The notes under the pieces were generated by a model. It saw nothing but the letters and a program-made list of their open reading frames with translations. It was not told where the DNA came from and searched no databases. Position numbers and translations under genes: made by a program. A stretch of 64,000 bases of DNA. Origin: an uncultured Bacteroidales bacterium. Lineage in GTDB: Bacteria; Bacteroidota; Bacteroidia; Bacteroidales; Paludibacteraceae. Positions 1-64,000 of this stretch are shown piece after piece. Within the stretch, counting starts at the first letter, position 1. Each line of letters starts with the position of its first letter. Location of the stretch: contig ONMV01000004.1 in NCBI GenBank assembly GCA_900319005.1, forward strand, positions 148,109 to 212,108, read 5' to 3'.

Positions 1-1
1 C

Positions 2-2698
2 GATGATCGTCTGTCTGTATCGGATGGAGAACTGACTATCGACTTCAATACCCCGTACGTCTACGAGGGAGGTAACCTGCTTATTCAGGTGGAGGTTTCG
101 CGTGCCGGATCCTATATGGCGTCTTCTTTCTATTCCGCAAGTTCGGATTACCTGATTAAGTACGCCTATGGTGGTTCTTCCCGTGAGCAAAAGCAGCCGA
201 AAGTGACATTTGTTATAGCAGACGGTTCTGATCCTATCAGCGACGACTGCCATGCGCCTACTGCGGCTAAGGTAGATGCTGTAACGGATGTAACAGCCTC
301 TATTTCTTGGGAAGGCGATGCTTCGCAGTATCAATACCGCCTCGAGTTCGAAGGCAACCAGCCCGATTGGACAAAGGCTACGATTACGGACCAAAAATCA
401 GTTTCGCTGTCCAATCTCTATGACGAACAGAAATATCATTTCTATGTACGCGCCTATTGCTCCGAAACGGCAGTAAGCGAGTCCGTAAAAGTGACTTTCA
501 AGACGGCATGTGCCCGTATGAAATTGCCTTGGATTGAGACCTTCACGCGCGATGATGCAAGTTCCGAATGGACTGTTGCTACACCGGACTGCTGGATCAT
601 CTCGTCGGAGAAGCCCGATGTGTTCGTATCGCGCGATAAGACTTATGACGAAGAAGGTAACGCGCAGGCTGTTTATACCCAAGCGCACCTCACAGCACGC
701 GGAGGTGGTGCTACTACAGCACAGGTATTTGCAGCACCGGCTATGAACGGTCGTCTCGATACCCTTGAGGTGGCTTTTGACTACCATACGAATATGGTTA
801 GTGCCGATTATGGCGTATTGGAAGTAGGTTATATGAAGGACCCCTACAAAGCTTCCTCTTTCGTTTCGATCAAGACGTTAGCGCAGACCTTGACCGATGT
901 ACACGCGGTCGTTACGCTTGAGAGCGTACCGGCTGATGCCCAGTTCATCGCTTTCCGCTTTGCAGGCGGTACGAGTAATTTAGGTACGGTTTCGTTGGAT
1001 AACTTCGTGGTCGCAGCCATCGGTAAGTCCGGTGACGTCGATATGTCCGAAGAGGACCTGCCGGATCCCTCTATCTGGTCGCTTTCCTACTGCGATGCAG
1101 GTTATACATGGTATTACCGCGGTGACGAGCAGTACTTCGGTATGCTCCTTATCAGCGATGATCTCCAGGATACGATAGCTGCTGTCTTCACTTCAGAGGG
1201 CGATTGTACGCAATTCGCTTCGCAGGATGGCGTAGAGTTCACGCAGGATGATCCGAATGCCGAGTATCGCTATTATTTCAATACCCGCTATATCCTTAAT
1301 GTAGATGATGCAGGTTTGATGAAGTTCGGCGCTTTCGATGCATGCACAGTCAATATCGGCGGTTCGGGTGTAAATGCCCAACTCGGTCTGAAGTCCGGTA
1401 GTTACACCGTAGTGGTATACGAACTGATCGTATCGACGGATGAAGAGACCGGCACATCTAAGGTGGAAGGACTTGGCGATAAAATATCTACCATCTCCTT
1501 CACGCTGACCGGAAAAGTGATCTACAATCTGCAAGCTGAAGTAGCTGAGGATCATCAGACCGCTACGCTGACATGGGATGCTCCGGAACTGGCACAAGGT
1601 GAACGCGTGTACGTACAGGTATGGTCCGGTGAGACGGTAGTTTATGATAATCTCAATACGAGTGATCGTCCGGAAAGCCCCCTGACCGTCAATGTGGAAG
1701 AGGGTAAGAGTTATACCGTTGTCGTACAGGTAATTGATAAGAAACAAAACCCGGTTGGTCCGGAAGCACAGACCTCTTTCACGGTAGGCGTTAATAACTA
1801 CGAACCCGCTAACCCGCACGCTGAGGTGTCCGGCGGCGATAACGTGACCTTCTCATGGGAGGCAACCGTAGTAGCAGACCGCTATGTGATAACCCTGTAC
1901 TGCGACGGCGAGTTCTATTCGAACCTGACCGTCAATGGTACTTCCAAACTCACTACGATGCCGAAAGATGGTACTTGGTCATGGACTGTTCAGGCGTTCA
2001 ATCAAGGCGCTAACGGCAATTATTACGAGGCTTCGAACCCCGTAGCAGGTAATGACTTCGTTTCCAAGAGCGCTGAGATTCCGGAAGATGCTGTTGAACT
2101 GGACGTAATCGGTCTTAACGCGTACTATATTGAGCCTAATACCGAGTGGTATCAGGAAGGCAAGAATGGTTGGATCCTGCAGTTCGGTCTGGATAATGCG
2201 GGCTATCAATTCGCTTGGTTCTTAGTGTACACCAATAATACATTCGCCCTCTCAGGCAACTATAACCTGACTCGTCAGAACCTGGATAGCGAGAGCGATC
2301 TGATTTACCTCACCGATGGTACTATTCAGGGTACTGACTCTGAGGTGCGCCTCCAGTTCGACGGTTATGATGAGGTAGAAGTTACGAGCAGTTACAGCGT
2401 GACGCAAGCGTTCTACACCGGTTCGTTCCGTCTCGTAGGAGAGGATGGCAAGACGTATGTAGGTCGATTCATGGAACTGATGTGCAGTTCGGGCGACTAC
2501 ACCAACTATGCCTCCGGCAATCCTTCCAACCATATCACCCTCTATGACGAGGATCCGAGCTATTTTGTTGATCCGACCGAAGGCATTGAGGAAATCGTTG
2601 CCGGTAGCCAGAATGGCAAGAAAGTGCTCCATAACGGTCAGTTGCTCATAATCCGTGATGGCAAGGCATACAACGTTCTCGGAACGCTCGTAAAATAA
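2..2698 (+). CDS. Large secreted multidomain protein with C-terminal sorting tail (5' end outside window)
   Basis: The frame is open from base 2 with no stop upstream, so the true start lies before the window; 898 residues are visible. A fibronectin type III-like domain spans about residues 80-170 and is followed by a jelly-roll 'choice-of-anchor/MAM'-like domain (about 170-340, starting near 'LPWIETF' and ending 'VSLDNFVV'). More Fn3-like beta domains follow. The last 25 residues (NGQLLIIRDGKAYNVLGTLVK) match the short tail on six other exported proteins in this window. The signal peptide is not visible. It is probably a cell-surface or secreted protein; binding target unknown. Two hairpins follow the stop. 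Confidence 0.8.
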   Translation, partial: DDRLSVSDGELTIDFNTPYVYEGGNLLIQVEVSRAGSYMASSFYSASSDYLIKYAYGGSSREQKQPKVTFVIADGSDPISDDCHAPTAAKVDAVTDVTASISWEGDASQYQYRLEFEGNQPDWTKATITDQKSVSLSNLYDEQKYHFYVRAYCSETAVSESVKVTFKTACARMKLPWIETFTRDDASSEWTVATPDCWIISSEKPDVFVSRDKTYDEEGNAQAVYTQAHLTARGGGATTAQVFAAPAMNGRLDTLEVAFDYHTNMVSADYGVLEVGYMKDPYKASSFVSIKTLAQTLTDVHAVVTLESVPADAQFIAFRFAGGTSNLGTVSLDNFVVAAIGKSGDVDMSEEDLPDPSIWSLSYCDAGYTWYYRGDEQYFGMLLISDDLQDTIAAVFTSEGDCTQFASQDGVEFTQDDPNAEYRYYFNTRYILNVDDAGLMKFGAFDACTVNIGGSGVNAQLGLKSGSYTVVVYELIVSTDEETGTSKVEGLGDKISTISFTLTGKVIYNLQAEVAEDHQTATLTWDAPELAQGERVYVQVWSGETVVYDNLNTSDRPESPLTVNVEEGKSYTVVVQVIDKKQNPVGPEAQTSFTVGVNNYEPANPHAEVSGGDNVTFSWEATVVADRYVITLYCDGEFYSNLTVNGTSKLTTMPKDGTWSWTVQAFNQGANGNYYEASNPVAGNDFVSKSAEIPEDAVELDVIGLNAYYIEPNTEWYQEGKNGWILQFGLDNAGYQFAWFLVYTNNTFALSGNYNLTRQNLDSESDLIYLTDGTIQGTDSEVRLQFDGYDEVEVTSSYSVTQAFYTGSFRLVGEDGKTYVGRFMELMCSSGDYTNYASGNPSNHITLYDEDPSYFVDPTEGIEEIVAGSQNGKKVLHNGQLLIIRDGKAYNVLGTLVK

Positions 2699-2711
2699 AT
2701 CAGCCGAAATA

Positions 2712-2770
2712 TATCAGCCAATCTTGGCTGATAGAAAAGAAAAATGGCTCCCTCATTTGGGAGCCATTTT
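2712..2770. terminator. Two hairpins between convergent genes
   Basis: The first hairpin pairs TATCAGCCA with TGGCTGATA (2712-2733). The second pairs ATGGCTCCC with GGGAGCCAT (2744-2767), with A-runs before and T-runs after, so it can terminate both the plus-strand gene ending at 2698 and the minus-strand gene ending at 2780. Confidence 0.8.
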
Positions 2771-2779
2771 CTTTGTCTT

Positions 2780-3076
2780 TTACCGTAACTCAACCCTGCG
2801 ACTTACGGTTTCACCATTTACTTTGGCGTAGAGGCGGTAAGTACCGCGGTCTAATTCAAACTCAACGAAATTGCCTTTTTCCTTTTGCAGCAGTTTGCCC
2901 TGCATCGAATAGATTCGGGCTTCTTCCATTCGGGTTGATGTCACTACCAGCGTGTTCTCGCGGAAGCGAACAGTGAAATTATCATTGTTGTGTGCGGCGT
3001 CCGCGATGTTTACTCCAGCCATCAGGCTGATAATGGTCATTACGACCAAACTAACTTTCATACCAATCTTTTTCAT
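2780..3076 (-). CDS. Tiny exported protein consisting mostly of a type IX sorting-like domain
   Basis: 98 residues. A signal peptide (residues 1-28, 'MKKIGMKVSLVVMTIISLMAGVNIADA' region) is followed after about a dozen residues by what looks like a classic type A sorting domain: 'ARIYSMQGKLLQ' then 'GTYRLYAKVNGETVSRRVELR'-like strands to the end. No passenger domain of normal size is present. It has its own good promoter (3145-3176). Either it is a remnant of a larger secreted protein or a free sorting domain. The domain assignment rests on recognised motif style (TIGR04183-like), not on a search. Confidence 0.75.
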   Translation of the reverse strand: MKKIGMKVSLVVMTIISLMAGVNIADAAHNNDNFTVRFRENTLVVTSTRMEEARIYSMQGKLLQKEKGNFVEFELDRGTYRLYAKVNGETVSRRVELR

Positions 3077-3144
3077 AAGTTAGTCCTTTCCTTAAATAAA
3101 CTTAAACTAATACCTTCGATTCCGAACACTTTCGAAATCGGGTG

Positions 3145-3176
3145 CAAAATTACTGCCTTTTTGTGGATTGTCCAAA
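3145..3176 (-). promoter_or_regulatory. Bacteroidota-type promoter for the 98-aa exported protein
   Basis: On the minus strand TTTG (3173-3176), 20 bp, TAATTTTG (3145-3152), matching the TTTG/TAnnTTTG consensus. Transcription should start near 3138, about 60 nt before the start codon. The rest of 3077-3317 shows only AT-rich sequence. Confidence 0.75.
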
Positions 3177-3317
3177 TAAATCTGCAAAAAAGCGATAAAT
3201 TTCTATAAAATGACCAATCGAGTTGACAATTTATCAGAGAATAGTAAGAAAAGGTAGAAAAATGTTAATAATCTAACCTTTTTTTAGCAATAATAAGCAT
3301 TTTAATGCCTTTATCCC

Positions 3318-4391
3318 TTAACGGGATGCTTTGATATAAAGCGGAATAGAGATAGCTAAGAAAACTAAATTCGGTAGCCAAGCCGCAGAAAAAGTGGACA
3401 TTACGTTGTTTACCGAGAAGGTCGTTGATACCGTTGAGAAGAGAATATATGCGGCGGTCAGCACAATGCCGATACCTAAATTCTTACCCATTCCTCCGCG
3501 TACTCTGCGGCTCGACATCGTCACGCCCAACAAAGTCATGATAAAAGCTCCTATCGGCGAAGCCCAGCGTTTATGGTATTCCACCTCAAACGCCTTCACG
3601 TTACCGCTGCCTCTTTGCCGCTGCCTTTCCATATAATGACGCAGCTCAGGCGTCGTCATCTGTTGCGCCTGCTGCGCTGTGATGAAGAGCTCGTCGGGAA
3701 TAACAGGCAGCGTGATATCTTTCCTCTCACCTCGCTCCAAGGTCTCGTGCAGACCCGTAAACGTCCGCTCTGTGTAGTTATCCAAATGCCAGTTGGACAG
3801 GGAATCATAGTAAATACGGTCCGCCGTGGTACGCGAAATAACGCTGTTTCCCTCAAATCGGTCTATCGAACACCGATACCCGATCGCTGAACGGCGCTGA
3901 AAGGACTCGATATAGAGCACTGTTCCCGGCTCTACCTCCATCTGGATATGTCGCGCGTTCTCCGACGAGAAATGCTCTACGTACTTATCCGTGAAATTGA
4001 TCATCCGCTCGCTACTGCGAGGGATCACCCAACCGCCTAAGAATATACTCAGCACAAACAGCAAGGTCGCGGAGATAGCGTAGGGTACCATCAGCCGGTG
4101 ATAACTCATTCCTGCCGCTTGAATAGCGATGATCTCCGAGTTGCCTGCCATCTTGCTCGTGAAATAGATCACGGAGATGAAGATGAACAGCGAACTGAAC
4201 ATATTCATGTAATACGGAATGAAGGGCAGGTAATAATCCAGAATGATTTCCCGCAACGGAACCTGATGCTCGAAGAAATCGTCCATCTTCTCCGTCAGAT
4301 CGAAGACGATAGCGATAGAAAGAATGAGCACGATCGAAAAGAAGAACGTGCCCAAAAATTTCTTAATAATATACCAATCAAGGCGTTTCAT
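3318..4391 (-). CDS. LptF/LptG-family LPS export permease
   Basis: 357 residues, usual size for the YjgP/YjgQ family. N-terminal membrane segments (about residues 12-32, 50-75, 100-125) begin with 'LDWYIIKKFLGTFFFS', a typical opening. A periplasmic beta-jellyroll region (about 130-270) follows, then three C-terminal membrane segments. It should work with LptB to extract LPS from the inner membrane; lptB is at 24474 in this window, not adjacent. It is the last gene of the glgP-panD-tgt operon, 53 bp after tgt; that gap holds an imperfect repeat of 'tctcgtgat' type. LptF and LptG cannot be separated by eye. Confidence 0.9.
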   Translation of the reverse strand: MKRLDWYIIKKFLGTFFFSIVLILSIAIVFDLTEKMDDFFEHQVPLREIILDYYLPFIPYYMNMFSSLFIFISVIYFTSKMAGNSEIIAIQAAGMSYHRLMVPYAISATLLFVLSIFLGGWVIPRSSERMINFTDKYVEHFSSENARHIQMEVEPGTVLYIESFQRRSAIGYRCSIDRFEGNSVISRTTADRIYYDSLSNWHLDNYTERTFTGLHETLERGERKDITLPVIPDELFITAQQAQQMTTPELRHYMERQRQRGSGNVKAFEVEYHKRWASPIGAFIMTLLGVTMSSRRVRGGMGKNLGIGIVLTAAYILFSTVSTTFSVNNVMSTFSAAWLPNLVFLAISIPLYIKASR

Positions 4392-4444
4392 TCAAATTGT
4401 TGTTGCGTGATCTCGTCATCTCGTGATTTCGTCATCTCGTTAGA

Positions 4445-5578
4445 TTATAAACGATTCATAATGTTTGGCATGACGGAGGCTTTCCATGCACTAAAATCTC
4501 CTTCAAGGATATGTTCCCGCGCCTGCGTTACCAAGTCCAGATAGAACGCCAGATTATGAATCGACAATATCTCCAGCCCCAACATCTCTTGCGCGTGTAT
4601 TAAATGTCTTGCGTACGCGCGTGTATAAGCATGATCGACGTAACTGGTACCGTACGGATCCAACTCCGTGAAATCATCCTCCCATTTCTTGTTTCGCAGA
4701 TTCATCACGCCCTGCCATGTGAAGATCATTCCGTTCCTGCCGTTACGTGTCGGCATCACGCAGTCGAACATATCTACGCCTCGTTCGATGGCTTCAAGGA
4801 TGTTCCATGGTGTACCCACGCCCATAAGGTAGCGCGGTTTGTCTTGCGGCAGGATGTCATTGCATACCTCGATCATATCGTACATCACCTCCGTCGGTTC
4901 GCCTACCGCCAGACCTCCGATTGCATAACCGTCGCGGTCAAGATCCCTCAGACGCTTGCAGGCTTCTTGCCGTAACTCAGGGTACGTACAGCCCTGTACG
5001 ATGGGGAATAAGTGCTGCTTATACCCGTACAGGTCTTCCGTTCCATCGAAGCGGGCGATACAGCGGTCCAACCATCGGTGCGTGCGGTCCATCGAGTCTT
5101 TCGCATATTTCTTATCCGCTGTTCCCGGACAGCATTCATCGAATGCCATCATGATGTCCGCGCCTATTTCGCGCTCGATATCCATCACGCTCTCCGGAGT
5201 AAAAAGCAGTTTCCTGCCGTCGATATGACTGCTGAATCGTACGCCCTCTTCTGTCATCTTGCGGATGTCCGTCAGACTGAAGACCTGAAAACCACCCGAG
5301 TCGGTCAGGATAGGACGATTCCATCCCTCGAACCGATGCAGGCCGCCCGCTTTATGCAGGATCTCTGTCCCAGGACGAAGATACAGATGATAGGTGTTTC
5401 CCAGAATAATCTGCGCCTTGATATCCTCCTCCAGCTCCTTGCGCTGAACGCCCTTCACGGTACCTACCGTACCAACAGGCATGAAAATAGGCGTGAGGAT
5501 GTCGCCATGATCGGTGTGTACTACACCGGCACGAGCCCCCACGCCTTTTGCCTCGCTATGTAATTCAAAGAATGTCAT
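4445..5578 (-). CDS. tgt: Queuine/preQ1 tRNA-guanine transglycosylase
   Basis: 377 residues. Swaps guanine-34 in GUN anticodons for a queuosine precursor. Recognised by 'TDSGGFQVFSL', the 'IGGLAVGEP' loop and the nucleophile region 'DMFDCVMPTRNGRNG'. The zinc site near the C terminus, normally CxCxxC...H, is altered: the aligned stretch 'DPYGTSYVDHAYTRAYARHL' has no cysteine, while the later 'SIHN' histidine is kept. I recall the same loss in other Bacteroidales TGTs. Starts ATG at 5578, 31 bp after panD; that gap carries an 'attacg' mini-repeat. Confidence 0.95.
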   Translation of the reverse strand: MTFFELHSEAKGVGARAGVVHTDHGDILTPIFMPVGTVGTVKGVQRKELEEDIKAQIILGNTYHLYLRPGTEILHKAGGLHRFEGWNRPILTDSGGFQVFSLTDIRKMTEEGVRFSSHIDGRKLLFTPESVMDIEREIGADIMMAFDECCPGTADKKYAKDSMDRTHRWLDRCIARFDGTEDLYGYKQHLFPIVQGCTYPELRQEACKRLRDLDRDGYAIGGLAVGEPTEVMYDMIEVCNDILPQDKPRYLMGVGTPWNILEAIERGVDMFDCVMPTRNGRNGMIFTWQGVMNLRNKKWEDDFTELDPYGTSYVDHAYTRAYARHLIHAQEMLGLEILSIHNLAFYLDLVTQAREHILEGDFSAWKASVMPNIMNRL

Positions 5579-5609
5579 ACATGTTTTTCGTGATTACGTA
5601 ATTACGGGA

Positions 5610-5954
5610 TTACGGTAATCTGTTGTTGTCAGGGAAAACGATACTGGGTTTGAAACCTTTTGCCTCCTCTGGCTCCATCATCGCGTACGACATGATGATG
5701 ATCGTGTCGCCTACATGTACCAGATGGGCTGCGGCGCCGTTCATGCAGATACAACCCGAACCGCGTTTGCCCGGTATCGCGTAGGTCTCCAACCTCGCGC
5801 CATTGGTGTTATCAACCACTTGGACACGCTCTCCGCAGTAGATGTTTGCTGCCTCCATGAGCGCCTCGTCTATGGTGATAGAACCAATGTACTCGAGATT
5901 GGCTTCGGTTACCCGAACGCGATGAATCTTGGATTTGAGAATATTCAATAACAT
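5610..5954 (-). CDS. panD: Aspartate 1-decarboxylase precursor
   Basis: 114 residues from ATG at 5954. Makes beta-alanine for pantothenate and CoA. The self-cleavage site is Gly24-Ser25 ('[10 protein letters not shown]'), which generates the pyruvoyl group; '[20 protein letters not shown]' is a typical C-terminal block. I chose 5954 over the longer frame starting at 6005, because family members begin close to '[12 protein letters not shown]' and because 5954 lies one base after the glgP stop. Operon with glgP upstream and tgt downstream. Confidence 0.95.
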
Positions 5955-5955
5955 A

Positions 5956-8365
5956 TTAAATCCAGCGAACGTAGCAGAAATCCATGCGATGCGGCAGCAA
6001 CTCATTCTGCGGATACATACGCAGACCGAACTTCATACCGCCGGCATAGTCGAGTTGGTAGGTGTTCTCGAAGAACAGATGGCTGCCTTCGCTCTTGACC
6101 AGTTTCAACGGCTCTACTTCGTAGAGTTTGTCGTTGTTGTGGGTCGAAGTGCGGATGGCTACGAGCTCAACGCCGATACCCTTGTCGTTCAGTCCGTGCG
6201 TGTCCAGTTCTACCTGTATCTGAACCTTGTCGCCTACATTGAGGTTTTGCAGGTTTTCTGATTTGTAAACCACCTCTATCTCGTCCCAATGCTCTACTAT
6301 GTTCTCTTTCCATGCCGCGATCTCTTTGGCTACCTTGTAGTGGTCCGCCACTCGGGGCTGTAGCCCTTGCTGTTCTTGGCGTAATAGAGCGGGATGATCT
6401 CGTTCTCCAGCATCGTGTAGATAGTAGCAGCATCCAGCTGATCCTGGTGAGCCTGGTTCTCGTAGGTGCGTTTCTCGGTCAGCGCCCAGCCTGCGCCCTC
6501 TACGTAACCTTCGTACCACCATCCGTCTTTGACGGAGAAGTTGAGCACACCGTTCATCTGCGCTTTCTCGCCGGATGTACCCGAAGCCTCCAACGGACGG
6601 GTAGGGGTGTTCAACCAGATATCCACACCCGATACCAGACGTTTAGCGAGGCGCATATCGTAGTTCTCCAAGAAGATGATCTTACCGAGGAACTGAGGCA
6701 TACGGCTGATCTCGATGATACGTTTGATCAGACCCTGGCCGCCTCCGTCTGCCGGGTGAGCCTTACCCGTGAACAAGAACTGAACCGGATAATTCGGGTT
6801 GTTAACCAACTTATCCAGACGCTCCAGATCGGTGAAGAGCAGGTGGGCACGTTTGTACGTAGCGAAACGGCGACCGAAACCGATGATCAGGTTGTTCGGG
6901 TTCATCTCGTTCAGCGCGCGGACGATACGAGCCGGATCACCCTGAGTCTTCATCCAGTCCAGTCCATCATCTTGCGCTTCAAGCTCATGCGGGTGTTCCA
7001 TATTACCTCGTCGGGAATGTCGTTATACGGTTTCCACATCTCGAGGTTCGATTGGTCGCTCATCCACTCTTTCGGCAGATATTTGGCGTAGATATCTTTC
7101 CACTCGTGAGCAGCCCAAGTAGGCATGTGTACACCGTTGGTCACATAGTCCACATGCAGCTCCTCCGGGAAATAACCCGGCCATACGGGGCTGAACATCT
7201 TCTTCGACACCTCGCCGTGCAGCCAGCTCACGCCGTTTGCCTCCTGGCAGGTATTGAGGGCGAAAACGCTCATCGAGAATTTCTCGGTGTTGTCGTCCGG
7301 ATTGACGCGGCCCATGCCGATCAGGTCATGCCACTCGATACCTAGTTTCGGAGCGTACTCGCTCATGTATTTGTAGAACAGACCCTCCTCGAAATAGTCG
7401 TGACCGGCAGGAACCGGTGTATGGCAGGTGTAGAGACCCGAAGCGCGAACGACTTCTTTTGCCTGGTTGAAGGTCAGACCCTCTGCTACCAAATCGACCA
7501 GACGCTGCAATCCCATGAGAGCCGCATGACCCTCGTTGCAGTGATAAACATCTTTCTTGATACCGAGTTTCTTGAGCGCCAACATACCACCGATACCTAA
7601 CATGATCTCCTGCTTGATACGGTTCTCCCAGTCACCACCGTAGAGTTGGTGAGTGATCTGACGGTCCCATTCGCTATTCAGCTCATTATCAGTATCCAGC
7701 AGGTACAAATCCATACGACCAACGGCTACTTTCCACAGATAAGCCTTTACCGTACGACCAGGATAAGGAACCTCAACAATCATGTTGCTGCCATCTTGCT
7801 CTTTCATCTGAGTAATCGGCAGGTTAGAGAAGTTCTGTGCCTCGTAGTTGGCGATCTGCTGACCTTCCGGACTCAGCGTCTGAGTGAAATAACCGTAACG
7901 GTACAGGAAACCGATGGCGGTCATATCCACGTTGCAATCAGATGCCTCTTTGATATAGTCGCCGGCAAGAATACCCAGACCACCCGAGTAAATCTTCAGC
8001 ACGTGCGTCAGACCGTACTCCATCGAGAAATAAGCGATCGTCGGTTTCTTCTTGTCTTTCGGAGTCTCCATGTATGCGCGGAACTCGCTGTACACTTTGT
8101 CCAACTGCTTCATGAACTTAGTGTCTTTCGTCAGCTCTACCATGCGGTCGTAACTGATGATATTCAGCAATACCACAGGGTTAGACTCTGCACGATGCCA
8201 TGCTTCGTTGTCGATGTAGCGGAACAGGTCTTTTGCTCCCGCATTCCAACTCCACCATACGTTGTATGCAATCTCTTGCAGTTTACTTAATTCGGCCGGA
8301 AGAGTCGCATGAACGTTGCACTCTTTGAAAACCGGCTGATTTACATTACTTACTTTAACTCTCAT
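5956..8365 (-). pseudogene. glgP: Alpha-glucan (glycogen) phosphorylase, reading frame broken twice
   Basis: Homology runs across three frames. Part 1 (8365 to about 6966) carries the N-terminal domain ('YNVWWSWNAGAKDLF', 'IAYFSMEYGL', 'HCNEGHAALMGLQR'). Part 2 (about 6966 to 6340) carries the catalytic C-terminal domain ('[17 protein letters not shown]', '[14 protein letters not shown]'). Part 3 (about 6350 to 5956) is the tail ('[16 protein letters not shown]'). The first break lies at a 5-bp tandem copy 'ccagtccagtcc' (6954-6965). At the second (about 6345-6352), some 40 residues expected after 'KGYSPEW' are missing. As written, no full-length enzyme can be made. Sequencing or assembly error is possible, because codons outside the breaks look fully maintained. 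Good promoter upstream. Confidence 0.85.
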
Positions 8366-8415
8366 AAATTATATTGTTTGTTATTATTTTTCGACTTTTC
8401 ACGCAAAAAAGCGTG

Positions 8416-8447
8416 CAAAGTTACGGAAAAATTTTGATATGTGCAAG
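8416..8447 (-). promoter_or_regulatory. Promoter of the glgP-panD-tgt-lptF/G operon
   Basis: Minus strand TAACTTTG at 8416-8423, with CTTG (near TTTG) 20 bp upstream at 8444-8447. A small palindrome acgc-N6-gcgt (8401-8414) covers the expected start point. It overlaps the divergent promoter of the exonuclease gene. Confidence 0.65.
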
Positions 8448-8463
8448 ATTTTTTGTAATTTTG
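8433..8463 (+). promoter_or_regulatory. Promoter of the RNase R-like gene
   Basis: TTTG (8433-8436), 19 bp, TAATTTTG (8456-8463). The predicted start (about 8470) lies downstream of the first in-frame start at 8439, which supports the ATG at 8538 as the real start. Confidence 0.75.
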
Positions 8464-8537
8464 CGCTCGATTTTACGATTTTGTGTACTATAATTAGCAG
8501 AAATTTGAAATCCCCGATTGAAATTCAGACAAATAGA

Positions 8538-9911
8538 ATGATAGAAAAACTGGAAATATTACGTCGCCGAGATATGCGCGACGTGTTCACTTTTACCATC
8601 GATCCCGCGGACGCCAAGGACTTCGACGATGCCATCTCGTTTGCCGTTATTGAAGAAGACGATAACCAATCACCAATAACCAATCACCTTTACCAGATCG
8701 GAGTCCACATCGCCGATGTCTCTTTCTATGTCCGCCCGGGTACCAAGATCGACGACGAGGCATACCAGCGGGGTACCTCTGTTTATCTTGTGGATCGGGT
8801 ACTGCCTATGTTGCCCGAAGAACTCTGTAACGACAAGTGTTCCCTCCGCCCCGACGAAGATAAACTCTGCATGTCCGTCATCTTTACTATGGACGCGGAC
8901 GCGCACGTGCTCAAATATAAAATATGTCGTACGGTTATCCGCTCCAATATGCGCCTTAATTATGACGAGGCACAAGCGATCATTGAGAATGCAGATCAAG
9001 CCTCTGGAGTCAAATCCGGTCTGTCAGGCGAAGCCGGTCTGTGCTCTGTTAGCGAAGCGGTCTGTACTCTTAACTCCCTTGCCAAGAAACTTCGTGCCGA
9101 ACGTATAGCAAAGGGTGCCCTCACTATCGAGCAGGACGAAATGCGATTCCGCCTGGACAAAGACGGCTATCCTACGGAGATTTATTTCGAGCATCCCAAC
9201 GAGGCACATCATCTCATTGAGGAGTTCATGCTCCTTGCTAACCGCACGGTCGCTACTGCCGTCGGAGCCGGAAGACCCTTTGTCTATCGTGTACACGATC
9301 TGCCCGATGCAGAAAAACTCGAAGAGGTCAAGAAATTCAAACGGCAATGTGCAATGACCGCGCGAATGAGACATCATCAGATCTCCGAAGAAGCGGTCCG
9401 CAGAGCTATCGACATGCTTACCATCCGAGCACAGTCAAAAGCGGTCTATTCAACCTATAACATCGGTCATTACGGACTCGCTTTCTCGCACTATACCCAT
9501 TTCACTTCCCCCATTCGCCGATACCCCGACCTCATGGTTCACCGCCTCGTCGAGAAATACATCCTGACAGGAAAGAAAGAGACCATGACCCGCGAAGAAC
9601 TCGAAGATAAATGCGAACATTGCTCAGCTTGCGAGCAGGAAGCAACCCAAGCCGAAAGGGACTCTATCAAGCTCTTCCAGGCAATGTGGATGAAGGAGCA
9701 TCTCAACGAAGTTCTGGATGGCTTCATTACCGGTATTACTGACTTCGGATTCTTTGTCCAACTCGAACAATCTCGCTGCGAAGGACTTGTTCATAGGATG
9801 ACCATCGAGCACCCCGAGGATTTCGTCCTCGGCGATAAAGTGACCGTAAAAGTGGTACGAGTGGATGTAAATCGCAGCCAAATTGACTTTGAATTGGTGG
9901 AAAATGAATAA
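8538..9911 (+). CDS. RNase R/RNase II-family exoribonuclease lacking N-terminal cold-shock domains
   Basis: 457 residues; family members are about 700. The RNB catalytic domain starts almost at once with the metal-binding motif 'IDPADAKDFDDA' (Asp22, 28, 30, 31) and runs to about 380 ('YGLAFSHYTHFTSPIRRYPDL'). A C-terminal S1 domain follows ('DGFITGITDFGFFVQL'). The two N-terminal cold-shock domains are absent, and no trace is visible in the 170 bp upstream, which hold a promoter. Two stretches look inserted relative to relatives as I remember them: residues 42-50 ('DNQSPITNH') and about 154-178; both are encoded by repeat DNA found elsewhere in the window. A second, complete RNase R may exist elsewhere. 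Confidence 0.85.
   Translation: MIEKLEILRRRDMRDVFTFTIDPADAKDFDDAISFAVIEEDDNQSPITNHLYQIGVHIADVSFYVRPGTKIDDEAYQRGTSVYLVDRVLPMLPEELCNDKCSLRPDEDKLCMSVIFTMDADAHVLKYKICRTVIRSNMRLNYDEAQAIIENADQASGVKSGLSGEAGLCSVSEAVCTLNSLAKKLRAERIAKGALTIEQDEMRFRLDKDGYPTEIYFEHPNEAHHLIEEFMLLANRTVATAVGAGRPFVYRVHDLPDAEKLEEVKKFKRQCAMTARMRHHQISEEAVRRAIDMLTIRAQSKAVYSTYNIGHYGLAFSHYTHFTSPIRRYPDLMVHRLVEKYILTGKKETMTREELEDKCEHCSACEQEATQAERDSIKLFQAMWMKEHLNEVLDGFITGITDFGFFVQLEQSRCEGLVHRMTIEHPEDFVLGDKVTVKVVRVDVNRSQIDFELVENE
8664..8688 (+). repeat. In-frame mini-repeat in the exonuclease gene
   Basis: Tandem 'aaccaatcacc' units encoding DNQSPITNH. The 16-mer atcaccaataaccaat recurs on the minus strand inside the DUF4861 gene (about 49763-49786). 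Confidence 0.7.
9018..9071 (+). repeat. Dispersed ~54-bp repeat, copy in rnr-like gene
   Basis: Two half-units built on ggtctgt...gcgaagcgg. It aligns to 61500-61551 inside ilvE with about 47 of 54 columns identical (two single-base gaps). Here it is read in the sense direction as coding sequence. Confidence 0.8.
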
Positions 9912-9936
9912 AAATGCAAAATTTTCAACCTTCTAT

Positions 9937-9967
9937 TTTCAATTATCATTTTTTTTTTGTAACTTTG
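9937..9967 (+). promoter_or_regulatory. Promoter of the outer-membrane protein/ABC/ruvB operon
   Basis: A strong TAACTTTG at 9960-9967 with a weak upstream box (TTTC near 9937-9940). The predicted start is about 15 nt before the ATG at 9988. Confidence 0.6.
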
Positions 9968-9987
9968 CGCCCAAAATACCCGTAACG

Positions 9988-10731
9988 ATGAAAAAACTCG
10001 TTTTATTGACTCTCCTTATTGTCTCTGGATGGACATTAGCGCACGCAGAAACTGTGTATTTGCGTACCGGTGAACGCGTGCAAGGAACAGTTATCTTTCA
10101 GAATGAAGAGGTGGTAATTATTCGTACTGAGGAGGGGCAGCGGTTCCAATATCCGCGTGCGGACGTCGAACTTGTTGCTACCGACGAGGAGACGCGCGAA
10201 TCTATGGAACCTGTGGACGTTGTGCCGCAGGAAAAAGAGATCAAAGTGACTAAAAAAGCCTCCATCCTTCTCGAATTGGCGGGAGGGGCTGCTATCAATG
10301 ACAAAGAGAGGGGGGGCGCTTTCAGCGTTGATCTGCTCGTCGGTTCGCATCATATAGGAGATCGGCATGTTTTTATCGGTGGTGGAGTAGGTTACCACGG
10401 ACTCTTTATCGGTAGCGGAAAATATAACTTCCTGCCTATTCAGGCAACCTTCCGAATGCCGCTCATCGAGCATAAACATGCGCCTGTCTTCGGGCTCTCT
10501 ATCGGCTATGGTATTGCCCTGAGCAAGACCTATACCGGCGGATTATACACCTCTATGGACTTGGGGTATCGCTATCAGATAAACCCCAAAACAGCGGTCG
10601 CTGTGCTCATATATACCAATTTCCAACATGCAAGTGTTGAAGTACCGGAAACCGTTGAGACAGAGACTTATATGAATAAAAAAGGCTGTAATCTCATTAC
10701 GCCGGGGCTTAAATTGGCGTTATACTTCTGA
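9988..10731 (+). CDS. Exported outer-membrane beta-barrel-like protein, function unknown
   Basis: 247 residues from ATG at 9988, just after a clear promoter box; the frame opens earlier at 9883 but that would precede the promoter. Signal peptide residues 1-19 ('LLTLLIVSGWTLAHA'). A small beta domain follows ('VYLRTGERVQGTVIFQNEEV', about 20-60), an acidic linker, and then alternating strands rich in Gly and aromatics ending in 'LKLALYF', the terminal aromatic typical of outer-membrane barrels. I do not recognise the family. Its stop overlaps the next start by one base. Confidence 0.7.
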   Translation: MKKLVLLTLLIVSGWTLAHAETVYLRTGERVQGTVIFQNEEVVIIRTEEGQRFQYPRADVELVATDEETRESMEPVDVVPQEKEIKVTKKASILLELAGGAAINDKERGGAFSVDLLVGSHHIGDRHVFIGGGVGYHGLFIGSGKYNFLPIQATFRMPLIEHKHAPVFGLSIGYGIALSKTYTGGLYTSMDLGYRYQINPKTAVAVLIYTNFQHASVEVPETVETETYMNKKGCNLITPGLKLALYF

Positions 10732-10910
10732 TGGCTAAACAGGCACGCGGACATAGAATCTCTATCATGCTCAACGATAGTGAGTTACGTGCTTTGGAAC
10801 GTTTCTGCGACAAGTACGGAGTGACGAATCGTAGCCGCCTCGTTCGGGAGGCGCTCATGCGTGCTATACTCAAGCGAATGGACAATGACCAACCAACTCT
10901 CTTTGACTGA
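10731..10910 (+). CDS. Ribbon-helix-helix DNA-binding protein
   Basis: 59 residues. The pattern 'HRISIMLNDSELRALERFC' (strand plus first helix) and 'VTNRSRLVREALMRAILKRM' (second helix with the usual SRLVREA turn) fits the MetJ/Arc/CopG fold, ending 'PTLFD'. It is co-translated on both sides: its ATG overlaps the stop of the barrel protein by one base, and its own stop overlaps the ATPase start (TGATG). I recall near-identical short proteins in other Bacteroidales, next to ABC ATPases. It could autoregulate this operon; inference only. Confidence 0.85.
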   Translation: MAKQARGHRISIMLNDSELRALERFCDKYGVTNRSRLVREALMRAILKRMDNDQPTLFD

Positions 10911-11599
10911 TGATTCGTGTAGAACATATTAATAAAGCCTTTGGTAAGCAGCAGGTTCTCAAGGATATAAATCTCGAAATACCAGCCGGACAGGTCCTGG
11001 GTTTGCTTGGACCCAACGGCGCCGGTAAATCGACGCTGATGAAGATTCTTATCGGGCTTTGGAAACCGGATTGCGGCTCCGTTTCTGTTCCGCCTCGTAT
11101 AGGTTATCTGCCTGAGAATAATCCCCTCTATGATGAAATGTACGTCATTGAGTATCTGCAATTTATGGCAAAAATGACAAATGCCAAATGTCAAATGACA
11201 GAAGTCTTAGATCTCATTGAGCGTGTAGGACTAAGCCCTGAGCGTCACAAACATATTCGTGAACTGAGCAAGGGTTATCGTCAGCGTGTCGGCTTGGCGC
11301 AAGCCTTGTTGGGAGATCCTCAGCTTCTCATCCTTGATGAGCCTACCACCGGTCTTGACCCTAACCAACTCGTCGAGATAAGGGGATTGATAAGAAATCT
11401 GACTTCTGATAGTTCGGAGGATGGTTTGAAAGCAAAGCGTTCTATCATCTTGTCCACTCATATTATGCAGGAAGTGAGAGAGATGTGCGACAGGGTTGTT
11501 ATCCTTGACCATGGCACTATCAGAGCCGATTACCCCATCGAACAAATTGCTGATTTGGAGGCCCTCTTTCATGAGGTGACCCAATATGAAAATGATTAA
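10910..11599 (+). CDS. ABC transporter ATP-binding protein, GldA-like
   Basis: 229 residues. Walker A 'GPNGAGKST' (about 36-44), Q-loop region 'GYLPENNPLYDEM', signature 'LSKGYRQRVGLAQALL' and Walker B 'LLILDEPTTGLDP' are all present. The 'LSKGYRQRVG' signature and 'PLYDEM' block are those of GldA/export-type ATPases. GldA proteins I know are near 300 residues, so the C-terminal extension is missing or short. A stretch 'AKMTNAKCQMTEV' is encoded by repeats of 'aaatgac' type (11167-11201). No permease gene is next to it. Confidence 0.85.
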   Translation: MIRVEHINKAFGKQQVLKDINLEIPAGQVLGLLGPNGAGKSTLMKILIGLWKPDCGSVSVPPRIGYLPENNPLYDEMYVIEYLQFMAKMTNAKCQMTEVLDLIERVGLSPERHKHIRELSKGYRQRVGLAQALLGDPQLLILDEPTTGLDPNQLVEIRGLIRNLTSDSSEDGLKAKRSIILSTHIMQEVREMCDRVVILDHGTIRADYPIEQIADLEALFHEVTQYEND

Positions 11600-11614
11600 A
11601 TGGAAAATGAATAA

Positions 11615-12634
11615 ATGGTAAATGACTTTGATATACGACAGCAGATGTCCGAGAAGGAGCAGGACAATGCCCTCCGCCCTTTATGCTTTGCCGATTTTGC
11701 GGGGCAAAGCAAAGTAACATCGAATCTCAAGATATTCGTTGAGGCGGCTAAATTGCGTGGTGAGAGCCTCGACCATGTGCTTCTGTTCGGTCCTCCGGGA
11801 CTTGGCAAAACGACACTCTCCAATATCATCGCCAATGAACTCGGAGTAGGTTTCAAAGTAACCTCAGGACCCGTACTCGATAAGCCCGGTGATCTCGCCG
11901 GTTTGCTCACCTCCCTCGAACCCAACGATGTCCTTTTTATCGATGAGATTCATCGTCTTTCCCCTATCGTTGAAGAGTATCTCTATTCTGCGATGGAGGA
12001 CTATCGTATTGATATTATGATAGATAAAGGTCCTTCTGCGCGGACTATCCAGATTGACCTCAACCGCTTCACTCTCATCGGTGCTACCACCCGTTCGGGT
12101 CTTCTTACCTCGCCTCTACGCGCGCGGTTCGGTATCAATTGTCACCTTGAGTACTACGATGCGGATATTCTGGCCGGTATTGTCAAGCGCTCGGCAAATC
12201 TTCTGAACGTCGAGATCAATGAGAAAGCTGCGGGAGAGATAGCGCGGCGCAGTCGTGGTACGCCACGTATAGCGAACGCACTCCTGCGACGTGTGCGCGA
12301 TTTCGCACAAGTCAAAGGAAATGGAACGATTGACCTTGAGATTGCGCAATACGCCCTTGAAGCACTTAATATCGACACCTTCGGTCTCGATCAGATAGAT
12401 AATAAATTGCTCTTGACCATCATTGATAAGTTCCGCGGCGGACCGGTCGGTTTGAATACTATCGCTACCGCTATGGGCGAAGATGCCGGCACGATAGAGG
12501 ACGTCTATGAACCTTATCTAATCAAGGAAGGATTCATCAAACGCACCCCCCGTGGACGCGAAGCTACTCTACTTGCCTACCAGCATCTCGGGAAAACACC
12601 CCTTTCTGCTGATGGACAACAGTCAATTTTCTGA
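11615..12634 (+). CDS. ruvB: Holliday junction branch-migration ATPase
   Basis: 339 residues, normal length. Hexameric motor that drives branch migration with RuvA and RuvC. Walker A 'GPPGLGKT' (59-66), Walker B 'LFIDEIHRL', sensor '[18 protein letters not shown]' and a C-terminal winged helix ('[27 protein letters not shown]'). It starts 15 bp after the ABC ATPase; that gap and the start region are made of 'aaatggtaaatga'-type mini-repeats, and the start ATG itself lies in one. Confidence 0.97.
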
Positions 12635-12687
12635 CGTATTACTTTCTCGTCGGCTTTATTACTGACAAATTGGCAGGTTTCGCCTAT

Positions 12688-12704
12688 TTGGCACATTATT
12701 TGAC
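12688..12704 (+). promoter_or_regulatory. Possible sigma-54-like element before grpE
   Basis: TTGGCAC-N5-TTGAC resembles the -24/-12 pattern, but the -12 GC is GA. No TAnnTTTG box was found in 12635-12732. It could equally be a heat-shock-type element; weak support. Confidence 0.25.
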
Positions 12705-12732
12705 ATTGTCAAAATAGTTAATTATATGTATT

Positions 12733-13290
12733 ATGAGCAAAAAAAATAAGATAGAAGAACAAAAACAAGAACAAGAAGTGGAACAGCCTGTTAATCCACA
12801 AGTGGAAATTCAAGAAACTTCGGAACCGCAAGAGATTCAGAAAGATGAGACAGAAATCCTCAAGGAGCGTATTGCCGAGTTGGAGGATAAGAACCTGCGG
12901 ATGATGGCGGAGTTTGATAATTTCCGTCGTCGTACGAATAAAGAGAAACTGGATCTGATGGCTACTGCCGGTGAGCGGATCTTCGTAGAGATGTTGCCCC
13001 TCGTTGATGATTTCGAGCGCGCAGTTGCGGTTATGGATAAAACAAATGATATAGACGCGGTGCGTGAGGGTATTAAGCTGATCCAGCAGAAGTTCCTTTC
13101 ATTCCTCGAAAAGCAAGATGTGCATCCCATTGAGACGGAAGGCGTGGATTTTAATACCGATGAGCATGAGGCGGTTACTACTTTTGCTGCCGGAGAGGAG
13201 AAGAAAGGCAAAGTGATTGATTGTACTCAGAAGGGTTACAAACTCGGAGAGAAAGTCATCCGCTTTGCGAAAGTAGTGGTAGGAGAATAA
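12733..13290 (+). CDS. grpE: Nucleotide exchange factor GrpE
   Basis: 185 residues. Cochaperone that releases ADP from DnaK. The N-terminal third is charged, with Glu/Gln/Lys repeats; a long coiled-coil helix follows (about 45-95, ending 'RMMAEFDNFRRRTNKEK'), then the beta-domain ending 'QKGYKLGEKVIRFAKVVVGE'. Followed by dnaJ after a 141-bp repeat-filled gap; dnaK is not in the window. Confidence 0.95.
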   Translation: MSKKNKIEEQKQEQEVEQPVNPQVEIQETSEPQEIQKDETEILKERIAELEDKNLRMMAEFDNFRRRTNKEKLDLMATAGERIFVEMLPLVDDFERAVAVMDKTNDIDAVREGIKLIQQKFLSFLEKQDVHPIETEGVDFNTDEHEAVTTFAAGEEKKGKVIDCTQKGYKLGEKVIRFAKVVVGE

Positions 13291-13431
13291 ATTCAAGTAC
13301 CATTTGGTCATGTACCATGTACCATTTATTGGTTCATTTGGCTATTTAGCCATTTGGCGCAGTAGATGATATAATGGTAAAATGACTAAATAACTAAATA
13401 AATGAACAAATTGTAAATGAACAAATTGTAA
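13291..13431. repeat. Mini-repeat-filled gap between grpE and dnaJ
   Basis: About 140 bp made of variants of accatttggt / aaatggtaaaatgac, including the doubled unit atgaacaaattgtaa near 13401-13431. No promoter box was seen. Confidence 0.7.
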
Positions 13432-14592
13432 ATGGATAAGCGTGATTATTATGAGGTGTTAGAGGTCTCAAAGACCGCTACCCCCGAAGAAATAAAAAAG
13501 GCATACCGTAAAAAGGCCATCCAATACCACCCTGATAAGAACCCCGGCGATAAGGCAGCTGAGGAGAAATTCAAGGAGGCAGCTGAGGCTTATGAAGTAC
13601 TGTCTGATCCGCAGAAACGTGCGCGTTATGACCAATATGGTTTTGCAGGCATGGGCGGCGCAGGTGGTTTTAGCAGTGGTGGTATGTCTATGGAAGATAT
13701 CTTCACCCATTTCGGAGATATATTCCAAGGCGCAGGATTCGACATCGGCGACATTGGAGAGATGTTCATGGGCGGCGGTAGAAGTCGCGGTCAGCGTGTC
13801 CGCCGTGGTAGCGATATGCGCGTCAAGGTACATCTCACACTCGAAGAGATTGCTACGGGATGTGAGAAGAAGATTAAAGTGCATAAACTGGTACAATGTA
13901 AGGATTGTAACGGTTCGGGCAGTAAGGACGGCAACACGGAGACCTGTCCGACCTGTAAGGGCTCGGGACGTGTGATTCGTCAGCAGCGTGGAATTTTCGG
14001 AATGATGCAGGTACAAGCGGAATGTGACACTTGCGGCGGTGAAGGACGTATCATTAAGAACAAGTGTCCTAAATGCGGCGGTCAGGGTGTCGTGCGTGAC
14101 GAAGAGATCATCACAATCACGATTCCTGCCGGTGTAATGGGAGGTATGCAGTTGACCGTTCCGGGTAAAGGAAACGCTGCTCCGCGTGGGGGTGTCAACG
14201 GTGACCTGCTTGTCCTCATCGAGGAGGATGAACACAAAGACTTCATCCGTCAGGAAAGCGATCTGATTTATAACCTGCTGCTCGATATGCCGACGGCAGT
14301 CTTGGGCGGGCAGGTACAAATACCAACCCTCACGGGCGATGTCAAGATTACGATCACGCCCGGTACACAGCCCGGCAAGGTCCTCCGAATGCGAGGAAAA
14401 GGTCTGCCGCGAATCGATCAATATGGCAGAAACTACGGAGTAGGCGACCTGCTCATCAATGTAGGCGTATATATCCCCGAGAAACTGAGCAAGGACGAAC
14501 GGGCACTCATCGAGAAACTGCAGAATAGTCCGAACATTGCCCCGGGCGCTGCGGACAAGAAAAATTTCTTTAGGAACTTGTTTGGAATATAG
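13432..14592 (+). CDS. dnaJ: Chaperone protein DnaJ
   Basis: 386 residues, full length. J domain 1-70 with His-Pro-Asp at 33-35, a Gly/Phe-rich linker ('[14 protein letters not shown]'), four CxxCxGxG zinc motifs ('CKDCNGSG', 'CPTCKGSG', 'CDTCGGEG', 'CPKCGGQG') and the C-terminal substrate-binding domains. Presents unfolded clients to DnaK and stimulates its ATPase. The linker also contains methionine-rich segments ('GGMSMEDIF', '[12 protein letters not shown]'). Confidence 0.98.
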
Positions 14593-14627
14593 GTCGCTGC
14601 GCGACGTTCCATAGTGAAAGCGTTAAG

Positions 14628-15536
14628 ATGGTTTTACAGCGAAAAGCGTTAAGTCGTTACATACTACTCTGTACGTTGTACTCTGTATTCTGTTCTCCTC
14701 TCTTCGCATTGACGCCGATAGAGAAACCTAATTTGAGAGAGCCGAGCGGTATCGCTCCGGCTTTCTTTGGTCCTAATGCTTTCCCTGTTCCGGATATGTC
14801 GGATGGTCTGACGCAGAGCGAGTTGCATCTGGAGTTGGCAGGGGAGGGCTACTTCGGAAAGGACGGCAGTCGTACTGCGGATCTTTTTGCGCGCGTGCGC
14901 GTTCCTTTATTCACGCGTTGGGCGAATATCTGCCTTTGGATGCCCGTTTTCGGATGGTATGACCAGTTCGACGGGAAGGGACAAGGAGCCGGAGATGTGT
15001 ATATATCCACGGAAATTCAAATCCTCCATAACGAATGGTTTAAGACTCCGAATGCCCGATATATCCCTCAGATGACCCTCCGCGCCGCCATGAAAACAGC
15101 TAGCGGAGAGCAGTACGACCGTAAACGCCATTATGACAGCCCGGGCTATTTCTTCGACCTTAGTATGGGGCAGTCAATCCCTTTGAATAAAATCACGTTG
15201 CGCTTTGCCGGTTCTGCCGGTTTCCTGTGTTGGCAGACTGATAACGGCAGGCAGAACGATGCGGTGATGTACGGACTGCAAGCGTCCCTGCGTCATGAAT
15301 ATGTGTCCATACAGGCTACGTGGGGTGGTTATTTTGGATGGGAACGATACGGAGATCGCCCCATGACCATCAAGGCACGCGTGGCGGGGCATGTGAAGGG
15401 CTTTGAGCCTTTTGCACAGTATCAATACGGTATCAAGGATTATCCTTTCCACCAGATACGGGTAGGCTTGGTCTATCATATAAGGATCTTAGACCGCTTC
15501 GCTCAAAGAAAAAAGACCGTTGACACTGAAAGATGA
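14628..15536 (+). CDS. Exported outer-membrane beta-barrel-like protein, function unknown
   Basis: 302 residues. Signal peptide about 1-27 ('YILLCTLYSVFCSPLFA'). The mature part has many short alternating strands with Tyr/Trp ('LFTRWANICLWMPVFGWYDQF', 'PFAQYQYGIKDYPFHQIRVGLVYHI'), consistent with a barrel. A small GC hairpin (gtcgc-tgc-gcgac, about 14593-14605) lies between dnaJ and this gene. It overlaps the next gene by four bases (ATGA), so the two are probably made together. Family not recognised. Confidence 0.7.
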   Translation: MVLQRKALSRYILLCTLYSVFCSPLFALTPIEKPNLREPSGIAPAFFGPNAFPVPDMSDGLTQSELHLELAGEGYFGKDGSRTADLFARVRVPLFTRWANICLWMPVFGWYDQFDGKGQGAGDVYISTEIQILHNEWFKTPNARYIPQMTLRAAMKTASGEQYDRKRHYDSPGYFFDLSMGQSIPLNKITLRFAGSAGFLCWQTDNGRQNDAVMYGLQASLRHEYVSIQATWGGYFGWERYGDRPMTIKARVAGHVKGFEPFAQYQYGIKDYPFHQIRVGLVYHIRILDRFAQRKKTVDTER

Positions 15537-17983
15537 AAAGGCAAACACTCATATTTCTATTCTCAATGCTTCTTTTCCCGTTGTCGCTTCGTGCGGCAGC
15601 GGATTTTGGAATAGATACCGTCACCAGCGAATGGATGCGGGAGTGGTATCAGTACGGAGACCTGCGTCATTATTTGGATAATCATTGCGACGTGACTACC
15701 TATCTGACCGAGACTACGGGTGAATGGAGCACACCGGAACCCTATTTCTTTTCTATCAACGGAAACTCCTACCGTTGGAACAAATACTACCTGAATGGAT
15801 TTCGTCTGGACAGTCGTGTTGATGCCGGAGGTGCGTACTACACGCCGGATATGTTCACCCATTCGATGGCGGTTGATTATAACCGCGGAGCGGTTTATTG
15901 GACGATGGGCAGTGTGGCGGAGCCGCATATCCGTCTATCGGGGCAGGCAGGGAACATAGGCGGTTATGGTCCCTTGGCAAAGAAGCTTTTGGATTTGCAA
16001 CCCGGTGGTTCGGCTATCAGCCGTTTGGCGGATGATCGTCCTGTGCATCATCGCCGTCATACGGTAGGAGCAGGTAGTGTAGACTTACTATACGCTATTC
16101 CGGTGGGTGAGACTTTGTACCGTCAGCATTTCTATGCGGATTACGGTGTCCGCCGGCAGTTAAGGTTTGATCATACAGGGATAGAAGGTACTTATGATGC
16201 GCGCTATTATCATGTGCAGTTGGATGGTCAACTCCCCTTTGCCCCCAACGCCGCTTTTGACGGACTCTATTATATCCTTCGGGCGGGGCATCGGGCGGAT
16301 GGATACAGCGAGTTCGGTTATAACTCCAATGAGACGGCTTGGCGCACCGAGTGTTCATTGTCCTTCTTCGGCAAGAAAGCGTTCGGTCGTGCCGGCGAAC
16401 TGACAACAGGTCTGACCTACGCGCTGCAACGCGACCAGCATCGTGAGTTGGAGTTCTCCCGAAATATCCTCGATGTGGACGGAGAGGCGTTGAGCCCTTG
16501 GTACCCGGACGGGCGTACGCACGAACTGCACTGGGCGGTTGATTACCGCTTTACGATCCTGCCTTGGCTCAGATTGCATGTTGATGCGTATAATTCGTTC
16601 TTCGCTTTCCGTCCCTCGCAAACCGAATGGCGGAACACGGAGTATATGCAGGGCGATAACATGAATGCACCCCTCTCCCTTTATGATTATCAGTGGTCCT
16701 CCGGGGCTTTTTGTTCGGGGATGTTAGAGAACTCGGTGTCTCTGGAGGCAGGCTATCAGGTCCTGCCGTGGTTGAGGTTGAGCGGGAGTGTCTCCGCTAC
16801 GCTGGACGGAATATTGCTGGCGGGCAAATCGAAGGTGACGCCCTGCTGGGAAGCCAAAGCGGATATACATATTGAGCCTGTCAGATGGTTCAAGATGGAT
16901 CTCATTGCAGCTAATTACCGCATCCCTTATACATATGACCAGATCCGGTTCATGAGCGATAGTTACATGAATGGAGAAGTGTATTTTGCCGGTACGAACA
17001 CGCTTCTTACTACTACCGGAGGGCAGTATCATCGGTGGGGAAAAGGTCTTTGGCAACCTCAGTATGTAGCGGTGGATATACCGATTATCTTCACCATCGG
17101 ACGCCATGAGATCAGTATCCTTTCGTCTTTCAAAAAATACTATAACACATGGTCGGTAGGCATGGCGGAGGGCTATACGGATTCATTCTATCCCGTGAGC
17201 GTACAACAGGCGGAGCAGGGGATGAATTATGATATTTACGCCATGAAACCGCAGAAACGCTCTTATGAAGTCACCCGAGCACCCAAGACCGGAGGAGGTG
17301 TGTTTGACTCACCGGTCTTTGCCTCCAACGTCATCAAATATACCTACAACGGAAAGAAAGTTTTCTTCTCGCTTAGTTGGCAGAGTTATATCGTCTCCGG
17401 TACGTCCGCGTTGGGGAACGGAGCTGCGGCGCAAGATATCAACGTGCTCAGTGAATCATTGGCGAGCCCCAATATCGTGTTGGTCAACGCGAATATGCAG
17501 CAGTCGGATCCGGGTATCCGATCGCTCGGACGGCTTAATCAAGACCGCGCCTACATTGCACGAATGCAGTTAGGTGTCAATATCACCCCCAACTGGCAAC
17601 TCAGTCTGAGCGGTAAGTTCCGCGACGGAATCGCTTTCTCTGCTTTCCGCACGCATGTAGTCACCGGCGATGCCGGGACACAAGCGATCGTATGGAATGC
17701 CAACACGCGCGGTATCAACGTCCGCGATAATAATTTCGGTAAACGCACCGACTCGTTCTTTAATTTCGACTTGCGCTTCAAGTACCGCGGTACCATCAAA
17801 GGTGTGCCCTTTGAGATACAAGCTATCTGTTATAATATCTGGGATTTTGCTACAGAGCTCAACGAGTACTGTATGTTTTATGATGCCTCTACGGGCAAAG
17901 ATCTACGCGATGGTCGTACCCCTCTCAGTCTTTGTACTCCCCGCGGTCTATGGCTTACCTGCAGCGTCGGTCTGCCGCGTTGA
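15533..17983 (+). CDS. Large outer-membrane beta-barrel protein, TonB-dependent-receptor-like without a plug
   Basis: 816 residues. Signal peptide 1-22 ('LIFLFSMLLFPLSLRAAA'). The body resembles the barrel of TonB-dependent receptors: repeated strands ('LRLHVDAYNSFFAFRPS', 'WFKMDLIAANYRIPYTYDQ'), and near the C terminus 'FFNFDLRFKYRGTIKGVPFEIQAICYNIWDF'-type blocks. I see no plug domain or TonB box in the first 150 residues. Ends with 'WLTCSVGLPR' and no sorting tail. Its last 36 bases overlap the convergent O-antigen ligase gene. Transported substrate, if any, unknown. Confidence 0.7.
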   Translation: MKRQTLIFLFSMLLFPLSLRAAADFGIDTVTSEWMREWYQYGDLRHYLDNHCDVTTYLTETTGEWSTPEPYFFSINGNSYRWNKYYLNGFRLDSRVDAGGAYYTPDMFTHSMAVDYNRGAVYWTMGSVAEPHIRLSGQAGNIGGYGPLAKKLLDLQPGGSAISRLADDRPVHHRRHTVGAGSVDLLYAIPVGETLYRQHFYADYGVRRQLRFDHTGIEGTYDARYYHVQLDGQLPFAPNAAFDGLYYILRAGHRADGYSEFGYNSNETAWRTECSLSFFGKKAFGRAGELTTGLTYALQRDQHRELEFSRNILDVDGEALSPWYPDGRTHELHWAVDYRFTILPWLRLHVDAYNSFFAFRPSQTEWRNTEYMQGDNMNAPLSLYDYQWSSGAFCSGMLENSVSLEAGYQVLPWLRLSGSVSATLDGILLAGKSKVTPCWEAKADIHIEPVRWFKMDLIAANYRIPYTYDQIRFMSDSYMNGEVYFAGTNTLLTTTGGQYHRWGKGLWQPQYVAVDIPIIFTIGRHEISILSSFKKYYNTWSVGMAEGYTDSFYPVSVQQAEQGMNYDIYAMKPQKRSYEVTRAPKTGGGVFDSPVFASNVIKYTYNGKKVFFSLSWQSYIVSGTSALGNGAAAQDINVLSESLASPNIVLVNANMQQSDPGIRSLGRLNQDRAYIARMQLGVNITPNWQLSLSGKFRDGIAFSAFRTHVVTGDAGTQAIVWNANTRGINVRDNNFGKRTDSFFNFDLRFKYRGTIKGVPFEIQAICYNIWDFATELNEYCMFYDASTGKDLRDGRTPLSLCTPRGLWLTCSVGLPR

Positions 17984-19183
17984 GTCGGGTAGCAGCGTGC
18001 CGAGCAAGAACAGGATATTGACGAACACGATTCCTTCTATTCCCCCCAAGATCATCTCTGTGCACATCACCGGCAGACAGATGCCGAGGGCGCACCATGC
18101 CCAGTACCGCTTGTCACCTGCGAAGAACCAAGGTATGCCGATCCAGAAGAGCACGAACAGTACGGCCGCTACGAGGCCTAAATCCATACAGACCCCTAAA
18201 AACTGGTTGTGAGGCGAGAAGCGACGCAGGTAGAAGATCTCCCATTCGCGCTGTTGGTATCGCTCCACTAAGTAGTCGGTGCTGTTGCCGGCACCAAGGC
18301 CGTAAGCGAGATAGTCCGTCGGTTGCTCCAAAGCCGTCTTCCACACCGTCATACGCGGTTCGTCCTCTATACTATGCCCCGCACTGCGCGGATGAAAGGC
18401 TACGCCGGCTACGCAAACCGCACCGAGCACCAGGGCGGTAGCGACGATACTTATGACCTTGACCGTTTTCGGTTGACGCAGCGCCCAACGAACCACCGTG
18501 ATACCGAGCACGAGTGCCAAAGCCACCAGTCCGATACGGGAACCCGTCCATAGGATTACAACCAAAAGGGCAAGGCTGAGCAGGGCGGTGAGGACTTTGC
18601 TGAACGGTTTGCGAAGGAGCACCAGGCAGGGCACTAACAGACAGAGCACATTCGCATAATGCACGCGGTGCTTGATATCTAAAAGGAGGTTGTCCATATG
18701 CAGCAGGTCCAAGGATACCCGCGGGGCGCAGGTGTAGCGGTCGAGGGCCAGTTCGTGGTTCATTACCCAATAATGCGTGAACAGATACATGCCTATGGAC
18801 GCCAGCGCACTGACGGCCAACACGCGCACGCACGTACGCAAATTATAATGGGTGTTGAGTCCGAAGCAGCCGATGAGCGGGATGGCAAACAGACTGATGT
18901 AGCGCTCGATAGCGGACCACGCCGCATGAGTGTCTTGCGCCCATAGCAGCGAGACGATATTCCATACCAACCATACCCCGACACCTATACTGAGGTAGAG
19001 CACACCGCGCGAGCGACGGAGGTTCGTTCGGTCAACATACCGAAACTCCAGCAACCATGTATAAGCCCATACGAGCCAGCAGAAGTGGATGATAGGTTGC
19101 GGGAAGGGCAGCGCAATCAGCAACGCCAGAAAGGCGAAGTAATTGATGCGTTCTATGAGTTTTTTATATCGTTCCATACACAT
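17948..19183 (-). CDS. O-antigen ligase-family membrane protein (WaaL/Wzy type)
   Basis: 411 residues with about ten to twelve membrane helices; a large extracytoplasmic loop around residues 265-325 ('TAYGLGAGNSTDYL...RRFSPHNQFLGV'-like region) contains the 'SPHNQFL' block typical of the O-antigen ligase/polymerase family. It joins or polymerises glycans on lipid carriers at the periplasmic face. It is the last gene of the lptB-to-ligase operon and starts 4 bp after the glycosyltransferase stop; an ATG two codons further in (19177) is an alternative start. The 3' end overlaps the opposite gene by 36 bp. Confidence 0.85.
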   Translation of the reverse strand: MCMERYKKLIERINYFAFLALLIALPFPQPIIHFCWLVWAYTWLLEFRYVDRTNLRRSRGVLYLSIGVGVWLVWNIVSLLWAQDTHAAWSAIERYISLFAIPLIGCFGLNTHYNLRTCVRVLAVSALASIGMYLFTHYWVMNHELALDRYTCAPRVSLDLLHMDNLLLDIKHRVHYANVLCLLVPCLVLLRKPFSKVLTALLSLALLVVILWTGSRIGLVALALVLGITVVRWALRQPKTVKVISIVATALVLGAVCVAGVAFHPRSAGHSIEDEPRMTVWKTALEQPTDYLAYGLGAGNSTDYLVERYQQREWEIFYLRRFSPHNQFLGVCMDLGLVAAVLFVLFWIGIPWFFAGDKRYWAWCALGICLPVMCTEMILGGIEGIVFVNILFLLGTLLPDSTRQTDAAGKP

Positions 19184-19187
19184 ACAT

Positions 19188-20546
19188 TTAGATACCTATT
19201 CGGTGACGGTTCATCAGACGATAACATGCCTCGGCATCGAAACCCCGCTCGGCCGCGTAGGCTTCTGCTAACGCCCGACAGTCGGACTCATTCAGATGCA
19301 GGTGTTGCACTTGCCGGCATCCTTGCTGCCAACTGATAGCGGCATAATGACGCATGCGGTTGACATCGACGAGTTGCACTTGACTGCCGTCTTCGTTCAC
19401 CAAGATATTGCCGCCCGAGAAATCCAAAGGAAAACAACCCTTCTCGTGCATCTTCGCCATGAAGCGTCCGATGCCGCGTGCAATCTGTTCGCGGTGCTTG
19501 AACAGCGGGTCGCGCGCTACGATACGCCAAGTGAGAGGTAGCGCCGAGAGACGGCAGGCATAGTAACTGTCGCGTAGCAGCCCACCGCAGCGGCACTCTT
19601 TGTAAGCCAAGGGCTGAGGCGTCAGTTCGCCCAGCAGCAAGGCGTTCGTATAACTGCGCTTCGCTTTGCTCGCGCGCAAAAGGCCGTATATCAAACTGTT
19701 CGGAAAACGGGGACGATGGAACGCCTTCACAACGATATCTTCGCCGATGAGCTTAAGCGTGTTGCGTCCGGCATACAGCACCCGGTCGGAGGCCGCAAAG
19801 GCTTCTTCGAGGTGGGCCAGCAGGTGTTGTTCCTCCAGTTGTCGGTTGGTCATCAGATAATCCTGCCAGGACTGCCCTTGTTCATGCCGGAACGAACCGC
19901 ATCCGTCCGCTTTGGCTTGTTGGCGCACCGCAAAACGCTGCTGCATCTGTTCGGGACTGCGGTACTGGTAATGATCCACAGGGATAGCGTGCTCCCACAC
20001 CCGTCCCCATGGATGCGGATAACGCCACCGCTCGCTCCAACAGAGCAACGCCGAATGACGCATGAACCGTCGTTCGCGACGCAAGGTAGGCAGGGCATGT
20101 ATAAAGCGCGAGCGGTCGAAAGTGCCGGTGAAAGTCTGCGACGCCAAGTCTTCGCGCGTCAGGATATAGTCCGTGCTCTCTTTCTTGACGGTAGTGATGC
20201 ACTTCGGCACCTTCGCCAAGAACGCCCGTACATCACCCGGATAGAACTCATCGGCATCCAACCGCACGTTCCACCAGTCGCCAGCTTGCAATTCATGCCG
20301 GAAAGCCTTGAAGGCCTTGGCGCGCAGGCCGATATGGAAGGGACCTTCGTAGCGCAACCAGGGAATGATTTGAGGATGGGTGGTCGCCAGGTCTTGGATA
20401 CATTCCCATGTGCCGTCGGTCGAACCGTTGTCGATGACGATGATCTTATCGCTCCACCGGCAAGCATCGACGAGCGAAGCCGCGATGACATCCGCTTCGT
20501 TCTTCACCACCATCAGGCTGTATATCTTAAATCTTGTCGCGTCCAT
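19188..20546 (-). CDS. Fusion of family 2 glycosyltransferase and Kdo/WaaP-like kinase domain
   Basis: 452 residues. Residues 1-240 form a GT2-type domain: 'MVVKNEADVI' and 'IVIDNGSTDGTWE' bind the sugar nucleotide, and 'LDADE' (96-100) is the metal-binding DxD. Residues about 255-452 look like a lipopolysaccharide kinase fold: Lys274 in 'DIVVKAF', catalytic loop 'PLDFSGGNIL' (Asp375, Asn380) and metal Asp394 in 'VDVNR'. The usual His before the catalytic Asp is Pro-Leu. In relatives I know, these are separate genes. It probably modifies an LPS core or O-unit sugar. Overlaps the next upstream gene by 20 bp. Confidence 0.8.
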   Translation of the reverse strand: MDATRFKIYSLMVVKNEADVIAASLVDACRWSDKIIVIDNGSTDGTWECIQDLATTHPQIIPWLRYEGPFHIGLRAKAFKAFRHELQAGDWWNVRLDADEFYPGDVRAFLAKVPKCITTVKKESTDYILTREDLASQTFTGTFDRSRFIHALPTLRRERRFMRHSALLCWSERWRYPHPWGRVWEHAIPVDHYQYRSPEQMQQRFAVRQQAKADGCGSFRHEQGQSWQDYLMTNRQLEEQHLLAHLEEAFAASDRVLYAGRNTLKLIGEDIVVKAFHRPRFPNSLIYGLLRASKAKRSYTNALLLGELTPQPLAYKECRCGGLLRDSYYACRLSALPLTWRIVARDPLFKHREQIARGIGRFMAKMHEKGCFPLDFSGGNILVNEDGSQVQLVDVNRMRHYAAISWQQGCRQVQHLHLNESDCRALAEAYAAERGFDAEACYRLMNRHRIGI

Positions 20547-21228
20547 AGATCAGTTTATGCCAGTAGTAGCAAAGGGGGTGAGTATATTTGAGTTGTTTCC
20601 AGGGGCGACTGGAATGCGGGGTGTGCAGGACAGGATTGGTCACCTGCAAGACATTCGTGAAACCCAGTTGGCGGGACAGACGACTGATAGTCACGTCGTA
20701 CCAACTCTTTTTCGTATCCAGTTGTTCGAAGTCATATGCCTGCAGCAGTGCATTGGTCAAGAGCGTGCAACAGAACGACAGGCGCTTGGTGCAAGGTCCG
20801 TCCGTCTTGAGACCTTTGGCATACTCGTACGGGAAGTTCACCGTACCTTGCGCATCGACGGTCACTGCCGCCACCATACCTATGCCGGCTGTTACTCCTT
20901 CGCATAAGCGCGCAACGGTGTCTTGGCGCACGGTCACATCACTCTCCACAATAACCAAGTGTTGTCCCTGGGCGAGGCATGCGCGTTGGGCATGGATGAG
21001 TGTCCGGCGGTAGTTGGGCGAAGGATGGTCGGTCAGTTCGCTTAGATGAATGAGTTCAAAACCGAGTTCCTGCGCCAAGGTGTCCAAGCGCGCCGCATTC
21101 TCCGGTAAAGAGAAATCGTCATAGACGGTGAGGAACTGTCCGCCAGCCACAATGGCGCGGATGGCCTGCTCGGCTGTCTCCAGTGAGTCCTTCACTGGCA
21201 TGATAATATGGTACTGCTCAATCAACAT
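20527..21228 (-). CDS. Glycosyltransferase, GT2-like
   Basis: 233 residues. Starts with the nucleotide-sugar fold ('YHIIMPVKDSLETAEQAI', 'FLTVYDDFSLPEN'), then 'YRRTLIHAQRACLAQGQHLVIVESDVTVRQD', where 'ESDV' sits at the DxD position. The C-terminal part ends 'PLCYYWHKLIYGRDKI'. Short for GT2 but the core seems complete. Overlaps the fucosyltransferase by 11 bp upstream and the fusion gene by 20 bp downstream, so translation is coupled. Sugar specificity cannot be read. Confidence 0.75.
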   Translation of the reverse strand: MLIEQYHIIMPVKDSLETAEQAIRAIVAGGQFLTVYDDFSLPENAARLDTLAQELGFELIHLSELTDHPSPNYRRTLIHAQRACLAQGQHLVIVESDVTVRQDTVARLCEGVTAGIGMVAAVTVDAQGTVNFPYEYAKGLKTDGPCTKRLSFCCTLLTNALLQAYDFEQLDTKKSWYDVTISRLSRQLGFTNVLQVTNPVLHTPHSSRPWKQLKYTHPLCYYWHKLIYGRDKI

Positions 21229-22096
21229 CTATGGTCATCCAGTTAGAGGGTAGGATATCGGGGCGCGGTCTGTTGCGAAACCAGGTGTTCGGTGCGATCG
21301 TGACGGTGTCTTGGTCTTGTCCTAACCATGCGCCCCACCAGGAGAAACTGCTGTTGGCGATGATATGATGACGGCATAGACTCATCAACTGCATGTCAAG
21401 ATACGCGTCGGGGCCTTCGTGCCCGCTGACGAAAATCGTATCGGACGGGAAGAATGCCTGCGCTTTGCACCAATCCGGATCATCCGAGAAGACATAAAAA
21501 ACCGGTTGCTTCACCTGCGCTTGTATCGCTTTAATGGCGCGGCGGTAATAGTTCTCCGAACAGACGTTATAATCTTCGACACGCCGTTTCTTGAGATAGT
21601 CTCCGCGGCGGACATGCACACTCACGCTGCGGGTGGATTGTATCTGTTGCGCCAGAGCCTCATCGGCGAGCGGCAAGGGCAGACGGAAGTGAAAAGCCTG
21701 CCGTACTTGATCGGCCACTTCCTCAAAATAGTGCTCGCTTTGCCAATAGCCCTGCAGATAACTGTTCTCTGCATTCAGCATTTCGGGACACCATCCCTTC
21801 GCAGGATCGGGTTCAAGTACCACTTGTCCCGTCGTGTGTTTTTTCCATCCGAGCGCACGGCGGATAACCGAGAATAGGTCTTTACTCACATCAGCCAATT
21901 GATCCCGATCCGCGGTCGTCGCATGGTCCGGATGAATAGCAAAAATACGCTCTAACTCATAGCCGTTGTGCGAGGGGCGATGCTGATAGACCGACGCGTC
22001 CATCTTGGTGTCCGGCCGATGGTGCTTCAGCGCCAGATAGAAGGCGTACTGAAACATCTGATTGCCCAAACCCGAGTGTATCTGCACGATGTTCAT
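21218..22096 (-). CDS. Alpha-1,2-fucosyltransferase, GT11
   Basis: 292 residues. The GT11 hallmarks are present: 'SGLGNQMFQYAFYLAL' at the N terminus, 'HVRRGDY' (161-167) that binds GDP-fucose, 'FYVFSDDPDWC', and 'NSSFSWWGAWL' near the C terminus. It adds fucose in alpha-1,2 linkage, probably onto the surface glycan made by this operon. Separated from wzi by one base. Confidence 0.92.
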   Translation of the reverse strand: MNIVQIHSGLGNQMFQYAFYLALKHHRPDTKMDASVYQHRPSHNGYELERIFAIHPDHATTADRDQLADVSKDLFSVIRRALGWKKHTTGQVVLEPDPAKGWCPEMLNAENSYLQGYWQSEHYFEEVADQVRQAFHFRLPLPLADEALAQQIQSTRSVSVHVRRGDYLKKRRVEDYNVCSENYYRRAIKAIQAQVKQPVFYVFSDDPDWCKAQAFFPSDTIFVSGHEGPDAYLDMQLMSLCRHHIIANSSFSWWGAWLGQDQDTVTIAPNTWFRNRPRPDILPSNWMTIDVD

Positions 22097-22097
22097 C

Positions 22098-23519
22098 TTA
22101 GTAACTATGAATGATGCCGCGCTTGGCGACGGTTATGAGTGCGCCGAACTGATTGCCGAACTGCGAACCGAAGTCTGCCGCCAACCGAACACCGAAGTCC
22201 AGTCCCCATGCTTTCTCTACATGTTTCTTGACCTCAATCATCAGCGCCGTGTTCTGACTTGTTTTCTGGGCCCGATAGGTGCCCCAGTTGCGTGTATAGG
22301 ATGCAATCAATCGATATTCGTAGCCGTATATATTACCGGCGATGCCTGCGAAATGAGTGCGTACGCGGTTGTTGCTCAGACTCATCAGCGGATTACCTAT
22401 CGTGCGTCCGAAATGGGTCCAACCTTGTGCGTAACTACTGTTGTTGTAATAGTCGCTGCGACCACCGTAAACCAATCCGTCTCGGTCATGGAAAGGACCG
22501 TCCTGACCCGTTGTGTTCATGAATTCATAGGTGAGCGAATGAATAAACGGCCATTGTGTCTGGCATATTGATAAACCCCATAGACCGTCCGTTTGGTTAC
22601 TACGACCTATAAAGTTCGCACTTTTGTCTTCAAAAATGGTTTGCCAATAAGCAGTAATTCTCCATTGACTCCATTTGGCGGTTAGAGCCAGTTCTTGAAA
22701 TCCCAGATGGTTACCCTCCGCATTGAGCTGGTCGCTCAAATTGTTTCCTCCACTCGCGGCCCTGAAAATATGGGAGAAAGCAGTCCAGTCGGTAGCAAAC
22801 TGACCATATACAGGAGAATATCCTCCCCATTGTGCAGCGTGGTGAAACTCATAACTGATATTGATTGGCAGACTGCCGCCTACACGCAAGCCGGCAAATT
22901 TGTAATGCAGTAGTGCATTGCGAGTGGCGACAGTTGTATCTATTCGACAGGCATCTACAAACCAACCGTGCGTCATTCCGCACTTAACCTCCAAATATCC
23001 GAAAAGACCGGGGAACGGAGTGTACTTGTCTATTCCGATACTTACGCTTGGGATGGGCTGTGCGTTACCGCTGAATAGCAATCCTCCGGTGGAGAGGGAC
23101 GGATTTTGGCTTCCGCATGTCATGGGACGGATACCGGCAGTAATATCAATGATATACAAACGTACATGGGCATATAGTTGCCGGAAATAACCTGTGGCGC
23201 GTTCGGTATCAAACCGTCCGGTGAGTGCGACGGCAAAATCGTAGTCATACCATCGCGAGGGACGTGTGGCGGGTTTATAGATACCCATGGTGATGTTCCC
23301 GCTGTATGGCGCCGCACTGATGTTGCCGTTCTCTTTGGCGTGCAGCCAGAATGGTGCAGTGCTGCCGGTGGATGCCAAAGCAGAGATCTCCGCCCCATAC
23401 AGAATAGTGTCGCGTGCGGTGTCTGGCTGATGCATGGCTACCGGCCACCAATCGGCGGCAGAACTCATGAGCGTGCAACAGAGCCATACAGTCAATACTA
23501 TGTGCCGTTTAGTCTTCAA
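22098..23519 (-). CDS. Capsule assembly Wzi-family outer-membrane protein
   Basis: 473 residues. Signal peptide about 1-21, then a barrel with many aromatic strands; 'YGAEISALASTGSTAPFWLHAKENG' is the Wzi-type opening seen in Bacteroidales members, and 'NSSYAQGWTHFGRTIGNPLM' is a typical late block. Wzi proteins help hold capsule polysaccharide at the surface. Its start overlaps the kelch gene by 11 bp. Confidence 0.85.
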   Translation of the reverse strand: MKTKRHIVLTVWLCCTLMSSAADWWPVAMHQPDTARDTILYGAEISALASTGSTAPFWLHAKENGNISAAPYSGNITMGIYKPATRPSRWYDYDFAVALTGRFDTERATGYFRQLYAHVRLYIIDITAGIRPMTCGSQNPSLSTGGLLFSGNAQPIPSVSIGIDKYTPFPGLFGYLEVKCGMTHGWFVDACRIDTTVATRNALLHYKFAGLRVGGSLPINISYEFHHAAQWGGYSPVYGQFATDWTAFSHIFRAASGGNNLSDQLNAEGNHLGFQELALTAKWSQWRITAYWQTIFEDKSANFIGRSNQTDGLWGLSICQTQWPFIHSLTYEFMNTTGQDGPFHDRDGLVYGGRSDYYNNSSYAQGWTHFGRTIGNPLMSLSNNRVRTHFAGIAGNIYGYEYRLIASYTRNWGTYRAQKTSQNTALMIEVKKHVEKAWGLDFGVRLAADFGSQFGNQFGALITVAKRGIIHSY

Positions 23520-24477
23520 TCAAGTACCAATGTGTGTGCAGATGTCCGAATTTATCTTCTCCTAAACCGAAATAGAGCCGGTTGCCTATGCCGCATGCTG
23601 TTCCATTTTCCATTGTGCCGCAAGGTATTGTGCCGCAGTATGCCCATTGGTTCGTTTCCGGTGTGTATCGTAATATATCCTCGTAATGGAATCCTGTCGT
23701 CAATGAATCGCCGTAATGCCATCCTCCCATCACCCATACATGCTTGTCCGTTCCTGCGCTTATGGCGTTATGCCGTCCGCTTCCGGGGACAGACGCGCGA
23801 CCTTCCCAGTGTCCGTCGGCGAACCACTCCCACCATCCGCTGCGACTGTAGCGGCGGAATCCTGTTCCTGCAAAATAGCGGCCGTTACACTGTGCAACAA
23901 CGGGGGACATCGCGCGGTCGGGAATGGAACCGCTCTGTTCCTGCTTTGTCCATGTGTCCGCTTGGATATCGTAGCGCCAAACGACATTGGTGAATCCGTT
24001 AAAACCGAAACCGACCCATATATATTGATTATCTGTCCAACTGATAGCGGCTACTGTTTGAGACACGGGAAAATCTGCCTTCCTTGTCCACTGTTCGTTT
24101 TGCGGGTTGTAGCACCACCAGTCGTGTAGATAACTGGCCTCGTTATGCACACTGCCTCCGTCATAACCCAAGCCGAGAAACACTCCTTGCTGTGTTGCGC
24201 ACGCTGTGCCGTTGGCGCGCGGAGTGATAGGAATAGCGCTCGATTCATCCCATTGGTCGGTATCTGTGTTGTAACGAAGCATGGTCTGGGAATATGCATT
24301 ATTGGGTTTGCGGCCACTGACAATATAAATGATCTCGCCCGCGCTGAAAGACATAGCCACAGCTCTGCCTTCCGGCGGTGTCGCACATTCGCGTATCGGC
24401 TGGTCCACTTCCGGAATACTGTTGCATGCCGTAAGGGCAGCAACAATCATCAACCCTATGTACCTCACTCCTTTCAC
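23509..24477 (-). CDS. Kelch-repeat lipoprotein
   Basis: 322 residues. Lipobox 'ALTAC' (Cys about 18) marks an acylated protein. Five to six kelch-type repeats follow, each with a Gly-rich strand and a spaced Tyr/Trp ('[12 protein letters not shown]', '[18 protein letters not shown]', '[13 protein letters not shown]', '[14 protein letters not shown]'), building a beta-propeller. Probable outer-membrane or periplasmic binding protein; ligand unknown. Overlaps lptB by four bases (ATGA). Confidence 0.82.
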
Positions 24478-25220
24478 TCCTTCACATCACTCCTTCTCTT
24501 CAGTTCAAAATTACGGCCTAAGTAATTCTGCCGAACTACAGGGTTGGCAGCCAATTCTTCCGGTGTGCCATGGAAGAGGATTTTTCCTTCAAAAAGGAGG
24601 TACGCACGGTCGGTAATCATGAGCGTCTCATCGACGTTATGGTCGGTAATCAGAATACCGATATTCTTATCTTTGAGCTTCCAAACGACGTCCTGGATTT
24701 CCTGTACGGCAATCGGATCGACGCCCGCAAAAGGTTCGTCCAGCATCACAAACTTCGGTTCGATAGCCAGACAGCGGGCTATCTCCGTCCGGCGTCGTTC
24801 TCCACCGCTCAGACGGTCACCTAAGTTATAGCGCACATGCGCGAGGTTGAACTCTTTGATGAGTTGTTCCAATTTCTCTGCCTGGTACTCTTTGCTGAAA
24901 TTGGTTAACTCCAGTACTGAGCGGATATTATCCTCTACCGTCATTTTTCGGAAGACACTTGCTTCCTGCGGCAGATAACCGATACCCATTTTCGCGCGTT
25001 TGTACATCGGGAAATTGGTGATGTCGTCATCATTGAGGAAGATACGACCGTTATTGGCAGCCACAAGTCCCGTAGTCATATAGAAAGTCGTGGTTTTGCC
25101 TGCTCCGTTAGGTCCCAACAGGCCCACGATTTCTCCCTGCTCCAACTCAATGGAGACATCATTCACCACGGTTCGCTTGCCGTATTTCTTAATCAGATGT
25201 TCTGTTCTTAACGTATCCAT
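24474..25220 (-). CDS. lptB: LPS export ABC ATPase LptB
   Basis: 248 residues from ATG at 25220 (a TTG one codon earlier is possible). Walker A 'GPNGAGKTT', signature '[16 protein letters not shown]', Walker B '[13 protein letters not shown]', and the LptB-typical '[21 protein letters not shown]' and '[10 protein letters not shown]' blocks. Powers the Lpt bridge with LptF/LptG; a permease candidate is at 3318-4391. First gene of a seven-gene surface-glycan operon, which fits LPS export. Confidence 0.95.
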
Positions 25221-25310
25221 CAAATGATTTACGATTTACAAATTTACGATTTACGAATTATTTACGATTTATTTTTGATTTACGATTTGAAGCAGCAATC
25301 AATCGTCAAT
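25221..25310. repeat. Mini-repeat block between xth and lptB
   Basis: At least five tandem variants of tttacgattta. The block runs into the xth stop codon, so the last codons of xth are written in repeat sequence. No promoter box seen. Confidence 0.75.
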
Positions 25311-26067
25311 TAAGTTCTACCATTACCGGGCAATGATCCGAGTGAATAGCTTCGGTTAGTATTTTTCCTTCTTGGAGCCGGTTCTTCAGGTTCTCGCTGA
25401 CCCATAAATAATCGATGCGCCAACCCACGTTGCGTGCTCGTGCACCGGCTCTCCAGCTCCACCAGCTGTATCGTTCGGCACTCTGGTCAAAGACGCGGAA
25501 TGAATCGACCAGCCCACTTGCTTCCCAGCGATCCATCCATTCGCGCTCTTCGGGCAAGAAACCTGACACACCGATTTGCCGCTCCGGATGGTTGATGTCT
25601 ATGGGTTTATGGCAGATGTTATAATCGCCGCATATCACGAGGTTAGGCCGCTCTTTGCGCAATTCGTTTACCCATACCAGAAAATCCTCCAAGAACTCCA
25701 TTTTGAAATCCTGCCGCACATCGCCTGTCGTGCCGCTCGGTATATAAGCATCCACGATTGTCAGATCGCCGAAATCCACCCGCAGGACGCGTCCCTCCCT
25801 GTCGTACTTCGGATTACTCATACCTACGACTACTTTGTCCGGCTCTTGTTTGGTGAAGATGCACACTCCCGAGTATCCTTTTTTCTCTGCCGAGTGAATA
25901 TAACTATGATAGCCTAACTCTTGAAAAGCCATCACATCGATCTGCTCCGGTTGCGCTTTGCTCTCTTGGATACAAAACACATCGGGGTCTTCGCCCTTTA
26001 ACCAATCCAGCAGCCCTTTGCTGATAGCCGACCGGATACCATTTAGATTATAACTGATTATTTTCAT
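25306..26067 (-). CDS. xth: Exodeoxyribonuclease III / AP endonuclease
   Basis: 253 residues. Motifs: '[10 protein letters not shown]' (metal Asn), 'CIQESKAQ' (Glu), 'YIPSG' (Tyr), 'CGDYNICH' (Asp/Asn), and the C-terminal '[10 protein letters not shown]' (Asp-His). Repairs abasic sites and trims 3' ends. The start lies inside the last codons of the M6 protease gene (20-bp overlap), an odd partner for a DNA repair enzyme. Confidence 0.95.
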
Positions 26068-27661
26068 AACCCATTATGTCATATGTTTTATTTCCGCGGC
26101 GGATGATGATCCTGCCGTTATGTAGTTCTTTTCTGGTCTTTTCGTTCTCTGAGGGCACTTTCTCTACATCCTCCGGAAGCGGTGCTCCCCTGTAACAGAA
26201 ACGGATGACGCCATCCTCTTCCGAACGCGATATATTGGTTATCTCGTGCCATGTAAGCGATGTCCACTCATTGACCGTCCCTGCGGGAAAGGCGTCTGAG
26301 GCTCTGCCGATGTAGGTTGTATTCGCTTTCGCTTCCAAGATATCAACGCCCATCTTTTGCTCGGAGCAGTTCACCTGATTGGTTCTCCACCGAGAGCGGT
26401 TAAAAGAGATCTTGGTAATCAGCATCCCTTCTCCCGGAAGGTGCTGGTCCCAACCCTCCCGTTTGCGGTCTTCCAGCAGGTAGAACGTCGCGGGGCTTGG
26501 AGCCGAGCCGACGAGGTTATGCCAGTTAGTGGAACTGATCAGCAGCGACTCCCCCTCTCCTTCATTGATAGGACGCAGGGTGACGTACTCCGGATCGGTC
26601 AGAACGCGTGGCATTAACCAACCCATATAAAACCGCTCGTACGCCGAATAAGCGGGCGGTGTATTACCATCGTTGTTATACGAACCCTGATCCATTATGT
26701 CCCAATTACACAACGTGTGCAGACCAATCAACTCTTCGTTGTTCTCGTACAGATCCGGCAAACCGAGTACATGGCTGAACTCATGACAGATAGTACCGAC
26801 ACCTTCGTATAGTTTATTATTGAAATCGAGTTCGTTGCTGCACGCGTAATGACCGATATATTTCCCGTCGTGACGGTAATAATAGTAACTCATGTCCGAT
26901 TGATGAGGCCAAATAGTACCTTCCGGACCTCCATCCGCCTCACCGAATCCGGCATAAAGGACATACACAAGATCTACATATCCGTCATTGTTACTGTCGT
27001 ATTGTCGGAAATCTATTCCCTCTGAGTCTGCTTTGTCGCACGCATCCTTGATCATCTCATATACGTTCGCATCTTTCCCGTAATCGGTGTTCTGACCATA
27101 ATAAGAGGCGTTTTGGCTCAGTTCCAGAGGACCTACTACATCAAAAACGGGATTGTACTGACCGTAACTCTGGTCGTGGAAATACTGTTGCACGCTTCCG
27201 GAAGAAGTAATATGCGTGAAATAGGTCCAAGCTCCCGTATTAACTTTCACCATATAGTCACGCGTGAAATGAGTTCCGTTCAGCATGCTGTCGATTGTAT
27301 CTTTGGGAGTGCTGAATTTGGTGTCTGCAAAATTCACCAGCAGTACTAACACTCGGGGCACCAAGTAGGGTGTATCGCCTATAGACTCTTCGTGTAGAGG
27401 TGCCCGATGAGGCTTCATAGCTTGTGCCCCTTCTATTCGTGCGCGTTTCTCTGCTTCCGTCATGGGTTTCAGTCTCTTTTCCTCCAACCATTGACCGGCT
27501 TGGTCGGTCATGTAATGAAAATGCTCATTACCGTGCAGGTACACGATTTTCTCGGTCCCGTCGTCCGCTGTGCGCACAATAGGTCCCCGGTAAGCAGGCA
27601 CTCCGCTCACCCTCATCGCTGCCATGAACAGCAGAAATACTATAAAGTTCTTAATTTTCAA
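26048..27661 (-). CDS. Secreted M6-family metalloprotease with sorting tail
   Basis: 537 residues. Signal peptide about 1-20. Residues 20-85 are a propeptide-like stretch ('[30 protein letters not shown]'). The catalytic domain carries zinc site '[11 protein letters not shown]' (His293, His297), preceded by '[20 protein letters not shown]' and followed by '[10 protein letters not shown]', as in immune-inhibitor-A peptidases. Ends in a tail variant ([20 protein letters not shown]). Overlaps both neighbours (11 and 20 bp). Confidence 0.9.
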
Positions 27662-27989
27662 ATCTCTTCCCGTGTTTCTCTAACCAACGCTTTTGACATT
27701 TGCTTCGATCCTCTGCGTTGCGGGCTTTCTTGCAACTTGTCACCAGCTCTCCTTTGCGGTTGGTTTTCACATATTTCAACCATCCGCGTTTGTTCTCACG
27801 AATCAACCATCCGTCTTCTGTCATGTTCCAATGTTTGTGTTCGTCTCCTCGCAAATACGTACGCAAGACATATCCATTCGGCTGTTTGCGTTCAATCAAT
27901 CCGCGATAAGCCGGTACACGTGCCGGTCCATCCGCCCACATCCCGATACTCATCAAGCCCATCAGGACCAAAACTAAAATCTTCTTCAT
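27651..27989 (-). CDS. Free-standing M6-propeptide-like exported protein
   Basis: 112 residues. Signal peptide 1-19 ('ILVLVLMGLMSIGMWA'). The mature part starts 'VPAYRGLIERKQPNGYVLRTYLRGDEHKH', which matches the region just after the signal peptide of all three M6 proteases in this window (pattern P-A-x-R-G ... DG ... GDE-Y/H-x-H). It then ends in a basic stretch instead of a catalytic domain. Encoded immediately before an M6 protease with an 11-bp overlap. It may be an inhibitor or folding helper in trans, or a remnant of a lost protease. Confidence 0.7.
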   Translation of the reverse strand: MKKILVLVLMGLMSIGMWADGPARVPAYRGLIERKQPNGYVLRTYLRGDEHKHWNMTEDGWLIRENKRGWLKYVKTNRKGELVTSCKKARNAEDRSKCQKRWLEKHGKRFEN

Positions 27990-28747
27990 TGTATATTCGC
28001 TTTTTTTACTTTCTTGAATAGTTCTGAGGCAAAGACAAAATCGTTGAGTGCCTCATTTGTGCTTGTCATAATCTCATGCCGGCTTCCCTGCCATTCTTTC
28101 TTTCCTCCTTTGAGGAACAGGATGTTATCGCCTATTTCCATGATGGAGTTCATATCATGACTATTGACGATGGTACAGATGTTATACTCCCGTGTGATAT
28201 CTTGTATCAGCGCATCGATTACCAGACTGGTCTTCGGGTCGAGACCCGAGTTAGGCTCGTCGCAGAAGAGATATTTGGGTTCTAAGACAATCGCCCGAGC
28301 GATAGCTACACGTTTCTGCTGTCCACCGCTGATCTCGCTGGGCATCAGATTCCAAACCCTCTCCGGCATCTCCACACGACGCAAGCAGAACTCCGCACGT
28401 TCCTGCATCTCCTCCAGGCTCTTATGTGAAAACATCTCCATCGGAAAGAGCACGTTCTCCATCACAGTCATTGAATCGAACAGTGCGCTGCCCTGAAACA
28501 GCATTCCCACCTCGCGATGTAGCATCCGGATGTCATCGCTACCCATCATAGCCAAATCGCGGCCGTCATAGAGGATCTGTCCGCTATCTACGGTGTGCAA
28601 GCCGATGAGGCTTTTCATCAGAACGGTCTTACCCGAACCGGATTGACCGATGATCATGTTCACCTGTCCGTCATGCATCTCCGTACTAATATGGTTCAGC
28701 ACGACATTCCCGTCAAACGATTTTACAACGTCTCTAACTTCTATCAT
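27986..28747 (-). CDS. mlaF: Phospholipid transport ATP-binding protein MlaF
   Basis: 253 residues. Walker A 'GQSGSGKT', 'VGMLFQGSALFDSMTV', signature 'ISGGQQKRVAIARAIV', Walker B 'LFCDEPNSGLDP'. These match the Mla/ABC1 retrograde or anterograde phospholipid transporter ATPase. Four-base overlap with mlaE upstream and with the propeptide-like gene downstream. mlaD is not seen in the window. Confidence 0.92.
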   Translation of the reverse strand: MIEVRDVVKSFDGNVVLNHISTEMHDGQVNMIIGQSGSGKTVLMKSLIGLHTVDSGQILYDGRDLAMMGSDDIRMLHREVGMLFQGSALFDSMTVMENVLFPMEMFSHKSLEEMQERAEFCLRRVEMPERVWNLMPSEISGGQQKRVAIARAIVLEPKYLFCDEPNSGLDPKTSLVIDALIQDITREYNICTIVNSHDMNSIMEIGDNILFLKGGKKEWQGSRHEIMTSTNEALNDFVFASELFKKVKKANIQ

Positions 28748-29481
28748 AGTAGCAATTTACTTAAAATGAGGTCGAGGAAGAGGATCATTATGTTTGAGTT
28801 TACTACGGCATTTGTGCTCGCGCGTCCAACATCCAATGCACCTCCGCGGACGAAATAACCATAATAACTGCTCATGCTGGTAATCACGAACGCAAACACC
28901 AGACTCTTGATGATTCCGTACCAAACGAAATAGGGGTTAAAGGCGTATTGTACACCCACTAAGTAATCATGCACCGTAATAATATCCGTGAAGACGCCGA
29001 CCGCCCATCCTCCTACCAGACCGACTGCCGTGGAGATGATTACTAACATCGGCATCATTGTTACAAATGCCAGGATTTTCGGCAAAATCAGATAATTGGC
29101 GCTATTCACACCCATAATCTCCATGGCATCGATCTGCTCCGTGATACGCATCGTACCAATCTCCGAAGCGATGTTACTGCCCACTTTGCCTGCCAGAATA
29201 AGGCATAAGATTGTGCTGGAGAACTCCAGTAAGAGTGTTTCGCGTGTCAGCAGACCAGTTGTGTAAGTCGGTAACAGCGGATTCTCCGTGTTTGTCTTCG
29301 CCTGAATAGTTAAGATGGCCCCGATAAAAACAGAGATGATCAGTACAATCGGCAAGCTCTGCAAACCCTGTTTTTCCAGTTCCCTGCTGTACTGACGCCA
29401 AAACATCCGCTGTCTGTCCGGCATCCTCAGCACTTTGCCCATTAAGAGGGTATATTCTCCTATGTGTTGTAAAATATGCAT
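28744..29481 (-). CDS. mlaE: Phospholipid ABC transporter permease MlaE
   Basis: 245 residues from ATG at 29481; the frame is open to 29556 but that lies upstream of the promoter at 29505-29536. Five to six membrane helices; 'ETLLLEFSSTILCLILAGKVGSNIASEIGTMRITEQIDAMEIMGV' region carries the family's coupling 'EIGTMRITEQIDAL' type block. Partner of MlaF next door. Confidence 0.93.
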   Translation of the reverse strand: MHILQHIGEYTLLMGKVLRMPDRQRMFWRQYSRELEKQGLQSLPIVLIISVFIGAILTIQAKTNTENPLLPTYTTGLLTRETLLLEFSSTILCLILAGKVGSNIASEIGTMRITEQIDAMEIMGVNSANYLILPKILAFVTMMPMLVIISTAVGLVGGWAVGVFTDIITVHDYLVGVQYAFNPYFVWYGIIKSLVFAFVITSMSSYYGYFVRGGALDVGRASTNAVVNSNIMILFLDLILSKLLL

Positions 29482-29504
29482 ACCACCGCAAATTAAAATT
29501 CGCG

Positions 29505-29536
29505 CAAAGGTACTACAAATTTTGCATATATGCAAA
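29505..29536 (-). promoter_or_regulatory. Promoter of the mlaEF-M6-xth operon
   Basis: Minus strand TTTG (29533-29536), 20 bp, TACCTTTG (29505-29512). Predicted start about 29498. Confidence 0.8.
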
Positions 29537-29582
29537 TATTCAAGTGTTTTTTTCAAAAAACTGATAGTTTATTTTTCAAAAA

Positions 29583-29614
29583 TTTGCATACATGAAATTT
29601 TTTGTGTACCTTTG
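29583..29614 (+). promoter_or_regulatory. Orphan plus-strand promoter
   Basis: TTTG (29583-29586), 20 bp, TACCTTTG (29607-29614): a full match. No normal gene follows on the plus strand before the terminator at 29801-29840. Confidence 0.75.
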
Positions 29615-29620
29615 CAGTCC

Positions 29621-29840
29621 AATTTGAATGACCTAAAATGATGAATAATTCTTGGGTTATTTTCTGCCCAAAATCAGCCCGTCGTAAGCCTGACGTAAGC
29701 CTAACGACCCACTAACAGCCCACTAATCACCCACTAATCACCCACTCGAATCACGTTTTAACCCCGTTTTTTTCGGGAAAGACCTGATTGTGATGTCGGC
29801 AATAAAACAGCCCCGCAGGATTTGCGGAGCTGTTTTATTA
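29621..29840 (+). ncRNA. Candidate ~220-nt transcript (small RNA or short-peptide mRNA)
   Basis: Bounded by a full promoter and a strong terminator. It contains a 25-codon frame (29639-29716, MMNNSWVIFCPKSARRKPDV and on), a hairpin TTGGG/CCCAA near 29653-29672, an imperfect repeat cgtaagcctgacgtaagcc (about 29691-29709) and units of cccactaatca (about 29709-29745). It covers most of the 426-bp gap between mlaE and the 804-aa adhesin. No known RNA family recognised. Confidence 0.4.
29801..29840. terminator. Strong bidirectional terminator
   Basis: Stem AATAAAACAGC plus CCGCA pairs with TGCGG plus GCTGTTTTATT, with a short loop. The T-rich ends serve both strands: the orphan transcript on plus and the adhesin gene on minus. 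Confidence 0.85.
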
Positions 29841-29854
29841 TTGCGCATTAATGC

Positions 29855-29910
29855 GCTATTCGGGCTCGCTATTCGGGCTCGTTATGCGAGTACGTTACGC
29901 GAGTACGTTA
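29855..29910. repeat. 13-bp tandem repeat abutting the adhesin stop codon
   Basis: Four 13-bp units: gctattcgggctc twice, then gttatgcgagtac and gttacgcgagtac, then gtta, which contains the stop codon of the minus-strand adhesin gene. It lies between that stop and the terminator. Confidence 0.8.
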
Positions 29911-32322
29911 TTTCACTACTGCGCCCTGAGCGTTGTAGAACTTGTCGCCCTTCTTGATCAGCAGTTGACCATCCAGAATAACTTTCACTGCTTTCTTGCT
30001 GGCATCTACATTCTCCAATGCAGTCGGAATACCTTGAACCAACTGGATCTTGACAAAGCCTGCGTCACCATTGTTGCCGTTGCTCTCAATAGCAACCAAG
30101 TTAGCACCTTCTGTAGCTACCAAAGGAATAGTGATTGTCTCATCTTTCTTTGGTGTTTTGGTGATATCACTTACTACGCCATTTACGGAGATGTTAACAG
30201 AACGTTCACCTGCGCTACCACCGGTCAAAATGACAGATTGTGCAACCGGCAGAGCGATGTAGATACGATCCTTACCCTCGGAAATACGGTGGTTAGAAGC
30301 CTCTTCTACGTCTTTAGAGAACTTAACACCCTTATCTGCATCCCATCCGTAAATGGAATAAATATATGCAGGTACATCAGCGAAGGTGATCTCTTCGTAG
30401 GATGCCTCCATCGGGGTGAGAGCAACATAAGTGATCGTGTATTCATCTTTTTTGTTGTCAATACCGGTTACAACGAGTTTGCCTTCTACCATTTCGGCAG
30501 TCGGTTCGCCGTCTGCTTTCCAGAAACGTGCACTGACGAATGTCGGTTCTTCCTCACCTACCAAATACGGAACTTTAATTTCGCCGTTAGCGATGTAACC
30601 ATGAACTCCGTTGCTGAATGTAGCCTCAAGGAGATCTTTCTTAGCAGCAGCCTCAACGATGCTGATCGTGTAATTCAATTTGGTCTCGCCGTCCTCAGCG
30701 GTTACGGTGACAGTAAATGCATTCTCGTTCAACTCTACTACCGGAGTCTGTGCATTTGCATCGTTTGCGGTGGCATGTACTGCGGAAACAGCAGGGTTCT
30801 CTGCGCCGTAAGCCTTGGTGATAGTGTAAGCGTAAACGTCAGCAGCAAATTCCGGATCAAGGGTGTAACCATCAACGCTCAACGCTTTCAAGCTTGCGTC
30901 TTTACTCAGTTCAGCGCTCTTAGTAACGGAAACGGTGTAAGTAGCTTGATCGCCATTCTGTGCGGTAACAGTGATTACCTGAGTGTTTGCGGGATCACCT
31001 GCGTTGGGAACGTCAACCATGAATCCGCTTGCAGGAGTAGCTGTTGCCTTCGGATGAGCCAGAGTATAAACTACTTGAGCAGCAGCCAAGTTAACGCTTG
31101 CACCTACGGTGTAGCTATATACGCCTTCTACAGCCTCAACAGCTTCGCCATTGATGGTCAGACTCTTGATATCGTTGTTGTCACTTGCTTCACAAGAACG
31201 TGTAACTGTAATGGACTCAACACTCGGATTGCAAGCGGATCCTGCACGATACAGATATACCCATTCTGTTTCTTCTTCCAATGTGTATGTAGCGGTTAAA
31301 CTCTCCGTGTCAAAGTCAACTGAACCGAGGAGAGTTGTACCCTTATCTGAGTAAATGGTTGCAGTATTGCCGCCGTTCAGAGCGGAAGCTACGATTGTTA
31401 CCTCATCGCCAGCTTGGAATTTGCCACGAGCCAACTTAACGCCGAAGTAATGACCATTCGAACCCAATTTACCATTATCTTGTGTGTTCTTGTCTGCGGT
31501 ACCACCTACAATTCCGCTTACATCTGCCGTATTCTTATTCTTATGAACAGCTTTGATCAACTCACCGCAGACATCAGCCGGATCAGAAACTTTTAAAGTA
31601 GTATATGCAAATGCCTCATCTCCTTCTGTGTTGAATGCGTTCCATGCAGTAACTTGGATCATGTAGTCACCGGCAGCGGTGGGGGTGAACTTATAGGTGT
31701 CGGTCTCTGATACTAATTCAAAGTTACCGTCATACCAGTTGATTACATCCGGCGTGGCGTCAAAACCGGTAGCCTTGAAAGTAACCTCATCTCCGACAAA
31801 CGCATTTTCCGGACCTTCAATCGTTACGGTCGTACACGGCTTAGTAGCAGGAACCGGAGGAGTCGCACCGCCGGTATTGAACTTAAGGTATCCCAGCAAA
31901 AAGTTTTTGTCGGAAGAGTTAGTGATCGTGAATTTCTTCACTCCGCTATAGGCAAACTCGATGTTTGCTTCTTGCTTAATATTAGAACCGGTTTGCTTCT
32001 CGGCCTGAGTGAGTTGTGCTGTGCCAAGACTGGTTTCGTTGGTGCCAAAAGCCTCTAAATCAACGGCTTTACCTGCATCTTTCGATCCGAAAGAAAAAGT
32101 GAAGTCAATAGACGTAATGTCAACAGCTTCGGCGAACGTGTAGGTGAGTGTGCCATTTGAGCTGACTTTTAGAATAGAGTTGTCTTCACCGGAGAAAGAG
32201 GAGGAGCCAAGACTTTTACCGGTCCAGCCTTCTGGAAGCGTGGAGCCTGTAAATGTAAACTCCTGCGCCATCATTGCCATACTTGCCAATACGGCAGCTG
32301 CTAATGTGAAAATCTTTTTCAT
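29908..32322 (-). CDS. Secreted adhesin-like protein with cadherin/Ig-like domains and sorting tail
   Basis: 804 residues from ATG at 32322; signal peptide 1-19 ('MKKIFTLAAAVLASMAMMAQ'). The N-terminal jelly-roll-like domain (about 20-150) is followed by a PKD-like domain ('TVTIEGPENAFVGDEVTFKA', about 165-245). Then two or more cadherin-like 'Y-T-V-x-V' domains follow, spaced by 'SLKALSVDGYTLDPEF'-type openings. Ends in the shared tail (GQLLIKKGDKFYNAQGAVVK). An upstream in-frame GTG at 32397 is not favoured, because it would turn the 61-bp repeat into coding sequence before a clear signal peptide. Own promoter at 32480-32511. Confidence 0.82.
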   Translation of the reverse strand: MKKIFTLAAAVLASMAMMAQEFTFTGSTLPEGWTGKSLGSSSFSGEDNSILKVSSNGTLTYTFAEAVDITSIDFTFSFGSKDAGKAVDLEAFGTNETSLGTAQLTQAEKQTGSNIKQEANIEFAYSGVKKFTITNSSDKNFLLGYLKFNTGGATPPVPATKPCTTVTIEGPENAFVGDEVTFKATGFDATPDVINWYDGNFELVSETDTYKFTPTAAGDYMIQVTAWNAFNTEGDEAFAYTTLKVSDPADVCGELIKAVHKNKNTADVSGIVGGTADKNTQDNGKLGSNGHYFGVKLARGKFQAGDEVTIVASALNGGNTATIYSDKGTTLLGSVDFDTESLTATYTLEEETEWVYLYRAGSACNPSVESITVTRSCEASDNNDIKSLTINGEAVEAVEGVYSYTVGASVNLAAAQVVYTLAHPKATATPASGFMVDVPNAGDPANTQVITVTAQNGDQATYTVSVTKSAELSKDASLKALSVDGYTLDPEFAADVYAYTITKAYGAENPAVSAVHATANDANAQTPVVELNENAFTVTVTAEDGETKLNYTISIVEAAAKKDLLEATFSNGVHGYIANGEIKVPYLVGEEEPTFVSARFWKADGEPTAEMVEGKLVVTGIDNKKDEYTITYVALTPMEASYEEITFADVPAYIYSIYGWDADKGVKFSKDVEEASNHRISEGKDRIYIALPVAQSVILTGGSAGERSVNISVNGVVSDITKTPKKDETITIPLVATEGANLVAIESNGNNGDAGFVKIQLVQGIPTALENVDASKKAVKVILDGQLLIKKGDKFYNAQGAVVK

Positions 32323-32346
32323 AATTTTAATAGATTTTAAAATTTT

Positions 32347-32407
32347 GGAGCTTCGGCTTCGTCGAGTTGCGTAAGCGAACTTACACTCGACTTGCACGAA
32401 CCTTCAT
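32347..32407 (-). repeat. 61-bp structured leader element, copy 1
   Basis: Identical at 59 of 61 positions to 55270-55330. On the minus strand it lies in the 5' leader of the 804-aa adhesin, ending 24 nt before its ATG. It folds as gtcgagt ... actcgac enclosing gtaag-ttcg-cttac (UUCG-type loop), followed by a second small hairpin gaagc-cga-agctc. Confidence 0.85.
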
Positions 32408-32479
32408 TAATGTTTTTTGGTTAAACGAAAAAATTGGTTTTTATTGTGTTTTGCTAATTACACTTTGCAAAATCGGGTG

Positions 32480-32511
32480 CAAAGGTACAATATTTTACGC
32501 ATATACGCAAA
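32480..32511 (-). promoter_or_regulatory. Promoter of the 804-aa adhesin gene
   Basis: Minus strand TTTG (32508-32511), 20 bp, TACCTTTG (32480-32487). Predicts a leader of about 150 nt that contains the 61-bp element. Confidence 0.8.
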
Positions 32512-32634
32512 TAAATAAGGTAAAAAAAGTTTTTTTCTACATTTTACGTCAGTTTGTCTACTTGTTCCTTCTTGTTATAATTTTGTCTCAAATGGCAACA
32601 AAATACGTCATTAAGTACTTTTTCTTTGAAAAAA

Positions 32635-32666
32635 TTTGTCCATTTCAAAAAAAAGCGCTATCTTTG
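32635..32666 (+). promoter_or_regulatory. Promoter of the M6-M6-S24/S26-PqqD operon
   Basis: TTTG (32635-32638), 20 bp, TATCTTTG (32659-32666); start expected near 32673. With the divergent adhesin promoter and the 61-bp element, this explains the 384-bp gap 32323-32706. Confidence 0.8.
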
Positions 32667-32706
32667 CACGCTTTTTGTATGTATATAAGCAAAGAAAACG
32701 AACACA

Positions 32707-34530
32707 ATGATGAGTATGCGTAAAATAGGAATGACGTTAATCTTGGCGGTTTGTGCCATTTCTCTCTTTGCCGCTCCTGCGCGAAGAGGATGGATGACCC
32801 GCACGCTGTCTGATGGTACTTCGGTAGAAGTGAAGCAAATAGGCGATGAGTATTATCATTGTATGATTACCCGCGAAGGGAAGAAGGTGACGATGAGGGA
32901 GGGGGAATACGTGATTAGTGACGAACCGGCTCCCTCTGCAGAGCAGATAGCGCTCCGCCGTGCTCAACGCGCCCCTAAGGCAGTGGGCAAAAAGAACCTT
33001 GCCCCGAGAGGCTTGGTCGTGCTTGCCGCCTTTAAGGATCTACCATACGTTGACACGAATGACAGCCTTGGGATGTGGAAAATGATGAATCAATCCGGCT
33101 ATGATTACGAGGGGGCTACCGGTTCTGCCAGGGATTATTTTATCGCCCAATCGGACAGTCAATACATGCCTTTCTTTGATGTGGTGGGACCCGTGACACT
33201 TCCGCAGGACCGTTCGTATTACGGAAGTAATACGTCCTCTAAAGAGGGCACGGATGCTAATGCACGGCAGATGATTGTGGATGCCTGCAAGTTAGTGGAC
33301 AATGTGGTGGATTTTACGTTGTACGATAACGATAATAACGGTAATGTGGATTTTGTCTATGTCATATATGCCGGAATGGGAGAGAACGATGGCGGGCCGG
33401 CTGAATCTATTTGGGCGCATAATAGTTCTGTTGCTTCGAAAAACTGCTTTTTGGACGGCAAAAAATTGGATAACTATGCCTGCTCGGGTGAAATAGACGG
33501 TGTCACCGAACGCCGAAACGGCATCGGTGTGATTTGTCATGAGTTCGGACATGTGATCGGACTGCCGGATTATTATGATACGCAGTATAGTACTAATTTT
33601 GATAAATGGCTCACTCCCAATTATTGGTCAATCATGGATCAGGGATGTTATAATAACGGAGCTAAGACTCCACCTTCGTATTCCATTTTTGACAAGTATT
33701 TCTTCGGATGGGCTACTCCTAAGCTCTTGGCAAAAGATGATCAACGGAATATAACCATCGGAACGGGTTATGACGATGCCTACCAGATTACGGGAGGAAC
33801 GACTCTGAAACCCTATACCGTTACCGATACCGTGTTTTATATCGAGAACAGGCAACAGACGGGATGGGATGAGTACTTGCCGGGTCATGGAATGGTAGTG
33901 TGGCAGGTCGTTTATAATGCGACTGCATGGAATAATAATATGCCGAATAACGTAGCCTACAAGCCTCGTTATACTGTTTTGTCCGCTGTACCCGGATCTA
34001 TCGGAGCAGCAGACAGCAGCGCGATGAATAATCCTTTCCCCGGCGCAGGGAATGTGACGACTTTTACTCCGTTTGAAGGCTGCGCACTGACCGCGATTAC
34101 TGAGAAGGATGGAGTAATTACCTTCAAATTCAATGGGGGAAAACAGACCTGTTCGTACGAGGTGATCAGTAACTATTGTGTCGTTTCGTCGGAGGAGGGA
34201 ACACTTCAGACAGGCAATTCGTTAGAGCTCTCCATTCTGCCGGAGAACGGCTATCTCTTGGAGCCGGATTGTTGGGCGGTGGAGATGGGAAAAGATAATC
34301 CTTTGTTAGTGTATGGCGTGGATTATACGTATGATGCAGAAACCGGTACGTTCCGTATTGATGCAGTGACCGATGACGTAGTCATTTTGGTTGAAGGTAA
34401 AGAAGATACGAAAACCGGTTTGGAGGAAAAGCAGGCAGACCGGATGACCGGAAAGATCCTTCAAAACGGTCAACTCGTGATCTTCCGTGGCGATAAGTGC
34501 TTCAACGCCCAAGGCATAGAAATAAAGTAA
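32707..34530 (+). CDS. Secreted M6-family metalloprotease with sorting tail
   Basis: 607 residues. Signal peptide about 1-22. Propeptide-like region 'APARRGWMTRTLSDGTSVEV...GDEYYHCM' (about 23-90). Catalytic domain with 'HEFGHVIGLPD' (His278, His282), 'DNDNNGNVDFVYVIYAGMGE' and 'YWSIMDQGCYN'. About 120 residues of beta-sheet domain follow ('CSYEVISNYCVVSSEEG'), then the tail (LQNGQLVIFRGDKCFNAQGIEIK). First gene of an operon with a second M6 protease. Confidence 0.92.
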   Translation: MMSMRKIGMTLILAVCAISLFAAPARRGWMTRTLSDGTSVEVKQIGDEYYHCMITREGKKVTMREGEYVISDEPAPSAEQIALRRAQRAPKAVGKKNLAPRGLVVLAAFKDLPYVDTNDSLGMWKMMNQSGYDYEGATGSARDYFIAQSDSQYMPFFDVVGPVTLPQDRSYYGSNTSSKEGTDANARQMIVDACKLVDNVVDFTLYDNDNNGNVDFVYVIYAGMGENDGGPAESIWAHNSSVASKNCFLDGKKLDNYACSGEIDGVTERRNGIGVICHEFGHVIGLPDYYDTQYSTNFDKWLTPNYWSIMDQGCYNNGAKTPPSYSIFDKYFFGWATPKLLAKDDQRNITIGTGYDDAYQITGGTTLKPYTVTDTVFYIENRQQTGWDEYLPGHGMVVWQVVYNATAWNNNMPNNVAYKPRYTVLSAVPGSIGAADSSAMNNPFPGAGNVTTFTPFEGCALTAITEKDGVITFKFNGGKQTCSYEVISNYCVVSSEEGTLQTGNSLELSILPENGYLLEPDCWAVEMGKDNPLLVYGVDYTYDAETGTFRIDAVTDDVVILVEGKEDTKTGLEEKQADRMTGKILQNGQLVIFRGDKCFNAQGIEIK

Positions 34531-34565
34531 ATGTAAGTAAATATCAAAATCAAAAAATCAAAATC

Positions 34566-36920
34566 ATGAGGAAGATTGTAGCAGCGATAATGCTGTGCGG
34601 CGCTGTGCTCGCCGCTAACGCTGTACCCGCGCGACGCGGATGGCAGACAAGAACCCAGGCTGACGGCTCCACCATCGAGGTGCAGCTCCTGGGAGATGAG
34701 TATTATCATTACCTTGTTAACCGTGACGGTCAACAGGTAAGAGAAGTGAACGGAATGTATGAGGTCGTCGGCGAAGCACCGACTCCCGAGGTGGCGAAAG
34801 CCCGCCACGCGGCGGCCAAGGCGCGCCGTGCTCCTCTCGCCGCAAGTGAGGCTGAGTTCGGTTACACGCCATACCTGCCTCCGAAGGGAGTGGTGATCAT
34901 GGTGAATTATTCGGATACCAAGTTCAAAACAACTACCACCAAGGACGTGATTGACGAGCTCTGCAATTCCACTAACTGTACCGTGAATAAATATAACGGA
35001 GTGAACTACGGATCGATTGCACAATATTTCCGGGATCAGTCGGACGGCAAATATAACCTCCAACTGGATGTCTATGGTCCAGTTACTCTGGATAAGGGTT
35101 ACGCCTATTATGGTCAGGACTATCAGGAAGAAGGCAATGACCGCTATTCCGGAGATGTGATTATCGAAGCATGCAAGAAGATGGATAGCGAGATTGATTT
35201 CTCGAAATACGACTGGAATAACGACGGCAAAGTGGATTTCGTCTATGTCGTTTATGCCGGTAAGGGGCAGGCGGACGGTGGTTCCGCGAATACCATCTGG
35301 CCGCACAGTTATGATATAGAGTCTTCCCGCAATTATGGTAACTGTACTTATTCTGAATCGCAATGCACCTTCGACGGCAAACTGGTGCATGCCTACGCTA
35401 TGTCGAATGAGTTGTCCGAATCCTCGTTGGCCGGGGTAGGTATCATATGCCATGAGTACGGTCACGTAATCGGTTTGCCGGACCATTATGACACGGACTA
35501 TTCCACCAACTATAATAATAGTCTCACCCCGAACGAGTGGGATGTGATGGATGGCGGCAGTTATAACGGAGGCATCCATTGTCCGCCTAACTATAACGCT
35601 TGGGAGAAAGCCTTCTGCGGATGGTACACGCCTGCTAACTTGGGTTCGGATGGACAGAACCTGGAGCTCAAAGCTCTTGGTACGGACGGTTATGCGGCTT
35701 ATCAGATCAACGCCTCCGGAAATCAACAGGCAGTGAATACGAATAACAGTCTTAATTATTATATTGAGAACCGTCAGCAACAAGGGTGGGATACCTACCT
35801 TCCGTACCATGGTCTCTTGATTTGGAAAGTGAACTACAACAAGTCTATGTGGGAGGAAAATGCGCCTAACCTGACCAGCAACGGCTCGCCGCACTTTACT
35901 TTGGTACCTTCTTCAGGAACGGAGATAGGAGCAGACTATGGTACAAAGAATGTGTGGCCGTACAGCACCAAGACTTCATGGACGGGTGTCTCCGGCAAAC
36001 CTCTGAAAAATATAAAGGAGTCTAACGGTGTGATCACCCTCACCTATATCGAAGAACCCGTTATTCCGGTAGATCCATTTGATGTAGTCTTTATGGCGAA
36101 CGGTGAAGGATTCGAAACGATCTCTTCTACCGGCAAACTCATCCTTCCCACCACTCAACCCGAGGCTTGCACCGATGGTAAAGTATTCGTGGGATGGACC
36201 GCAACGGCGGATTATAAGAGTGAGACTACCGCCCCTGCCTTCGCTGCAGCAGGAGATGCAGTGGAAGAAGGGGCTGTCTTCTATGCCGTTTTTGCTACCA
36301 AGGATGGAGATGTCAAACCTGCGGTTGTGGATAAACTGACCCTCGCTACTACCGGCGTTAGTAGCTTCTCTTATACGGCATGGAGTAATGTGAAGGTTTC
36401 TTCCGATGCTGTCTATGCGGGAAATACCGCCGGCGGAAATGATGCTATTCAGCTCCGCTCTAAAAATAGTACTTCGGGTATTATTACAACCGCTTCCGGG
36501 GGAAAAGTATCAAAAGTGGTGGTAGCATGGAATGAAAATACATCTTCGGGTCGCACCTTGGATATTTACGGCAAAAATACTGCCTATTCCGCTATTTCGG
36601 ATCTCTATGATTCCAATAATAAAGGCACTAAATTAGGATCGATTGCTTATGGTAGTAGCACTACACTGAATATATCCGGTGATTATACCTATATTGGTCT
36701 CCGTTCGAATGATGGAGCTCTTTATCTGGATGCTATCAACGTTACTTGGGGTGAAGGTGGTAATCCATATAGCAATTATACCACAGTTTGTGGCGGTGAC
36801 GAGACGGATGTAGAGAATACTGCTGCGCCGGTTACGGCTGTCAAAACTCTCCGTAACGGACAACTCGTAATCATCCGCGGCAATGCCGTTTATTCCGCTT
36901 CCGGTGTACGCATCCAATGA
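34566..36920 (+). CDS. Secreted M6-family metalloprotease with extra C-terminal domains and sorting tail
   Basis: 784 residues from ATG at 34566, after a 35-bp gap of 'aaatcaaaa' repeats. Signal peptide 1-20. Propeptide-like 'VPARRGWQTRTQADGSTIEV...GDEYYHYL'. Zinc site 'HEYGHVIGLPD' (His296, His300). After the protease domain, a repeat resembling InlB B-repeats ('FDVVFMANGEGFETI...FVGWTATADYKSET', about 500-580) and a jelly-roll domain (about 590-740, 'NTAGGNDAIQLRSKNSTSG') follow, then the tail (NGQLVIIRGNAVYSASGVRIQ). Its stop overlaps the S24/S26 peptidase start by four bases. Confidence 0.92.
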   Translation: MRKIVAAIMLCGAVLAANAVPARRGWQTRTQADGSTIEVQLLGDEYYHYLVNRDGQQVREVNGMYEVVGEAPTPEVAKARHAAAKARRAPLAASEAEFGYTPYLPPKGVVIMVNYSDTKFKTTTTKDVIDELCNSTNCTVNKYNGVNYGSIAQYFRDQSDGKYNLQLDVYGPVTLDKGYAYYGQDYQEEGNDRYSGDVIIEACKKMDSEIDFSKYDWNNDGKVDFVYVVYAGKGQADGGSANTIWPHSYDIESSRNYGNCTYSESQCTFDGKLVHAYAMSNELSESSLAGVGIICHEYGHVIGLPDHYDTDYSTNYNNSLTPNEWDVMDGGSYNGGIHCPPNYNAWEKAFCGWYTPANLGSDGQNLELKALGTDGYAAYQINASGNQQAVNTNNSLNYYIENRQQQGWDTYLPYHGLLIWKVNYNKSMWEENAPNLTSNGSPHFTLVPSSGTEIGADYGTKNVWPYSTKTSWTGVSGKPLKNIKESNGVITLTYIEEPVIPVDPFDVVFMANGEGFETISSTGKLILPTTQPEACTDGKVFVGWTATADYKSETTAPAFAAAGDAVEEGAVFYAVFATKDGDVKPAVVDKLTLATTGVSSFSYTAWSNVKVSSDAVYAGNTAGGNDAIQLRSKNSTSGIITTASGGKVSKVVVAWNENTSSGRTLDIYGKNTAYSAISDLYDSNNKGTKLGSIAYGSSTTLNISGDYTYIGLRSNDGALYLDAINVTWGEGGNPYSNYTTVCGGDETDVENTAAPVTAVKTLRNGQLVIIRGNAVYSASGVRIQ

Positions 36921-37363
36921 GAGTAGAAAACGACATACTCATTCCTGAACTGGCTCGCTTGCTGAACGAGGAGAAAGAAGTGCGTTTCACGCCTTCCGGC
37001 GTCAGTATGCGGCCATTCATCGAAGGAGACAAAGACAGTGTCGTTTTGGCGCCTTTGGGACGTTTGCCTAAAAGAGGAGATATACTCTTGGCGCGTGTGA
37101 CCGGCTATGCCGGTCGCCGCACTTACGTTCTTCACCGGCTGATACGGATAGAAGGAGAATTGTATATCTTGCAGGGCGACGGAAACCTTATGGGGGAGGA
37201 GCAATGCAGGTTGGAGGATATCATCGGTCGTGTCGTGCGTATAGAGACACCGAGTGGGCGCCGCAAACCCCTTACGCGCGGATGTATATGGCACGCCCTT
37301 TTCCCCGTCCGCAAATGGCTTTTGAAAATATACCGACATACATGGTTGAAAATGTATAAATAA
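36917..37363 (+). CDS. S24/S26-family peptidase
   Basis: 148 residues, no signal peptide. 'FTPSGVSMRPFIEGDKDSVVL' carries the nucleophile Ser in a GxSMxP motif, and 'YVLHRLIRIEGELYILQGDGN' holds a His where the general base is expected; signal peptidase I of bacteria uses Lys there, so this looks like the Ser-His (S26B/SipW-like) form. In Bacteroidales, this protein is often paired with a PqqD-like gene, as here. Possible role: cutting a small peptide or prepropeptide; substrate unknown. Confidence 0.82.
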   Translation: MRVENDILIPELARLLNEEKEVRFTPSGVSMRPFIEGDKDSVVLAPLGRLPKRGDILLARVTGYAGRRTYVLHRLIRIEGELYILQGDGNLMGEEQCRLEDIIGRVVRIETPSGRRKPLTRGCIWHALFPVRKWLLKIYRHTWLKMYK

Positions 37364-37408
37364 ACCAATAAATGGTACATGGTAAATGATAAAATGGAAA
37401 ATGGCTTT

Positions 37409-37675
37409 ATGAAAACAATTGAAGGTTTCCGCCTGCGTAAGTTAGGCAATGAATACATTCTCGTTGGAGAATCAATGTCGCTCATCAATTTCAACAAGAT
37501 GATCACGCTCAATGAGACAGCTGCATTCCTTTGGGAGCAAGCAGAAAAAGGTCCGTTTGATGCTAATTCCCTCTGCAAAGCGCTTTGCGAGGAGTACGAC
37601 GTCTCGCCCGAACAGGCGATGACGGACGTCACCGCTACCGTTAACTCATGGAAAGAAGCTGGAGTCATTGAGTAA
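37409..37675 (+). CDS. PqqD-family peptide chaperone (RiPP recognition fold)
   Basis: 88 residues from ATG at 37409; ATGs at 37379 and 37394 would add residues read from 'aatggtaaatgat' repeats and are not favoured. 'FRLRKLGNEYILVG' and 'INFNKMITLNETAAFLWEQ' are the PqqD hallmark; the helical end is 'LCEEYDVSPEQAMTDVTATVNSWKEAGVIE'. PqqD-like proteins bind leader peptides of modified peptides. Partner of the preceding peptidase. Confidence 0.9.
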   Translation: MKTIEGFRLRKLGNEYILVGESMSLINFNKMITLNETAAFLWEQAEKGPFDANSLCKALCEEYDVSPEQAMTDVTATVNSWKEAGVIE

Positions 37676-37748
37676 TGTACGAAGAACAAATGTACGATGT
37701 ACGATTTATGTACCAAGTACCAAAGAGCTAAGGACTGAATTTTAAGAA

Positions 37749-37773
37749 TCGGCTACACCTTATTATTATTCGC
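37749..37773 (+). promoter_or_regulatory. Upstream element shared with the 2220-aa adhesin promoter, copy 1
   Basis: tcggctacaccttattatta... (25 bp) differs from 41511-41535 at one clear position (c/t). Its end lies 20 bp before the TTTG box of the 1107-aa adhesin promoter; the second copy lies 21 bp before its box. The rest of 37676-37792 holds gtacgatgtac mini-repeats. Confidence 0.65.
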
Positions 37774-37792
37774 ACGCACGCGAGAGAATAAA

Positions 37793-37824
37793 TTTGCTCA
37801 ATTCGTAGAATTGTAGTAATTTTG
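37793..37824 (+). promoter_or_regulatory. Promoter of the 1107-aa adhesin gene
   Basis: TTTG (37793-37796), 20 bp, TAATTTTG (37817-37824). Confidence 0.8.
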
Positions 37825-37858
37825 CGCACTATTTTTATGGAATAGTGCGCATTTTTTT
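37824..37858 (+). terminator. Terminator-like hairpin at the adhesin transcription start
   Basis: gcgcactat (37824-37832) pairs with atagtgcgc (37842-37850), followed by a T-run. Its left arm begins in the last base of the -7 box, so it can end transcripts from the PqqD operon while initiation at this promoter would lose most of the left arm. Confidence 0.7.
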
Positions 37859-37937
37859 GTGTTTTATCTTAAAAATGGTAAACTTTGTAAAGTGTGTATT
37901 ACAAAAACTGAAAATTATTCAAAATAAGGTATAAAAA

Positions 37938-40900
37938 ATGAAAAAGATTTACTTATTATCAATGCTTTTGGCATTTATCGGTACGACTGTATGGGCACAA
38001 CTGCCGTACAATACTACTTACACAAAATCGCATTTCGATGACTCAAAAGTGACGGTAAGCAAAAAAGAAGCTAACTGGGATAACTCCAACGGAGTAAGAT
38101 TGGGGAATGCAGCGCTAGGAGGCTTCAATTGGAATGACAAGTACATTGTAATTGCGCTGAATCGACAAAGTGTTCCTTATCAATTAAGTTTCCAATGCCG
38201 GGTTTCTTCTACGGCTGTTTCGAGTCCGAAATGGTATGTGTCAGAAAGTTCAGATAATACGAACTGGACCGAGATATGGACTGTAACCCCCGGAACAACG
38301 AGTGTTATTACGATTTCTACCGATTGGGTTTCTTCTACTCCGATAACCGTTTCTAAATCAGCCAAATATATCAGAATCGGCTTTACCGGTAATTTCGCCG
38401 GATATTTGAAAGATATTGTCGTTTCTGATCAGGCTTATGTGCATAATCCTAAGGTGGGAGACGAGGAAATCAGTGCGTTGGATTTCGGCGCAAACACAAT
38501 CAGTTCAGGCGTTGAGGAGAAGGCATTTGATGTAGAGTGGTGTAATGTCGATGAGATGACCGTAACCAGCGACAACGAGCTCTTTACCGTTAGCCCGGCG
38601 TCGTTCGGCGGGAAAGCTAAGTATGGTACGCAAACCATTACCGTGGGGTATAACCGTGATCAGGAGATAGGCGAACATAGCGGAACGATCACGCTGACGA
38701 ACGGTTCAGTTACAAAGACCGTAACGGTATCCGGTAGTACCACCAAGCGTGAGCAGGCTATTCACTGGAACGCTGATTTGGCAACAAACTTCACCTTGAA
38801 TGCAGAAGATGTGTTAAGCGGAACGGATTTGGCGACGGCGGATAACGAAGAGGCTGAGATTACTTATACCTCTGATAATGTTGAAGTTATTGCTGTCTCG
38901 GAAGATGGAAAGACCCTCTATGCGATAGATAACGGTACGGCTACTATCACGGCTTTGGCTTCCGGAAATGGAATCTACAAAGAAGGAACGGCAAGCCAAC
39001 AGTTCACCGTTACCTCCAATAAAAAACAAGTTATTGTTTGGGATCAGAATTTCATGAGTCTGAATACCAACGCTGATCCGAATACGATCGAGTTGACGGC
39101 TACAGCTACCAGCGGAGGTGAAGTGACTTATGCGTTGGAGGAAGGTTCGGATAATTGCGTTACATTAAACGGCTCAGTATTGACCATCACCGGCACTCCG
39201 GGTGTAGCGTATATCGTTGCTACTCAGGCTGGAGGCAAGATTAATGAAGAAGTATGGATTGCAGCTACGGCACGCAAACAGATCAAGGTGCGTGACCCTC
39301 AATCGGCTTGTGACGAATATGCCTTGGCTGACGCGCAATATACATTTGAAAAAGGAGATAAATCCGGTATTGTTTATACGGAGTTTGGTTTGGAAGGCAA
39401 ACCGACGGATTTATCTTTCTATGCAAAGCGTGGAAGCCTGAAATATATTTGGGAAAAGCAAACACCGTTGTATATTGATGAATATGCCAATTTTGGCTCT
39501 GGTTTGGAATGGAGACAAGTTACATCCGTCCTGCCTACAGAACAAGGTGGAAATTTCGGACCATTCGCTTTGCAGGAAACAGCTACGAAAATCCGTTTCC
39601 GTACTTCCGAGTATGCAGAGCAAAATATTACGAATATCTCTACTCCGCGTAAGAAAGAGTTGGTAGTGAGCGAGACAAATATTGTGGAGAGCGCAGAGCG
39701 TAATGTACGTTGGTCGAAGACGATCTCTGTTTCGCGTTCGAATGTGGATGTAGTGGATATTTTGGTTGAACCGAACAGCCCGTTTGAGGTATCGAAGACT
39801 TCAATCGGTAGTGACTGCGCTGATCATAACACCGAGACCTTTGAGGTGTTCTTTACCCCGAGCGTGAGAGACAGTGTTTATACAGGTTCAATCGTTATTA
39901 CCGACGGTAAAGCAAATCCGACCTCGCATACCATCACTTTGAATGTGACTTGTACCGGTTATAATCAATCTCTTAACGGCTTTGTGCTGCCGGCTTCTTG
40001 CATGACCACGGATACGGTAGAGATGCCGCAAGTGACGGCTACCAGCGGTTTGGAGGTGGTTTTCCTCAGTTCGGACAGCACGATTGCTTATGTGCAGGAA
40101 AACAAGCTTGTCATCCTCTCTGCCGGGACGGTGGATATCACTGCTTATCAGGCCGGTGACGATAAGTTTAACTCGGTTTCGGAAACCCAAACGATCGGTA
40201 TCAACCTCACGCCGGTTACTATCTTAGAGGCTCCGACCGCTACCGAGGTGGCATATAACGCTCCGGTAAGTATGGCGCTCCTCAAAGGTGGAAAAGCCGA
40301 TGTGCCGGGTTCCTTCGCTTGGGCAGATCCGGACCATGTAATGACCGAGAGTGCCGATGTAGCGGTTCTCTTTACCCCGACTCAGGAGAAGATCTATGCG
40401 ACTGCAACGGTGAATATCCCTGTTTCCGTAACGGAACAACCTGCTACTTACGGTGTGTACGATGCTGTCTTCTGCGAAGGTGATTCTATAGAATTCGCAG
40501 GCAAATGGTATTTCGAGGCTACCAAAGAGGATGTGACCCTGGAAGAGAAGAATAGTTATGGCGGCGATTCGATTGTTACCCTGACCGTTTCCGTACTGCC
40601 GGTTTATATGGTGGAGGAGACAGATACCGTAGAAATGGATTCCGTTTATCTCTGGAGGGGAGAGATCCTTCCTACCAACGAGATCGGTACGTTTGAATAT
40701 ACTGCGAAGGAAAAGACCATTGAAGGTTGTGACTCGACCATTACGCTCTATCTGACGGTAGAGAAGATGCCTGCTTTGGAAGAGTTCTATTCGATAGGTT
40801 TCTGTGCCGGAGACTCGGCTGAATACCATGGTAAATGGTACTACGAGTCCGGTGAAGACACGATCCGTGTGGAGGACGCTATCCGTGATACGGTGATCTA

Positions 40901-41261
40901 TGTGACGGTTGCTATTCTTCCGGTGGTAGATCAGACCATGCTGGATGCCGATACGTTGCATGTGGGCGATACGCTGCTCATTGAGCCGAATGTATGGTAT
41001 ATGGGCGAGATTTTACTGACCGATACGTTTATTGCGCCGATTGAGGAAGACGAGTTTGACTTGATCCAGACGCAGAAGAATGTATATGGCTGCGACAGCG
41101 TCATTGTGCGTCCTATTGTCGTATTGGAGAAGATCGATACACCGACCGGTTTTGAGAGCCTAAGAACGGCAGAAAAGGCGGTTAAAGAGTTCCGTAACGG
41201 CGTTATTTATATCCGTCGTGGCGACAGAGAATATACGGTAGAAGGTCAGCTTGTACGCTGA
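37938..41261 (+). CDS. Giant secreted adhesin-like protein with Ig-like repeats and sorting tail
   Basis: 1107 residues. Signal peptide 1-20 ('LLSMLLAFIGTTVWA'). N-terminal jelly-roll-like domain ('VPYQLSFQCRVS...IRIGFTGNFAGYLKDIVV', about 70-170) is also found in the 2220-aa neighbour. Several bacterial Ig-like repeats of about 90 residues follow ('REQAIHWNADLATNFTLNAED', 'KKQVIVWDQNFMSLNTNADP'). Cys-containing 'CEGDSIEFAGKWYFE' and 'CAGDSAEYHGKWYYE' modules lie near the C terminus. Tail: NGVIYIRRGDREYTVEGQLV. Likely cell-surface attachment; target unknown. Confidence 0.82.
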   Translation: MKKIYLLSMLLAFIGTTVWAQLPYNTTYTKSHFDDSKVTVSKKEANWDNSNGVRLGNAALGGFNWNDKYIVIALNRQSVPYQLSFQCRVSSTAVSSPKWYVSESSDNTNWTEIWTVTPGTTSVITISTDWVSSTPITVSKSAKYIRIGFTGNFAGYLKDIVVSDQAYVHNPKVGDEEISALDFGANTISSGVEEKAFDVEWCNVDEMTVTSDNELFTVSPASFGGKAKYGTQTITVGYNRDQEIGEHSGTITLTNGSVTKTVTVSGSTTKREQAIHWNADLATNFTLNAEDVLSGTDLATADNEEAEITYTSDNVEVIAVSEDGKTLYAIDNGTATITALASGNGIYKEGTASQQFTVTSNKKQVIVWDQNFMSLNTNADPNTIELTATATSGGEVTYALEEGSDNCVTLNGSVLTITGTPGVAYIVATQAGGKINEEVWIAATARKQIKVRDPQSACDEYALADAQYTFEKGDKSGIVYTEFGLEGKPTDLSFYAKRGSLKYIWEKQTPLYIDEYANFGSGLEWRQVTSVLPTEQGGNFGPFALQETATKIRFRTSEYAEQNITNISTPRKKELVVSETNIVESAERNVRWSKTISVSRSNVDVVDILVEPNSPFEVSKTSIGSDCADHNTETFEVFFTPSVRDSVYTGSIVITDGKANPTSHTITLNVTCTGYNQSLNGFVLPASCMTTDTVEMPQVTATSGLEVVFLSSDSTIAYVQENKLVILSAGTVDITAYQAGDDKFNSVSETQTIGINLTPVTILEAPTATEVAYNAPVSMALLKGGKADVPGSFAWADPDHVMTESADVAVLFTPTQEKIYATATVNIPVSVTEQPATYGVYDAVFCEGDSIEFAGKWYFEATKEDVTLEEKNSYGGDSIVTLTVSVLPVYMVEETDTVEMDSVYLWRGEILPTNEIGTFEYTAKEKTIEGCDSTITLYLTVEKMPALEEFYSIGFCAGDSAEYHGKWYYESGEDTIRVEDAIRDTVIYVTVAILPVVDQTMLDADTLHVGDTLLIEPNVWYMGEILLTDTFIAPIEEDEFDLIQTQKNVYGCDSVIVRPIVVLEKIDTPTGFESLRTAEKAVKEFRNGVIYIRRGDREYTVEGQLVR

Positions 41262-41355
41262 TAAACGGATTTTGTAGGGATGAACGGGATTATCACGGGC
41301 TTTTGTCCTGATTATGTCCTGATCCCAACCCAACGAAAAACCTAACGCTACTTTC

Positions 41356-41390
41356 ATGAGGGTGTGCCATGTGGCATGCCCTCATTTTGA
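41356..41390 (+). terminator. Terminator after the 1107-aa adhesin
   Basis: atgaggg...ccctcat stem with inner gtgcc-atgt-ggcat pairing (41356-41385), followed by tttga. The 517-bp gap 41262-41778 holds this hairpin, an AT-rich stretch, the shared upstream element, a promoter and tandem repeats. Confidence 0.75.
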
Positions 41391-41510
41391 ATGAACTTTC
41401 CCACATGGTCTTTGAGTTAAAATTACCGGTGAACTTGAATTTATTTATTTTCTTATAATGAGGGTATTACCGATATGTTTTAGAGCATAAAAAAGTACAT
41501 TTATTAATAT

Positions 41511-41535
41511 TCGGCTATACCTTATTATTATTCGC
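41511..41535 (+). promoter_or_regulatory. Upstream element shared with the 1107-aa adhesin promoter, copy 2
   Basis: tcggctataccttattatta... (25 bp), the same geometry as 37749-37773. A CG-rich dinucleotide run follows in both (cgcacgcacg, cgcgcgcg). A regulator site is the simplest reading. Confidence 0.65.
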
Positions 41536-41555
41536 GCGCGTTAAGGGTGTTAAAA

Positions 41556-41587
41556 TTTGCGTGTTTCAAAGAAAAATATTAATTTTG
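41556..41587 (+). promoter_or_regulatory. Promoter of the 2220-aa adhesin gene
   Basis: TTTG (41556-41559), 20 bp, TAATTTTG (41580-41587). Predicts a leader of about 185 nt. Confidence 0.8.
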
Positions 41588-41666
41588 CACCCGATTTTGC
41601 GTTGTTTTATTTCGAATTGACCCATAAAACCTTAAAAATCGTCAATTTGTAAAATAGAGTTAGCAA

Positions 41667-41735
41667 AAGTGTCAAAGTGTCAAACTGTCACGACAAAAAT
41701 TTAAAAAGCAAAGCGACAAAGCGACAAAGCGACAC
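41667..41735 (+). repeat. 9-bp tandem repeats in the leader of the 2220-aa adhesin
   Basis: Units agtgtcaaa (about two and a half, 41667-41690) and aaagcgaca (three, about 41709-41734). Perfect phasing at 9 bp in both arrays. Confidence 0.75.
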
Positions 41736-41764
41736 GCAAAAAAATAACAAACAATAGAATATTT

Positions 41765-41770
41765 AAGGAG
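41765..41770 (+). promoter_or_regulatory. Strong Shine-Dalgarno site
   Basis: AAGGAG eight bases before the ATG at 41779. Most genes in this window lack such a site, as is usual for Bacteroidota. It fixes the start of the long N-terminal region. Confidence 0.7.
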
Positions 41771-41778
41771 AAAAAGAT

Positions 41779-44700
41779 ATGGAAAGAGTAAAAAGTTGTA
41801 TGCCAATTTTTAGTACTACTCGTCGCTCTATGAGTAGTGTGACTGTGGCTGAATATCCAACTAATAACCAAGTTATATCAAACTTATTACTAACGATTAG
41901 ACCGTTGCGCGCGGCTATTTTGGCTGTGCTACTGGTTTTCGTCGGCGGATGGAGTAGTGTGGCTTTTGCCGCATGGAGCGGAAGCGGCCAAGGAACTAAT
42001 GTTGGTGGGACGTGGTATGTCTATGATGATTCTTCTGAAAAGTCTAAAACAGCTGGAGGAGCATTTTCTGTGTACTTTGATGAATTGACTTTGGCCGGAC
42101 CCGGTGCTACAGTGAGTTTCCAAGCAAAAAGGACAAAGCTTGGTACAGGAAATTTAGTGTTACGGCAATATAATGAGGGCTGGAGTGATGAGTGGAGTGA
42201 TGGGTTGGGCACTTCTTACCCGAGCACATATTATTCTAAGGGTATTAATTATAATAGCACAAAGATACAATTTTATATTCCTTCTGGTTCTCTTAAGAAA
42301 TACTACAGGAACTTGAAGGTTACGATGGCGCAGTACTTGGAGAATCCATCTGAAACGTCATTGGATTGCGGAACGAATGAATTAGGCAAAGCGTCAACTA
42401 ACAATAGTGTAACAGTTGCGTGGTGTAATGTGCCGGCGATGGGTTGTCAAATCACAGATGATGCAGATGGTGTATTTAGTGTAGAAGTAAGTAATAACTC
42501 GGAAGCTGGAAAATATAATACTGCGACATTTACTGTAACTTGCAATCATACTAAGAAAGCAGGTGACCATACCGCGAAGTTGGTTATTACTGACACGTAT
42601 GGAAATTATAATAAGACAGTTAATCTCTCTGCCACAACTACTAAACACCCGAATAAAATTTCATGGACAGCTGATGAGGCGACGAAGAAGAATTGGGGTG
42701 AGTCTGTTGAGATGAGTCCGACGGCATCGAATACGGATTATACAAACTATCCTATTGTGTTGACGAGTAGCAACACAAGTTATGCCACAGTTAGTGGTCA
42801 CATGGTGACCTTCCTTGCAGCAGGTGAAGGTAAGACGGTTACTATTTATGCTAATCAAGCGACTTCTGCTACCTATTTGGCTCCGACTCAAGTAAGCAAG
42901 ACCTTTACAATCAAGCAGAGTCAGACGATTGTATGGGATGAGACGAAAGTGGATCCCAATATACAGATTAATAAATCGCGTGACATTACGGGCTATGCTT
43001 ACGGTGATCCGAGCGGAAGAGCAATCACGTATAGCAGTGCGGATCCTTCTAAGATAAGCGTTGACGGAAATACCATCACTGCAAATGCATTAGGCGATGT
43101 GGATATTATTGCTACGCTTGCAGAAGATGCTGACTATAATGAGGTAACAAGTAGCAAAACCTTTACTGTCAAGGAGAAAGAGACCATCGAGCTTTATTTT
43201 GATGGCGTAATTATTCCTGCCGATGGAACAACTATCAATTTGAAGGTAGGAGAGACTTCGGGTTATGTTACCTCCAAAAATGCTACGCAGGTCATTACAT
43301 ATACTTCGACCAATTCGGGCGTGGCTATATATGACGCAACAGCTCATCGCATCGAAGCGAAAGGCGCCGGTAGTGCGGATGTGACATTAGCTCAAGAGGC
43401 GACGGATGACTACCAGGCAGGAAGCAGAAAAGTGACGGTCAATGTGTCGCTGAATACCACGACAATCTCCACCACCGTGAGCGAAAAGACGATGGAAGTA
43501 GGGGATACTTATGATCCGGGATTAAGCACAACGAACGACGAGGTGTCGATGAATGCTACTTCTACGGATGATGCCGTGGCTGTATATGAGGATGGTGTTA
43601 TCAAGGCTAAGGGAGCAGGTTCTGCAACTATTACTTTTTCCCAAGCGGCGAACTATAAATGGACGGGAGACACCAAGAGTATTGCCGTGACGGTAAACAA
43701 GAAGAATCCGAATCTTACTGTTTCCGGTGTACCTGCAACGGCATGGAACGCAACTATTGAACCGGTAATTACTTCGGCTAATACGGATGTGAACTGCCCA
43801 ATTACTATTACACGCATCAGTGGTGTAGACCGCACAGCGCGCGTGGATGGTAGCTCAATCAGGGTGTACGACAATAATGGTCAGAGTGCTACCTTCCGTG
43901 TAAGTCAAAGCGGAAATGACATGTATCTGGCAAGTTCGAAGGAATTTACCATTACGGCACAAAAGGCCAATAAACATGTGACATTTACAATGGATGAGAC
44001 CTTGTATAATGCGCTGAAAGGAAGTTCAAGTGGTATTCAATCGTGGAATGGCGGAATAATGGTGGGAGATAAAACTGCTAATATCTCTAATGCCGCAAAC
44101 TATGACGACAAATACATGGTTGTTGGTCCCTTTGAAGGTGTACCTTATCAGTTGTCTTGTAATTATACCTGTTCAGGAGGTTCTACCGGTAAAGATTGGA
44201 GAATCTATGAGTCTTCGGATGGCTCGAACTGGGGTGAAGCAATTATGTCTGTGTCAGAGTCAGGAACGCTAACGAATAGGAACTTGGATCCTTCTACGAG
44301 ATATCTGAAGTTTTTCTGGAGTGGAAACTATGCGGGTTATTTCAAGAATATTATTGTAACCGAGCGTAGAGGTATTGAGGTGGAGGATTATGATTTCGGA
44401 AACTCATTTGAAGTAGGTAATCCGGCAACGGATCGCGCTATTTCTCTTGGTTGGTATAGTGTGCCGACAACAACGGTAACCAGCAGTAATCCGGGTGTAT
44501 TTGATGTGATTACCGAAACGATAGATAGCAGGATTGATGAGTTTGATCCCTCCACATCCATTACTATTCGTTATCACCACAAGAAAGTAACTGAGGGTGA
44601 TTTTGACGAAGCAACGATTACGCTGACCAGTGAGAATGGTTATACCAAAACATTTAAGGTTAAGGGTAAGACCATAAAAAAGAACCAGACGCTGATTTGG

Positions 44701-47700
44701 CAGGATGAGTTGAGTCCAATCTCTGTAGGCGATGTGATTCCTAATCCGGCTATCGCGCCGCTGGCGCTTAACTATAGCATCGCTTCTACGACAGAAGAAG
44801 GTGTGGTAGAAATGGAAGGAACGGTTTTGAAAGCGATGAAACCAGGTACGATTACCTTGCATGTGTCGAATGAAGGCGATGCGATGTGGAATCCTATTTC
44901 TGGCGATTACACCATCAAAGTGACCGACCTCAAAGTACAGCGTATAGATTGGGATCAGACCTTTACACGCTTGACGACCAGCGATGTGGACTTTGATCTG
45001 ACAGCTAGTGCTTATGAGTATATCAATGACGAGAAAGTCACTATTGATGCCCGTCCTGTAACTTATTCGAGCGACAACACAAGTGTCGTGACTGTTGTCG
45101 GAGGGAAGTTGCATGTCGTAGGTAAAGGAACTGCTAATTTAACAGCATCTGTAGCCGGTGTAGAAGGCGAATATGAGCCTGCTTCGATAACTCGAAAAGT
45201 AAATGTGCGTGTCCGCTCAACCGGATGTACACCTCACGCTTTGGAGAACGAGGCGTATAATATGAAGACGGCGATTACTGATGTTACAGGAACGGAGAAA
45301 GTCTATTCGTTAAAGGGAATAGAGCCTGCGGCATTGAGTTTCAAGGCATGGCGTGAGGCGATCTTGGGCTTCTCTGATGGAAATATTTTTGTGGCGCAAT
45401 CTACGGATAATGGTAGTCATTGGACGCAGTTGCAAGAGATCTCCCTTCCGGAGGGCGAGGTAAATGCGAAATCTTGTGGTCCCATCGCCTTAGACCGTGA
45501 GGCAACACATATCAAGTTGTATAAGAAAACCGGAGCTACAGGATGGCATAACTTCAAGGAGATAAATGTCACTAAGGCTAAATATTTGGAGCTTGAGGAT
45601 ACAAAGAACCGGACGGAGACGAATATCGACTTCCCGGCAGAAGAGACGCACATTGGTCAGACGTATATCAAGTCGGTTGTGGTGAACTACTCCAATATCT
45701 TTGATATGTTGTATGTCAACCATACGAACCCGAACTTCCGCATTACTCCGACGGAGATTGGTAACAAATGTGGTGAAGACGGTCGTGCGACGGTAACGAT
45801 TATTTATTATGCGAAAGAGCCGATAGACGAGAGCGATGAGATTATTGTTACAGACGAGCATGGTCTGATGGCAACCATCCATGTGCATGCTGAAGTGTCG
45901 AAGAGCGATCAGACGATTAGTTGGAATCCTGAGACGGAGTTGAAGACCACCGATGTAGTAACCTTTAATGCAACGGCTTCGTCCGGACAACCGGTTACTT
46001 ATTCGTTAGCAGAGGGCGATGAAGAAGTAGCTGAGTTAAGCGAGAACGGAGAGTTGACAATCAAGACTTCCGGAGAGATTCATGTAACGGCATCTCAAGA
46101 GGGAAGTGGATTGTATAATTCAGTCGCTTTGGAGCCTGTTACAATGCATATTAGCAAAGTAACTCCGTCTGTTTCCGTAAAGCCTGTAGCAAGCCCTGTT
46201 ACCTTGCCGGCTATATTGGGCGCTTCGAGTCTGAATACAGCATCGGCAGTTATGCTGAATGACAAAGGTGCTGCTGTAGCAGGTGAATATGCTTGGGAAG
46301 ACAATAGTTCCGTATTAAGCAACGGTACGCAAGACTACAATGTACGTTTCTCACCATCCAACACAGCTTGGTATAATAACGTAACCTTCCCAGTTGCCGT
46401 AACCGCAAGCAAGCGTGATCAAGTGATTACTTGGGACTTCTCCGATGAACAGACTCTGCTATGTAGCGCTATAGTGCCGCTGAATGCTGTGCTGACAGAT
46501 GGTTTCAATGATGAAGTGCTGGATAAGACGTTAAGTTATGTTTCCAACAACGATGCTTGCGCAGAGGTGATTGAAAACGAACTGGTGATCAAGACTCCGG
46601 GAACTATTGTTATCACAGTAAGCCGCGCAGAGGATGCAACCTATAATGCCGCTTCTATCACCAGAACGATCACGTTCGAGAAAGCCACTCCTGAGATTAC
46701 TGCGCTGCCTACGGCGAACTCCATCTATGAGCAACAATGGTTGCATGAGTCTGCGTTGCTGGATGGTGTGGCTCGTTCCGGCGAGCGTGAAGTAGTCGGC
46801 CATTTTGAATGGACAACCGAGGATTTCCAAGCGGTAACTATCGGAACTCAAGAATATGACGCGGTGTTCATTCCTGCCAATGAGGCATGCTACAATCGCG
46901 TATCGTGCAAAGTGCCGATGACGATTCTGCAAATCGAACGCGTGTTTGTGAACAATGCCGGAGACAACGATTGGAATAATCCCTCTAACTGGTCTAACGG
47001 CTTTGTGCCTCCTATTTCTAATGTGAGCGTGACTATCGCTGAGAATGTAGTAATTGACAGTGAGGTACATGTTGGCTCCTTGAAGATAGAGGAAGGAACT
47101 GAGGTCACTATTGCTGTAACAGGCCATCTGACCGTGGATGGATATCAAGAGACTTCCACGGGTAACTATGGTAACATGGTAGTTAAAGAAGGTGGTGAGT
47201 TAACCCTCAATGGAACCTTTAAGGTCAATGACTTCTCTATTGAGGCATCGCAGGGTCAAAGTGGTCAAGTGGATAATCCGCAGAACTTGGATATTCAAGG
47301 CGAGGCGTACATAGATATTAAGATTTCGGATAATGCTGTATTGGATGAGAATCAATGGTATGGATTTACCGTTCCGTTCCCAGTAGATGCTAACACCGGT
47401 GTAGAACGTATTCGACCCGATGGAACTATCGAAAGCGGCATTGTACGTGATTGGGATTATGCTATCGCAACATACAACAGCCAGCGTCGTGCCAGCGGCC
47501 TTTCCGGATGGAGAGAATTCTCGGGCATTATGACTCCGGGTGTGTTCTACTTCTTAGGTATTGATGGTCAATCGCGTATATATCGCTTCCATAAAACGGC
47601 AACAGGTGCGATGGTATCCAACGATGAGATGGAGTTGAATGCATACCCTGCTGATGATCCGGGTGACGCAAACTGGAATGCCGTTGGAAATCCGACTTTG

Positions 47701-48441
47701 CGTTATGCACACGCGTCTTGTCCGGTAGAGTTCGTGCAGGTTTATGACAATAACACAGGCGCTTATTCTGCTGTCAATATCAATGCTTCGACCTTTGTAG
47801 TGGGTCGACCGTTCTTCATCCAGACCGGAAATGGAACACTCTCCCTGACGGCAGCTGATGGATCACATGAGGCATATTACGCGCCACGTCGAAATCAGGA
47901 GAACAAGCAAAACCCGATAGAAGTAGTGCTTTCCGCGGAGAATGGCGAAGCCTGTGATAATGTGTTTATCCGCGCGAGCGAAGATGCTACTCAAGATTAT
48001 GTAATTGGTCGTGATTTGGTTAAGTTGGGTACAACAACGAAGAAAGCCCAGATGTGGGTAAATGCCTGCGGCAAGAAGTTGTGCGTTCGTGAGGAGGTTA
48101 TGCGAAATAATTCCGCAAACTATTCTTTGAACCTCTATGCTCCGCAAGATGGTGAATATAATTTGAATGTTGAGAATATTCCGGACGGAACAGAATTGTA
48201 CCTAACATACAAAGGTTTTGCTATCTGGAACTTGACGTACAGCCCGTACACTTTTGATTTGTCAAAGGGAAACACAGAGGGATATGGTCTCAAACTCCGT
48301 GTTAACAAGGTGGCAACGGGTATAGAGGATGTAGATGGTGGCGAGCAGAACGGAGTAAGAAAAGTTCTCATTGATAATACCATCTATATCGTAATGCCGG
48401 ATGGGGCATTGTATGACATAAATGGCAAAAAAGTGCAGTAA
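41779..48441 (+). CDS. Giant secreted adhesin-like protein (2220 aa) with Ig-like repeats and sorting tail
   Basis: 2220 residues. The signal anchor-like hydrophobic stretch is at about 44-65 ('AAILAVLLVFVGGWSSVAFA'), so the signal region is extended by about 40 residues. Many Ig-like repeats begin with a 'K-x-Q-T-I-x-W' motif ('KKNQTLIWQDEL', 'KSDQTISWNPET', 'KRDQVITWDFSD'). A jelly-roll domain at about 750-860 ('VPYQLSCNYTCSGG', 'YLKFFWSGNYAGYFKNIIV') is paralogous to the neighbour's N-terminal domain. A beta-helix-like region ('DWNNPSNWSNGFVPP', about 1725-1800) precedes the C-terminal domain. Tail: VLIDNTIYIVMPDGALYDIN and on. Probable surface adhesin. Confidence 0.83.
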   Translation: MERVKSCMPIFSTTRRSMSSVTVAEYPTNNQVISNLLLTIRPLRAAILAVLLVFVGGWSSVAFAAWSGSGQGTNVGGTWYVYDDSSEKSKTAGGAFSVYFDELTLAGPGATVSFQAKRTKLGTGNLVLRQYNEGWSDEWSDGLGTSYPSTYYSKGINYNSTKIQFYIPSGSLKKYYRNLKVTMAQYLENPSETSLDCGTNELGKASTNNSVTVAWCNVPAMGCQITDDADGVFSVEVSNNSEAGKYNTATFTVTCNHTKKAGDHTAKLVITDTYGNYNKTVNLSATTTKHPNKISWTADEATKKNWGESVEMSPTASNTDYTNYPIVLTSSNTSYATVSGHMVTFLAAGEGKTVTIYANQATSATYLAPTQVSKTFTIKQSQTIVWDETKVDPNIQINKSRDITGYAYGDPSGRAITYSSADPSKISVDGNTITANALGDVDIIATLAEDADYNEVTSSKTFTVKEKETIELYFDGVIIPADGTTINLKVGETSGYVTSKNATQVITYTSTNSGVAIYDATAHRIEAKGAGSADVTLAQEATDDYQAGSRKVTVNVSLNTTTISTTVSEKTMEVGDTYDPGLSTTNDEVSMNATSTDDAVAVYEDGVIKAKGAGSATITFSQAANYKWTGDTKSIAVTVNKKNPNLTVSGVPATAWNATIEPVITSANTDVNCPITITRISGVDRTARVDGSSIRVYDNNGQSATFRVSQSGNDMYLASSKEFTITAQKANKHVTFTMDETLYNALKGSSSGIQSWNGGIMVGDKTANISNAANYDDKYMVVGPFEGVPYQLSCNYTCSGGSTGKDWRIYESSDGSNWGEAIMSVSESGTLTNRNLDPSTRYLKFFWSGNYAGYFKNIIVTERRGIEVEDYDFGNSFEVGNPATDRAISLGWYSVPTTTVTSSNPGVFDVITETIDSRIDEFDPSTSITIRYHHKKVTEGDFDEATITLTSENGYTKTFKVKGKTIKKNQTLIWQDELSPISVGDVIPNPAIAPLALNYSIASTTEEGVVEMEGTVLKAMKPGTITLHVSNEGDAMWNPISGDYTIKVTDLKVQRIDWDQTFTRLTTSDVDFDLTASAYEYINDEKVTIDARPVTYSSDNTSVVTVVGGKLHVVGKGTANLTASVAGVEGEYEPASITRKVNVRVRSTGCTPHALENEAYNMKTAITDVTGTEKVYSLKGIEPAALSFKAWREAILGFSDGNIFVAQSTDNGSHWTQLQEISLPEGEVNAKSCGPIALDREATHIKLYKKTGATGWHNFKEINVTKAKYLELEDTKNRTETNIDFPAEETHIGQTYIKSVVVNYSNIFDMLYVNHTNPNFRITPTEIGNKCGEDGRATVTIIYYAKEPIDESDEIIVTDEHGLMATIHVHAEVSKSDQTISWNPETELKTTDVVTFNATASSGQPVTYSLAEGDEEVAELSENGELTIKTSGEIHVTASQEGSGLYNSVALEPVTMHISKVTPSVSVKPVASPVTLPAILGASSLNTASAVMLNDKGAAVAGEYAWEDNSSVLSNGTQDYNVRFSPSNTAWYNNVTFPVAVTASKRDQVITWDFSDEQTLLCSAIVPLNAVLTDGFNDEVLDKTLSYVSNNDACAEVIENELVIKTPGTIVITVSRAEDATYNAASITRTITFEKATPEITALPTANSIYEQQWLHESALLDGVARSGEREVVGHFEWTTEDFQAVTIGTQEYDAVFIPANEACYNRVSCKVPMTILQIERVFVNNAGDNDWNNPSNWSNGFVPPISNVSVTIAENVVIDSEVHVGSLKIEEGTEVTIAVTGHLTVDGYQETSTGNYGNMVVKEGGELTLNGTFKVNDFSIEASQGQSGQVDNPQNLDIQGEAYIDIKISDNAVLDENQWYGFTVPFPVDANTGVERIRPDGTIESGIVRDWDYAIATYNSQRRASGLSGWREFSGIMTPGVFYFLGIDGQSRIYRFHKTATGAMVSNDEMELNAYPADDPGDANWNAVGNPTLRYAHASCPVEFVQVYDNNTGAYSAVNINASTFVVGRPFFIQTGNGTLSLTAADGSHEAYYAPRRNQENKQNPIEVVLSAENGEACDNVFIRASEDATQDYVIGRDLVKLGTTTKKAQMWVNACGKKLCVREEVMRNNSANYSLNLYAPQDGEYNLNVENIPDGTELYLTYKGFAIWNLTYSPYTFDLSKGNTEGYGLKLRVNKVATGIEDVDGGEQNGVRKVLIDNTIYIVMPDGALYDINGKKVQ

Positions 48442-48443
48442 CT

Positions 48444-48475
48444 CTTGCGTATATCAAAAAAATGTAGTACCTTTG
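48444..48475 (+). promoter_or_regulatory. Promoter of the 45-aa peptide gene
   Basis: CTTG (48444-48447), 20 bp, TACCTTTG (48468-48475). It begins two bases after the adhesin stop codon, so the small gene is an independent unit. Confidence 0.7.
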
Positions 48476-48490
48476 CAGCCGATTTTGAAA

Positions 48491-48628
48491 ATGATGAAAA
48501 AGAAAGAATACATATTGCCGATGTCAGAGATAACGATTCTATCTCCAAAATATATAATTATGGGGAAGAATTTTGATTATAGCGGAGCTCTTAATCCCGC
48601 TCCTGAACGTCGGGAGAAGGCGTTCTAA
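48491..48628 (+). CDS. 45-aa peptide of unknown function
   Basis: Starts with ATG ATG at 48491; no signal peptide. Sequence 'MMKKKEYILPMSEITILSPK' then 'IIMGKNFDYSGALNPAPERREKAF'. The 'MKKxYI-P-xxEIxxL' opening recalls abundant short Bacteroidales proteins of unknown role, some of which look like precursor peptides. It has its own promoter, which fits the start 15 nt downstream of the -7 box, and a strong terminator about 80 bp after the stop. A PqqD/peptidase pair lies 11 kb upstream; any link is inference. Confidence 0.6.
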   Translation: MMKKKEYILPMSEITILSPKYIIMGKNFDYSGALNPAPERREKAF

Positions 48629-48707
48629 AGGGAGATAGAGGTCTTAAACGGTACAGTGATGTCCGTAAAGGTAACGACATGCTAACGTAAATGACCGCTA
48701 AAATACA

Positions 48708-48743
48708 AGTAAACGACAACTGATGAAGTTGTCGTTTACTTTG
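48708..48743. terminator. Strong bidirectional terminator
   Basis: agtaaacgacaac (48708-48720) pairs perfectly with gttgtcgtttact (48728-48740) around a 7-nt loop. Lies between the convergent 45-aa peptide gene and the DUF4861 gene. Confidence 0.9.
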
Positions 48744-48758
48744 TTTAGAGGAAACGAA

Positions 48759-50015
48759 TTATCTCAGGTTCTTCGCCCATTTGCGGAGATAGGCGAACCA
48801 GTCCTCGACTGTTGTTGCTACGGGGTGGTTTTCTTTCGTTGCACCGACCACTGTCAGGAAGAAGTGACAGTGGTTGTTTGCGGCTTCGCCTGTTTGAGGG
48901 TTTGACGGACGATGTCCGTTAGTTTGAGGGGCTAATTTTAAGAGGCAGAGGTTGTTGCTCTTGTCGTGGACGAGGGAACCGGCATATTGTTTGGGGATAA
49001 AGACGGCGAGACCGACGGTCTCTTTGGCATATTTGGCGGAGTCGTTCACAGGCCAATCACGACCAAATGACGCCAAAAGGACACCATTTGGTAATTGACA
49101 ATTGATAATTGACAATTGAGAATTATTTCCAAGTCCTATGGTACCATCGGGTAAAACTATGGTGTCTGTAGGCCAGCCGCCCTTTGCAGGGATGGTCTGG
49201 ACTCCTGTACAGAGACCCTCAACGGGTTCGGAGAGGAAGACATCGCAACGCATATCCCGATGTCCCGCTTGCATGGTGTATTGGACGGTGAGGTTTACTA
49301 GTTGAGAGTTTAAAGTTGAGAGTTGAGAGAAGTCGTTTAGTTGAGAGTTATTAAGTGGTACTTGCCAGCCTTTGACGGCGACCTCTATCGTGGCACTATT
49401 CTTCGTTTGTTTAACAATGCGCTGAGAACGAGAGGCAACTTTGTCAAAGTGGCAAAGTTTGCCTGTTTGGGCATTCTGCCCTGTTTGAAGGTTTGCGGCT
49501 TCGCCTGTTTGAAGCGTTTGCCAGTACTTGACAGAACCGACACCGACGGTACCGGAGACACGGAGAATATCATCGCCATATCCGGCAGCTAAGAGGCTGT
49601 CGTTGGGGTACCAGTGACTTTGAGCGAGTTCGAGTTGCGGTTTGCGTTTACAATAGGGATCGATAGTTTGTTTCTTATCGAAATAGATGCGGTATGCCAT
49701 CAGTTCGGACTCCACCGCTACGCCGTGGTGGTGGAGGGAGTGGTAAGTGTCCGGTAAAGATGATTGGTTATTGGTTATTGGTGATAGTTGTTCTGTCCAC
49801 TCGGTGATGGGGTAGCAATGACGCATTTTTTTGCCCTCATAGAGGACGGCATAGCCCTCTCTGGTCGAATCGGAAGGTGTTCCGATTCGCCAGAAAGAGG
49901 TGGTTACCCTCGGGCTGCAGCCCGTGAGCAAGAGTAATGGTAGCGAGATCACGAGATCACGTGACCACGAGACCACGACCGATTTTATATGATTAGTTAA
50001 TCTTGACATTCTCAA
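48759..50015 (-). CDS. DUF4861-family lipoprotein, riddled with mini-repeat-encoded inserts
   Basis: 418 residues. Lipobox 'LLLTGC' after a hydrophobic stretch (about 22-33). Family blocks: 'ESELMAYRIYFDKKQTIDPYCKRKPQLELAQSHWY', 'GYGDDILRVSGTVGVGSVKYW' and 'DWFAYLRKWAKNLR' at the end. DUF4861 proteins occur in pectin-degradation loci, and a GH28 gene overlaps here by 23 bp. At least five low-complexity stretches look inserted: SPITNNQSS, LQTGEAANLQTGQNAQTG, NNSQLNDFSQLSTLNSQL, NNSQLSIINCQLPN and PQTGEAANN. Their DNA matches the mini-repeats of nearby gaps, and the 22-bp unit encoding QTGEAAN occurs twice (48876-48897 and 49491-49512). Confidence 0.8.
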   Translation of the reverse strand: MRMSRLTNHIKSVVVSWSRDLVISLPLLLLTGCSPRVTTSFWRIGTPSDSTREGYAVLYEGKKMRHCYPITEWTEQLSPITNNQSSLPDTYHSLHHHGVAVESELMAYRIYFDKKQTIDPYCKRKPQLELAQSHWYPNDSLLAAGYGDDILRVSGTVGVGSVKYWQTLQTGEAANLQTGQNAQTGKLCHFDKVASRSQRIVKQTKNSATIEVAVKGWQVPLNNSQLNDFSQLSTLNSQLVNLTVQYTMQAGHRDMRCDVFLSEPVEGLCTGVQTIPAKGGWPTDTIVLPDGTIGLGNNSQLSIINCQLPNGVLLASFGRDWPVNDSAKYAKETVGLAVFIPKQYAGSLVHDKSNNLCLLKLAPQTNGHRPSNPQTGEAANNHCHFFLTVVGATKENHPVATTVEDWFAYLRKWAKNLR

Positions 50016-51493
50016 CGGTCGGAGCGAGAGAGAAAGCTTCGCCTTTCTCTGCTTGGATATTCACATTATCAATGATGAGACCGTTGGTTTGGCGGAAGAG
50101 AGCTCCTTCGGTAGCAGACATAGTGACGTTACGAAGGGTCACATTCTGAATCTTCATTTCCGGCAGACCGTTGAAATAGATAGCACGTTTGATATTTGCT
50201 CCCTTGACGTTCTCAATGACGATGTTCTTGAATGCCGGCGTCTCTTCGCTGGCTTCCGGAGCCTCGGCGTTCATACGAGCCGCGAGTTCTTCCTCGGTCT
50301 CTTCACCAGCGCCTTTACCGCCGTAGAAGAGGTCAAAGAGGAGACCCTCATTGGGGATATTGACCATGTTCACGCCGTTGATGTAGATATTCTCTACTAC
50401 ACCACCACGACCGCGGGTGGATTTGAAACGCAGACCTACATCGGTACCGATATAGAGGTTGTTGCGAACCTCGACATTCTTGATGCCGCCGGACATTTCC
50501 GAACCGCAGACGAAACCTCCGTGTCCGTGATAAACGACGCAGTCATCGACGACTACGTTCTCCGTCGGGATTCCGCGGTCACGACCGGGTTTGTCTTTAC
50601 CGGACTTCATACAGATCGCATCGTCACCGACGTCGAAGGAACAACGGCTGATCACTACGTTCTTGCAGGACTCGACATCTACACCGTCTCCGTTCTGGCT
50701 GTACCACGGGTTGCGGACGTTGAGATCGCGCAGGATGAGGTTCTCGCAGCACATCGGGTGGAGGTTCCATGCCGGGCTGTTCTCGAAGGTCACGCCTTCA
50801 AGGAGGATATTCTTACATCCTACGAAATGGAGCATTACCGGACGGAGGAAAGACTTAACGACCTGCCAGAGGCTGTCATCGGTGATAACGGGCACGTTCT
50901 GATCAACGCAATAACTCTGCGCCAGCAGCGAAGCGCTATCCGGATACCAGATGTCGTTGGCTACGATACCTCCTTTCTCCTTGAGGTGTTTCTTCCATTG
51001 ACCCGGAGCCATCTTGGATTTCTTGAGCGGTCTCCACCAATCGCCGTTACCATTGAACGTACCATAACCGGTGATAGCGATACTTGGTCGGGATGCCCTC
51101 AAACCACTCGTCGTAGATCTCATAAAGATCGAGGTCGTGGCTGAACATGATGAACGAGTTCTTCTCCGTGTAGAGACGTACGTTCGATTGGAGAGTGATA
51201 GGACCGGTTGTGTATATACCTTCAGGAATGATGACCGTACCGCCTCCTGCAGCTGAACACTCATCGATAGCTTTCTGGAAAGCTTCTGTGGACAACGCTA
51301 CGCCCGTTTTATCAGCTCCATAACTCAGCACATTGTATGTGCGGCTCGGGAAAGAGGGGAGTTTGACTTTCGGCATAGCAAAAGAAGCACCTTTGGTCAG
51401 AAGGTCAATCTCGCGTTGAGAGGTGGTTTGATACTCAGGCGAACAAGCGCCCATGACGGCTGCAATAAGCAGCAAAGGGAGAAGTTTTCTCAT
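49993..51493 (-). pseudogene. GH28 polygalacturonase-like enzyme, frame broken once
   Basis: Part 1 (51493 to about 51085): lipobox 'AAVMGAC', then 'YNVLSYGADKTGVALSTEAFQKAI' and 'GGGTVIIPEGIYTTGPI'. Part 2 (about 51083 to 49993, other frame): 'GTFNGNGDWWRP', catalytic 'NGDGVDVES', 'DDAICMKSG', 'HGHGGFVCG' and 'LRFKSTRGRGG', all as in GH28. About 13 residues expected between 'EGIPTK' and 'SIAITGYGTF' are missing and the frame shifts there; the joint carries agtatcgc, which fits both sides. As written, it cannot give a full enzyme. It would hydrolyse pectin backbones. Real deletion or assembly error are both possible. Confidence 0.85.
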
Positions 51494-51515
51494 GACGTAT
51501 TAAATTATTAATTAT

Positions 51516-51627
51516 TATTGACGATTTACGGATTTACGATGTACGATTTATTGACGATTTAAATTTATTGACGATTTAAATTTATTGACGATTTACGGAT
51601 TTACGATGTACGATTTATTGACGATTT
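51516..51627. repeat. Mini-repeat block with a 45-bp perfect direct repeat
   Basis: 51516-51560 and 51583-51627 are identical (45 bp) and are separated by two copies of attgacgatttaaattt. The second copy runs into truA, so its last codons (RNRQ and stop) are written in repeat. Confidence 0.85.
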
Positions 51628-52373
51628 CTCGTGATTACGATATTGGCCGGGTATTTGATGTCAACTAGTGACAGCCCCTCAGCCGGAGCGGAATGTCCGG
51701 CATGTTTGCGGTCATGTGCAGCAATGATTTCGCCGAATTGGTCTTCCGTTATCTTGTGTCTCCCCACCTCAAAGAGGGTACCTACTATGGCGCGTACCAT
51801 ATTTCGCAGAAACCGGTTAGCCGTGATGACGAAATATGCCTCCGTCTCGTTCTCTTGTACCCACCGCGCTTCTCTGACATCGCAGATCATGGTCTTCGCG
51901 TCCGTGTGTGCGCGGCAGAAGGAAGAGAAGTCCTGTTGACCAAGCAACCATTGTGCCGCGTTGTTCATCGCCTCGAAATCCAGTCCCGACGCTACGCGTG
52001 TATGTGTGATATATAGGAAAGGATCCTTGCGCGTGGTAATACGGTAGCGATAAGTGCGTGCCGTAGCATCGAAACGCGCGTGCGCACATTCTTTCACAGG
52101 GTAGAGATCGCTGATGGCAATCGTCGGCGGCAACAGGTTGTTCAGCCGTCCGGTGAGGTTATCAGGCAATTCTTTGTACCAATCGAAATGCGCTACCATC
52201 TTCTCTGCATGCACCCCTGCGTCCGTTCTGCCGGCGAACGTCAGCGGTACCGCTTCGCGCAGGATAGTAGCGAAAGCCGCTTCTATCTCTGACTGTACCG
52301 TGTTTCCGTTCGGCTGCGTCTGCGAACCGTGGAAATCCGTTCCGTTATATGAGAAGACTATAAAATAACGCAT
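51615..52373 (-). CDS. truA: tRNA pseudouridine(38-40) synthase
   Basis: 252 residues. Catalytic Asp51 in 'GRTDAGVHA', plus 'ARFDATARTYRYRI' and 'FLRNMVRAIVGTLFEVG', all TruA hallmarks. Isomerises U38-U40 in the anticodon arm. Both flanking gaps are mini-repeat blocks. Confidence 0.96.
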   Translation of the reverse strand: MRYFIVFSYNGTDFHGSQTQPNGNTVQSEIEAAFATILREAVPLTFAGRTDAGVHAEKMVAHFDWYKELPDNLTGRLNNLLPPTIAISDLYPVKECAHARFDATARTYRYRITTRKDPFLYITHTRVASGLDFEAMNNAAQWLLGQQDFSSFCRAHTDAKTMICDVREARWVQENETEAYFVITANRFLRNMVRAIVGTLFEVGRHKITEDQFGEIIAAHDRKHAGHSAPAEGLSLVDIKYPANIVITRNRQ

Positions 52374-52437
52374 TTTAATTGACGATTGGACGATTTACGA
52401 GGTAAGATTTATTGACGACTTAACGTTTTGACGATTT
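52374..52437. repeat. Mini-repeat block between truA and a flippase gene
   Basis: Variants of attgacgatttacgagg and ttgacgacttaacg. It overlaps the last nine or so codons of the flippase gene ending at 52409. Confidence 0.65.
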
Positions 52438-53968
52438 GGTTGTTGATTTCTGGAGAGAGCTCTGCTTTGTATGCGATGAGTGCTCCTCCGCCGATGAGTA
52501 CTATGCTGCGGAGTAGACTGTCCGCCCAAATATTCATCGTCGGTGCGAACCGACACCATAACGCGTTGACGAAAAAGAGCACTAACAAAAGAAGCAGGAT
52601 GAGCCACCATCTTTTTTCTACCACCCGGATTTGACAGAGAGGCACCACTAATGCGATCGTCAGAGCAATATACAGGCCGTAGGAAAGGAGATTGCTCATA
52701 GCAGCGCCTTCCATACCGTAAAGCGGAACCAAATAATTATTCAGTATCAATGCGCTGATGGTCAGCGCTAACGAGATAAACAGACTGAAAGCAAAGAACC
52801 GGCTGTAGTTCAGCGCGGTACTGCAAATAGTGAATGTCCCCAAAATCAATTGGCTGACACCCAAGATGAGCACTACATTCTTCGCTTGAGCGAAGGTGGC
52901 ACCATTCGGTAAGATATGAAAAATAAGGTCGATATTCACCCACATGGCTAATAAGATGAACCCTCCGATAAGGAGCATATTCCGGGTGACTTGGCTGATG
53001 AGATGACTACATTCCTCAGGGTTCTGATCCTTGATAGCCCGCGCCAGTTGAGGCGAAGCGATAGCCGAGACGGAGCGGTTCGGGATGCTGACCATCACCG
53101 CCATGTATGTTGCTATCGCAAAGATACCGGTGTTGTCCAGACCCATCTTAGCGGTCACGAAGAACGATGAGAGTGTCGGAGCCAAAACCGATGTGAGGGC
53201 AGAGATGAAGAGGAAACCCGTGTAGATGAGATAGCGACGTACGAGATCCTTGTTCTCACGAAGGAAAGACCAGTCCGGGCGCAAACGAATCTGTTTGAGC
53301 GAGAAGAAATAGATTATGTTGATCGTCGCCGCTACAGCGTAGTTGATGCAAATACCGATGACGAGTCCGTCCATCGACACGATGCGGAAAGCATACAACA
53401 AGTATATCGCCAACAACCCTACTCGCACAATCAATTCGCGTACCGCACGAGGCACTACGATGTGCATCAGCACATTGCAGGTTGATTCACAAATCGTCTG
53501 GTAGAGCATAAAAAATGCCAGCGGAAGGACGAAATAATAGTACTCCACGAAGAGCGGCGACTTATCGCCGAACCATGCTCCTAACGGTACATGGCAAGCC
53601 CAGTAAACGATAGCGAAAAGGACAAAACCTATAAACGGAATAGTCAGCGCCCAGAAGAAGAAACCGTGGTCATCATCGGACCGTCTTTCGGACAGATAGA
53701 CCGTTTCACAGATAGACCGTTTCACTGTTAGACCGTCCTTCGGGCGGATAGATGTGAAATACGGGTAGAAACGAATGATGGAGGCGTTGGTGCCTAACTG
53801 CGCCAAGCCGATGAAGAGGGTAGCGGCATCGATAAGTACCCGTGTTAACCCGATTTCCTCGGTTGTGAGGAAACGGGTTAACACGAAGAACGTGGAGGCA
53901 ACGCCTACAGCGATGCCTAAATAGGTCACTATCGTACCACGTATCGATTGTTTAGCGATGACGCCCAA
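52409..53968 (-). CDS. Polysaccharide/lipid-linked oligosaccharide flippase-like membrane protein
   Basis: 519 residues with about 14 membrane helices, starting 'MGVIAKQSIRGTIVTYLGIAVGVASTFFVLTRFLTTEEIGL', the usual Wzx/MATE-like opening in Bacteroidales. Between 'FYPYFTS' and 'HGFFFWALT' sits a hydrophilic insert of about 25 residues (IRPKDGLTVKRSICETVYLS and on) encoded by a 16-bp tandem repeat (53693-53724). The substrate is probably a surface glycan precursor. Confidence 0.82.
   Translation of the reverse strand: MGVIAKQSIRGTIVTYLGIAVGVASTFFVLTRFLTTEEIGLTRVLIDAATLFIGLAQLGTNASIIRFYPYFTSIRPKDGLTVKRSICETVYLSERRSDDDHGFFFWALTIPFIGFVLFAIVYWACHVPLGAWFGDKSPLFVEYYYFVLPLAFFMLYQTICESTCNVLMHIVVPRAVRELIVRVGLLAIYLLYAFRIVSMDGLVIGICINYAVAATINIIYFFSLKQIRLRPDWSFLRENKDLVRRYLIYTGFLFISALTSVLAPTLSSFFVTAKMGLDNTGIFAIATYMAVMVSIPNRSVSAIASPQLARAIKDQNPEECSHLISQVTRNMLLIGGFILLAMWVNIDLIFHILPNGATFAQAKNVVLILGVSQLILGTFTICSTALNYSRFFAFSLFISLALTISALILNNYLVPLYGMEGAAMSNLLSYGLYIALTIALVVPLCQIRVVEKRWWLILLLLLVLFFVNALWCRFAPTMNIWADSLLRSIVLIGGGALIAYKAELSPEINNQIVKTLSRQ
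53693..53724. repeat. 16-bp perfect tandem repeat inside the flippase gene
   Basis: cagatagaccgtttca occurs twice back to back; a decayed third copy (ctgttagaccgtcc) and a half copy before (gaccgtctttcgga) flank it. Confidence 0.8.
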
Positions 53969-54000
53969 AATAATTTACAATTTAATCATTTACTATTTGG

Positions 54001-55245
54001 TCATTTAATCTCCAGCAACTCTACCGTAAAGATCAGGGCAGAGTACGGCGGAATCGACTGACCGGCTCCGCGCTCTCCATAACCGAGTTCATACGGGATA
54101 TAGAGTTTGTATTTCGAGCCTACCGGCATCAACTGCAGACCTTCGGTCCAACCTTTGATAACACCGTTGAGGGGGAACTCAATCGGCTCGCCGCGCTGGT
54201 ACGAACTATCGAAGACGGTTCCGTCGATGAGGGTACCCTCGTAATGTACTTTGACGGTTGACTCAGCAGTCGGTTTCGGGCCCTTACCTTGGGTCAGTAC
54301 TTCGTACTGCAGACCGGAATCAGTTGTTTTGACACCATCGCGCAGAGCGTTCTCTTGCAGGAACTTCTCGCCATTAGCTTTCGCCTCACCGAATTTCAAA
54401 CGAGCTACAACAGTCTCTACATACTGACCGGCAGTCTGCATATCCATCTGCTCGGTGTAGTTGTATAAACCATTGATGAATCCTTGTTTGATCAGATCGA
54501 AATTGGTCTCCAGACCGGAGATGCCCAGCAGACCAGTCGGCTCTTGCTCGCGGATAGCTTTACCTACGTTCTTGCCCATCGCTACAATCTGCGGGTTACG
54601 AACATTCTGCTTGAGACCCTGATTGACGTTCTCCAAAAACTCTTCCATTGCGCTTCCGTCTTCGTCTTCAGCCAAGAGATACGTCTTTATCTGCGCACCG
54701 TTGAGGACACCAAAAGCGTAGTTGAGCGAATCGTTATAGTTGTTGAGCGCAACCTTCTGAACAGCTTTCGGACATTTAGCCTTAATGGGGTCGCCGGCTG
54801 TGCCTTCTGCCTGAGCCTGATAAGCCTGCATGAAGAACTCCTGTGCAACCTCTTCGGTCATTATAGTCGTGTCGCCGTGAAGCGCGTTGACCATTCCTTG
54901 GAAATACAATTTCTCATTGAGCGTCCATGCTGCGTTATCAGCCAGACCGTTTTTCTCAAAACCTTTGACCGAAGCGCCGAGCTGACGACCGGCTTGTGCG
55001 ATGTCGCTTAACTTCTCGTCTTTGTCCATGTATGCGTTCTCCAGCGCATCAACGAATTCTGCAACTGCCTCGTCGCTGCTGTCGTTAGCCATGTAATACA
55101 TCTTAACCTGCAAACCGTTCAACAGACCTACAGCGTAGTTAATCGAATCTGCCTCATTATTCAGCGTTACTTCTTGCGCTTTGTAACTATTGCCGCAGGA
55201 AACCATAGCTAATGCGGCAAGTATAAAAATACTAATCTTTTTCAT
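54001..55245 (-). CDS. FKBP-type peptidyl-prolyl isomerase lipoprotein
   Basis: 414 residues from ATG at 55245; an in-frame GTG at 55320 would add residues read from the 61-bp repeat and is rejected. Lipobox 'ALAMVSCG' (Cys 17). Two FKBP N-terminal dimerisation-like segments ('[19 protein letters not shown]', '[19 protein letters not shown]') are followed by one FKBP catalytic domain (about 315-414: '[24 protein letters not shown]', '[24 protein letters not shown]', '[14 protein letters not shown]'). It should help fold periplasmic or outer-membrane proteins. The catalytic domain is very close to that of the next FKBP. Confidence 0.9.
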
Positions 55246-55269
55246 AAATTTAAACTTATTTAAATTTCT

Positions 55270-55330
55270 GGAGCTTCGGCTGCGTCGAGTTGCGTAAGCG
55301 AGCTTACACTCGACTTGCACGAACCTTCAT
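55270..55330 (-). repeat. 61-bp structured leader element, copy 2
   Basis: Two mismatches to 32347-32407. It ends 24 nt before the FKBP lipoprotein ATG, exactly as in copy 1, and begins 8 bp after the stop of the upstream FKBP gene. Same fold: gtcgagt/actcgac enclosing gtaag-ctcg-cttac here. Confidence 0.85.
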
Positions 55331-55338
55331 TTTTGTTA

Positions 55339-55923
55339 TTATTCGATTCCCAAGAGTTCTACGGTGAAGATAAGAGCTGCGTACGGGGGAATTGACTGAC
55401 CTGCTCCGCGTTCGCCGTAAGCCAACTGGTACGGGATGAAGAATTTGTACTTCGATCCGATTGACATGAGTTGCAGACCTTCGGTCCATCCTTTGATAAC
55501 GCCGTTGAGCGGGAAAGAGATCGACTCGCCGCGTTTGTACGAACTGTCGAAGACGGTACCGTCAATGAGCGTTCCTTCATAGTGAACACGTACAGTGTCG
55601 GTTGCTTTCGGTTTCTGACCGAGTGACGGCTCCAGGATCTCGTACTGCAGACCCGATTCGGTCACTTTGACACCTTCGCGCTTTGCGTTCTCGGCGAGGA
55701 ACTTCTCTCCGTCAGCTTTAGCTGCTCCGGCGATTTTCTGCTCCAATTCCTGGAAGAACGTGTTCAGCACTTGTTGTGCCTCTTGATAACTGATTTTGGG
55801 CTGCGCGTGGGTCAGCACGTCTTCGATACCTGCTGCCAGATCCTGATAGTTCAGTTTCTCTACACCGCTACCCATTAAGTTTTGTCCCATTGAGAGACCT
55901 AATGCATAACTAATTTTGTCCAT
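55339..55923 (-). CDS. FKBP-type peptidyl-prolyl isomerase, cytoplasmic
   Basis: 194 residues, no signal peptide. N-terminal dimerisation domain ('MDKISYALGLSMGQNLMGSG', 1-80) and FKBP domain (about 95-194: '[24 protein letters not shown]', '[23 protein letters not shown]'). Resembles FklB. Upstream partner of the lipoprotein FKBP. Confidence 0.93.
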   Translation of the reverse strand: MDKISYALGLSMGQNLMGSGVEKLNYQDLAAGIEDVLTHAQPKISYQEAQQVLNTFFQELEQKIAGAAKADGEKFLAENAKREGVKVTESGLQYEILEPSLGQKPKATDTVRVHYEGTLIDGTVFDSSYKRGESISFPLNGVIKGWTEGLQLMSIGSKYKFFIPYQLAYGERGAGQSIPPYAALIFTVELLGIE

Positions 55924-55969
55924 GATTATATAATTAAAAATTAAAAATTACGAATTAAAAATTTAAATA
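55924..55969. repeat. aattaaaaatt mini-repeat block
   Basis: Between ribE and the FKBP gene: four variants of aattaaaaatta. The same block type fills 56615-56653, and a copy lies inside lepB (63364-63398). Confidence 0.75.
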
Positions 55970-56614
55970 TCAATTCTTTAAAATTGCCGCATAGCGTGCC
56001 ATGTACTTGCCGAGGATGTCGAATTCGATATTGACGACGGTACCGGCTTCGATGTATTTGAAGTTGGTATTCTCCTCGGTGTACGGGATGATACATACGG
56101 ATACGTAGCCTTTGTCGCCTTTCACGTCGGGTTCGCAAGCGGTCAGACTGACGCCGTTGATAGTCACCGAACCTTTGTCTACGCAGAAATAGCCGCGCTC
56201 CACCATCTCTTTGGTTGAGTCGTATTCGAAGCGGTAGTACCAAGACCCGTCGGTCTCGTGCGCATCGACACAAACGGCTTTCTGATCCACGTGTCCTTGC
56301 ACGATGTGTCCGTCCAAACGACCGCCCATCATCATCGAGCGCTCCACATTCACCCAATCGCCGACTTTCAACAGGTCCAGATTGGTCAAACGCAACGTCT
56401 CCTGCATCGCCGTAACCGTATATACATTTACCATTTCACCATTTACCATTTGGTCATTTGTCTTCACCACCGTCAGACATACGCCGTTGTGTGCAATCGA
56501 CTGATCGATACTCAGCGCCTCTCCGAACGGGTTGCGAAGCGTGAAATGTTTATTCGTTTGCTCGGTCTCTATCTTCACGACCTGAGCCATGGTTTCTACA
56601 ATTCCTGAAAACAC
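55970..56614 (-). CDS. ribE: Riboflavin synthase, alpha chain
   Basis: 214 residues, against about 200 for the family. Two lumazine-binding barrels: 'MFSGIVETMAQV' and 'SIAHNGVCLTVV' in the first, 'GHIVQGHVDQKAVC' and 'KGSVTINGVSLTAC' in the second. Dismutates two lumazines into riboflavin. Between 'CLTVV' and 'VYTVTAMQETL' sits an insert of about ten residues (KTNDQMVNGEMVN) encoded by repeats of accatttaccattt (56424-56460). Confidence 0.94.
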   Translation of the reverse strand: MFSGIVETMAQVVKIETEQTNKHFTLRNPFGEALSIDQSIAHNGVCLTVVKTNDQMVNGEMVNVYTVTAMQETLRLTNLDLLKVGDWVNVERSMMMGGRLDGHIVQGHVDQKAVCVDAHETDGSWYYRFEYDSTKEMVERGYFCVDKGSVTINGVSLTACEPDVKGDKGYVSVCIIPYTEENTNFKYIEAGTVVNIEFDILGKYMARYAAILKN

Positions 56615-56653
56615 GATAGTATAAATTAAAAATTAAAAATTACAAATTAAAAA
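56615..56653. repeat. aattaaaaatt mini-repeat block
   Basis: Four to five tandem variants of aattaaaaatta between the two minus-strand genes; no promoter seen. Confidence 0.75.
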
Positions 56654-58093
56654 TTATTTCTTGAAGTATTTGCCCACCACAGGTAGTCCGCTAAGCGGGA
56701 AATCGCGACGGGTCATTACGATGAGATACAAGGCAATGAGGAGTGTCCCTATTCCCATCATTATCCACATATTGAGTGACGTGTGCAGCCGGAGAACGTA
56801 ATAGATAGCCAGCAGACCCAGCGTCAGCGCCGTATAGCCGCCTATTCGCTTCAAGTCATAGGGGATCGGGGCTTTTTTCTGGCCGATGAAATAGGACAGG
56901 AGCATGATCACGAAATAGCATACCAGACTACTGCCGCAGGATGCCCAATAACCAATCAACGGCACACCGACAATCTGGAGCACTAAAGTGATACCTAAGC
57001 CGATCAACGAGAAATAGGCTCCCCATTTGGTCTCGTCCGTCAGTTTGTACCAGAACGAGAGATTGAAATAGATACCTTGGAAAACATACGTCCATAGCAC
57101 AACCGGCACGATCTTCAAGCCCTCCCAATAAGCGCTTGAGACGATGTACCGGAAGATATCCAGGTAGAAGATCACACCCAGCAGAATCAAATACGAGAAG
57201 ATGATGTAGTACTTCATTGCGTCAGCGTACGCTTCGACGGACTGACGGTCTTTGTGTTTGGCGAAAACAAACGGTTCGTACGCATAGCGGAAAGCCTGCG
57301 TGAACATCATCATCACCATCGCAACCTTGAAGCATGCACCGTAAATACCGAGTTGTGCCTGTGCATCTTCGCCTGTGTAGAGATAAGGGAAGAGGATGCG
57401 ATCCAGCGTCTGGTTCATGATTCCTGCTACACCCAGTACCAACAACGGCAGCGAATAACGCAGCATCTCCTTGAGCACCGCGCCGTCAAAATAGCCGCCT
57501 CTCGGCATCGTGAACGGCAGCAGGCACAGGGTCTGGATAGTAGTAGCAAGGATATTGCTGAGGAACACGTAGAACACATCGTTCTTGCCTAAAACCACCA
57601 GGAAGAGAATATTGAATCCGATATTCAGCACCACAAACAGCAGTTTCAGTGCCGCAAAGACGAGCGGACGTTTCTGGTAGCGCAGGTACGCAAAGGGAAT
57701 GCACGCGAATGCATCTATTGCAACCGTCACCGCCATCATAGCAATGAACTCCGAATGGCCGGAATAACCTAACACCACACTGATAGAACCTTGGAATAGG
57801 ACACACAGCACCGCGAAAAGAGTACTCGTACTCAGCAGGGTGATATATGCCGTCTTATACACGCTCTTGGCATCGTAGTCCTCGCGGTTGGCAAAACGGA
57901 AAAAACCCGTCTCCATGCCATATGTGAGGATTACAAGTAGCAGTGCTGTCCAAGCGTACAGATTGGTGACGATTCCATAGTCATCTGTTCGGGCGAGTAC
58001 ATAGGTATAGAGCGGCACCAACAGGTAGTTCAGAAACTTACCTATTATTGAACTCAATCCGTAGATGGCGGTATCCTTCGCCAAGGATTTCAT
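56654..58093 (-). CDS. Oligosaccharide flippase (Wzx/MATE-like)
   Basis: 479 residues from ATG at 58093 ('MKSLAKDTAIYGLSSIIGKFLNYLLVPLYTYV', a standard opening). Starting at 58123 would add MENDKMVNNS, which is written in 'aaatggtaaatgac' repeat, so I reject it. About 14 membrane helices. Moves lipid-linked glycan units across the inner membrane. Second flippase in 6 kb. Confidence 0.87.
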   Translation of the reverse strand: MKSLAKDTAIYGLSSIIGKFLNYLLVPLYTYVLARTDDYGIVTNLYAWTALLLVILTYGMETGFFRFANREDYDAKSVYKTAYITLLSTSTLFAVLCVLFQGSISVVLGYSGHSEFIAMMAVTVAIDAFACIPFAYLRYQKRPLVFAALKLLFVVLNIGFNILFLVVLGKNDVFYVFLSNILATTIQTLCLLPFTMPRGGYFDGAVLKEMLRYSLPLLVLGVAGIMNQTLDRILFPYLYTGEDAQAQLGIYGACFKVAMVMMMFTQAFRYAYEPFVFAKHKDRQSVEAYADAMKYYIIFSYLILLGVIFYLDIFRYIVSSAYWEGLKIVPVVLWTYVFQGIYFNLSFWYKLTDETKWGAYFSLIGLGITLVLQIVGVPLIGYWASCGSSLVCYFVIMLLSYFIGQKKAPIPYDLKRIGGYTALTLGLLAIYYVLRLHTSLNMWIMMGIGTLLIALYLIVMTRRDFPLSGLPVVGKYFKK

Positions 58094-58130
58094 CGAGTTA
58101 TTTACCATTTTGTCATTTTCCATGTACGAT

Positions 58131-58796
58131 CTATTCCTTTCCTGCCACGCAGATCACTATTTCACCTTTCGGTGGGGTTTGTTTGAAATGAGCGATTAGC
58201 TCGGCTAATGAGCCCCGAACGGTCTCTTCATGCACCTTGCTGATCTCACGAGTGACAGACGCTTTGCGTTCTTCGCCGCATACCTGCGCCAACTGTTCGA
58301 GCGTCTTCACCAACCGGAAGGGCGACTCATAGACGATGAAGGTCTGGTCGAGTTGTGCCAAGTACTGCAACCTTGTCTGACGACCTTTCTTCTGCGGCAG
58401 GAAGCCCTCGAAATAGAAATGGTTGTTAGGCAGACCGCTATCCACCAACGCCGGCACAAAAGCTGTTGCACCGGGCAAACACTGTATCTCAATCCCTGCT
58501 TCGGCTGCGGCTCTCGTCAAGAAGAACCCCGGGTCACTGATAGCCGGTGTACCGGCATCGCTGATCAATGCGATGTTTGCTCCCGCTTTCAGTCGCTCTA
58601 CGATGTCCGCAGAGGTCTCATGCTCATTGAACTTATGATGGCTCTTCAGCGGTGTATGGATGTCGAAATGCTGCAACAGAATTCCGCTGGTACGCGTATC
58701 TTCCGCTAAAATCAGATCGACTGATTTCAGCGTTTCTATCGCGCGGAACGTCATGTCCTGCAGATTACCAACCGGTGTCGGAACGATGTATAACAT
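58131..58796 (-). CDS. rsmI: 16S rRNA (cytidine(1402)-2'-O)-methyltransferase
   Basis: 221 residues. 'YIVPTPVGNLQDMTFRAIETLK', 'LILAEDTRTSGILLQHF', 'ALISDAGTPAISDPGFFL' and 'ESPFRLVKTLEQL' are RsmI signatures (tetrapyrrole-methylase fold). The C-terminal domain seen in E. coli RsmI is absent, as I recall for other Bacteroidales. Confidence 0.95.
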   Translation of the reverse strand: MLYIVPTPVGNLQDMTFRAIETLKSVDLILAEDTRTSGILLQHFDIHTPLKSHHKFNEHETSADIVERLKAGANIALISDAGTPAISDPGFFLTRAAAEAGIEIQCLPGATAFVPALVDSGLPNNHFYFEGFLPQKKGRQTRLQYLAQLDQTFIVYESPFRLVKTLEQLAQVCGEERKASVTREISKVHEETVRGSLAELIAHFKQTPPKGEIVICVAGKE

Positions 58797-58803
58797 CTTT
58801 TAT

Positions 58804-58914
58804 ATTTACGATTTACAAATTTACGATTTTACGATTTATTTACGATTGAATTAAATTGTACCATTGACTAAATCGTCCATCAATCGTACCTCGTCAATCG
58901 TCCAATCGTCAATC
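58804..58914. repeat. ~111-bp intergenic repeat, copy 1
   Basis: Aligns over its whole length with 61067-61177 at about 90% identity; both copies contain gaattaaattgta and end tcgtcaatc. Internally made of tttacgattta and tcgtccatcaatcgta units. It fills the whole gap between rsmI and the next gene. Confidence 0.85.
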
Positions 58915-58917
58915 TTT

Positions 58918-59487
58918 TTATCCAAACCTTCTGTGCAGGGTCACGATGAACTGCTGATACGAGTTACTCTCGGTGTCCCATTGGAAATGTTTGCCGATAT
59001 ACTCCATCGCCTCGTTGAACGAATTCAAAGCGTTCAGTTCGGTCAGGGTGCGTTGCATCAACTCGGCGTTCTGACCAAAGAGTTCACGTTGGTACAAGAA
59101 TCGGTCGCCCAGCGAGATGGCCTGGCGGATGTCATCCACCGCCTTGCCATATACGGCGGCTTTCGGAGAAGACTGTTCTTCTGTGGCTGGCTCCTCGACC
59201 GTAGAATCTTCTTTTGCAGGCTCTACTTCTACCGAGGAAACTTCCGGAGTTTCGGGAATAACCGGTTCCGGCTCTTTCGTATTTTCGATATCGCTTGATA
59301 CCGGTGTCTCAACGGGTTTCTCGCTAACAGGAGCCGGTATTTCAACGACTTTCTCCACTACCTTCTCTACTACTTTTTCTACCACCTGCGGCTCAGGTAA
59401 CGGGCGGTTTTTCAACTCCGCTACCTCAGCCTCCAATGTGGCGATTCGAGCTTCCAACTGCTCAAAATATTTGATTACCTCTTCCAT
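58918..59487 (-). CDS. Conserved coiled-coil protein of unknown function
   Basis: 189 residues. N-terminal coiled coil ('YFEQLEARIATLEAEVAELKNR', 5-27), then three tandem VVEK units (about 35-48, a 12-bp DNA repeat), an acidic Pro/Glu-rich linker (50-110), and a conserved C-terminal domain ('DDIRQAISLGDRFLYQRELFGQNAELM...FNEAMEYIGKHFQWD' region) that I recall in Bacteroidales hypothetical proteins. No signal peptide. Role unknown. Confidence 0.8.
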   Translation of the reverse strand: MEEVIKYFEQLEARIATLEAEVAELKNRPLPEPQVVEKVVEKVVEKVVEIPAPVSEKPVETPVSSDIENTKEPEPVIPETPEVSSVEVEPAKEDSTVEEPATEEQSSPKAAVYGKAVDDIRQAISLGDRFLYQRELFGQNAELMQRTLTELNALNSFNEAMEYIGKHFQWDTESNSYQQFIVTLHRRFG

Positions 59488-59514
59488 GAAGAATTCTCAA
59501 TTCTCAATTATTAA

Positions 59515-61056
59515 TTACTTTGTAGCGTCCTCGAGTTTGTTCATCATAGCGAACATGAAGATCGCTGCAATCAGACAAACGCCGATGAACACGCTCCATA
59601 CGAGCCACAACGGTAAGTTACCCCAGAGGAATCCACCTACTGATACCAGGAAGTTACCGAGTGCAGTAGCGACGAACCAACCGCCCATCATCATTCCTTT
59701 ATACTGAGGAGGTGCTACTTTGCTCACAAACGAGATACCCATCGGGCTGAGCAGCAACTCTCCGAAAGTCAATACCAAATACGTCAAAATCAGTACGTTC
59801 GAGTTCACCATCATCGGACTCTCACCGGCCTCCAGAGCTGCCTCTTGTGCGTTAGGCGTTAGCAGACCCACCGAGCAGAAAGCCATCACTGCATAAGCTA
59901 CAGCTGCAACCAGCATACCATACGCGATCTTACGCGGAGCAGAAGGTTCTTTGCCTTTCGCTGCCAACGAACCGAAAATAGCCATGCTCACCGGAGTCAA
60001 AGCAACAACATAGAAGGGGTTGAACTGCTGGAAGATAGGAGCGGTAATCCCCATCTCTGCAGGATGGTTTAAGTATTGGTAGCCCAAAAGACACAATACT
60101 GCAACACCGGTGCAACTCCAGATCATCTTAGCCTTTCGTTCGCCTTCACCGAAGATACCAAACAGCGCATAAACACCGATGGCAACCAGAACCAAGTTCC
60201 AGATATTGAATAACATCGTTTGTGCGCCGGTTACTACCGGATTAACGAACTTATCTGCGAAATAGGTCAGCGTCAAACCGTTCTGGTGGAATGCCATCCA
60301 GAAGAAAATCACTACTGCAAATACGAGACAAAGAGCTACGATACGTTTCTTGGTCTGCTCAGGACTTAATTCATCTACTTTCTGACCGCTCGCTGCAGCC
60401 TGCTTGGCGGTGTTCTCCACGTGCTTGAACCAAGGACGGCAAGCGTAATAAATAGCGATACTCAAAATCAGCGATGCACAAGCTACAGCAAACGCAAAGT
60501 GATAACTGTCATTCACGCTCACGCCTAAACTCTCCTGTGCCCACGCCATGATTTTTACAGCTGCCGTCGGAGCAAACATAGCGCCGATATTGATTGCCAT
60601 GTAGAACAGAGAGAAAGCAGCGTCACGACGGTCAGAGTACTTCGGATCGTCGTATAAGTTACCTACCATCACTTGCAAGTTACCCTTGAAGAGACCCGTT
60701 CCGAACGAGATCAGCACCAACGCACCGATCATGCCGGACATAGCAACAGCCGTACTGCCGTACTCAATACCTCCCATCGGGATAGCCAAAAGCACGTAGC
60801 CCAGGAACATAATAATGATACCGATCGTCACGCATTTACCGTAACCGATTTTGTCGGCGATGATACCACCGATCAACGGCAGAAAATACACGAACGCCAA
60901 GAATGTGGAATAGATAGCGCCTGCTGCACCTGCTGACAGGCCAAAATTAGCGCGCAAGAAAAGCGCAAACACGGCTAACATCGTGTAGTAGCCGAAACGC
61001 TCGCCTGTGTTGGCTAATGCCAACGCGAACAATCCTTTGGGTTGATTCTTAAACAT
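59515..61056 (-). CDS. POT/PTR-family proton-coupled peptide transporter
   Basis: 513 residues, about 14 helices. The signature 'ANTGERFGYYTMLAVFALFL' (helix 1) is the ExxERFxYY motif with the first Glu replaced by Asn, which alters a residue normally linked to proton coupling. 'FLPLIGGIIADKIGYGK' and 'GTGLFKGNLQVMVGNLY' are further family blocks. Imports di- and tripeptides. Confidence 0.9.
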   Translation of the reverse strand: MFKNQPKGLFALALANTGERFGYYTMLAVFALFLRANFGLSAGAAGAIYSTFLAFVYFLPLIGGIIADKIGYGKCVTIGIIIMFLGYVLLAIPMGGIEYGSTAVAMSGMIGALVLISFGTGLFKGNLQVMVGNLYDDPKYSDRRDAAFSLFYMAINIGAMFAPTAAVKIMAWAQESLGVSVNDSYHFAFAVACASLILSIAIYYACRPWFKHVENTAKQAAASGQKVDELSPEQTKKRIVALCLVFAVVIFFWMAFHQNGLTLTYFADKFVNPVVTGAQTMLFNIWNLVLVAIGVYALFGIFGEGERKAKMIWSCTGVAVLCLLGYQYLNHPAEMGITAPIFQQFNPFYVVALTPVSMAIFGSLAAKGKEPSAPRKIAYGMLVAAVAYAVMAFCSVGLLTPNAQEAALEAGESPMMVNSNVLILTYLVLTFGELLLSPMGISFVSKVAPPQYKGMMMGGWFVATALGNFLVSVGGFLWGNLPLWLVWSVFIGVCLIAAIFMFAMMNKLEDATK

Positions 61057-61066
61057 AATTTCAAAT

Positions 61067-61177
61067 ATTTACGATTTATATATTTACGATTTAGCGATTT
61101 ATTTACGATTGAATTAAATTGTACAATTGACCAAATTGTCCATCAATCGTACCTTGTCAATCGTCTAATCGTCAATC
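61067..61177. repeat. ~111-bp intergenic repeat, copy 2
   Basis: See 58804-58914. Here the end overlaps the last codons of ilvE (VIDD and stop are written in gattgacgattag). Confidence 0.85.
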
Positions 61178-62235
61178 ACATCACACCATCCGTGCTTATC
61201 CTCCGCTCTACCGAATTGTATATCCCGCAAGGCATGATATAATTTCGTCAATACCGGTCCCGGCTCGTCGCCCAAGTGATAGATCTTGTTGTTCTCCGGA
61301 TCAATCACTTTGCTCATCGGACTGATCACGCACGCTGTTCCGCACGCTGCCGCTTCGCTCATCTCCTCCAACTCCTCCAGTCGGATATGCCTTCTCGTCA
61401 CTTTCATCCCCATATCCTTCGCCAAGGTCATCAGACTGTCATTCGTGATACTCGGCAAAATAGCTGAGGATCTCGGCGTCAGATACTCAATTGTGCTTAG
61501 GTCTGTCAGCGTAGCGGTCTGTGCTCTGTCAGCGTAGCGGTTTGTGCTCTTCTTGATCCCAATAAAATTCGCAGCCGAACACTCATCAATATACCGATGG
61601 TACTTGGCGTCGAGGAATAAACAATCCATGCCTTGCGCATGAGCAGGCTCGGTGGCACGGAACGACGATGCGTAGTTACCGCCCACTTTGAATGTTCCCG
61701 TTCCGTAAGGCGCCGCACGATCCACATGCCTGTTCACCACAAACGTCGTGCAATGAAACTTACCCGGGTAGTACGGACCGATAGGCGATGGGATCACTAT
61801 AAACTCAAAATCCCTTCCCGGACCGACACCCAAACGCGGCGTTGTGCCAATCAGCAGAGGTCGGAAATACAGTGTTGCGTCTGTGCCGTAGGGCGGCAGA
61901 AAATCCATGTTTTTCTCCAACGCTAACCGGATCGCTTTCCCGAATAACTCCTCCGGAACAGGCTGCATATACAGCCCCTCCGCACTCCTCGCCATGCGTT
62001 TGGCATTCTCCCGCCAACGGAAAATACGTATCTTCCCATCTACTCCTCGAAAAGCTTTAAGCCCCTCAAATGCCTCCTGACCATATTGCAGACAAGTAGC
62101 CGATACATGCAAATGCAGGTACTTGTCTTTGGTCGCGTATGGTTCTTCCCACGCGCCATCATGATACGCTGAGCGCACAATAAAATCCGGCTCAGTGTAA
62201 TGAAATCCAAGTTTACTCCAATCAATCTCTTTCAT
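61165..62235 (-). CDS. ilvE: Branched-chain amino acid aminotransferase
   Basis: 356 residues from ATG at 62235 (a TTG one codon earlier is possible). PLP Lys183 in 'TGTFKVGGNYA'; 'YGQEAFEGLKAFRG', 'FRPLLIGTTPRLGVGP' and 'CGTACVISPMSKV' are class IV/BCAT-II blocks. Last step of Val, Leu and Ile synthesis. Between 'SAANFIGIK' and 'YLTPRSSAILPSITN' is an insert of about 20 residues (229-247, KSTNRYADRAQTATLTDLS) encoded by the dispersed 54-bp repeat. Overlaps wbqC by 14 bp. Confidence 0.95.
   Translation of the reverse strand: MKEIDWSKLGFHYTEPDFIVRSAYHDGAWEEPYATKDKYLHLHVSATCLQYGQEAFEGLKAFRGVDGKIRIFRWRENAKRMARSAEGLYMQPVPEELFGKAIRLALEKNMDFLPPYGTDATLYFRPLLIGTTPRLGVGPGRDFEFIVIPSPIGPYYPGKFHCTTFVVNRHVDRAAPYGTGTFKVGGNYASSFRATEPAHAQGMDCLFLDAKYHRYIDECSAANFIGIKKSTNRYADRAQTATLTDLSTIEYLTPRSSAILPSITNDSLMTLAKDMGMKVTRRHIRLEELEEMSEAAACGTACVISPMSKVIDPENNKIYHLGDEPGPVLTKLYHALRDIQFGRAEDKHGWCDVIDD
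61500..61551 (+). repeat. Dispersed ~54-bp repeat, copy in ilvE
   Basis: 52 bp aligning to 9018-9071. It is in the same plus-strand orientation, hence antisense to ilvE but sense to the exonuclease gene. The encoded peptides share no similarity, so the duplication happened at DNA level. Confidence 0.8.
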
Positions 62236-62746
62236 CAAACAACGTATCTAATATACTTATTTCCGTTTGCCACGGATGTTTATCTGTCCAAATCTGTCCG
62301 CTCCAGTCCTGCGTTCTCCTTTGTACATTGTACATCGTACATCGTACATCGGTCGGCCTCTCCCGTTTCAGCAAAGCTACCAGCGTAGTGTTCATCTCGT
62401 CATTGAGATCCAGCAGCCATTTGTACTCTTTCTCATAGAACGGTTTAAGATAGTCCGCGAAATACATGAAATAGGGCGTGTGTTGGTAAGCGCTCACGAG
62501 GGTGATCCAGTGTTGGTGTTGCCAGCGAGTCTGGTAGCTGATCTGAATATCCCGCGTCAATTGTTTATGTTCCACTTTCTTCACCGGTATCGTCAGTCGC
62601 ACTAACTCGCCTTTGGCGTCGCGGATGAGTGCCCGATTGCGAAACGTCTGTTTCTCAAACGTCTCCATCTGCTCGATCGTCGCAGGCTCGCTCATTAGCG
62701 CCTCCATATACGACCTCGGCGGCAAATATGCAGTAGGTAATACCAT
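62222..62746 (-). CDS. WbqC-like family protein
   Basis: 174 residues, against about 200 for the family. 'VLPTAYLPPRSYMEALM' at the N terminus, 'FRNRALIRDAKGELVRLTIPVKK' and 'YFADYLKPFYEKEYKWLLDLN' are WbqC blocks. WbqC proteins occur near LPS/glycan genes; role uncertain. A stretch 'TDVRCTMYNVQRR' is read from tandem tgtacatcg-type repeats (about 62320-62350), the same type seen at 37676-37712. Confidence 0.82.
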   Translation of the reverse strand: MVLPTAYLPPRSYMEALMSEPATIEQMETFEKQTFRNRALIRDAKGELVRLTIPVKKVEHKQLTRDIQISYQTRWQHQHWITLVSAYQHTPYFMYFADYLKPFYEKEYKWLLDLNDEMNTTLVALLKRERPTDVRCTMYNVQRRTQDWSGQIWTDKHPWQTEISILDTLFDERD

Positions 62747-62775
62747 TCGTCAATAATCTTCAATCGTCAATCATT

Positions 62776-64000
62776 CTATTGCTTAGCGCGCATTCCTATG
62801 CGCGAGAAGCGAATAGAGTGTGTGTCCTTATCCAAACTCAGCCAAATAAACACAGGTCGTCCGACGATGTGATCCTCCGGCACAAATCCCCAATAACGGC
62901 TGTCCGCACTGTTATGCCGGTTATCACCCTGCATCCAATAGTAATCCATCTCAAACTCGTACTCCTCGCCAATCTTCATCGGCTTGAACTCATATGCCTC
63001 CGCAATGCGTTTATACATCCAGTAGTTCTCCTCGGTAATCATGATCTTTTCCCCTTTGCGCGGAATATAAATCGGTCCGTAGTTATCCCGCGTCCACTCG
63101 TTATGTCCTAACGGATACACCGCTCCGCCGCGTTCTTCCGGCTCTACCATCACTTCCTCCACGTGCGGGTTCTTCGCCAACTCCGCCTTCATTCCTTCCG
63201 TCAACGGGAAATGCCAAGTCGTTGCATCTATCTGCATTCTGTCTGCCTCGCTCACACCTAATTTCTCCAGGTATTTTGCACCGAACATATGTCCGTCTGT
63301 CCGAACAAGATAATTCAACTGCAACCCCTCTCTCTCCGGCTCACGCTGCCATTCGGCATCGCTCATTTTTAATTTTTCATTTTTAATTTTTAATTTCGTA
63401 TATACGACATTGTCGATTATACGCAAACTGTCTCCCGGTTCGCCCACACAGCGCTTTACGTAGTTCTCTCTTCTATCCACCGGACGCACGATGATCTCGC
63501 CGAACACATCCTTCCGCGCTCTGATCACTTGCTCACCGTAATAATATTTGAGTGTATAGTAATCGGGGTTTTGCATATTCAGACACACTGTGTCTCCTGC
63601 CGGAAAATTGAACACCACTATATCCCCTTTCTTCGGACTGGTCCAACCTTTGAGACGCTTGTACTCCCAATGCGGATGGTCCAAATAACTCTTTCCTCCT
63701 CCTAACCATGCCGGCATCGTATGTTGTACCAACGGCATACTCAGCGGTGTCTGCGGTACTCGGGCACCGTAAGCCATCTTGCTCACATACAGGAAATCCC
63801 CGACCCGCAAAGTCTTCTCCAGACTCGAACTAGGGATCTGATAATTCTGGAAAATATACAGATTGATGAAGTACACCGCCACTAATGCAAACACGATTGC
63901 GTCGATCCATGAGCAGAGGGTGTAGAGGGCAGGTTGGGTGTCTTTGTATTTCCGCCACCAACTATAGTTGATGTACCGCGTAGTGAACATATCTACGATC
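62776..64000 (-). CDS. lepB: Signal peptidase I (5' end outside window)
   Basis: The frame stays open through an ATG at 63990 to the window edge, and residues there ('IVDMFTTRYINYSWWRKY') align with the region before the second membrane helix of Bacteroidales LepB, so the true start lies beyond 64000. Catalytic Ser in 'YQIPSSSLEKTL', Lys in 'YVKRCVGEPGD', and the late 'YWMQGDNRHNSADSRYWGFVP' box. Cuts signal peptides at the periplasmic face. An insert (KLKIKNEKLKMSD) about residues 196-209 from the ATG is read from aattaaaaatt repeats (63364-63398). 29-bp gap to wbqC. Confidence 0.93.
   Translation of the reverse strand, partial: IVDMFTTRYINYSWWRKYKDTQPALYTLCSWIDAIVFALVAVYFINLYIFQNYQIPSSSLEKTLRVGDFLYVSKMAYGARVPQTPLSMPLVQHTMPAWLGGGKSYLDHPHWEYKRLKGWTSPKKGDIVVFNFPAGDTVCLNMQNPDYYTLKYYYGEQVIRARKDVFGEIIVRPVDRRENYVKRCVGEPGDSLRIIDNVVYTKLKIKNEKLKMSDAEWQREPEREGLQLNYLVRTDGHMFGAKYLEKLGVSEADRMQIDATTWHFPLTEGMKAELAKNPHVEEVMVEPEERGGAVYPLGHNEWTRDNYGPIYIPRKGEKIMITEENYWMYKRIAEAYEFKPMKIGEEYEFEMDYYWMQGDNRHNSADSRYWGFVPEDHIVGRPVFIWLSLDKDTHSIRFSRIGMRAKQ

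Follow-up and report, generated by a model that had tools for sequence, protein, structure and literature searches.

The STRRs of filamentous cyanobacteria are heptamers and also occur within cyanobacterial RNase P RNA. They have been found in a cyanobacterial promoter region (PMC2670836), and the TAACTGA repeats of Beggiatoaceae, Cyanobacteria and five Bacteroidetes are likewise 7-bp direct repeats, patchily distributed, mainly intergenic and located near gene starts; forward-orientation copies within genes are expected to end the gene (PMC4679880). Among prokaryotic long simple sequence repeats, whose units span 5-11 bp, heptamers are the commonest in most genomes, and slippage has been proposed as their origin (as cited in PMC4679880). 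The protein-coding palindromes of Rickettsia (RPEs) and Wolbachia lie both between genes and in frame within conserved housekeeping genes, where they are tolerated, with further copies reported from RNase P RNA and tmRNA (PMC10969869; PMC2229807). REPs and REPINs, which have a RAYT, and CGTC REPs, which have no dedicated transposase, are small dispersed palindromes, some of them intragenic (PMC3733652), and in Porphyromonas gingivalis, from another Bacteroidales genus, a MITE bearing a minisatellite places tandem repeats within a mobile element (PMC4596501).

The repeats described here come from a 64,000-nucleotide stretch (the window) of a Paludibacteraceae-type gut genome of the Bacteroidales and from related genomes. 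They resemble RPEs in kind, but are multi-class and largely non-palindromic. Both lie between genes and in frame in conserved genes, and both reach a structural RNA gene, here RNase P RNA, in which heptad arrays stand at the same place in 2 of the 30 loci read. RPEs, however, are palindromes of ~105-150 bp that fall into defined families and encode a peptide. The present inserts (~15-150 bp) belong to several unrelated classes, consist mostly of degenerate heptads that form no palindrome, place different words in the same loop from one species to another, and include no family of ~100-150 bp palindromes with terminal inverted repeats. With the STRR and TAACTGA repeats they share tandem 7-bp units near starts and patchiness between species, but many units coexist in a genome here where one unit dominates there, and, contrary to the expectation for intragenic TAACTGA copies, stop-free strands run through dozens of ORFs. 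Like REPs and REPINs, they are small and dispersed, with some copies in genes; unlike them, their main class is a direct repeat and not a palindrome, and RAYT matches are absent or weak in nearly all of the 37 genus genomes searched. They differ from long simple sequence repeats in being dispersed words common to several loci instead of exact expansions. The P. gingivalis MITE is a single family; it was the nearest case among the literature matches listed, none of which concerned in-frame repeats in Bacteroidales. The original prediction that no such system has been described holds only narrowly, as the Rickettsia and Wolbachia palindromes, intragenic REPs and the heptad repeats of cyanobacteria, Beggiatoaceae and some Bacteroidetes are all published.

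Repeat DNA within and between genes of the window

At least seven conserved genes had been noted to contain in-frame repeats, and on reading the window DNA all seven that were named carry repeat DNA within one open frame, each where it had been placed. Host genes were identified by Pfam, the flippase match falling below its Pfam cut-off. On the plus strand, the RNase R-like gene has a heptad-type array of ACCAATC units (8662-8688) at the tip of a beta-hairpin of its RNB domain, recognised from the window DNA, relatives and a predicted model, and at a second site two copies of a 23-bp unit with a GCGAAGC-type mini-hairpin (9018-9071, window DNA). The other six are on the minus strand. There are five repeat places in the DUF4861 gene between 48867 and 49786: heptad arrays of ACCAATA at site 1 (49763-49786), CTCAACT at site 3 (49296-49349) and AATTNTC at site 4 (49088-49124), and, each together with small hairpins, CTTCAAACAGG repeats at site 2 (49467-49517) and CAAAC repeats at site 5 (48867-48926). 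The flippase loop holds an array of a 16-bp unit (CGGTCTATCTGTGAAA; 53692-53757), wbqC an ATGTACG heptad array (62320-62352) and lepB an AAATTAA heptad array (63364-63398), all three read in the window DNA and compared with relatives. In riboflavin synthase (ribE), an AAATGGT heptad array replaces the (I)EGD turn (56424-56460; relatives and homologue structures), and the hairpin loop of ilvE contains two copies of a 23-bp unit with a GCTACGC mini-hairpin (61500-61551; window DNA, relatives and structures). A further genic array, missing from the earlier list, was picked up by TRF in the ATPase domain of an ABC transporter (AAATGAC-type heptads; 11172-11200, plus strand).

The inserts are of the same kinds as the repeats of the intergenic gaps, as had been proposed, both in their arrays and in their common 14-mers. 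Reading the window DNA between genes, we found heptad arrays of AATTAAA (55932-55967), 8 nt from a start codon, and of AAATTAA beside ribE (56623-56656), the latter with a unit identical to that of the lepB array, as well as a TTTACGAT array (58805-58837) 8 nt from the rsmI start codon, all on the minus strand; an ATTTACG array (25223-25288) and an ATTTACG/17-bp array (51517-51617) have no strand assigned. Intergenic copies frequently adjoin stop codons or sit close to start codons. Word sharing also revealed a dispersed 35-bp element (58880-58914, minus strand), which in the sampled DNA occupies seven intergenic places, this one included, and one place in frame in an Mrp-like gene (L059).

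The genomes in which inserts were read are MAGs or species representatives, and the named relatives are nearly all MAGs, which would favour an artefact of metagenome assembly or binning. We give this almost no credence: the frames remain open, genic and intergenic words agree, and orthologous inserts occur in separate genome records (ribE in G000 and G018, lepB in G000 and G004).

Lineage-specific inserts recur at the same loops

The genic inserts are lineage-specific and recurrent at the same loops, and are often unrelated in sequence between species. The ribE repeat is absent from 24 of 26 aligned proteins and common to one relative. At the flippase loop, repeats are present in three of 26 proteins (the window included), each a different one, L037 and L090 carrying repeats unlike the window's; two more of the 26 are slightly longer without a repeat. 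When printed DNA was read by eye, 8 of 29 relatives had repeats of other units at RNase R site 1 and the other 21 were short. For these three loops, absence from the orthologues of close relatives indicates insertion and not ancestral sequence, and the claim that relatives have a shorter loop was upheld. For ilvE, lepB, wbqC, DUF4861 and RNase R site 2, loop length varies genus-wide, so they offer no single clean empty site; in the ilvE hairpin loop, sequence varies as well. Relatives' best matches below 45% identity were left out.

These length-variable loops hold different, unrelated repeats in other species. The lepB array is common to L033 (from G004), with a similar array in L047, and DUF4861 site 4 has its array in L085 too, while at site 2 L042 has a heptad array at the same place. 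Depending on the species, the same loop may be filled by heptad arrays, by 16-23-bp units with small hairpins or by C/G-rich hairpins, so that the single mini-repeat originally envisaged gives way to several unrelated classes. Of 104 minority segments, 25 were strongly periodic, as were 18 of 1369 control segments; when an acidic linker gene, whose repeats are of an ordinary sort, was set aside, 17 of 78 minority segments remained so; eight short or broken ORFs (one DUF4861, five fkpB, one lpsbio and one pot) were left out of this test.

At the inserts of ribE, ilvE and site 1 of RNase R, solved structures of distant homologues show gaps. In predicted models, those of ilvE and RNase R site 1 lie between strands (32-38 and 51-60 in the latter) with low pLDDT. 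The insert at RNase R site 2 corresponds to model residues ~161-178, in a region in which residues 158-166 have pLDDT < 50 and 166-191 are modelled as helix.

Repeat words are common to genes and intergenic DNA of one genome

The same words occur between and inside the genes of one genome far above chance. TRF found 184 non-overlapping tandem arrays in 464 kb of the window's genome versus 16 in one first-order shuffle, of which 59 versus 3 had periods of 7 or 14. Period 7/14 arrays have a density of ~7.4 per 100 kb in genic and ~56 per 100 kb in non-coding DNA, as divided by a simple ORF picker that over-called coding sequence (93%), and number 32 genic and 18 intergenic (9 edge arrays left out); where STRR and TAACTGA repeats are mainly intergenic, these arrays reach their higher density outside genes and their higher count within them. 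Hosts typed by Pfam include IleRS-type and SerRS-type synthetases, rRNA adenine dimethylase, RibD and SecDF. As 7 is not a multiple of 3, a one-unit slip would shift the frame, and the arrays might be phase-variation contingency loci in which 7-bp slips switch genes on and off. Such a role is very improbable given that the units are few and degenerate, that many hosts are housekeeping genes (ribE, ilvE, lepB, the synthetases, the rRNA adenine dimethylase, RibD and SecDF) and that RNase P RNA carries arrays too.

Array pairs with common words make up 56 of 1551 pairs within a genome and 477 of 36450 between genomes, a bias that none of 500 permutations reached. Of 54 genic non-triplet arrays, 24 have a 14-mer in common with non-genic DNA (2.3% of 1000 controls do), and 19 have none in common with the sampled DNA, which represents 21% of the genome. 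The 13-mers of the window's 12 inserts match 61 bins of their own genome versus 9 for controls, and those of DUF4861 site 4 are common to 17 further 300-nt bins in 400 kb; in other genomes of the genus, the 12 inserts match 53 bins versus 21, so the dialects of different genomes overlap. A search beyond the window, proposed as a check of the original prediction, recovered its words elsewhere in the genome, both inside and outside genes. In G021, an 18-bp array occupies loops of two unrelated genes, flippase and RNase R, with one unit in a 5' spacer; one strict pattern detected it in none of the 11 other genomes among the 12 searched, and G032 (L158) carries a related run at its RNase R slot. 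Many heptad units coexist per genome, and the loads of AATT and TTAA units differ between genomes; the reversed pattern TTAANNNTTAANNNTTAA is abundant in some of them and hence provides no clean control for AATT heptads. The repeat process is genus-wide and reaches a structural RNA gene.

Could the inserts instead be local strand-slippage expansions of native loop sequence, their words alike through common composition only? This fits the acidic linker gene (58918-59487), in which the units agree with the native flank of its relatives (4/4 at rank 0), and mismatch repair is reported to be efficient for loops of 1-3 bases and to weaken as loops lengthen (PMC4060949). The local-seeding test covered 24 inserts, these four and 20 others; among the 20, there was no local seeding, own words beating the mean of other inserts' words in the empty-site flank in 12. 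The presence of the 18-bp array in both flippase and RNase R of G021, the words common to genic arrays and intergenic DNA and a MutS1 above cut-off in 56 of 61 genus genomes also argue against slippage, which we judge highly unlikely; the MutS1 count likewise led us to reject loss of MutS as a cause. Within-genome word sharing could stem in part from a genome-specific slippage bias. The original prediction, which had a DNA-level process acting across the genome and tolerated in protein loops, was right in part, in that the process is supported and local expansion, in the 20 inserts tested, is not.

Candidate machinery

We considered true miniature mobile elements, that is, non-autonomous classes moved in trans by a RAYT/TnpA-REP-like or other transposase as proposed for RPE and REP. 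The dispersal of the 35-bp element over eight places would agree with this, as would the 16-23-bp units, which contain GNA-loop mini-hairpins, structures that are stable. GAA triloops exceed one shuffle (24 versus 5 in the clade, 12 versus 1 in G000), with some other loops equally enriched. Stems of at least 6 bp are in total 1.3-1.7 fold above one shuffle, in a distant genome set too, so what distinguishes the clade is limited to single loops such as GAA, CAAG, TAAA and a few more. Mobility is nevertheless unlikely to account for the repeats. Neither the ends nor the length of heptad arrays are fixed, and the inserts substitute for native codons instead of splitting them neatly. No target-site duplication was seen, in a comparison whose closest pair of windows shares 83% DNA identity, a distance at which target-site changes are unreadable and no between-strain insertion event was caught. 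A search for Y1_Tnp covered 61 genomes, including 37 from the genus: 21 of the 37, several of them 96-98% complete, have no match, and the matches in the other 16 are all weak save that of G027 and do not follow heptad load, which makes RAYT an improbable mover. The two weak matches of G000 lie inside frames of ~350 aa.

Other candidates were rejected. Retro-copying by a reverse transcriptase of the DGR type found no support in RVT_1, which had no matches in G000 (85% complete), occurs in 14 of 61 genus genomes and is not associated with load. SbcD exceeds its cut-off in just 10 of 61 genomes, which would fit tolerance of hairpins, but AATT-heptad load does not differ significantly with its loss (median 10 in genomes with SbcD and 42 in those without; p 0.12, uncorrected for phylogeny). 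In ilvE, the GCCGG..CAGCC insert was ruled out as a dispersed element, as 4 of 61 genomes have it, each in a single copy.

Proposed copying of short words and selection for tolerant turns

We favour, at a probability of about two in three, ectopic copying of short repeats followed by selection for turns that tolerate them. The genome would be seeded with short words, for the most part degenerate 7-bp units arrayed in groups of about 3-5, along with 16-23-bp units around tiny hairpins and C/G-rich hairpins. Short stretches would then be copied from locus to locus more or less everywhere, perhaps by ectopic template switching or gene conversion via micro-homology and without a dedicated REP-type transposase, and purifying selection would keep mainly stop-free copies of frame-keeping net length in exposed turns that accommodate extra residues. 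Because 7 equals 1 modulo 3, the three frames of a heptad array's strand all encode one and the same periodic peptide of 7 residues, and a stop-free strand is therefore open at any entry frame, which helps to explain the tolerance of heptads within genes. The recurrent ilvE insert, single-copy in each genome, speaks against dispersed copying at that site.

More tentatively, ectopic copying might be a still-active, transposase-independent process, driven by a putative Bacteroidales enzyme or repair pathway, that writes genome-specific repeats, or species dialects, into any tolerant loop of a protein or RNA gene, in which case loops of core enzymes would turn over by intergenic import and not by point mutation.

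The occurrence of unrelated repeats in one loop across several species points to a way in which core enzymes take up non-coding repeat DNA, and provides a natural map of insertion-tolerant loops. In these genomes, some loop residues of housekeeping proteins are thus not conserved protein sequence but DNA imported recently, with consequences for alignments, phylogenies and annotation. The distribution of one heptad class is patchy across Bacteroidales, an order prominent in gut microbiomes, so the mechanism could be sought by comparing rich with poor sister genomes.

Repeat inserts in conserved genes

The original prediction held that short repeats lie in frame within at least seven conserved genes, and repeat DNA in a single open frame was found in all seven that it named, with identities assigned by Pfam: an RNase R-like gene (site 1, 8662-8688, and site 2, 9018-9071, both plus strand), DUF4861 (48876-49786), a flippase (53693-53757), ribE (56424-56460), ilvE (61500-61551), wbqC (about 62320-62350), and lepB (63364-63398). 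Relatives of the genus, up to 20 of them, were aligned with six of the seven; 14 genes of the region were compared with as many as 27 members of the close clade, and RNase R was set against 29 relatives. The added claim that relatives have shorter loops at these places stood for ribE, the flippase, and RNase R site 1. The loops of ilvE, lepB, and wbqC, like those of DUF4861 and of the second RNase R site, are variable, so that a clean comparison of insert and empty site is confined to the first three.

Loop filling is recurrent. In ribE, AAATGGT heptads (tandem degenerate 7-bp units) code for an eight-residue excess replacing an (I)EGD turn; the insert is absent from 24 of 26 proteins and common only to that of L036 (genome G018), nearly letter for letter. 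The flippase slot holds a repeat insert in 3 of 26 proteins (the window, L037, and L090), each time a different repeat, and a somewhat longer, non-repeat loop in L084 and L046. RNase R site 1 lies at a hairpin tip (EDG-YQIGVHIAD); of 29 relatives, 21 have a short tip and eight carry repeats of several types there (L158, L160, L162, L166, L168, L172, L173, and L176; DNA read by eye). Sorted by eye, 27 ilvE proteins carry a 23-bp hairpin unit (three: the window, L036, and L087), heptads (three: L085, L088, and L090), C/G-rich hairpins (six: L037, L043, L045, L047, L081, and L091), or a GCCGG..CAGCC type (about four: L035, L038, L044, and L083), the loop being minimal or short in the remainder.

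Alignment with solved structures of riboflavin synthases, aminotransferases, and RNase R leaves gaps opposite the ribE, ilvE, and RNase R site 1 inserts. AlphaFold2 models built from the genus alignments put the ilvE insert between strands 223-229 and 249-253, with pLDDT <50 at 235-242. Strands 32-38 and 51-60 flank RNase R insert 1, and insert 2 begins in a stretch of pLDDT <50 (158-166) and continues into a modelled helix. The RNase R frames (window 8439-9911 and L158-L186) seem to begin at the RNB domain, with no Pfam match to an N-terminal domain; as cut here they span ~430-500 aa in this clade. Frames of 600-690 aa occur in some more distant genus members.

Minority segments at least five residues long numbered 104, in 37 slots; 25 of them exceeded a periodicity z of 4, versus 18 of 1369 control segments. 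A gene for an acidic linker (58918-59487) supplies eight of these 25 (of its 26 segments), leaving 17 of 78 without it. The commonest lag was 7 (six segments), followed by 15 (five). When insert words were matched against the native flanking sequence in relatives whose site is empty, the four inserts of the acidic linker gene all ranked 0 for local seeding, which makes them effectively a positive control for slippage; in relatives, the units of this protein expand locally by ordinary triplet-type slippage. The other 20 inserts gave no local-seeding signal, own exceeding others in 12 of 20 (some orthologous).

Repeats in RNase P RNA

A process acting on DNA should reach RNA genes too, an expectation tested with RNase P RNA, which was located in 53 of 61 genus genomes. 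Of 30 loci examined, among them that of the window's genome (G000), two carry heptad arrays, at one alignment position. The array of G019 (L192, gene at G019:C135:1511-1984) has AATGCTT-type units over 72 nt; that of G023 (L193, gene at G023:C99:15486-16005) has ATTTCTA-type units over 25 nt. The repeat process acts at the level of DNA, not of protein. Because 7 equals 1 modulo 3, all three frames of one strand yield an identical 7-residue periodic peptide from a heptad array.

Words shared between loci

Repeat words are dispersed among loci. For array pairs >1.5 kb apart in 28 syntenic windows, 11-mers were shared by 56 of 1551 same-genome pairs versus 477 of 36450 different-genome pairs, a same-genome value reached by 0 of 500 label permutations. 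In a sampled fifth of G000, 54 genic arrays have a period that is not a multiple of three; 35 of them had a 14-mer in common with some other locus and 24 with non-genic DNA, versus 13.1% and 2.3% of 1000 control segments. Two results count against the copying proposal given below: 19 of the 54 arrays had no shared 14-mer in the sampled fifth, and the GCCGG..CAGCC insert of ilvE is single-copy, present once each in 4 of 61 genomes. The window's 12 insert stretches shared 13-mers with DNA of three origins: their own genome (61 bins in 400 kb; control 8.9), genus relatives (53 bins in 376 kb; control 21.2, including homologous sites), and further genomes (26 bins in 758 kb; control 13.0). Part of the vocabulary is thus genus-wide.

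The clearest case of words that would have moved between loci is an 18-bp array in G021, the only one of 12 genomes searched to match the strict pattern. It sits in frame within two loops 8.5 kb apart, those of the flippase and RNase R, and one unit stands directly ahead of the ATG of an ExbD-like frame (named by eye). The RNase R slot of G032 (L158) holds a related yet different run. A 35-bp REP-like dispersed element with core ATTGACGAGGTACG (58880-58914; also L058, L064, L065, L068, and L071) occurs at seven intergenic places and once within an Mrp-like gene, where it is reversed and therefore stop-free. Several copies lie a few bases from a stop codon. The closest pair of compared windows has 83% DNA identity, so insertion events are unreadable at base resolution.

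Array load across the genus and beyond

G000 comprises 2.18 Mb in 41 contigs and is 85% complete; the window is its stretch C23:148109-212108. By rsmI its nearest named relatives are Paludibacteraceae/Bacteroidales, almost exclusively MAGs, with goats, sheep, deer, buffalo, and horses as frequent sources; the gene neighbourhood around the 3' part of the window is kept across the genus. TRF found 184 arrays in 464 kb of G000, versus 16 in a shuffle. With a simple ORF picker, 83 fall within ORFs, 78 between, and 23 at edges (32, 18, and 9 for periods 7 or 14), and array density is lower in coding DNA. Eighteen of 20 hand-picked array-bearing ORFs matched Pfam, with hosts including IleRS-type and SerRS-type synthetases, an rRNA adenine dimethylase, pseudouridine synthases, a UPF0004/radical-SAM/TRAM protein, a PrmC-type methyltransferase, RibD, a biotin/lipoate ligase-family protein, SecDF, a PolyA_pol/HD nucleotidyltransferase, and an Mrp-like NTPase; for several of these the matched domain itself contains the array. 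Of 71 non-genic or N-terminal arrays in G000 (periods 7, 8, 14-16, and 21), 32 lie ≤12 nt from an upstream stop codon and 12 ≤12 nt from a start codon, and some gaps hold one array after the stop and a second ahead of the next ATG.

Per 100 kb, G000 has 15 heptad arrays and the close clade 26-30; two further genus/Paludibacteraceae locus sets have 8 and 20, and two mixed Bacteroidales sets (many Prevotella) have 7-8, versus 0-0.6 in shuffles. Windows differ (13 in L085, none in L092), and none were found in the windows of L126 and L149, records taken for isolates. Counting overlapping matches, pattern AATTNNNAATTNNNAATT has between 0 and 385 occurrences in each of 61 genus genomes, G000 having 295; across 295 Bacteroidales genomes the range is 0 to 650, with at least one match in 263. 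The reversed control pattern is abundant in some genomes too (G011: 2 AATT, 68 TTAA), and we read such AATT/TTAA contrasts as probable repeat dialects.

Relation to known repeats and possible mechanism

The in-frame inserts are real, and repeats tolerated in frame within genes are a kind already known. Cases compared include RPE in Rickettsia (PMC10969869, PMC2229807), REPs within genes (PMC3733652), STRR in Nostoc (PMC2670836), TAACTGA heptads in Beggiatoaceae, Cyanobacteria, and five Bacteroidetes (PMC4679880), and a survey of repeats (PMC4060949). Among the matches listed in the literature searched, none concerned in-frame repeats in Bacteroidales; one was a MITE carrying a minisatellite in Porphyromonas gingivalis (PMC4596501). 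Unusual here are the multiple classes, the richness in heptads, the different repeats in one loop, and the scale.

We favor a proposal in which repeats would be copied ectopically via template switching or gene conversion, with selection acting on the copies. Surveyed across the genus, RAYT and reverse transcriptase do not account for the repeats, and neither was significantly associated with AATT-heptad load; a moving enzyme of another kind is possible. Weak Y1_Tnp-like matches were seen in frames of ~350 aa (G000:C30:45542-45841 and G000:C34:122931-123191). Nor does SbcD account for them, and it likewise showed no significant association with this load; only 10 of 61 genus genomes, many of them incomplete, have an SbcD match above the family threshold, and this subunit of a hairpin nuclease may be absent from much of the genus. 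MutS1 does not account for the repeats either: it is nearly universal, above cut-off in 56 of 61 genomes. The mini-hairpins of the 16-23-bp units (GCGAAGC, GCGTAGC, and CCGAAAGG-like) have GNA-type loops, which are very stable in single-stranded DNA. GAA triloops were enriched relative to a single shuffle, as were a few other loops.
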